Below, piece by piece: positions 1-24,665 of a stretch of DNA of 24,665 nt. The translations under genes and the position numbers were made by a program. The notes below the pieces were generated by a model that was given only the letters and a program-made list of their open reading frames with translations, did not search any database and was not told the DNA's origin. This DNA comes from a virus: IMG/VR virus record IMGVR_UViG_3300003894_000026, positions 1 to 24,665 of that record. One strand, 5' to 3'. The first letter of the stretch is position 1. The number at the start of each line of letters is the position of its first letter.

Positions 1-438
1 GTAGATGTTGAAAATCAGCTTAATAAGGATAGGGAAGCCGAATCAGAAATAATGAAAGACAGAGGCGAAGCTATTTGGAATATGTCCGAGGCCGCTCTTA
101 AACAAGAAAAAGCTGAAGTAGAACGAGCTAGGGCAGTTGCTGACATCATTGCTAAACTTAGCGCACTACGAGGACCGGAAGAGTCCGTATCAATGCGCGA
201 TGTAATTAAAATTGCAGAGCAAGTGCTACTCGATCATCAAGTTGCTGATACGCCTATTATGGAAGGCTTAGAAGAAATTACGCAGCAGCAAATGAATAAT
301 GAGCTAACTACAGGAGAGTATAATGGACAAAGAGCAGCAGAACCACCAGCAATCGATCCGTCGATGCGAAGACCTATTGAGAATGATGAATTCGGCGGGA
401 TGGGGGGAGTTCCAACGAACCCTCCAGTTGGCTTATGA
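1..438 (+). CDS. Probable portal (head-tail connector) protein, C-terminal end only
   Basis: The frame is open from the first base, so the gene starts outside the window; the last 145 residues are visible and end at a TGA at 436-438. The visible part is a charged, alpha-helical stretch rich in Glu, Lys and Arg (for example EKAEVERARAVADIIAKL), followed by a flexible tail rich in Pro, Gly and Met ending NPPVGL. The portal call rests mainly on position: it is directly upstream of the scaffold and major capsid genes in a podovirus-like order, and portals of this type often end in such a helical stretch and loose tail. The portal would form the dodecameric DNA channel at one capsid vertex. The last 116 bases are also read in another frame by the next gene. 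No portal-specific core motif is visible, so another head protein is possible. Confidence 0.55.
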   Translation, partial: VDVENQLNKDREAESEIMKDRGEAIWNMSEAALKQEKAEVERARAVADIIAKLSALRGPEESVSMRDVIKIAEQVLLDHQVADTPIMEGLEEITQQQMNNELTTGEYNGQRAAEPPAIDPSMRRPIENDEFGGMGGVPTNPPVGL

Positions 439-601
439 ACAACAGAATAGCTTAGAAATAATTTCTAACAACGATGAATTAAACATGGCAAGAGGTAGAT
501 TAATTACCCTTAGACAGATGATGAATATGAAAGAGGAAGTACAAGACGAGCTAGAGTCTCTCCGACATCCTGATGACGGGCAAAGCGAACTGGAGCTTTA
601 A
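323..601 (+). CDS. Small phage protein of unknown function, nested in the portal gene end
   Basis: This encodes 92 residues. The start is supported by AGGAGAG at 312-318, five bases before the ATG. Two further in-frame ATG codons lie at 383 and 386, but the ribosome binding site favours 323. The protein is polar and helical, with a core W-G-E-F-Q-x3-L-x3-Y and later A-R-G-x-L-I-T-L-R followed by a Glu-rich end. That 'aromatic, then ARG, then Leu-rich helix' layout is seen in small phage proteins encoded near the portal, whose role is not established. The first third (116 bases) overlaps the portal gene in another frame, and the stop abuts the next start directly (TAA 599-601, ATG 602). It is probably translated together with the head genes. 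I do not assign a function. Confidence 0.7.
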   Translation: MDKEQQNHQQSIRRCEDLLRMMNSAGWGEFQRTLQLAYEQQNSLEIISNNDELNMARGRLITLRQMMNMKEEVQDELESLRHPDDGQSELEL

Positions 602-847
602 ATGTTTTTGTACGAGTATTATTGTAAAGAATGTGACGATGTGTTTCAACTTCTAAACTCAGTAGAGCGGAGACATGAAGCACAATGTCCTAAGTGCGAC
701 CACAAGGCAACTAAAAAAATTTCTGATGGAAATTTTAAATTGCCCGGTCACGATACTGGTTTTCCTACTGCCGCAGACAAATGGGCGCGGACGCACAGGA
801 AAGCCAACAAACGGGAACTTCAAACACTTGGAATTCCCACTGATTAG
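602..847 (+). CDS. FmdB-like zinc-ribbon protein
   Basis: This encodes 81 residues. The N-terminus M-F-L-Y-E-Y-Y-C-K-E-C-D-D-V-F matches the FmdB/Zn-ribbon family signature M-P-x-Y-E-Y-x-C-x-x-C-G-x-x-F. Four cysteines form two CxxC knuckles (C8, C11, C29, C32), as expected for one bound zinc. A Lys-rich tail follows (residues 36-81). FmdB was named for a putative regulator of formamidase genes; the molecular function of the phage versions is not known. It starts on the base after the preceding stop and lies between the portal region and the scaffold gene, so it is made with the head proteins. It may be a late regulator or an accessory factor, but that is inference. The family call is firm; the role is open. 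Confidence 0.85.
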   Translation: MFLYEYYCKECDDVFQLLNSVERRHEAQCPKCDHKATKKISDGNFKLPGHDTGFPTAADKWARTHRKANKRELQTLGIPTD

Positions 848-880
848 TACCCCTTATAGGGACAATACGGAGAAAGCGTT

Positions 881-1699
881 ATGTCAGCATTAGCAGAGGA
901 GTTGGAAGCAGTAGCTTTAGAGGATGAGAAATCGATGAATCAAGTACCTTCGGGCAGCGAGGTACAAGAGCAACCGAAAACTCTCACCGATTCAGACAAC
1001 CTGCCGGAAAAATTTAGAGGCAAGTCTATTGATGAGGTAGTTAGTATGTACACTAACTTAGAATCTCAATCGGGTAGGCAAGCTAACGAACTCGGGGAGT
1101 TGCGTCGAATAACAGACGAAATTCTGAAGCAAGGTATTGCTCCGCAAACAAATCAAAACAATGCTCCGTCGGAACTTGAGGAAGTCACTGACGATGATTT
1201 TCTTGAGAACCCGGCAAAAGCTGTTCAGAAAGTAGTAGAACGTGCGATTCGTCCGCTTACTCAAGCGCAGGAAACGCTTAACGCTAGTATGACTGTAGAG
1301 AGGTTGCAGAAAGAACACCCAGATATAACTCAGATAGTTGAGTCAGAGGAGTTTCAACAGTGGGTACTGGCTAGTCCAGTACGTTCGAGCATTTGGGAAC
1401 AAGCAGCACAAGGAGATTTTAATTATGCTAACGAGATTTTCTCAATGTGGAAACAGGCAAACGGGTCTGTGGAGCAAGCACAATCAGCGTCTCCGACTAA
1501 TGCGGCAACAGCAGTCAATCAGGCAGACTTGGCGGCGGCTACTACTATCAGCAAAGGAACCAACACAGAGGCAGTCGGAGGCAAGCCTGTCTACTCGCGG
1601 CAAGCCTTAATCAGACTGCGACAAACTGACCCTGAAAAGTACTTCGCGAACCACGATGAAATTATCGCGGCTTATCAAGAAGGCAGGGTCAAAGCCTAA
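881..1699 (+). CDS. Capsid scaffolding (assembly) protein
   Basis: This encodes 272 residues. It begins at an ATG preceded by CGGAG (868-872) and lies immediately before the major capsid gene, the usual scaffold position. The protein is very hydrophilic, acidic at the N-terminus and predicted helical, with L-P-E-K-F-R-G-K-S-I-D-E-V near residues 41-53, a motif typical of podovirus scaffolds, then a coiled-coil-like Glu/Leu stretch. The C-terminus Y-F-A-N-H-D-E-I-I-A-A-Y-Q-E-G-R is a short amphipathic basic-acidic helix of the kind scaffolds use to contact coat protein. Scaffold molecules fill the procapsid, guide coat assembly and are lost before DNA packaging. No protease domain is seen, so the scaffold is probably released rather than self-cleaved. 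Confidence 0.8.
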   Translation: MSALAEELEAVALEDEKSMNQVPSGSEVQEQPKTLTDSDNLPEKFRGKSIDEVVSMYTNLESQSGRQANELGELRRITDEILKQGIAPQTNQNNAPSELEEVTDDDFLENPAKAVQKVVERAIRPLTQAQETLNASMTVERLQKEHPDITQIVESEEFQQWVLASPVRSSIWEQAAQGDFNYANEIFSMWKQANGSVEQAQSASPTNAATAVNQADLAAATTISKGTNTEAVGGKPVYSRQALIRLRQTDPEKYFANHDEIIAAYQEGRVKA

Positions 1700-1724
1700 C
1701 GCTATTATCTAGGAGGAACTAATC

Positions 1725-2675
1725 ATGGCACTTGGCTCAAACCATATGACTACGACTACTCATGCGAATTTTATTCCTGAGATTTGGTCGGATGAAGTCA
1801 TTGCAGCGTACAAGAGTAATCTTGTACTTGCTAATCTTGTAACCCGTATGAACCACAGCGGCAAGGCAGGTGATACTATTCACATTCCTACGCCGACTCG
1901 TGGAGCAGCTTCAGCAAAGGCAGCCTCTACTCAGGTCACTCTGATTACGGCTACCGAAGGCAAAGTTGATGTCAGCATTGACAAACACTACGAATACAGC
2001 CGTCTTATCGAGGACATCCTTGCTAAGCAGGCTATTCCTAGCTATCGTCAGTTCTACACCGATGATGCCGGCTATTCGCTTGCTAAGCAGATTGACCAAG
2101 ACCTTTGGTTGCAGTCTTATTCGCTGGCTGGCGGCACGGCTAATACTGTTTTTAGCGGTACAACCGTTGACTTCGGTACGGCTGGTACGGTAATTGGTAG
2201 CGATGGAAGTACGGCGTTTAATGCCGGCACTGACAATGCTGCTGCTCTTACGGATGCTGGTATTCGTACCGTCATTCAAGACCTTGATGATAATGATATC
2301 CCGATGGCAGACCGCTTTTTTGTGGTTCCGCCGGTCGAGAAAAAGAATCTGACGGGTATCGCACGCTACACTGAGCAGGCTTTTGTCGGCGAGGTTGCTG
2401 GCTCTAATACGATTCGCAACGGCCTGATTGGCGACATTTACGGAATTCCCGTTTATGTTTCGACCAACTGCCCGACCGATACGGAAGGTAGTCAGGATGC
2501 TCGACTTTGCCTTATGGCTCATAAGAGCGCTCTAGTACTTGTTGAGCAGATGTCAATCCGTTCTCAGACGCAGTATAAGCAGGAGTATCTTGCTGACTTG
2601 TTCACCGCAGATACCATTTATGGTACGGGTGAGCTTCGCAATGATGCAGGTGTTAAAGTCGCTGTACCGGCGTAA
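1725..2675 (+). CDS. Major capsid protein (HK97-fold coat)
   Basis: This encodes 316 residues. It has the strongest ribosome binding site in the left half: AGGAGG at 1711-1716, eight bases before the ATG, as expected for the most abundant virion protein. Sequence marks include F-I-P-E-I-W-S-D-E-V near residue 16, G-D-T-I-H-I-P-T near 49, an E-Y-S-R-L-I-E-D segment near 89, and a Gly/Thr-rich middle. These resemble coat proteins of marine podoviruses and the wider HK97-fold group. The order scaffold-coat-neck proteins agrees. A strong hairpin 20 bases after the stop probably ends or protects its mRNA. A 203-residue open frame on the opposite strand lies entirely inside and looks like a shadow. 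Confidence 0.88.
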   Translation: MALGSNHMTTTTHANFIPEIWSDEVIAAYKSNLVLANLVTRMNHSGKAGDTIHIPTPTRGAASAKAASTQVTLITATEGKVDVSIDKHYEYSRLIEDILAKQAIPSYRQFYTDDAGYSLAKQIDQDLWLQSYSLAGGTANTVFSGTTVDFGTAGTVIGSDGSTAFNAGTDNAAALTDAGIRTVIQDLDDNDIPMADRFFVVPPVEKKNLTGIARYTEQAFVGEVAGSNTIRNGLIGDIYGIPVYVSTNCPTDTEGSQDARLCLMAHKSALVLVEQMSIRSQTQYKQEYLADLFTADTIYGTGELRNDAGVKVAVPA

Positions 2676-2694
2676 CAATAACATCTAATAGAAC

Positions 2695-2714
2695 GGGAGG
2701 GCTTCGGCCCTCCC
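2695..2714 (+). terminator. UUCG-tetraloop hairpin after the capsid gene
   Basis: The arms GGGAGGGC and GCCCTCCC form a perfect 8-bp GC-rich stem closed by a cTTCGg tetraloop, which is exceptionally stable in RNA. The following bases (AATCTTT) are only weakly U-rich, so it may act as a partial terminator or an mRNA 3'-end stabiliser that sets a high capsid-to-neck protein ratio. It lies in the 57-base gap between the capsid gene and the next gene. Confidence 0.8.
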
Positions 2715-2732
2715 AATCTTTAGGAGTAGAAA

Positions 2733-3443
2733 GTGGCAGCAACTAATTTTACAGTTTTACAGCTTATGAACAAGGTGATGAATCGCCTACGCGAAGCTGA
2801 GTTCAGTACCGCTACGGAGAGTGACTACTCCAAGCTAATCCTTGGGTTCCTCAATGACTCCAAAAGAGTAGTAGAAGATTCGCATAATTGGGACGCTTTG
2901 CGAGATACTATATCGATTACTACGGCAGCAGGTACTTCTACCTATAGCGTAAAAAATGCAGGCACCAGTCAATATACGCATGATCGCACTCGTATCCTCC
3001 GGGTCTATGATCAAACGAATGAAACGTATCTCATGAAAACCTCATGGAATAACATCGATTCGTGGCAGAAATACGCATCAGGTACGACCCAAGCTAATCC
3101 GGGGTTTTGGGCACCAGCTGGATTTGATAGCAATAAAGATATTCAGATTATATTGCATCAGATTCCCGCCGGCACTTACACTCTTGATGTAGATGTCTAC
3201 AATCCAGAAGAGGATAAAACATCCGGCAGCCAAACTATCTTGGTTCCTTGGGAACCTGTAATGCTCCATACTCTAGCCCTTGCTATTGAGGAACGCGGCG
3301 AGGATGCAGGAGCGCAGTCTAATATAATCTTTCAAAGGTATGAAAAATCTATTGCTGAAGCTATAGCCTACGAGCAGACACAGCAGAATCGGGGCGGTAA
3401 TAATGAAGTTACGGATTGGCACGTTGAGAGTTGCGGCTGGTAA
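2733..3443 (+). CDS. Head-tail adaptor / tail tubular protein A-like
   Basis: This encodes 236 residues from a GTG start, with TAGGAG at 2721-2726 seven bases upstream. The N-terminus is helical (L-M-N-K-V-M-N-R-L-R-E-A), followed by a W-D-A-L-R segment and beta-rich middle. Near residue 170 is V-P-W-E-P-V, then L-A-L-A-I-E-E-R-G-E-D, a helix pattern typical of the adaptor proteins that attach under the portal (T7 gp11, P22 gp4 type). Position right after the coat gene fits. It should form a ring joining portal to tail tube. The stop overlaps the next start (TAATG at 3441-3445), suggesting coupled translation. The codons for V-P-W-E-P form a 15-base palindrome related to the dispersed repeat. 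Confidence 0.72.
   Translation: MAATNFTVLQLMNKVMNRLREAEFSTATESDYSKLILGFLNDSKRVVEDSHNWDALRDTISITTAAGTSTYSVKNAGTSQYTHDRTRILRVYDQTNETYLMKTSWNNIDSWQKYASGTTQANPGFWAPAGFDSNKDIQIILHQIPAGTYTLDVDVYNPEEDKTSGSQTILVPWEPVMLHTLALAIEERGEDAGAQSNIIFQRYEKSIAEAIAYEQTQQNRGGNNEVTDWHVESCGW
3242..3256. repeat. Dispersed palindrome, copy 1 (short loop)
   Basis: GGTTCC-TTG-GGAACC: 6-bp arms with a 3-base centre inside the adaptor gene. The encoded V-P-W-E-P lies in what looks like a conserved adaptor motif, so this copy may be a coincidence of protein constraint and codon choice. Confidence 0.5.
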
Positions 3444-4999
3444 TGGCTACTGCACTTCAAACGATTACGGTTCGTGCCCCCGGTTTAAGAGGGTTACAGA
3501 CGGAAAATAGTACGTCTGTACTGGACCCCTCGGCTGCGCGGACAGCTAGGAATTTAGTGTTTGATAAGACCGGGCGTATTCAAGCACGTAAAGGAAAATC
3601 TGTACTTACTTCGTCAGCCCTAACGGGAACACCTGTTATAGAATCAATGCACATGCTTGATACTTCAGGAGGCAATAAATTAATTTTTGGTGCCCAAGTA
3701 AGTAGTACAAATAAAATATATGAATCAGCTAGTCCTTTTTCTTCTAACACAGACGTAACAGGATCGCTTAGTCCGACTGGTAATAATTGGCAGTTTCAAA
3801 ACTTTAACGATAAGACTATCGCCGCACAGGGCGGCAACACCATGATAGTTAAGACGCATGGTGGAGCTAGTTTCGCAGCTATTTCAGCGGCGTCGGGTAC
3901 GGTTCCTACGGGAAACTGTGTTCATTCGGCTTTTGGTAGACTATGGGCGCAGAAGGTTCCGGCAGGTTCAACAGACCAAGCAGTAGTGGCCTACTCCGCA
4001 CTGCTCGATGAGACGCACTGGAGTACAGGCGCAGGCGAAATCAATGCTCTAGGCACAGCTAGTGCCGTAGCTGCGGGTTACGATGAGATGATGGGCATTA
4101 GTTCTATTAGTGGGTTTCTTGTGGTGTTTTTTAAGAACAGCATAGTTATATACGGGAAACCTGAAGATCCCACTAACATGACAATCAATCGAGTTATTCA
4201 AGGTGTCGGTTTACTAGAGCGAGATAGTGTCCAGCAAATAGGCGACGACCTTGTATTCTTAACTAGAGTAGGAGTTCGTTCTCTTAAACAAACAATACGC
4301 TCGGATGATAATACAGAACTACATGACCTTAGTGCGACGGTCAGAAGCGATTTACTAAATGATGTTTCTACTTCTGACACGCCTATTAAAAGTGCTTGGT
4401 ATCCCGATGAAGCCCTATATTTGCTTAAAGCAGATAGTAATATTTGGGTTATGGATATGCACCAATTTAGAGAGCAGACTACAACAGAACTGCTAGATCC
4501 TACTCGATATAGATGGACAGTTTTCCCTAGTACGGGGTGGGATAATTTTGCGTATCATGAGGGTACTCTTTATATTGGTGATGCTGGAGCACTGGCTAAG
4601 TATGACGGCTATCAAGATGCAGGAGCTTCATATACGTGCGAGTGGATGTCGATGTATTTTGATTACGACTCTACACAAACTAAGTTTTTAAAAAATTTAA
4701 AGGCTTTAGTTGAAGGCGCATATAATCAACAATTCACATTTAAATGGTCTTTTGATTTTGACAAAGCCTCTGGAACAGCGGTCAAAGGTATTCCTAGCTC
4801 GGGCACTGTAGCAGAGTACGGATCTGCTGAGTACGGAATAGCAGAATGGTCTGGTGGATTTTCTATCAATATTTTAAGGGTGCATGGTAGTCGGTCGGGT
4901 CAGTTCGTAAGTTTTGGCTTTAGCTGTGTAATTAATGGGTCGGCTGCATCTATGGAAGAAATAGCAATCTCTATGAAAATAGGACGGGAGACTCGGTAA
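3443..4999 (+). CDS. Tail tubular protein B-like / tail nozzle protein
   Basis: This encodes 518 residues from the ATG at 3443, which overlaps the previous stop as TAATG. A TTG twelve bases upstream is in frame but less likely. The protein is almost entirely beta strands: repeated short segments such as S-G-F-L-V-V-F-F-K-N-S-I-V-I-Y-G, then D-D-L-V-F-L-T-R-V-G-V-R-S-L, and A-L-Y-L-L-K with W-V-M-D-M. These look like blades of a beta-propeller, as in the nozzle proteins of short-tailed phages (T7 gp12, P22 gp10 type). It would form the hexameric tip of the tail through which DNA leaves. The order adaptor-nozzle-fibre supports this. Codon 153-158 holds a one-mismatch copy of the dispersed palindrome. 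Confidence 0.7.
   Translation: MATALQTITVRAPGLRGLQTENSTSVLDPSAARTARNLVFDKTGRIQARKGKSVLTSSALTGTPVIESMHMLDTSGGNKLIFGAQVSSTNKIYESASPFSSNTDVTGSLSPTGNNWQFQNFNDKTIAAQGGNTMIVKTHGGASFAAISAASGTVPTGNCVHSAFGRLWAQKVPAGSTDQAVVAYSALLDETHWSTGAGEINALGTASAVAAGYDEMMGISSISGFLVVFFKNSIVIYGKPEDPTNMTINRVIQGVGLLERDSVQQIGDDLVFLTRVGVRSLKQTIRSDDNTELHDLSATVRSDLLNDVSTSDTPIKSAWYPDEALYLLKADSNIWVMDMHQFREQTTTELLDPTRYRWTVFPSTGWDNFAYHEGTLYIGDAGALAKYDGYQDAGASYTCEWMSMYFDYDSTQTKFLKNLKALVEGAYNQQFTFKWSFDFDKASGTAVKGIPSSGTVAEYGSAEYGIAEWSGGFSINILRVHGSRSGQFVSFGFSCVINGSAASMEEIAISMKIGRETR
3901..3916. repeat. Dispersed palindrome, copy 2 (one mismatch)
   Basis: GGTTCC-TACG-GGAAAC, differing from the perfect form by one base in the right arm. 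It lies inside the tail nozzle gene and is read as V-P-T-G-N, the same frame as the two copies in the DNA polymerase gene. Confidence 0.5.
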
Positions 5000-6411
5000 T
5001 GAGTAACTATAGTAAGACTACTAACTTTACAGCTAAGGACTCTTTAAGTTCTGGCGATGCTAATAAAATAGTAAAGGGAGCAGAGCACGATACAGAGTAC
5101 GACGCTATCGAGACGGCTGTAAATTCTAAACTAGATGCTTATAGCGGAGCAACGGATTTATCCTCCGCCGCCGACGCCGACGTTTTCTCTATTTATGATA
5201 CTGACGCGGGTGCGTATAAAAAAATTACGTCAGCTAATTTTAAAGCAGGTATATCTACAGCGGCTGACGACATAACTACGGGTGACGCTGCGGTTACGAT
5301 TGCCACATCAACTGGAAATATCACGGTAGATGCTCAAGGCGACGATACTGACATTATTTTTAAAGGGACAGATGGCGGCGTTGACACTACGTTTTTAACT
5401 CTTGACGGTAGCGCGGCTGGTCGGGCAATTTTTAACGATGAAATTAGAACAGGAGATGGCTCTGCTTCTAGTCCTGCCTATCACTTTACAAGCGACCCTG
5501 ATACAGGAATGTTTTTGAACCACGGGGGTGCTATAGGTTTTGCGACTTCAGGTACTGAACGGTTTTCTATAGACGGTACAAGAGTTGGTGTCGATAGTCT
5601 TACTCCCGCATATACTTTTGAAGTTGGCGATCCAAATATTACCGCCACCTCCCCTACGGGTAACGAAGGTCATGGGTTTACAGCAGGAGGAAATTACTAT
5701 TGCTCTTCTGACCACTCTAGCCACATGGTATGGAACGATTGTTCTGCCAGTGCCGGTACTCACAATTATGTGATTTTTAGATATCGTGGCAGCACCATTG
5801 GCGACATAGACACAACAAATAATTCGACAATTCGATACAACACGTTCACCGGCGCTCACTGGAGTCAGTTTGAAGACGGCGCACAGCCAGAATTAAAACT
5901 TGGAACGGTCTTATCTACCGTTGATGAACTCATGGAGTGGACTCATTACAGATACACCGAATCACTGGAGGGCGAAGGCACCAGACAAGAACATGAAAAC
6001 ACAGTAAAAATTGCGGGCACTCATTCGTTATCAGAAACTAAAGAAATTTCAACTAATGAAGACGGAGAGACAGCCGTTGGCACGCCGACAAAACATGAAA
6101 CAGCCGAGCGTTTGCCGAAGTGCGAAGTCTCTAGTACAGCCGCCGATACGTGCGTTTACGGAGTTTTTGCGGGGCATTACGAAGACGGTGATAGTTCGGT
6201 AGAAGCGCTAGGTGCCGGAATTATTTTGATTGCTCAAGGAACTACCGTGAGTCGAGGAGATTTGTTAGAGAGTGCAGGGGATGGGACGGCTAGGCCACAA
6301 TCGGATACGACAATAAAAAGTTCTACTATCGCTAAAGTAACAAGTACCGTCAAAGTTAAAGAGTACGATGACGGTAGTTACTGCGTTCCTTGTACGTTGA
6401 TGTGCGGATGA
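4999..6411 (+). CDS. Tail fibre protein
   Basis: This encodes 470 residues; its ATG overlaps the previous stop (TAATG) and GGGAG lies just upstream. Residues 1-100 form a probable virion-attachment region. The middle has fibre repeats rich in Thr, Gly and Asp, such as N-I-T-V-D-A-Q-G-D-D-T-D-I-I-F-K-G and F-T-S-D-P-D-T-G-M-F followed by I-G-F-A-T-S-G-T-E-R-F-S-I-D, a pattern found in many marine phage fibres. From about residue 280 the C-terminal module (F-T-G-A-H-W-S, then V-Y-G-V-F-A-G-H-Y, G-D-L-L-E-S-A-G-D-G-T-A and a V-P-C-T-L end) resembles C-terminal trimerisation or self-cleaving chaperone modules of fibres. Receptor binding is the expected role. The stop overlaps the next ATG (ATGA). 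Confidence 0.78.
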   Translation: MSNYSKTTNFTAKDSLSSGDANKIVKGAEHDTEYDAIETAVNSKLDAYSGATDLSSAADADVFSIYDTDAGAYKKITSANFKAGISTAADDITTGDAAVTIATSTGNITVDAQGDDTDIIFKGTDGGVDTTFLTLDGSAAGRAIFNDEIRTGDGSASSPAYHFTSDPDTGMFLNHGGAIGFATSGTERFSIDGTRVGVDSLTPAYTFEVGDPNITATSPTGNEGHGFTAGGNYYCSSDHSSHMVWNDCSASAGTHNYVIFRYRGSTIGDIDTTNNSTIRYNTFTGAHWSQFEDGAQPELKLGTVLSTVDELMEWTHYRYTESLEGEGTRQEHENTVKIAGTHSLSETKEISTNEDGETAVGTPTKHETAERLPKCEVSSTAADTCVYGVFAGHYEDGDSSVEALGAGIILIAQGTTVSRGDLLESAGDGTARPQSDTTIKSSTIAKVTSTVKVKEYDDGSYCVPCTLMCG

Positions 6412-6656
6412 GACTAGAGCTTCTAGTGTGGAAAGACTGCGTAAGTTATCACGCAGGATGGACACATTGGCCTGAGTCAGATGGGCTTGCAGTGTTTTAT
6501 ACAGTAGGTTGGGTAACAGAAGAGAACGATGAGTATCTAACTATATACTCTAGTATTAGTGCAACAGATGATATTTTCGGACACGATACGGTTATTCCGA
6601 TGGATAATATTTTGCAGCGAGTACCGCTACAGGGAGAAATAAATTGGCTTATGTAG
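6408..6656 (+). CDS. Small phage protein of unknown function
   Basis: This encodes 82 residues from the ATG at 6408, which shares ATGA with the fibre stop. An in-frame ATG at 6390 is possible but would lengthen the overlap. The sequence has V-W-K-D-C near the start, a G-W-T-H-W-P segment, then V-G-W-V-T-E-E-N-D-E-Y-L-T-I-Y and V-I-P-M-D-N-I near the end. 'VGW-acidic-beta strand ... IP...I' is a layout I recognise from small proteins in many tailed phages; their role is unknown to me. It is probably a small beta-barrel-like soluble protein. Its last 13 bases overlap the next gene. Confidence 0.72.
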   Translation: MRLELLVWKDCVSYHAGWTHWPESDGLAVFYTVGWVTEENDEYLTIYSSISATDDIFGHDTVIPMDNILQRVPLQGEINWLM

Positions 6657-8515
6657 GGCCAGCACAGTACGGGTTTTCTAATACGATGCCGCGCAACATC
6701 TTGCCGACTGCACCTCGCATACCTAGTCTTGGAGTCGATGCGCTGTACGCGGTTCGAGGACAGCCCGGAGCAGCCTCTAATTATTATAAGTTTAGTACGG
6801 ACCCTAACTCCCCATACAATATTTTTGGTAATAGATACCTTGGAAAACTGCAAGCAGACTGGGCAAAAGGCATTACGTCCGGTGGCAATAAGCAGATACA
6901 TAAAATACTGACTGGTCTTGGCACAAGTAAAACGGGCAGTAAGCAGGGTTTTGTAAAGCGAAATCCTAACGTCGGCAAACTATTTGCTCAGTATTTTAGA
7001 ACTGGAGTAGTTCCGCGCGGACTAACTCCAGACTTAGCAAGACACGCATACGACTATGCCCTTCGAGCTACAGGCCGAGACGCTGTAATGGATCGGCAGG
7101 GATCGTTTTTTGGGAACCTAGTAAAAGGAAACCTCGGGGCAATAGCGGGAACAGCGCTAGGGGTTGCGGTTCCCGGTCTTGGGATGGCACTTGGCGGCGC
7201 ACTTGGTGGGGCTATTCAGGGCGGTGTAAGCGGCGGACTCAAGGGGGCAGCCCTCGGAGGTCTGGGCGGTTACGGTCTAGGTAGTGGCGCAAGTTGGTTA
7301 GCAGGCAAGGCTGGCACTTTAGCTGGTAACGCCGCTCAAAGTTTAGGAGCACATAAACTCGGGGCAGCTATTTCTCCTAAAGTAACTAACCTTAATGCTC
7401 TTTTAGCTAAGAACGCCCCGGCAAATTCTTTCTTTAATTCACCTTCGTTTGCGGCTCGTACCAGTACAGGAATGGCAGCGGGTCACGCAGCAGCAGTGAA
7501 AGCGGCAGCAAAAAGAGTTGCCGCAGGAAACGCAGTACCGGGAGCGCGTACTGGCATTAATACGGCACTGCCGCAGCATGGCGGTGGCTTGTCGCCAGTT
7601 AGCGCAGCAAGTCAAAAAGGATTAGGTAAAGCAGTTATCGATAGCGCAGCAACACGCGCAGCATTAAAAACAGGAGCGAGTAAAATGGCAACATGGCCTT
7701 GGTTAACCAATGTAACATCGGGAGTGAAAGATTTTGCAAAGGCGGCAAAGCCTTTTGTACAGGGCGCTAATACAATCCTTGACGCGGCTAAATTCGGCAC
7801 TGCCGCTTACAACTATTTTAATCCGGTAACAGGTAAGAGTCAAATGGACGACTTGACTAATAGGATAGCGGGACTCTATGGTGATCCGAGCGAGCAGCTA
7901 CAGCCTTACAATGTAACTACTCCTTTGTCTCAGATACAGTTTGAGAATCAGAATGTCAATGTCAACCCGAGCACTGGGGCTATGCAGACCTTCGATCAGT
8001 ACATGGACATGCTGCAAAAGACCGGTAGGGCGGCTAGTAATGTGGATCTAAGAGGTTTAAGCGCTTCGTTCTACGACCAACTTAATGCACTCACAGCACA
8101 GCAAGAAGCTGAAGAGCTTGATCGTGTGGAGTCTGTACTATTTGATCGTCAGGGTATACATACTGGAACAGGAAGACAAGTTGCTGACTTTCGAAAAAGG
8201 ATTGATGATGCTAGACAAGCCCGGCAGTTCGACGCTATTAATGCTGCTCTAGACTATCAAGGCCGGCTGTATAACCAGTTCAATCAGTTGGCTGGCGGTG
8301 TAACTGATTTCAATACTGGAATATTCAATCCTTTCGCACAGGTTGGCGGATCGCTCGGCGCAATGGATACGACAGCATCTCAAAATGCTGCCCAATCCTT
8401 AACAGATATATATGATAAACAAGCAGCGCAGGCTTACTTGGATGATAGACAAGAGAGAGACTATCTTAACGATGCTCTACTCTTTGGAGCAGACTTTCTT
8501 GGAGGGTTAGCATAA
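6644..8515 (+). CDS. Internal virion (ejection) protein with glycine-zipper segment
   Basis: This encodes 623 residues from a TTG start, supported by AGGGAG at 6631-6636 seven bases upstream; no ATG in this frame lies nearby. Residues 162-229 are a long Gly/Ala-rich hydrophobic stretch (for example G-M-A-L-G-G-A-L-G-G-A-I), a glycine-zipper pattern that can insert into membranes. The C-terminal half (from about 410) is polar, helical and Gln/Asp-rich. It is the first of three large proteins placed after the fibre gene, like the T7 internal core proteins gp14-gp16. These are stored in the capsid and ejected to build a channel across the cell envelope. The specific role of this one is inferred. 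The stop overlaps the next start (TAATG). Confidence 0.65.
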   Translation: MAYVGPAQYGFSNTMPRNILPTAPRIPSLGVDALYAVRGQPGAASNYYKFSTDPNSPYNIFGNRYLGKLQADWAKGITSGGNKQIHKILTGLGTSKTGSKQGFVKRNPNVGKLFAQYFRTGVVPRGLTPDLARHAYDYALRATGRDAVMDRQGSFFGNLVKGNLGAIAGTALGVAVPGLGMALGGALGGAIQGGVSGGLKGAALGGLGGYGLGSGASWLAGKAGTLAGNAAQSLGAHKLGAAISPKVTNLNALLAKNAPANSFFNSPSFAARTSTGMAAGHAAAVKAAAKRVAAGNAVPGARTGINTALPQHGGGLSPVSAASQKGLGKAVIDSAATRAALKTGASKMATWPWLTNVTSGVKDFAKAAKPFVQGANTILDAAKFGTAAYNYFNPVTGKSQMDDLTNRIAGLYGDPSEQLQPYNVTTPLSQIQFENQNVNVNPSTGAMQTFDQYMDMLQKTGRAASNVDLRGLSASFYDQLNALTAQQEAEELDRVESVLFDRQGIHTGTGRQVADFRKRIDDARQARQFDAINAALDYQGRLYNQFNQLAGGVTDFNTGIFNPFAQVGGSLGAMDTTASQNAAQSLTDIYDKQAAQAYLDDRQERDYLNDALLFGADFLGGLA

Positions 8516-10467
8516 TGGCTGAAGATTGGGCAGGATTAATGCGAGGCTTGGCTCAGCATAGCTGGGATCAAAGTCGTCCTAGATACACTCAAACTACTGG
8601 TGCTGGCTCTGCGCTACTAAACGCTATCTCTACGGACATGTCGAGGGATACTCCCTTTGCAACTCTGTCTAAACATAATTTACGAGGTAGTAGAATAGGC
8701 GCACTACGACAAGCAAGGCAGGAAGGACTCGACCCGATGCAGGGTGAAAAGTACTACGAGCGTATGTTCCAACTTCTTCAGGAAGCAGGAGACTATGACG
8801 GAGCGAGCCGTGCGTACAAACGTAGTGTAGCAGCTAGAGCAGAGCATGATCAGAGGCTGGCGTCTGAGGGAGCAAGACCCTTGATAGGTGAAGCAGCAGC
8901 GGCGGAAATGAAGACAAAAATTCAGAACCTGCCTGAAGCTGTGCATAGGCGAGAGATAGAACTAGAGAAAGAAAAGGCGCGACACGCCGCAGAAAGCTAC
9001 ACGGCGCGCGGAGGAACTAGTACGGGAGGTACTGGGTCAGGCAGAGATCCCAAGGAGGTAGGAGGTATATCGCCGGCTGATAGAACTACAGCTGCGCGAG
9101 ATATAGCCTCAACAATTGTAGCTGCTGAGGCAGGTGATCAGAACGCACAAAATTATTTGAACACACTGTACGCACAACATCCCAGTTTGAAAGACAGCAT
9201 TGAAAGTAGCCGTGAGTACTGGTTTGGGCTTGGCGGCCTAGAGATGACTGATGTTTTCGATACTCTAGAGAAAGACCCTCGTGCGTTTGGCGCAATTGAT
9301 TCCCGTGCTAGGCAGACTCTGGAGTTTACAAAGACATTCCCAAACATGATGCCTGAAAAACGGCAACGATTACTACAGGAATTAAATCAAGGATACACTC
9401 CTATTAGGCATCCCGAGCATGGAGAAGTGTACCAAGACAGGAGAACTAATGAGCTTTATCGTCTGTCTCCCGGTGGCGAGATCCAGAAAATAGTAGGGGC
9501 AATGGGCGACCCAAGTGCGGTTCCCTCAGGAACCGACGCATCGGTAGTTGAACCGTCTGTAATGACAAGGCGTGGACGAAATCGAGGGTCGATAGCTACA
9601 GTGCAATCGATGGAGGAGGCTTTAGGTTTTGAGAGCGACGAGGGTGCAGAAGCGGCTATGGATATCCTTAGTCCGGTTTTTCAACTTATGCAACCAGCGG
9701 GAGAAAGCATAATACAAAACCCTCAGCAGACGCCAGAAAGTCCAATAGTACCCGACGCTACTAAAGTAGTCGATAAAATATCAAAGCCGCCTGCGCGACC
9801 GATCCCAGAACAAAAGGCCGCGCTCACCGCAGCGAAAGCGCGAACAGAAAAATGGGAGGGACCGAGGCGCTTTATTTATCCCGGCCCTAATGGACACTGG
9901 ACTATAGGTGTTGGACATCTAGTGTTGGAAACAAAAAAAGGTGCGTCACTGGAAGACAGACTCTTACAACTTCGCGGAGTAGTGGGTGGCCGAGCAGATG
10001 GGCACCCTTTTCATGGTATTGCCGTCTATGACTCTGGCGAGATAGACAAGCAGGGTAATCCTCTTGGGGATGAATTGATAGGCGGCAAGTTCTTAAGCAA
10101 AACGCAGATGTCAGATATGTTCGATAGAGACTGGAACTCTCATGCTAAAAGAGCGCAGGCATCTATGAAAGGGACAAAAGGAGTAGCGAAAGACTTTTAT
10201 TGGGACAAACTGACTCCAGAATTAAAGTACGCTATTACTGACGCGACATTCCGTGGAGCTTGGGCACCGAGCAAATCCCCGAATACAATAAGAAAGCTGA
10301 AACAAGCTCTAATAGACCCATCCTATAGGAAATTTAAAGAGGCAGCTGATGAGTGGCTTAATCATGGGGAATACCTTCGATACAAAAACGCAGGTATAGA
10401 TAACTCTATTACAGAGCGCATGGAACTTGTCGCTGATGAGATAATGAATGTGTGGCACAGGGCATAA
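8515..10467 (+). CDS. Internal virion protein with C-terminal T4-lysozyme-like domain
   Basis: This encodes 650 residues; GGAGG lies nine bases before its ATG, which overlaps the previous stop. Residues 1-400 are polar and helical without a recognised fold. A Pro-rich linker (about 400-440) leads to a GH24 (phage lysozyme) domain. K-W-E448-G-P-R-R then Y-P-G457-P-N-G-H-W-T463-I-G-V-G-H aligns without gaps to T4 lysozyme residues 11-31, matching catalytic Glu11 and Thr26 but with Gly where T4 has Asp20. Further matches: F-L-S-K-T-Q-M-S-D-M-F near 540 and F-R-G-A-W-A-P-S near 583. The domain is 60-70 residues longer than T4 lysozyme because of an insert around 490-530. Such virion-borne hydrolases open the peptidoglycan locally during DNA entry. 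Confidence 0.78.
   Translation: MAEDWAGLMRGLAQHSWDQSRPRYTQTTGAGSALLNAISTDMSRDTPFATLSKHNLRGSRIGALRQARQEGLDPMQGEKYYERMFQLLQEAGDYDGASRAYKRSVAARAEHDQRLASEGARPLIGEAAAAEMKTKIQNLPEAVHRREIELEKEKARHAAESYTARGGTSTGGTGSGRDPKEVGGISPADRTTAARDIASTIVAAEAGDQNAQNYLNTLYAQHPSLKDSIESSREYWFGLGGLEMTDVFDTLEKDPRAFGAIDSRARQTLEFTKTFPNMMPEKRQRLLQELNQGYTPIRHPEHGEVYQDRRTNELYRLSPGGEIQKIVGAMGDPSAVPSGTDASVVEPSVMTRRGRNRGSIATVQSMEEALGFESDEGAEAAMDILSPVFQLMQPAGESIIQNPQQTPESPIVPDATKVVDKISKPPARPIPEQKAALTAAKARTEKWEGPRRFIYPGPNGHWTIGVGHLVLETKKGASLEDRLLQLRGVVGGRADGHPFHGIAVYDSGEIDKQGNPLGDELIGGKFLSKTQMSDMFDRDWNSHAKRAQASMKGTKGVAKDFYWDKLTPELKYAITDATFRGAWAPSKSPNTIRKLKQALIDPSYRKFKEAADEWLNHGEYLRYKNAGIDNSITERMELVADEIMNVWHRA
9518..9535. repeat. 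Dispersed palindrome, copy 3
   Basis: CGGTTCC-CTCA-GGAACCG, a perfect 7-bp stem with a 4-base loop, in the linker part of the lysozyme-bearing virion protein. It is read as V-P-S-G-T. Confidence 0.75.
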
Positions 10468-10469
10468 CG

Positions 10470-13400
10470 ATGGCTGATATCTATCCAACAATAGGGCGAA
10501 CCCCTACACCTTACGCTGATAGTTATAGGGACCAACAGGAACAGGCTCTCGCTGAGTCAGAGAAGCGAAGGATGGAGGCTAACGCGAGACTGGCTGCGAC
10601 TCTGCGTGAACGAGAATTAAGGAACAAGCCTCTCGGTTATGATCCAGCTATTAAAACTCCCGAGGACTACTGGGCTGCTAGAGAAAAGAATCAGCCCGTT
10701 ATGGGTGAATACTCTCTGTCTGCTGAGGACTATGAGGAGCTAAAAGAAGTAGCTGAGTGGGATGGAGGGCGTGCCGCTGCGTTTTTCTCTAACGTCCGTA
10801 CAGGTGCCGGTATAGTTGAAAGTCTGTTTGATGTAGGACATCGAGCACTGTTGGCAGCAACAGATGATGAGACATGGGAATCTGCTGGTAAATTGCTACA
10901 AGCACGAGAAGAAGAGATTGCTCGGGGTGAGGACGCCATCTCCCAATTTCTTGGTATTGATGAGATGATGAAGTTTTACAACATGCGTCCAGATGTTCAA
11001 CAAGAGTATCCCGGTTGGGCTTTAGCTGGACAGGTAACGGCTGCTCTGCTTGACCCTACTGTATTGATACCTCTAGCTCCTTTTATAAAGAGCGGCGCAC
11101 CGCTGAAGAAAGCAATACTGTCTTCAGCAGCAACAGGTAGTGGGATTGCGGGCGCTGATGCAGCCTTGATTCAACTAGCTAGACGGGACGAACTTCAAGA
11201 TGTTGACTGGGGACTGACAGGCACTTCGATGCTATTGGGAGCAGCCCTCGCCCCCGTTCTGGTTCTGGGCGGTAAAGGCGCTAATGCCGCTATTAACAAG
11301 ATGCTTGGAAAACAAAAAGCTACTGGAGATGTTTCGAAACCTGAAGTCATTGAAGCGTTGCAGGAAGTAATAAAAAATCAGAACGAGACTAATCCGGGGC
11401 TGAGAGCCGCATTTGCTAACAGGAATCCTGCAAATGAAGCTGCTAACCACAACGCTAGTTTGCGCCAATTGTTCGGTTTAGATGAGGCTCCAACAGTTAA
11501 CCCATCAGGTATAACAGGAGCAGCCAACCTAACTGAAGCTGTTCAGCGTTCTGAAAGAGGTCGGAGAGCGGCTGCTTCTAAGTTTCCACAGGTAGGATTG
11601 GCTAAGGCCGTACAGAAGGCTACCGATATTAAGAATGAAATGACTCAGGCTATCCTGCAAGGAGACGCTGTTAAGGCTGGCAATCTACTTATGCCTGTCA
11701 TTAAAGCTACGACGCCTGCGGTGCATAACACAGTAGAGAACGCGAGAACGCCGCTTGAATTAGCTAGAGCTACGACAGACCTCGAAGCGCGTCGTTTAGT
11801 AGAACAATTCGGAGTACCCAAAACAGTTGCCGAGGCGCGACCAGACGCATATCCGGCGGACCCTAAGCCGAAGTGGGATCGCATGTCTGATGGCACCTAT
11901 GAGTACTACGATGATCACATTGGATATCAGATAAGGCGTAAAAGTAAGAAAGGTAAGTGGGAACTATATCGCACCACAGGAAGAAAGCACGAGCGTATAG
12001 GGCAACACAATAAACTAGATGATGCTAAGCGTGCCGCTATCGAGAAGATGGGCGGGATGCACACTATTCGAGTAAAGCATGGCTCAGATAAACCTGTGCA
12101 AGTAGTGGACCGTAAGACTGGTAGGGTAGTTGCTGAGTTTTCCAAAGGGCGCATGGCTTCTGCTAGAGTAAAGATGGATAAACTCAATGCGCCTACTCCC
12201 GAGCAGGAATCCTCAAAGCTCCGGAGAGCCGTACGTGAGGCCAAGGGCGGATCTCAACGAGGAATAGCGGACACGCAGTTGCTGGCAACTCTTGCCGGTG
12301 CCGGCGCAGGTGCTCTTGTTTGGGACGGAGACATAGGAGGTGTTGCTTTGGGTGCAGGTCTCGGAGCGCTTGGCCCTAGAGCCGCTGAGTTTATACGCTT
12401 CTTAGGTACTAGCCCGCTAGGTGCCTCTAAGGAGACACTCGATAAGCTAGTATCAGGCGCACAGTTAGGACTCAAACCCTTAAATGTGGTGCGTCATACT
12501 ATGGGAGAGGTTGGAGAGGAGATGTGGACAAGGATCAAGCGGGCGCAGTCTGACATGGATCAGATAGCAAATACGTTCGTTAGAACTACCACACGAACAG
12601 ACAAGTGGGCGAAGCCTCGGTATAGCAAAGCTGAGATAGCGGAAGCTAAGAAAGATGCTAGGTCTATTAGACAAAAAGTCTTGAGGCCGGAGGCTGCTTC
12701 TCCACTAGCTCGAAGGTATGCTAAGGACTACCAGCAGGCTTTTGAGGGAGCATTGAGAGGGGCGTTCGACGCTGGCGTTATCGACCGTAAGAGACATCAA
12801 GCACTGCAAGAGTGGGCGCAAAAGGAAGGATACTTTCCTCGGGTCTATGACGACATCTTCCTTCATTCCAAGGAAGGAGAGGAACTGTTTCTATCTAGGA
12901 TGACAGACTTCACTGCCGGTCCTCGTGCTACTGAGAACGATATCAAGCTAATGCTGTCTCATATTCTGCATGACAAAGCGATGGAGAGTGAGATCCTCAA
13001 GTCGTTGCCGATGGTTAATGGCAGACCTGACCCTCGTCTAGCTAGGCATGAGGAGTTTGCTAAAGATGTATTGTCTAGAGTTCAGAACCGGAGCGTAGGC
13101 TCTACGGACTCAAAGCATTTGGAGAAGAGCAGGCTTATTAGTAATGATGCTGAAGAATTGCTCGCGCCCTTCTTAGTTAAAGATCCGGAGGACGCTCTGT
13201 CTCGCTACATCCATGACGTAGCGCGGCGCTTAGCTTATGCTAAGGAGTTCGGCAAAGATTACAAAGACTTTGCTGACTTGGCTAACAAAATAGAATTACG
13301 CTATGGAGAAAAGGCTTCAAACATGGCGAAAGAGATTTTCTGGGACAGGGTAGGAGATCCTAGCTCCAGAAACATTCAGGCAGCTATCAACCAAGGCCGA

Positions 13401-14480
13401 GCCGCTAAGCGAGTACTGGGGCAGATTGATGCGTTTGAGACGCTGAAGCTGTCTATGGCGCAGATGATAAACATCGGGCAGGCACCCATTAACTCTAGTA
13501 TTCTGGCTTCGCGCATGACTGGTGGTAATCTGGGTAGGTCTATCCTTAAGCCTGTTTATGATTTGACCAAGGATGTTAAGTCTCCTGAGTTTCAACGCAT
13601 TGCTGATGAGTCAGCAGCAGCTATCGAGACTAATCTGTTGCAGATGGTAGGGGAGCATACCAACATACACCATCGTCTGTTTGGTAAGAACATGGAAGGC
13701 CCGTTAGATCTAATCAACAACCCTGCCAAGTTCCTTAAAGCTACTGGCTTCATCGATGTAGAGCAGTTCAACAGGAAACTGGCTGCTAATTGGGGCGTTA
13801 TTACTGCCAAGGATTTATTGAGAGAATCAGCAGAGTTACAGGCACAAGGCAAAGCATTGCCTAAGCGTCTTGACAGAGCGTTTGCAGACTTGGGCTTGCC
13901 TAAGGGTGCTACGTCTGCTACAGAGAAAGAACTCCTTACAGCGGGGCTTAGGTTCAGCGACATAGTGAACTTCAGGCAGCAGCCGGGAGAGCTTCCTATG
14001 CTTTGGACTCATCCTAATGCTAAGATGTTCACTAAGTTTAAGTCCTTTGCTTTCAATCACGGTAACTTTCTTTTTGATAACGTAGTGCGTCCTATCTTTG
14101 AAGAGAACAGAGCCGGTGCGGCAGGTGCAGCAGGTGCATTGGGTCTACTGGCTACGGTAATAGGCGTGCCAATATCCGGCTTAAGGGCGCTAGTCAAGGG
14201 AGATGATGAGGACTGGTCTATCACGGAGCGTTGGGTTCATGCCTTCACTGCCACAGGTGGCGCTGGTATCTTCTGGGATATTCTGCGGTCGAAGCAAGGA
14301 ATGGCTTCTGCGGCATTGGGTCCGTTTGTCGGTGACTTAGAGAGGGCACGGCGAGAAGCGAGTCAACTTATAAGCGGTAAGCAGACTCCTTCAAAGATGA
14401 TGGTTGACCTGTTTACTGGAACACAGGTGCTGCCTCTGGAAAGACAGCTGAAGGCCGAACTAGATACATACTTCGATTAA
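10470..14480 (+). CDS. Large internal virion (DNA ejection) protein
   Basis: This encodes 1336 residues from the ATG at 10470, two bases after the previous stop; a GTG 18 bases upstream in frame is less likely. The size is close to T7 gp16 (about 1318 residues), and the position, last of three large proteins after the fibre, also fits. The N-terminus is charged and helical. Hydrophobic segments occur near residues 182-215, 245-270, 604-645 (Gly/Ala-rich) and 1214-1235 (A-G-A-A-G-A-A-G-A-L-G-L-L). A preceding F-T-K-F-K-S-F-A-F-N-H-G-N-F-L-F amphipathic stretch is typical of large phage inner proteins. These features suit a protein that partly unfolds, crosses the tail and lines the membrane channel. 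No lytic transglycosylase motif was seen, so the muralytic role seems to be held by the neighbour. Confidence 0.7.
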   Translation: MADIYPTIGRTPTPYADSYRDQQEQALAESEKRRMEANARLAATLRERELRNKPLGYDPAIKTPEDYWAAREKNQPVMGEYSLSAEDYEELKEVAEWDGGRAAAFFSNVRTGAGIVESLFDVGHRALLAATDDETWESAGKLLQAREEEIARGEDAISQFLGIDEMMKFYNMRPDVQQEYPGWALAGQVTAALLDPTVLIPLAPFIKSGAPLKKAILSSAATGSGIAGADAALIQLARRDELQDVDWGLTGTSMLLGAALAPVLVLGGKGANAAINKMLGKQKATGDVSKPEVIEALQEVIKNQNETNPGLRAAFANRNPANEAANHNASLRQLFGLDEAPTVNPSGITGAANLTEAVQRSERGRRAAASKFPQVGLAKAVQKATDIKNEMTQAILQGDAVKAGNLLMPVIKATTPAVHNTVENARTPLELARATTDLEARRLVEQFGVPKTVAEARPDAYPADPKPKWDRMSDGTYEYYDDHIGYQIRRKSKKGKWELYRTTGRKHERIGQHNKLDDAKRAAIEKMGGMHTIRVKHGSDKPVQVVDRKTGRVVAEFSKGRMASARVKMDKLNAPTPEQESSKLRRAVREAKGGSQRGIADTQLLATLAGAGAGALVWDGDIGGVALGAGLGALGPRAAEFIRFLGTSPLGASKETLDKLVSGAQLGLKPLNVVRHTMGEVGEEMWTRIKRAQSDMDQIANTFVRTTTRTDKWAKPRYSKAEIAEAKKDARSIRQKVLRPEAASPLARRYAKDYQQAFEGALRGAFDAGVIDRKRHQALQEWAQKEGYFPRVYDDIFLHSKEGEELFLSRMTDFTAGPRATENDIKLMLSHILHDKAMESEILKSLPMVNGRPDPRLARHEEFAKDVLSRVQNRSVGSTDSKHLEKSRLISNDAEELLAPFLVKDPEDALSRYIHDVARRLAYAKEFGKDYKDFADLANKIELRYGEKASNMAKEIFWDRVGDPSSRNIQAAINQGRAAKRVLGQIDAFETLKLSMAQMINIGQAPINSSILASRMTGGNLGRSILKPVYDLTKDVKSPEFQRIADESAAAIETNLLQMVGEHTNIHHRLFGKNMEGPLDLINNPAKFLKATGFIDVEQFNRKLAANWGVITAKDLLRESAELQAQGKALPKRLDRAFADLGLPKGATSATEKELLTAGLRFSDIVNFRQQPGELPMLWTHPNAKMFTKFKSFAFNHGNFLFDNVVRPIFEENRAGAAGAAGALGLLATVIGVPISGLRALVKGDDEDWSITERWVHAFTATGGAGIFWDILRSKQGMASAALGPFVGDLERARREASQLISGKQTPSKMMVDLFTGTQVLPLERQLKAELDTYFD

Positions 14481-14489
14481 GGGAATACA

Positions 14490-14753
14490 ATGTCGTACTA
14501 TGAAGGAGCGGCAATTGCCTGTTGTCTGTCTATGCTTGCAGGTATGTGGGTATTTCTACAAAAACTTATCTCAAGCAAGCTCAAGGAATTGTCCGATATA
14601 ATTATTAAGTTGATTGATCGGCACAATTCTTCTGACAACTCAGCAGACCGGCGACAAGAACAAATATTTGATAAGATAGATGGGCTGGAGAAAGAGGTGT
14701 GTGATTTAAAAGAAAGGATTTCCTATCTTCAAGGTAAGGTAAATGGCAAATAA
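14490..14753 (+). CDS. Small membrane protein with coiled coil, holin/lysis candidate
   Basis: This encodes 87 residues. AAGGGA at 14479-14484 precedes the ATG. One hydrophobic segment lies at about residues 7-27 (A-I-A-C-C-L-S-M-L-A-G-M-W-V-F-L), followed by a charged helix with heptad spacing (L-E-K-E-V-C-D-L-K-E-R-I-S-Y-L), probably a coiled coil. One membrane anchor plus a coiled coil is seen in some phage holins, XhlA-like proteins and inner-membrane spanins. Position at the end of the late transcript and overlap with a second small membrane protein support a lysis role. No lipoprotein box is present. The exact class cannot be decided from sequence alone. Confidence 0.55.
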   Translation: MSYYEGAAIACCLSMLAGMWVFLQKLISSKLKELSDIIIKLIDRHNSSDNSADRRQEQIFDKIDGLEKEVCDLKERISYLQGKVNGK

Positions 14754-15018
14754 CATGATTACAGACCAAGATGCAGAAAAGATTGCGAACGCTGTAGCCA
14801 AAATTACGGACGTTCCTATGAGCGCGGACGAATCTGCCATGCACCAAGACCATCACTCTTGGATTACTAGGCAGATAGAGAAAGAGCGTCGGTCAGCTGA
14901 GAGGTGGGAGAAGGCGAGGCACACGGCAGTAGGTGCGCTGGTTATAGGTGCGCTATCTTGCTTAGCGGCACTAGGAGAGTGGGCTTGGTCTATTTTTTCT
15001 AAAGGTTTGTCGAACTAA
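14743..15018 (+). CDS. Small membrane protein with C-terminal anchor, holin candidate
   Basis: This encodes 91 residues; AAGGTAAGG precedes the ATG, which overlaps the previous gene by 11 bases. Residues 1-58 are polar, with H-H-S-W-I-T-R-Q-I-E-K-E-R-R leading to a basic run. Residues 61-84 form the only membrane segment (T-A-V-G-A-L-V-I-G-A-L-S-C-L-A-A-L-G) followed by W-A-W. The 'W-I-x-x-x-I-E-x-E-R-R ... one C-terminal TM' plan is frequent in small phage proteins labelled putative holins. It is the last gene of the plus-strand transcript, just ahead of the terminators. The two adjacent membrane proteins may work as a pair, for example as holin and modulator, but that is inference. Confidence 0.6.
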   Translation: MANNMITDQDAEKIANAVAKITDVPMSADESAMHQDHHSWITRQIEKERRSAERWEKARHTAVGALVIGALSCLAALGEWAWSIFSKGLSN

Positions 15019-15043
15019 AAAAACTGGTTCCCGCAGGAACCAG
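15017..15043 (-). terminator. Intrinsic terminator of the minus-strand transcript (repeat copy 4)
   Basis: Read on the minus strand, CTGGTTCC-TGCG-GGAACCAG (15043-15024) is a perfect 8-bp stem followed directly by seven T residues (15023-15017), a textbook intrinsic terminator. The core is the same palindrome found dispersed in many genes, extended by two base pairs. It lies directly after the plus-strand holin candidate and 43 bases beyond the end of the last minus-strand gene. Confidence 0.88.
15024..15043. repeat. Dispersed palindrome, copy 4 (extended to 8-bp arms)
   Basis: This is the GGTTCC-CGCA-GGAACC core flanked by CT and AG, which lengthen the stem. It is the only copy outside a coding region and the only one beside a T run in the right position to terminate transcription. 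Confidence 0.85.
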
Positions 15044-15060
15044 ATAACATACTCTCCATT

Positions 15061-15087
15061 GGGGCTGCTTAGTGCAGCCTCTTTTTT
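15061..15087 (+). terminator. Intrinsic terminator of the plus-strand late transcript
   Basis: The arms GGGGCTGC (15061-15068) and GCAGCCTC (15074-15081) pair over 8 bp with one G-U wobble and a 5-base loop, followed by six T residues (15082-15087). It ends the structural transcript. Its T run also contributes to the stop codon of the last minus-strand gene (TAA at 15088-15086). Confidence 0.88.
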
Positions 15088-15589
15088 ACATGTCAGGACA
15101 CCTGCTGTACATCTCATCGCTAGTTATACCAGCTGAATAAGCGTCACGCGCTCTGTGAACAAGACTTTCCTCTTGCACAACCCTAGCCATCTCTAGCCAT
15201 GTTTGCCACTGGGCATTCCTACGCACGGGGTCGTGAATTTCCTCCGCTATTTCCACGAAGCTCGCTGTATTGAAGCAGTTATATGCCTCAAAGAATCGCT
15301 CTTCACTATACTCATACTCGTCCAAGGCAGACGCATTTGTCTTAGGGGCGATCAGAATAATACTACAGGCAATGACAACAGCGACGAGCAGAGGCAGCAA
15401 GAAGTCTTCTGGTGTGACTCCGGACACGGGATATCGCTTCTGCCTACGCAGCCTTGTCTCCGCTTGATCCCTTGCTAGGAACCCGCCCCCGTCCACTAGG
15501 TTTCCGTTTGGATGCCGAGCTAGTCGATTCGTTCCCTTCTGTGTTATCCGATACTTCCCCCTGATTTTCCGTACTGTCAGCGATTCCAT
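15086..15589 (-). CDS. Single-pass membrane protein, last gene of the minus-strand operon
   Basis: This encodes 167 residues. The start is supported by GGAGG nine bases upstream of the ATG even though it lies 146 bases inside the preceding gene. Residues 1-55 are strongly basic (V-R-K-I-R-G-K-Y-R, R-L-R-R-Q-K-R), expected to stay in the cytoplasm. Residues 63-82 are a membrane segment (F-L-L-P-L-L-V-A-V-V-I-A-C-S-I-I-L-I). Residues 83-167 would lie in the periplasm and carry two cysteines. It follows the endolysin gene by one gene, so an inner-membrane spanin or lysis-modulator role is possible, but there is no lipoprotein partner or clear spanin coiled coil. A shorter product starting at a GTG near residue 55 cannot be excluded. 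Confidence 0.65.
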   Translation of the reverse strand: MESLTVRKIRGKYRITQKGTNRLARHPNGNLVDGGGFLARDQAETRLRRQKRYPVSGVTPEDFLLPLLVAVVIACSIILIAPKTNASALDEYEYSEERFFEAYNCFNTASFVEIAEEIHDPVRRNAQWQTWLEMARVVQEESLVHRARDAYSAGITSDEMYSRCPDM

Positions 15590-15755
15590 CTATTGTATCC
15601 TCCATTGACCGCATCAAAATTCTTAGCACCTCTACGCAAGTGGTAGCCATGCCGGTATTAATTGCCTCGTGCAGATGGAAAGGTACTGGCTTTAAAGAAT
15701 CCATAGTCTTAGTGTACCGCTCCAGTTCTCGCTCTAATTTTTTTACATCAATCAT
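15444..15755 (-). CDS. Unknown small protein with low-complexity tail, overlapping the next gene
   Basis: This encodes 103 residues from the ATG at 15755, which overlaps the endolysin stop as TGATG and has GGAG seven bases upstream. An in-frame ATG two codons earlier sits almost on the Shine-Dalgarno sequence and is less likely. Residues 1-60 look helical (V-K-K-L-E-R-E-L-E-R-Y, then V-L-R-I-L-M-R-S-M-E-D-T). Residues 65-103 are low complexity, rich in Ser, Gly, Glu and Lys. The low-complexity tail is exactly where the next gene is read in another frame, so it may be shaped by the overlap. No function recognised; location next to the endolysin allows a lysis-related role. Confidence 0.6.
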   Translation of the reverse strand: MIDVKKLERELERYTKTMDSLKPVPFHLHEAINTGMATTCVEVLRILMRSMEDTIDGIADSTENQGEVSDNTEGNESTSSASKRKPSGRGRVPSKGSSGDKAA

Positions 15756-16117
15756 CAGCATACTCCGTTATGTTTAATTGAATAGTGATATACATCACGC
15801 CTTTTAAAATCTCCTCCCCAACAGAACTCTAGCTCTGCATGTAAGAGGGAGGGGGTGTCTTTCCACCACTCCGCAGCCAGCTCGTAGGGTCCGCCGTCCC
15901 ACAGTAGCTCACCCTCCCGAGTGAAATAGATGTCAGCGGCCAATCCGTTGCGGTGGTTACTGTTGATAATTCCTTTACCCTGCGCGGCGTATATCTCTGC
16001 CTGTTCTTTAGTTCTCAGTACCTCCTTGAGCCTACAGCCGTAGCCTTCCATGTCCATATACAGAATCAACTCCGCTAGACAACGGGTGAATATCTCTTGC
16101 TTCTCTCCTAAGTTCAT
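15755..16117 (-). CDS. Endolysin, M15-family peptidase (VanY/L-Ala-D-Glu type)
   Basis: This encodes 120 residues; AAGGAG lies five bases before the ATG, which overlaps the previous stop (ATGA). The M15 zinc-peptidase signature is clear: S53-N-H55-R-N-G-L-A-A-D62 (family pattern S-x-H-x-x-G-x-A-x-D) and, near the end, W-G-G-D-F then D108-V-Y-H111. H55, D62 and H111 should bind zinc. Enzymes of this group cut peptide bonds in peptidoglycan stem peptides; short single-domain versions serve as phage endolysins. There is no signal peptide or wall-binding domain, so release would need a holin, and candidates lie at the end of the opposite transcript. It is compact, typical for a Gram-negative host. 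Confidence 0.85.
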   Translation of the reverse strand: MNLGEKQEIFTRCLAELILYMDMEGYGCRLKEVLRTKEQAEIYAAQGKGIINSNHRNGLAADIYFTREGELLWDGGPYELAAEWWKDTPSLLHAELEFCWGGDFKRRDVYHYSIKHNGVC

Positions 16118-16377
16118 GAGTGCTCCTTAATGTAATAGTAGGTATAGCTCGTTCGGTCAGGGTCATGGTGGCACCCTAGCGCGCCTTCCTTCTCCTTTCG
16201 TCGAAGAATCTTTCGGCAGTCTTGCGTACTCAGGTAGTACTTACCGTCAATTAGGTAAGGTTTTCTTCGATACATGTGTCCAGACACATCGCCCGGAGAA
16301 GCCCCCGGAGCGCTTGCGCCTTGTTGCACCGCCCCCATATCACGCAATGCGTGAAGAACCATTTCGGTTTTAGTCAT
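16114..16377 (-). CDS. Small unknown protein, possible winged-helix fold
   Basis: This encodes 87 residues, ending in an ATGA overlap with the endolysin start. GGAGG lies 12 bases upstream of the ATG, a longer spacing than usual. An Ala/Gly/Ser-rich stretch (residues 15-32) separates an N-terminal helix from the C-terminal half. That half has Y-Y-L-S-T-Q-D-C-R-K-I-L-R-R-K-E-K-E-G, then a strand ending Y-T-Y-Y-Y-I. A helix-helix-strand pattern with basic recognition-like helix suggests a small winged-helix DNA-binding domain, but this is only a pattern reading. Context: a cluster of small genes between the ribonucleotide reductase and the endolysin. Confidence 0.6.
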   Translation of the reverse strand: MTKTEMVLHALRDMGAVQQGASAPGASPGDVSGHMYRRKPYLIDGKYYLSTQDCRKILRRKEKEGALGCHHDPDRTSYTYYYIKEHS

Positions 16378-16380
16378 AGC

Positions 16381-16419
16381 TTACATGTGCCTCCGTGACA
16401 CGCCATAGTTTATCTTCAT
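16381..16419 (-). CDS. Possible 12-residue micro-ORF
   Basis: ATG at 16419 overlaps the stop of the upstream gene (ATGA) and encodes M-K-I-N-Y-G-V-S-R-R-H-M before TAA at 16383-16381, three bases ahead of the next ATG. It would fill the only gap between two coupled genes and could keep ribosomes moving to the next start. There is no support beyond this arrangement. Confidence 0.15.
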   Translation of the reverse strand: MKINYGVSRRHM

Positions 16420-16598
16420 AATGGAACGGCAATAACGTCGCACCAGACTCCTTCATCGATAGAGTCTCGTCTGATTTCTTCTTTGACGTACAGGTACTCA
16501 GAGTAAGGACCGCGAGCGACGGAGTAGAAGTCAACCTCGCCACCATCGTACTCTCTTACGTGAATGATGTATTGCCTTTCCTTCCTTCTTTGTTTCAT
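16416..16598 (-). CDS. Small unknown protein
   Basis: This encodes 60 residues, and its ATG overlaps the upstream stop (ATGA at 16598-16595). The protein begins with a basic run (K-Q-R-R-K-E-R) followed by alternating strands (Q-Y-I-I-H-V-R-E-Y, V-D-F-Y-S-V-A) and a helix, and ends V-I-A-V-P-L. The pattern suggests a small alpha/beta soluble protein. No family recognised. It is tightly coupled to its neighbours, which supports its being a real gene. Confidence 0.6.
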   Translation of the reverse strand: MKQRRKERQYIIHVREYDGGEVDFYSVARGPYSEYLYVKEEIRRDSIDEGVWCDVIAVPL

Positions 16599-16780
16599 TT
16601 ATCTGGTACTCCTATCATAATTGCCATGTCCATGAACCATTGCCTGTCAGTAGGCAGCGGCTCTTTACCTGCTGCTATGTTGAGGAGCATGTTTTCAGCC
16701 CGAACGGTACGGAGGAACCTTTGCCTCATTACGTTCCACTCCGCTTCGTAGTCTATACTAGAGTTCACAGGCACCCCCAT
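16595..16780 (-). CDS. Small unknown protein after the ribonucleotide reductase
   Basis: This encodes 61 residues from an ATG that overlaps the end of the reductase gene by 23 bases but lacks a clear ribosome binding site. An internal ATG at 16729 has GGAG nine bases upstream and would give a 44-residue protein (M-R-Q-R-F-L-R-T-V-R...), a credible alternative start. The C-terminal part P-T-D-R-Q-W-F-M-D-M-A-I-M-I-G-V-P-D-K looks like a small helical module. No function recognised. The stop overlaps the next start (ATGA). Confidence 0.55.
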   Translation of the reverse strand: MGVPVNSSIDYEAEWNVMRQRFLRTVRAENMLLNIAAGKEPLPTDRQWFMDMAIMIGVPDK

Positions 16781-18701
16781 GACAGGCTAGTTCAGGTTGT
16801 ACGGATGTAGTATCTTCGTTCTCAAACTCTGCCAGCGCAGACCAGTCAGTGCCTTTAGGCATAGCCTTCAGCAGCTGCTTGTACTTAGCCTCAGTAATCT
16901 CCTCATAAGGAGCCTGAGTGTACACATGGTCATCGCCGGAAGGTAGGAAGCTGACGCCTGACATTTCATCGAAGTTTTCCCAGACGTAACTCATGACATT
17001 GGGAAACTCGTTGTCTTTATAGTAGACCGTGATGCTAGGCTTGTGCTCACAGTACGCTTCGTTGTACATGCGCCACAACTCCAGCTGGTCAATAGCTGTC
17101 TGGTCATGCCTAGTGACTGCACCTTTAGGCGAAGCTACCGGAAAGCTAAAGACTGTAGCATAGGGGTTAGTTGCGCTAGGTTCCTGCGGGAACCCGGCGT
17201 TCTTCATGAACTCGCATAGAGGGTCTTTGTTATCAGCTACGACTCGCCGAATGTAGTATTCAGAGTATCGAGGATGGATACCGGAGCCTGTGTTGCACAG
17301 CTGCGACACCGTGCCGCTAGGTTTAACGCAGGTAGTAGCAACTGATTGGGGAATGTCGAGGGTCTTAGCCCACTTACGATTCTCAGACACGGATACTTTC
17401 CGCAGGGTGGTGAGCAACTCCATTAAGTTGTCATCTCGGACAATGCTACGATGATGCCTGCCGAGTACCTTGTGATCCATAATGCCGGTCAAGGAGACGC
17501 CAAGTAGTCTCTCCTCTTCGCAGTTGGCTTTCCACTCCGGGCCTAGCACTTTGTTAAACTTGGTCAGAGTAGACTGTAGCGTGCCTAGAAAGGTAGCCAG
17601 TCGCACCTTGCGAATAAGGTCTGAATCAGTGTCACCTGCTCGCACCACAACCTCGGTTAGATTACAGAACTCTTGAGGTCGGAGGATAATCTCTGAGCAG
17701 GGGTTCGTACCGAAGTTATGATGGGGGTCGCGCCGACTGGGGCATGAGTTCTTTGCGGCCTCTCTTGAGAAGATGCCGCGCTCTCCGGCTCGACTTTCGT
17801 ACAAGGAGTTCATCTCTCGGAGGTAGCTATCGACATCCGGCTTGGTAGTGTAGGCCACTGAGTTATTAGCCAAGGCTCGAAAGGGTGTGCCACCCTCCGT
17901 TTCAGGACGCCACCATTCTCCCGACTTAGCGTGGCGCATACGGTCATCAGTCAGGTTGCTCAAGGAGATGAGCGCACTGCGGCGTACCCCTCCGACTACC
18001 ACGATGTCCGCAATCTTGCAGACCAAATCGTGTACCTCAATGGAAGTCAGGCGTCTGCCTGCTGCCGCCTTGAATACTTCGACCGTGTACTGGAACAGAC
18101 TGTTCAACGGCTCCGGCCCTGATGCTCGGCCACCCATAGTTTTAAGGCGAGCGCCGTATGGACGTATCTGAGTCAAGTCCCATACAGGCGTGACACCACT
18201 GTAGAGAGCATCGATTATAGCTAGGTAGGAGGTAGCCCACCCCACCTTGTTGTCAGGCACTACAATAGTCACCCTGCCTGAGAACTTATCCGGAATGGCT
18301 GGTAACTTTTCAACTTCATCACGCTCGACGCTAAAGCCCATGCCGGTGCCGCACATTAGGATGTACAAAATCTCACTGAACCTGCGAGGACTGTCGATAG
18401 GAGTGTACGCGCAGTTGTAGCCAGCTACGTGGTGCTCGTGTAGAGCTTTACCTGCTGACATTAGTACGCGCATAGAACCCATAATCTCGTGGTTGCGCAC
18501 AGCGTCCATCGCTTCTTTCAACTTAGTGCGGACAGCCGTACCCTCTACTCCGTTCTTATCTAGGTGCTCTTCCCAAAATTCATGCACCCTGTCGATGGCC
18601 TCGTCCCAAGTCTCTCGTCGTCCAAGGTCATCGCGATATCGGGCATAGCGACTCGTGAATATGTAGTTCTGATATTCACTCATCTTCGGGTTGGTACTCA
18701 T
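16758..18701 (-). CDS. nrdJ: Class II (adenosylcobalamin-dependent) ribonucleoside-triphosphate reductase
   Basis: This encodes 647 residues from the ATG at 18701 (AAGGAAAG upstream); a GTG 48 bases earlier has no such support. It makes deoxynucleotides for phage replication. C97 (in Y-N-C-A-Y) and C346 (in F-C-N-L-T-E) match the active-site disulfide pair. N-P-C335-S-E337-I carries the radical cysteine and Glu, with the 11-residue C335-C346 spacing of the Lactobacillus leichmannii enzyme (C408-C419). The C-terminal C640-H-G-G-A-C645 is the shuttle pair reduced by thioredoxin. Length and the single subunit fit the monomeric B12-dependent type; no small radical subunit is present in the window. 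The host must therefore supply or import cobalamin. Dispersed palindrome copy 5 lies within, at G-F-P-Q-E-P. Confidence 0.93.
   Translation of the reverse strand: MSTNPKMSEYQNYIFTSRYARYRDDLGRRETWDEAIDRVHEFWEEHLDKNGVEGTAVRTKLKEAMDAVRNHEIMGSMRVLMSAGKALHEHHVAGYNCAYTPIDSPRRFSEILYILMCGTGMGFSVERDEVEKLPAIPDKFSGRVTIVVPDNKVGWATSYLAIIDALYSGVTPVWDLTQIRPYGARLKTMGGRASGPEPLNSLFQYTVEVFKAAAGRRLTSIEVHDLVCKIADIVVVGGVRRSALISLSNLTDDRMRHAKSGEWWRPETEGGTPFRALANNSVAYTTKPDVDSYLREMNSLYESRAGERGIFSREAAKNSCPSRRDPHHNFGTNPCSEIILRPQEFCNLTEVVVRAGDTDSDLIRKVRLATFLGTLQSTLTKFNKVLGPEWKANCEEERLLGVSLTGIMDHKVLGRHHRSIVRDDNLMELLTTLRKVSVSENRKWAKTLDIPQSVATTCVKPSGTVSQLCNTGSGIHPRYSEYYIRRVVADNKDPLCEFMKNAGFPQEPSATNPYATVFSFPVASPKGAVTRHDQTAIDQLELWRMYNEAYCEHKPSITVYYKDNEFPNVMSYVWENFDEMSGVSFLPSGDDHVYTQAPYEEITEAKYKQLLKAMPKGTDWSALAEFENEDTTSVQPELACHGGACEL
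17179..17194. repeat. Dispersed palindrome, copy 5
   Basis: GGTTCC-TGCG-GGAACC, a perfect 6-bp stem with a 4-base loop, in the reductase gene. On the coding strand it is read as F-P-Q-E-P, a frame used by no other copy. Confidence 0.8.
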
Positions 18702-18828
18702 ATTTTCTTTCCTTCTTCCTGTTATATTTGCGCTTGTCGGAAACGACACGCTGTTTGTATTTGGGGGTTCGTACGTCTTTTGCTACCCAGTTCCTGCGGG
18801 AACCTCGTACCTCATGCTTGTCATTCAT
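18676..18828 (-). CDS. Very small, highly basic protein before the reductase
   Basis: This encodes 50 residues; GAGGAG lies four bases before the ATG at 18828. About 40 per cent of residues are Lys or Arg. The middle reads R-T-P-K-Y-K-Q-R-V-V-S-D-K-R-K-Y-N-R-K, which loosely recalls the ribosome rescue factor ArfA (L-F-R-Q-R-V-x-K-x-K-K-G-K-G-S-Y-x-R-K), although the Gly-Lys-Gly part is absent. An RNA-, ribosome- or DNA-binding role is likely from charge; the ArfA link is speculative. It overlaps the 55-residue gene before it (8 bases) and the reductase after it (26 bases). Palindrome copy 6 forms codons 9-13 (G-S-R-R-N). Confidence 0.65.
   Translation of the reverse strand: MNDKHEVRGSRRNWVAKDVRTPKYKQRVVSDKRKYNRKKERKYEYQPEDE
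18789..18804. repeat. Dispersed palindrome, copy 6 (5-bp arms)
   Basis: AGTTCC-TGCG-GGAACC; the outermost pair is lost (A opposite C), leaving GTTCC/GGAAC. It lies in the small basic gene and is read as G-S-R-R-N on the minus strand. Confidence 0.75.
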
Positions 18829-18991
18829 GGTACTCCTCGTACTCAAGGTCTGAGAATTTATATCTATTATCCAGTATCTTATCGGGAAAGGCAAGCACTA
18901 GTTCTTCTGTTGTTATCTCCAGTGTTTCTACTAGCAAGTCAGGGTCCACCCTTTCCTTTACTATCTGGAGTAATTCGTCCGCAGTTTTCAT
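18821..18991 (-). CDS. Very small acidic protein of unknown function
   Basis: This encodes 55 residues. The ATG overlaps the phosphoesterase stop (ATGA at 18991-18988), and the TGA at 18823-18821 overlaps the next gene. Sequence marks: M-K-T-A-D-E-L-L-Q-I-V-K-E-R, then D-P-D-L-L-V-E-T-L-E-I-T-T-E-E-L-V, then F-P-D-K-I-L-D-N-R. The 'DPDxLVxxLxITxExL...F.DKxxDN' layout is one I recognise from small helical proteins scattered through tailed phages; their function is not known to me. It fills what would otherwise be a 160-base gap, and coupled start and stop signals on both sides support it. Confidence 0.72.
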   Translation of the reverse strand: MKTADELLQIVKERVDPDLLVETLEITTEELVLAFPDKILDNRYKFSDLEYEEYHE

Positions 18992-19755
18992 GACCAAGTA
19001 CTCAGCAAGTAGTTCATGCTAACCTCACACAAATCGTAGTCGCCATCCTTGACCTCGTTCTTAATGATGATGCCTGACCACGATTGCTTGTTCTTCTGCG
19101 GACCTAAATACTCCTGCTCATCCTGATAGAAGCGGCCACATACCAGCCCTCGCATACGCCTACCGTCAGCAGTCCACTTCTCCCCCGTCTGATAAACTTG
19201 CTGGTGTCCCATGCTGAAGCTGCCGCCCAACTTGTTGAGCTTGTTACTCATGTTTCCGCCGATGGGATTGCTAAGCATAGACTCAGGGTTGACTAGGTAA
19301 TGGCTGTACATGATGCCATCAATGTTAACAATTTCCAGAAATGGGTGAGCATGAACATTCAGACTGTAGCCATCCGTCAGTCCGTAGTAATCTTGCAAGA
19401 GTGTCGTACCGAACTTCCGATTATGTGGGTCATCAGCAGCCCGAAGTATTCGCTCCTCGTGGTTGCCGTAACAGAAGTGTACTTCCGGTTTCCACTTGCG
19501 CTGCTTGCCCTTGACAGTAGACAGAAAGCGGCTCATCTCTTCCCGGCCTACTGCTATGTCTTGGGCGTAGTCTTTGTTTTCCCACCCCTTAGCTCCTGCT
19601 TTGTCATACGACGACAGGGACGGCATGTCCCACCAGTCTCCGATGATAATGATTTTATCTGGGCGCTTCTCATGCAGGTAGTTAGCAGCAGCCGTTAGGT
19701 GGCTTGTCGATGACTGAGGCGTAAGCTGTACGTCAGGTATGAATGCGTGTCTCAT
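18988..19755 (-). CDS. Calcineurin-like metallophosphoesterase
   Basis: This encodes 255 residues. The metal-binding blocks of the metallophosphoesterase fold are in order: P-D8-V-Q10 (Gln in place of the usual His), I-I-I-G-D40-W-W-D43, Y-G-N98-H99-E-E-R, S-H152 and G-H184-Q. Between the first two blocks is a helix with H-L-T-A-A-A-N-Y-L. Members hydrolyse phosphomono- or diesters with two metal ions; in phages they sit in replication modules and may act on nucleic acid ends or nucleotides, but the substrate is not known here. It starts 11 bases after the DUF3310 gene with a weak ribosome binding site, and its stop overlaps the next small gene. Confidence 0.85.
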   Translation of the reverse strand: MRHAFIPDVQLTPQSSTSHLTAAANYLHEKRPDKIIIIGDWWDMPSLSSYDKAGAKGWENKDYAQDIAVGREEMSRFLSTVKGKQRKWKPEVHFCYGNHEERILRAADDPHNRKFGTTLLQDYYGLTDGYSLNVHAHPFLEIVNIDGIMYSHYLVNPESMLSNPIGGNMSNKLNKLGGSFSMGHQQVYQTGEKWTADGRRMRGLVCGRFYQDEQEYLGPQKNKQSWSGIIIKNEVKDGDYDLCEVSMNYLLSTWS

Positions 19756-19766
19756 GATTAATCCCG

Positions 19767-20048
19767 CTAGAACGGAGGCTCGTCTACTAGAGCCGTGTAA
19801 ATACTGTCGTCGTCGTTTCTGCGCTGGTTCTTTTCCTCCTCCTCAACCGCTTTCAACTCCTGTGCGATAAGGAACTCTATGTAGTGCTGAGCTTTGCGTA
19901 AGTCTTCCATCCCTCCCTTCTTGCGCCAGCGGACAATGTATTTTATTACATTGCCTTCGCAGTAGCCTATATCGTTATCTAAGATAAAGTCGATAGGCTG
20001 TGCAGCCATTGACCGGTAGTGTTCCGGTCCTACTGTGCGAGTGTCCAT
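19767..20048 (-). CDS. DUF3310 family protein
   Basis: This encodes 93 residues; AAGGAG lies eight bases before the ATG, inside the end of the previous gene. The family pattern is clear: P-E-H10-Y, then E31-G-N-V-I-K-Y-I-V-R-W-R-K-K-G-G, then E48-D-L-R-K-A-Q-H-Y-I. The family is widespread in phage nucleotide and replication modules and sometimes described as nucleotide-kinase-like, but no biochemical role is established. The tail after residue 70 is acidic and polar. Placement between the endonuclease and phosphoesterase genes agrees with a replication-associated job. Confidence 0.87.
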   Translation of the reverse strand: MDTRTVGPEHYRSMAAQPIDFILDNDIGYCEGNVIKYIVRWRKKGGMEDLRKAQHYIEFLIAQELKAVEEEEKNQRRNDDDSIYTALVDEPPF

Positions 20049-20627
20049 CTATGCTTCTCCTTCTAAGTTCCCACGGGAACCGTATGGCTCAGGGTCTATA
20101 CCGAACTCCCCATGATGGTAAGGGAACAGTACAGCTTCCCATGCTACAGGGAATTGATTGGTTGCGTGAGCATCTTCAAACCAATGCTCAGGCATCTCTT
20201 TAATAGCGTGTCTTCCTACAAATGTAAAGTCAAACCCATGAGCAGAAAGCCAGTCGCTATTCATAGGGTATCTCTTGAGTCCTGTCTGTCGGTCATTCTC
20301 CATAACCAGCTTTAAGTCTAGCTCTGGATGGTATTCCTGTATAGAAATTAGCTTGCTACGCTCGGTAGAAGTTAGCCGGCCTTTTACTTCAATCAGAGTA
20401 CCATTAGGCAGTATAAAGTCTGGAGTGTACGTCCGCTTCTTGAGCACGGGAGAGGTAGCGCCGCAGTTCGGACAGGTCATTTTCCATGTCTGCTGTTGGT
20501 AGTACGCAAATTTTATCTCTTCGTACTTCCACTTAATGCCTTCCTCCTTGAAGTAGTCGGCTACTCTCCGCTCAAAGATAGAGCGAAACCTACCCCTACG
20601 ATGTTTTGTGTTGTATTTTCTAGACAT
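20049..20627 (-). CDS. T7 endonuclease I-like Holliday junction resolvase
   Basis: This encodes 192 residues, longer than T7 gp3 (149). F-R-S-I-F-E19-R-R-V-A near the start, then T-P-D70-F-I-L-P-N-G-T-L-I-E80-V-K82-G-R and R90-S-K match the PD-(D/E)xK core of endonuclease I, which resolves branched DNA and helps degrade host DNA. A C-P-N-C pair (52-55) precedes the PD motif, half of a zinc ribbon. The region after about residue 115 is not typical of T7 gp3. The ATG overlaps the exonuclease stop by 8 bases and has only a weak ribosome binding site, so translation is probably coupled. Palindrome copy 7 encodes G-S-R-G-N just before the C-terminus. Confidence 0.85.
   Translation of the reverse strand: MSRKYNTKHRRGRFRSIFERRVADYFKEEGIKWKYEEIKFAYYQQQTWKMTCPNCGATSPVLKKRTYTPDFILPNGTLIEVKGRLTSTERSKLISIQEYHPELDLKLVMENDRQTGLKRYPMNSDWLSAHGFDFTFVGRHAIKEMPEHWFEDAHATNQFPVAWEAVLFPYHHGEFGIDPEPYGSRGNLEGEA
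20066..20081. repeat. Dispersed palindrome, copy 7
   Basis: AGTTCC-CACG-GGAACC; GTTCCC and GGGAAC pair around a 2-base centre, and the outermost pair is lost. It lies in the last codons of the endonuclease gene, read as G-S-R-G-N, close to the ribosome binding site of the DUF3310 gene. Confidence 0.78.
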
Positions 20628-21528
20628 GATCTGTCTCGATTACAAAGGGACAGGCATCCGGAACCGTGCGCCATATCCACAGAAGGTCACAGTTCTTGTT
20701 GTAGGTCGCCGGAGGTATTCCCGCAGAGAAGTATTCTCGTTTGACTACCTCCATCATCTCCTCCGGGTCACTTACAGAATCTAACAGTTTTGCTGCGGTC
20801 TTCTCGCCTATTCCTTTTACCCCGGTCACGTTGTCAGCGGTGTCTCCAATCAGCATCTGCTTGAAAAACAGACGGTATCCCTCAATCTCGGACACTACGC
20901 TATGCTCCTCTTTGACAAAGTTGTAGTGATTACCCGGCAACTGTTTAACGTCCTTGTCGTAGCTAACAAAGACGACAGTAGCATCAGACCCGAATTTTTT
21001 CAAGGCGTCATGCCCAGCCCTGCCTAGCATGTCGTCAGCCTCATACCCCTGCGTAATTAGGCAACGCTTGTGCTTCTTGGCATACTCAATCACAGCAGGT
21101 AAATGGGCGGGTTTGGCTACGCCGTGTCTGTTCGCTTTGTATTCTGGATACATAGCTTCTCGAAAGTTCTGCTCCTCATCGCACCCGGTAAATACTAGGT
21201 ACAATCGTAACGGTCGGTTCTCCCCGTACTTTGCGAAACAAGCGTCTTGAATTTTCTCAATCATGATATCGAATGTGGATAAAACATTTTCAATGTCATC
21301 CACTTCAATGTGTGCTTTCTGTACTTCCTCCTTTGGCGGGAGTGCATCCGGCATGTAGCCTTTGACGTACGCTACCGCCTCTTTGTGACTATCAAAGATC
21401 TTCATAGGGTCGGAGGCAAGGGTATACCTTTGCTTCTGCCCTGCTGCTGCTACTCGATGAGCTACTATGTCTCCATCGATAAGCAGAATAAGAGGGCTTT
21501 CGCCCTCCTGTTCTGGTCGTAGTTGCAT
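20620..21528 (-). CDS. 5'-3' exonuclease (FEN/T7 gp6-like)
   Basis: This encodes 302 residues; the ATG overlaps the previous stop (TAATG) with GAGG seven bases upstream. Metal-binding acids of the FEN/PIN-like fold are visible: L-I-D18-G-D20, Y-E163-A-D165-D166-M-L, S-Y-D191-K-D193. The helix-three-turn-helix follows as L-I-G-D229-T-A-D232-N-V-T-G-V-K-G-I-G-E-K-T-A. The enzyme removes nucleotides from 5' ends, clearing RNA primers and degrading host DNA. T7 gp6 is similar in length (300). Together with the polymerase, endonuclease and OB-fold protein it completes a T7-like replication and recombination set. Confidence 0.9.
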   Translation of the reverse strand: MQLRPEQEGESPLILLIDGDIVAHRVAAAGQKQRYTLASDPMKIFDSHKEAVAYVKGYMPDALPPKEEVQKAHIEVDDIENVLSTFDIMIEKIQDACFAKYGENRPLRLYLVFTGCDEEQNFREAMYPEYKANRHGVAKPAHLPAVIEYAKKHKRCLITQGYEADDMLGRAGHDALKKFGSDATVVFVSYDKDVKQLPGNHYNFVKEEHSVVSEIEGYRLFFKQMLIGDTADNVTGVKGIGEKTAAKLLDSVSDPEEMMEVVKREYFSAGIPPATYNKNCDLLWIWRTVPDACPFVIETDHV

Positions 21529-22097
21529 TATGACGCCTCGCTGTCCAACACGTTCGGCTCACTCCACTGGTCTTCTTCGGGAGGAATAACGGGAGCTGCT
21601 TGGGCGGCAGCGTTCGGACCCGTGAAGTCGGGGTCCATTGCCATCCACCGAGCAAAGTCCTCGCCAAGTTCCATAGTCAGAGCGATAGCGGTCTGGATGT
21701 CCTCCGCAACTGGAAGCTCCAGCTTCGGGTCAGCAGAGAGACTTCGTTCCAAGATAGCGGGGAAGAGCATTTTAGCTGCGACCTGTCGAGTAATCGAAAG
21801 GTCTTTCTTGCTCGGGCCACCGCTGGCGAAGTTGCCTGCTACCACCTTCGGCTCTGGGTTCCCAGAGGAACCTGCCGATATCAGACCCACCCTGCCTTGG
21901 ATGTTGTTGTAGACGCGCTCGCCACTCTGCTTCGTCTTGTAGGAAAAAGAAACTACTGCGCCCTTTCCAACATTTTCCGGCATGTTGCTTTCGTCGAACA
22001 CCGAGTACCACTGGTCCGTCTCTTCCAAAAGAAATCGCTTACCATCCTTGCTCATCACTTTGACGGTGCCCTGCTGTACGTTCTTTTCTATGCTCAT
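21528..22097 (-). CDS. Putative single-stranded DNA-binding protein (OB-fold)
   Basis: This encodes 189 residues and is the first gene after the promoter at 22118-22155; AAGGAG lies seven bases before its ATG. Residues 8-72 look like an OB barrel: G-T-V-K-V-M, then K-R-F-L-L-E, Q-W-Y-S-V-F-D, G-A-V-V-S-F-S-Y and Y-N-N-I-Q-G-R-V-G-L. A Gly/Ser linker (76-95) leads to a helical region (S-I-T-R-Q-V-A-A-K-M) and then an Asp/Glu-rich tail (about 174-189), as SSBs use to contact partner proteins. Its place directly upstream of the exonuclease supports an SSB or recombination role. The fold is inferred from pattern; no SSB family signature is certain. Palindrome copy 8 encodes part of the linker (G-S-S-G-N). 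Confidence 0.6.
   Translation of the reverse strand: MSIEKNVQQGTVKVMSKDGKRFLLEETDQWYSVFDESNMPENVGKGAVVSFSYKTKQSGERVYNNIQGRVGLISAGSSGNPEPKVVAGNFASGGPSKKDLSITRQVAAKMLFPAILERSLSADPKLELPVAEDIQTAIALTMELGEDFARWMAMDPDFTGPNAAAQAAPVIPPEEDQWSEPNVLDSEAS
21857..21872. repeat. Dispersed palindrome, copy 8
   Basis: GGTTCC-CAGA-GGAACC, a perfect 6-bp stem with a 4-base loop, in the linker of the OB-fold protein, read as G-S-S-G-N on the minus strand. Confidence 0.8.
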
Positions 22098-22117
22098 CTA
22101 GAGTCTCCTTCAACTTA

Positions 22118-22155
22118 GTGCTAATAGTATAGCACGGTTTAATGTGGCAGGTCAA
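22118..22155 (-). promoter_or_regulatory. Sigma70-like promoter with palindromic -10 region
   Basis: On the minus strand TTGACC (22155-22150) and TATACT (22131-22126) are separated by 18 bases, a good match to a bacterial sigma70 promoter. The -35 box overlaps the polymerase stop codon. The -10 box lies inside the inverted repeat GTGCTA-TACTAT-TAGCAC (22135-22118), which could be an operator or a hairpin at the 5' end of the transcript. It would drive the block from the OB-fold gene through the reductase to the endolysin. Confidence 0.65.
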
Positions 22156-24212
22156 GCACTTTCCATGTAGTGCTTAGACCATGCCGATCCAACTTCCGCA
22201 ACACAAGGAAATTCGACAGGAGTAACAAGATTAAATTCTTGCTTGATTCGCGAGGGCACATTCTCCATGATTGCCTTTGCCGTCGCTAAGCCTATCTCGT
22301 AGTCCGTTGCCGGAATTTTAAAAAGCACACTGTCATGCACGGTATTGACTGGAATGATATGGTCCGGCAAATTCTGCCGCAGTGCAACGAGAGTGCTATT
22401 CATGATGTCCGCCGCTGCACCCTGAATCGGATAATTTTTAGCGGTGGTTGGTTTAAAGTTTGTTTGCTTTCCTCCTCTGTACTTGTTGTCCCATACTGTC
22501 TCGACCATACCAAAACCGCCGATGTGCCGGTGAGTACTGGCTAGGTCGCGCTGTCCGTTGAAAGCCCACACGCTAGGCAGCACACTGTACCTAACGGGCG
22601 TGTTGTCTGCTACATCGCCACGATGTCCAGCAAAGCGGTCTAGATTTTCCAGCAGCTTCTCATGGTAGTACTTGACTGCCGGGAATTCCTCGTAGTACTC
22701 GTCAATAAATCGCTGAACGAGGTCGAGAGGTTGGTCCCACTGCTTCGCGATTCCTTTAGCGGACGCGCCGTACTGTAGTTGAAAGCTGAAAGCCTTCGCC
22801 AGCTTGCGCTCGTTGTCGGTCACATCATCCTCGCTCTTGTTGTAGAGTCGAGATGCGAACATCCTGTGCATATCAACGCCGTTGTTAATGTACTGAATCA
22901 GATTGGCGTCGTTGCTTGCCAGTGCCAAGACTCGTACCTCCAGCGAGGAGTAATCAATCTCCGCATACTGGTAATTTTTGTCAGTGACAAACACATCTTT
23001 TGGAAAGATAATGGTGCCATCACTCAAGGTGTCAGACACGTTGCTGAGGTTCTGAAGGTTGGGTCTTGAAGATGCAAGGCGCTTTGTGGCTGTGCGCGAA
23101 TGAGAATAATTCCCGTGGATTTTTCCGTCCGGATAGATGTGGGCCTCAATACCATCGATGTAGGTGCTGATAGACTTGTTGAGGTTTCGCAGCTTGAGAA
23201 GGGGCTTGAAGAACCAGTCGAATTCCGGAAACCTTTTGCTCAGCTTTTTCAACTCAGCTGCACCTGTGGTTCGGTCAGTGCTGCTGCCACCAATCATGCC
23301 CATTATCTGCTGGGACCGCTGCTCTCGCTTATGTTTAGGCTCACCCTTACGCGCTCCGGTCTTGTAATAGGTTCCCGTGGGAACATAAACATCATAAGTA
23401 AAGTCTCCACCATATAGCAGGGTAGAAACTTTCGAGGGAGAGTTCATCCAGTTTTCGCCTAGCCAATCCAGAGCGATGTCATTATACCTTTTGGTGTCTC
23501 GCATCGCAGCGTTAAGTTCTTCTTTGGTTTTGTCAATCTCCTCCTGATATCGGTGTCGCATATCCTCTAGCTTTTTGCGAGAAACCAACAGACCTTCCCG
23601 GTGCATCTCCGCAGTTGTCAGTGATGCAGTCATCTGGTTAATCATGTACCGAGCCGTCGTGCAAAAAGTATCTCCGCAGGTAGTACGAAGGCTTTCGAGC
23701 TGGTTCCTGAACAGCAGCTCTGTAAATTCCAAGTCATCTGTCAGGTACTCGATGGCGAGGGTCGGGTGGATGTAGTCGATGCCGTAGCCGTGCTTAAACA
23801 TCTCAGAAATATACTGGCTGTTCGGACTAGACTTCGCATTGACGAGTGAGTCCAGTGACAGGGAGGTACTGGCTCCATGCAAGTCGCGGGTGTACTGGCT
23901 CATCATGAGGTACTCGGCCAGCATCGTGTCCCACAAAAAGAAATCGTATCCGTACAGGTAGGAACGGAGATGCGACCAGTCGAAGGCGAAGTTATGTCCG
24001 ACAATCAGCTTGCCTTCGAGGGGCAAGTGATAAATCTCCTCGCGCCTGTAGAATTTTGTTGTCGATTCCTTCAGCGTTCCAACAAGCAGCGGTGTTGCGT
24101 CCGGGTGTGCGCAGTCAGCACCGAACAGTTTGGTTCCCGTGGGAACCTTGCCGATGCTAGTCTCAATGTCGATAACCAGATAGTTATCGAGAAGTGTGCT
24201 TACGCTTTCCAC
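22152..24212 (-). CDS. Family A DNA polymerase with 3'-5' exonuclease domain
   Basis: This encodes 686 residues from a GTG start with AAGGAG eight bases upstream; the start overlaps the helicase gene by 13 bases. The proofreading domain has V-I-D15-I-E17 (Exo I), V-G-H-N74-F-A-F-D78 (Exo II) and Y156-x3-D160 (Exo III). The polymerase domain has motif A E-I-D420-Y-S-S-L-E-V-R, motif B R469-x3-K473-x3-F477-x3-Y481-G and motif C V-H626-D627-S. The residue equal to E. coli Pol I 762 is Phe (F477). Length and layout are close to T7 gp5 (704 residues). It copies the phage genome with the adjacent helicase. Two palindrome copies lie at V-P-T-G-T near residues 23-27 and 277-281. Confidence 0.95.
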   Translation of the reverse strand: MESVSTLLDNYLVIDIETSIGKVPTGTKLFGADCAHPDATPLLVGTLKESTTKFYRREEIYHLPLEGKLIVGHNFAFDWSHLRSYLYGYDFFLWDTMLAEYLMMSQYTRDLHGASTSLSLDSLVNAKSSPNSQYISEMFKHGYGIDYIHPTLAIEYLTDDLEFTELLFRNQLESLRTTCGDTFCTTARYMINQMTASLTTAEMHREGLLVSRKKLEDMRHRYQEEIDKTKEELNAAMRDTKRYNDIALDWLGENWMNSPSKVSTLLYGGDFTYDVYVPTGTYYKTGARKGEPKHKREQRSQQIMGMIGGSSTDRTTGAAELKKLSKRFPEFDWFFKPLLKLRNLNKSISTYIDGIEAHIYPDGKIHGNYSHSRTATKRLASSRPNLQNLSNVSDTLSDGTIIFPKDVFVTDKNYQYAEIDYSSLEVRVLALASNDANLIQYINNGVDMHRMFASRLYNKSEDDVTDNERKLAKAFSFQLQYGASAKGIAKQWDQPLDLVQRFIDEYYEEFPAVKYYHEKLLENLDRFAGHRGDVADNTPVRYSVLPSVWAFNGQRDLASTHRHIGGFGMVETVWDNKYRGGKQTNFKPTTAKNYPIQGAAADIMNSTLVALRQNLPDHIIPVNTVHDSVLFKIPATDYEIGLATAKAIMENVPSRIKQEFNLVTPVEFPCVAEVGSAWSKHYMESA
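23370..23385. repeat. Dispersed palindrome, copy 9
   Basis: GGTTCC-CGTG-GGAACA; GTTCCC and GGGAAC pair around a 2-base centre, with the outermost pair lost. It lies in the DNA polymerase gene, between the exonuclease and polymerase domains, read as V-P-T-G-T. Confidence 0.78.
24132..24147. repeat. Dispersed palindrome, copy 10
   Basis: GGTTCC-CGTG-GGAACC, fully palindromic except for the GT centre (7-bp arms). It lies near the 5' end of the polymerase gene, just after the Exo I motif, and is read as V-P-T-G-T, the same five residues as copy 9. Confidence 0.82.
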
Positions 24213-24665
24213 TTGGCGTACTCCTTGGCAATCTCAGGACTGCCTATTAGTTGCGAGCGTTCCCAATCAGCGCGAAAGGAAATGCCTGCCTTTCGGCGTT
24301 GCGGATGGGCGAACGGCATCTTGTTTTTTGGAGCGTGAATGTACCGTTGCCCGGTGTCACCTGATTCAGGGTCGTGGCCTAGCATGACTATGGCATCAGC
24401 CTCGCCTTGTACTGCGGTCTTGCTGTTGTACAAGCAAGACATATCAGGGAACTTGTCTTGGCCGGGAGGAGGAGGGCCAATCTGGCTGGCACCTATAACC
24501 GGGCCGTTGTCCTTGGCTAAGCCGCGCATGTACTTGGCAAGCTCAGCATATCGGGTGATGTCGTTGCGCTGCTTGGTTTCAAAGCCTGCGACTTTCCATA
24601 TCTGATCAACGATAATGATCTGCGGCTGGTGCATTTCAATAGCCGCATCGATGTCCTCAATGGAC
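24200..24665 (-). CDS. DnaB-like replicative helicase, C-terminal part only
   Basis: The frame runs off the right edge, so only the last 154 residues are visible. The fragment holds the later part of a RecA-type ATPase core: Walker B strand I-I-I-V-D-Q-I, a helix with Y-M-R-G-L-A-K, then G-A-S-Q-I-G (the motif that ends in a Gln facing ATP), A-D-A-I-V-M-L, and H-A-P-K-N-K-M, matching the K-N-R strand of DnaB/T7 gp4-type helicases. It would unwind the fork ahead of the polymerase encoded next. Whether a primase domain is fused upstream cannot be seen. The stop overlaps the polymerase start by 13 bases. Confidence 0.82.
   Translation of the reverse strand, partial: SIEDIDAAIEMHQPQIIIVDQIWKVAGFETKQRNDITRYAELAKYMRGLAKDNGPVIGASQIGPPPPGQDKFPDMSCLYNSKTAVQGEADAIVMLGHDPESGDTGQRYIHAPKNKMPFAHPQRRKAGISFRADWERSQLIGSPEIAKEYAKWKA

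Follow-up and report, generated by a model that had tools for sequence, protein, structure and literature searches.

Systems that dock on DNA at many sites have been described in a small number of prophages, plasmids and chromosomes. Operators of the XRE/Cro type (434-like) are 14 bp long and their central bases are not contacted. The stoperators of cluster A mycobacteriophages (the sites of the L5 and Bxb1 repressors) are tens of short, dispersed protein-binding sites whose sets differ between relatives; they are 13 bp long, asymmetric, mainly intergenic, oriented with transcription and bound by the immunity repressor of the phage (PMC3029335, PMC6550527). KorB of plasmid RK2 is a long-range silencer of the ParB family whose short palindromic operators (OB) act at a distance on a small replicon (PMC11790492). 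The parS site TGTTTCACGTGAAACA and its Burkholderiales variants are 16-bp dyads with a central CG (PMC5450999), and the chromosomal parS of Pseudomonas aeruginosa is TGTTCCACGTGGAACM (PMC5098823). HIP1 of Cyanobacteria is a palindrome iterated inside genes (PMC4390886).

The stretch of DNA analysed here (the window) is a 24.7-kb fragment of an uncultured podovirus-like phage (lineage A). Its + strand carries structural genes up to 15.0 kb; beyond this point replication genes occupy the - strand and encode a ribonucleotide reductase (RNR), a phosphoesterase, a MazG-like protein, endonuclease I, an exonuclease, a 189-aa protein, DNA polymerase A and a DnaB-like helicase. The 189-aa gene (21528-22097), read as an OB fold in an earlier note on this DNA, matches only a PHROG of unknown function. 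A small conserved basic ORF (MNDKHEVRGSRRNWVAKDVRTPKYKQR..., around 18690-18828, - strand) lies between the phosphoesterase and RNR genes; it is also conserved in the related contig L349 and was overlooked with an 80-aa ORF cut-off.

Eight exact copies of a 14-bp core, GTTCC-YNNR-GGAAC, are present in the window (Table 1). The earlier note had listed about ten copies of a unit GGTTCC-CRYR-GGAACC. The dispersed palindrome is real, but the unit had to be corrected to the shared core, whose centres include CTCA, CAGA and TGCG. Eight of the listed copies hold, six at the positions first given (17179, 18789, 20066, 21857, 23370 and 24132) and two after a shift (9518 to 9519 and 15024 to 15026). Single mismatches among the 12 arm bases occur in the copies listed at 18789, 20066, 23370 and 3901. 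The arms, said to stay paired, do so in part, the outermost pair being intact in five of the eight sites and broken in three. The two other candidates were rejected. The copy at 3242..3256 has a 3-nt gap and encodes VPWEP, that at 3901..3916 encodes VPTGN; relatives keep VPWxP and VPDGN with codons that form no palindrome (no 4-gap palindrome in the second case), and both copies are judged coincidental from these alignments.

Table 1. Core sites of the window and three genes that contain some of them
Feature	Position	Strand	Context
GGTTCC-CTCA-GGAACC	9519..9534	.	V-P-S-G-T in Pro-rich linker of virion/lysozyme-like gene 8515-10467
GGTTCC-CGCA-GGAACC	15026..15041	.	Intergenic, between convergent gene blocks
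Core site	17179..17194	.	RNR gene, peptide GFPQEP
AGTTCC-TGCG-GGAACC	18789..18804	.	Small conserved basic ORF upstream of RNR
AGTTCC-CACG-GGAACC	20066..20081	.	C-terminal tail of T7-like endonuclease I gene
GGTTCC-CAGA-GGAACC	21857..21872	.	Linker of 189-aa gene 21528-22097
GGTTCC-CGTG-GGAACA	23370..23385	.	DNA polymerase gene, codon 276, VPTGT
GGTTCC-CGTG-GGAACC	24132..24147	.	DNA polymerase gene, codon 22, VPTGT
B12-dependent ribonucleotide reductase	16758..18749	-	PHROG 367; one site
Phage endonuclease I, T7-like	20049..20627	-	Pfam PF05367; one site
DNA polymerase A family	22152..24212	-	PHROG 17; two sites

The claim that these palindromes exceed chance was borne out: exact GGTTCC-N0-8-GGAACC occurs six times in the window against 0.01 expected. 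GGTTCC-type half-sites are also in excess (26 against 8 expected), mostly due to the palindromes. In synonymous-codon shuffles that retained each protein and the per-strand codon usage, the core appeared on average 0.22 times without a constraint on its centre (maximum 2, 2000 shuffles) and 0.07 times with YNNR (maximum 2, 3000 shuffles), against six observed in coding sequence. Six of the eight sites are in genes of annotated size, one is in the small ORF and one (15026) is intergenic. They are read in three frames (VPxGT, GSxxN and FPQEP), and one of them is in a different frame at the same place in a relative (see below). Together with the codon-shuffle excess, this agrees with the earlier proposal that the constraint is on nucleic acid and not on protein. 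All sites but 9519 lie in the right 9.7 kb (right 40%, the replication half; seven of eight, P 0.007), and the distances between them, 2153, 1610, 1277, 1791, 1513 and 762 bp, are more even than random (P 0.006). Read on the - strand, site 15026 makes up the stem of a terminator-like hairpin with TTTTTTT after it, and is the only one of the eight with the stem and T run of an intrinsic terminator. The surrounding segment (15018-15086) is a convergent gene junction with two terminator-like hairpins, 15024-15043 on the - strand and 15061-15081 on the + strand.

The set resembles stoperators in that short sites are dispersed over a phage genome and change between relatives. Unlike the asymmetric stoperators, the core is palindromic (33 of 33 pooled cores are dyads, see below), and unlike these mainly intergenic sites it is found mostly inside genes, with no repressor found in the window, which covers little of the early region of phage A. 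The view proposed here also recalls KorB, whose short palindromic operators exert their effect remotely on a small replicon, but the half-site of OB is of the TTTAGC type (TTTAGCGGCTAAA) and that of the core is GTTCCY. By analogy, the set may work like stoperators or KorB sites, without the defining asymmetry and intergenic placement of the former or the half-site of the latter. The P. aeruginosa parS, likewise a 16-bp dyad, has the same GTTCC/GGAAC arms separated by the same 4 nt, and its outer base is similarly degenerate. Its centre, however, is ACGT in place of YNNR, and a central CG is nearly absent from the cores (1 of 33, and none in lineage A and the second phage group, B, described below). 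No ParB-family or HTH gene was found among the proteins of the 24.7-kb window, and no ParB/KorB-like gene among the window and group B proteins searched, the genome of phage A being incomplete. Without the central CG, and with no ParB among these proteins, the core was not classed as parS. HIP1 shares the iteration of a palindrome within genes, but the word described here is longer, gapped and present in far fewer copies, and no host iteration was found in 757 genomes.

Relatives of the window carry the same core. L349 (6.4 kb of the replication half, 67-76% nucleotide identity to the window) contains three exact cores and one copy with a 5-nt gap; three of these copies coincide with window sites and the fourth, at 2107, is not in the window. 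Site 18789 is conserved at L349 4986, where the outer base is restored. Site 20066 corresponds to L349 3255, at the same place at the endonuclease C-terminus in another reading frame, and site 21857 to L349 1509 (GGTTCC-CAACA-GGAACC), in the same linker with other residues and the 5-nt gap. L342, from the structural half, has one site of its own within a linker; the region of site 9519 cannot be aligned in this contig. The distant relatives L343, L345, L346 and L348 have essentially no sites, and no motif with a YNNR centre was found in the named relatives scanned (Pan3, Mwe-JY13, CHP58 and BPP-1). Dozens of homologues have GFPxEP or GIPxEP at the RNR site but lack the palindrome, which therefore arose by substitution and not by insertion.

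A complete scan of viral contigs for GGTTCCCNNGGGAACC returned scattered singles and one further set of contigs, group B (L210, L211, L212 and L215-L221). These podovirus contigs of 60% GC are related to one another, and the two longest from the replication side contain 5-6 cores per 19-20 kb. Both they and the window lineage have family-A polymerases, and the two share at most a marginal tail-protein match. G802 (47.2 kb, 83% polymerase identity to group B) contains eight cores and G796, a weak carrier, three. Beyond L349 and L342, the core is thereby carried by a separate group. The non-carrier sisters G795, G798, G799 and G800 (63-69% polymerase identity) have none. Sister phages at 60-69% polymerase identity are without any site, so the system is acquired or lost as a whole.

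Testing simply for conservation of orthologous arms between B and G802 failed, the sites not all being at the same base, and this failure revealed their turnover. Several sites are at the same base, some of them with another centre, and in three pairs the two sites are 70-150 bp apart. B and G802 each carry a single site in the exonuclease gene, at codon 304 or 341, 111 bp apart, and at the empty places of this pair the aligned sequence is of equal length. All three G802 copies without an orthologous B copy are within 150 bp of one (P about 3e-4, sites and test having been chosen after inspection). Because a copy is kept nearby in spite of such displacements, the conserved thing seems to be a site in a region and not a base position. 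Copies do move between relatives, a point raised in the earlier note, to the extent that frame, centre or exact place changes; the approximate place is largely kept and no clean insertion was found. Strains whose flanks are about 98% identical have exactly inverted centres, CACG against CGTG, at two group B loci (L210 9769 and L211 7922; L210 18036 and both L219 978 and L220 2679). Any of three processes would account for these inversions: template switching at palindromes, conversion from another copy, or a pair of successive substitutions. Recombination breakpoints at sites were also considered; they are sharp at two of nine loci, too few for a claim.

All 33 pooled cores, some of them homologous between relatives, have a Y..R centre, compared with 3 of 12 chance GGTTCCN4GGAACC sites in bacteria (preselected CACG/CGTG copies excluded). 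The inner Y and R (position 7) vary independently on each side: they are complementary in 23 cores against 22.7 expected under independence, and half of the A-lineage sites have C.A as this pair. In A and B the outer base is G, in G802 mostly T; its pairing excess is seen only on pooling, where it comes from this difference between lineages. Intragenic sites have exclusively GTTCC arms, the half-site being GTTCCY, and the spacing is 4 nt in accepted copies save for two 5-nt cases (L349 1509 and a hairpin of G802). Such a pattern would suit recognition of a duplex DNA dyad by two identical subunits better than selection of a stem for pairing.

We therefore lean, with moderate confidence, towards a reading in which a putative sequence-specific DNA-binding protein, probably a dimer, recognises each of the repeated copies and acts regionally. 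A binding site for a phage protein is also the reading of the earlier note that fits best. Two independent GTTCCY half-sites would form the 14-bp consensus, and a putative dimer, phage- or host-encoded, would dock roughly every 1-2 kb across the replication half. Once bound, it would act regionally, as a transcription roadblock or silencer (stoperator- or KorB-like) or as a genome-organising anchor, and not at single promoters. In the sequences compared, the core is invariant beyond codon effects, its 4-nt spacing is near-fixed, its Y..R is symmetric, a second group carries it, and positions turn over while the place is kept; from this we infer both double-stranded DNA binding by a protein and regional action. 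Several features do not sit easily with this reading. The placement of the sites is not like that of promoter operators, the 5-nt gaps of the L349 copy and the G802 hairpin are what a rigid dimer should not tolerate, and one window copy and one group B locus are terminator- or long-hairpin-like.

Candidates for the binder come from the second group. An XRE/Cro-like protein, whose AlphaFold model is XRE-like with modest confidence, is encoded upstream of the B and G802 primases; it is present in B, G802 and G796 and absent in G795, G799, G798 and G800. The 14-bp dyad with a variable 4-bp centre is like XRE/Cro operators, and this XRE-fold protein is encoded in the B group, but its homologues also occur in at least three related phages without any site (G806, G807 and G809), which weakens it as the binder. 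A 103-aa protein of unknown family and fold (G802 4483-4791, L459) is present in all three B-clade carriers, and seven non-carriers related to them, two represented by partial contigs, gave no detectable copy, a distribution confounded by phylogeny. A 235-aa protein (37148-37852) is a further candidate that follows the sites in group B. Differential gene lists of this kind make the cognate protein testable. Between the upstream stop codon and the promoter region of the XRE/Cro-like gene before the primase there is a long hairpin with a changing outer stem and a GGTTCC/GGAACC apex (L210 4500, L211 13142, G802 around 38080); in G802 the HTH gene starts shortly after it, at 38157.

The main rival is an RNA or single-stranded DNA hairpin, in which the transcript would form a 6-bp stem and a short loop that serve in processing, stabilising, attenuating or protein binding. 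Though rather unlikely, it keeps real weight because copy 15026 doubles as a terminator stem and a 5-nt gap is found both in L349 1509 and in the B/G802 locus before the HTH gene, a long hairpin whose outer stem covaries and which has a G-U pair. Stable local folds (z -2.3 to -3.75) were obtained at four of the six sites tested, but the two others fold no better than shuffles, there is no Rfam match and a T tail follows only one window copy. Moreover, the arms are constant and not covarying at intragenic sites, the inner Y..R with its frequent C.A has no pairing excess, and the outer pair has one only on pooling. Hairpin selection, suggested in the earlier note, is possible but not favoured, even though one copy also serves as a terminator stem.

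Binding by a dimer is also preferred to a mobile or self-spreading palindrome of the Rickettsia type lodged in tolerant linkers, or template switching or conversion between copies, which we regard as improbable. Many copies are indeed in linkers and tails, those of group B are nearly identical, and the two centre inversions occurred between closely similar strains. However, Rickettsia-type elements are in-frame insertions, whereas the alignable RNR and G802 exonuclease sites are equal-length replacements, GFPxEP being ancestral at RNR without insertion. The insertions anticipated by the earlier note were not seen, and no empty site of a clean insertion was found, wherever homologues align. The unit is only 14-16 bp without a coding partner, and its position is largely kept between relatives. 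We give similarly little credence to a host-derived iterated palindrome (HIP1-like) or a host uptake or segregation word that the phage took over. The presence of the same word in two largely unrelated phages would be accounted for by a common host, but counts are at chance level and without iteration in the sampled genomes of 274 Gammaproteobacteria, 289 Alphaproteobacteria and 194 Cyanobacteria, and there is no iteration among the genome-scan loci listed. Chance combined with peptide or codon bias (recurrent VPxGT and GSxGN turns) accounts for 3242 and 3901 and is in line with the ancestral RNR peptide and the recurrence of VPTGT, but it is already disfavoured and very improbable for the set given the peptide- and codon-count-preserving shuffles (0.07-0.22 against 6), the intergenic and other-frame copies and the same core in a second phage group.

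That largely unrelated phages have such a palindromic set in common, inside essential replication genes, points to a genome-wide DNA-binding function not recognised before. As a tentative proposal, distantly related podovirus-like phages might share an undescribed genome-wide system of intragenic palindromic sites, in which a putative dimer on evenly spaced sites would organise, segregate or silence the genome while sites turn over and local density is kept; a literature search for the palindrome sequence returned nothing relevant. Sites that coexist with coding sequence give a direct handle on selection, showing which peptides are bent to hold them and how sites move.

Other palindromes were observed in other phages. 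The unrelated contig L011 (record G787, 59.7 kb) contains 17 dispersed TGTCAC-N5-GTGACA, mostly TGTCACAC-S-GTGTGACA, for example at 3648, 7105, 7814, 10525, 11751, 12443 and 13609, at least some of them near ORF boundaries; they may represent a second, operator-like dispersed system. In L484-L486, a distant XRE homologue is accompanied by a probable operator set of TTAGC-N5-GCTAA palindromes, of which two lie immediately before its start.
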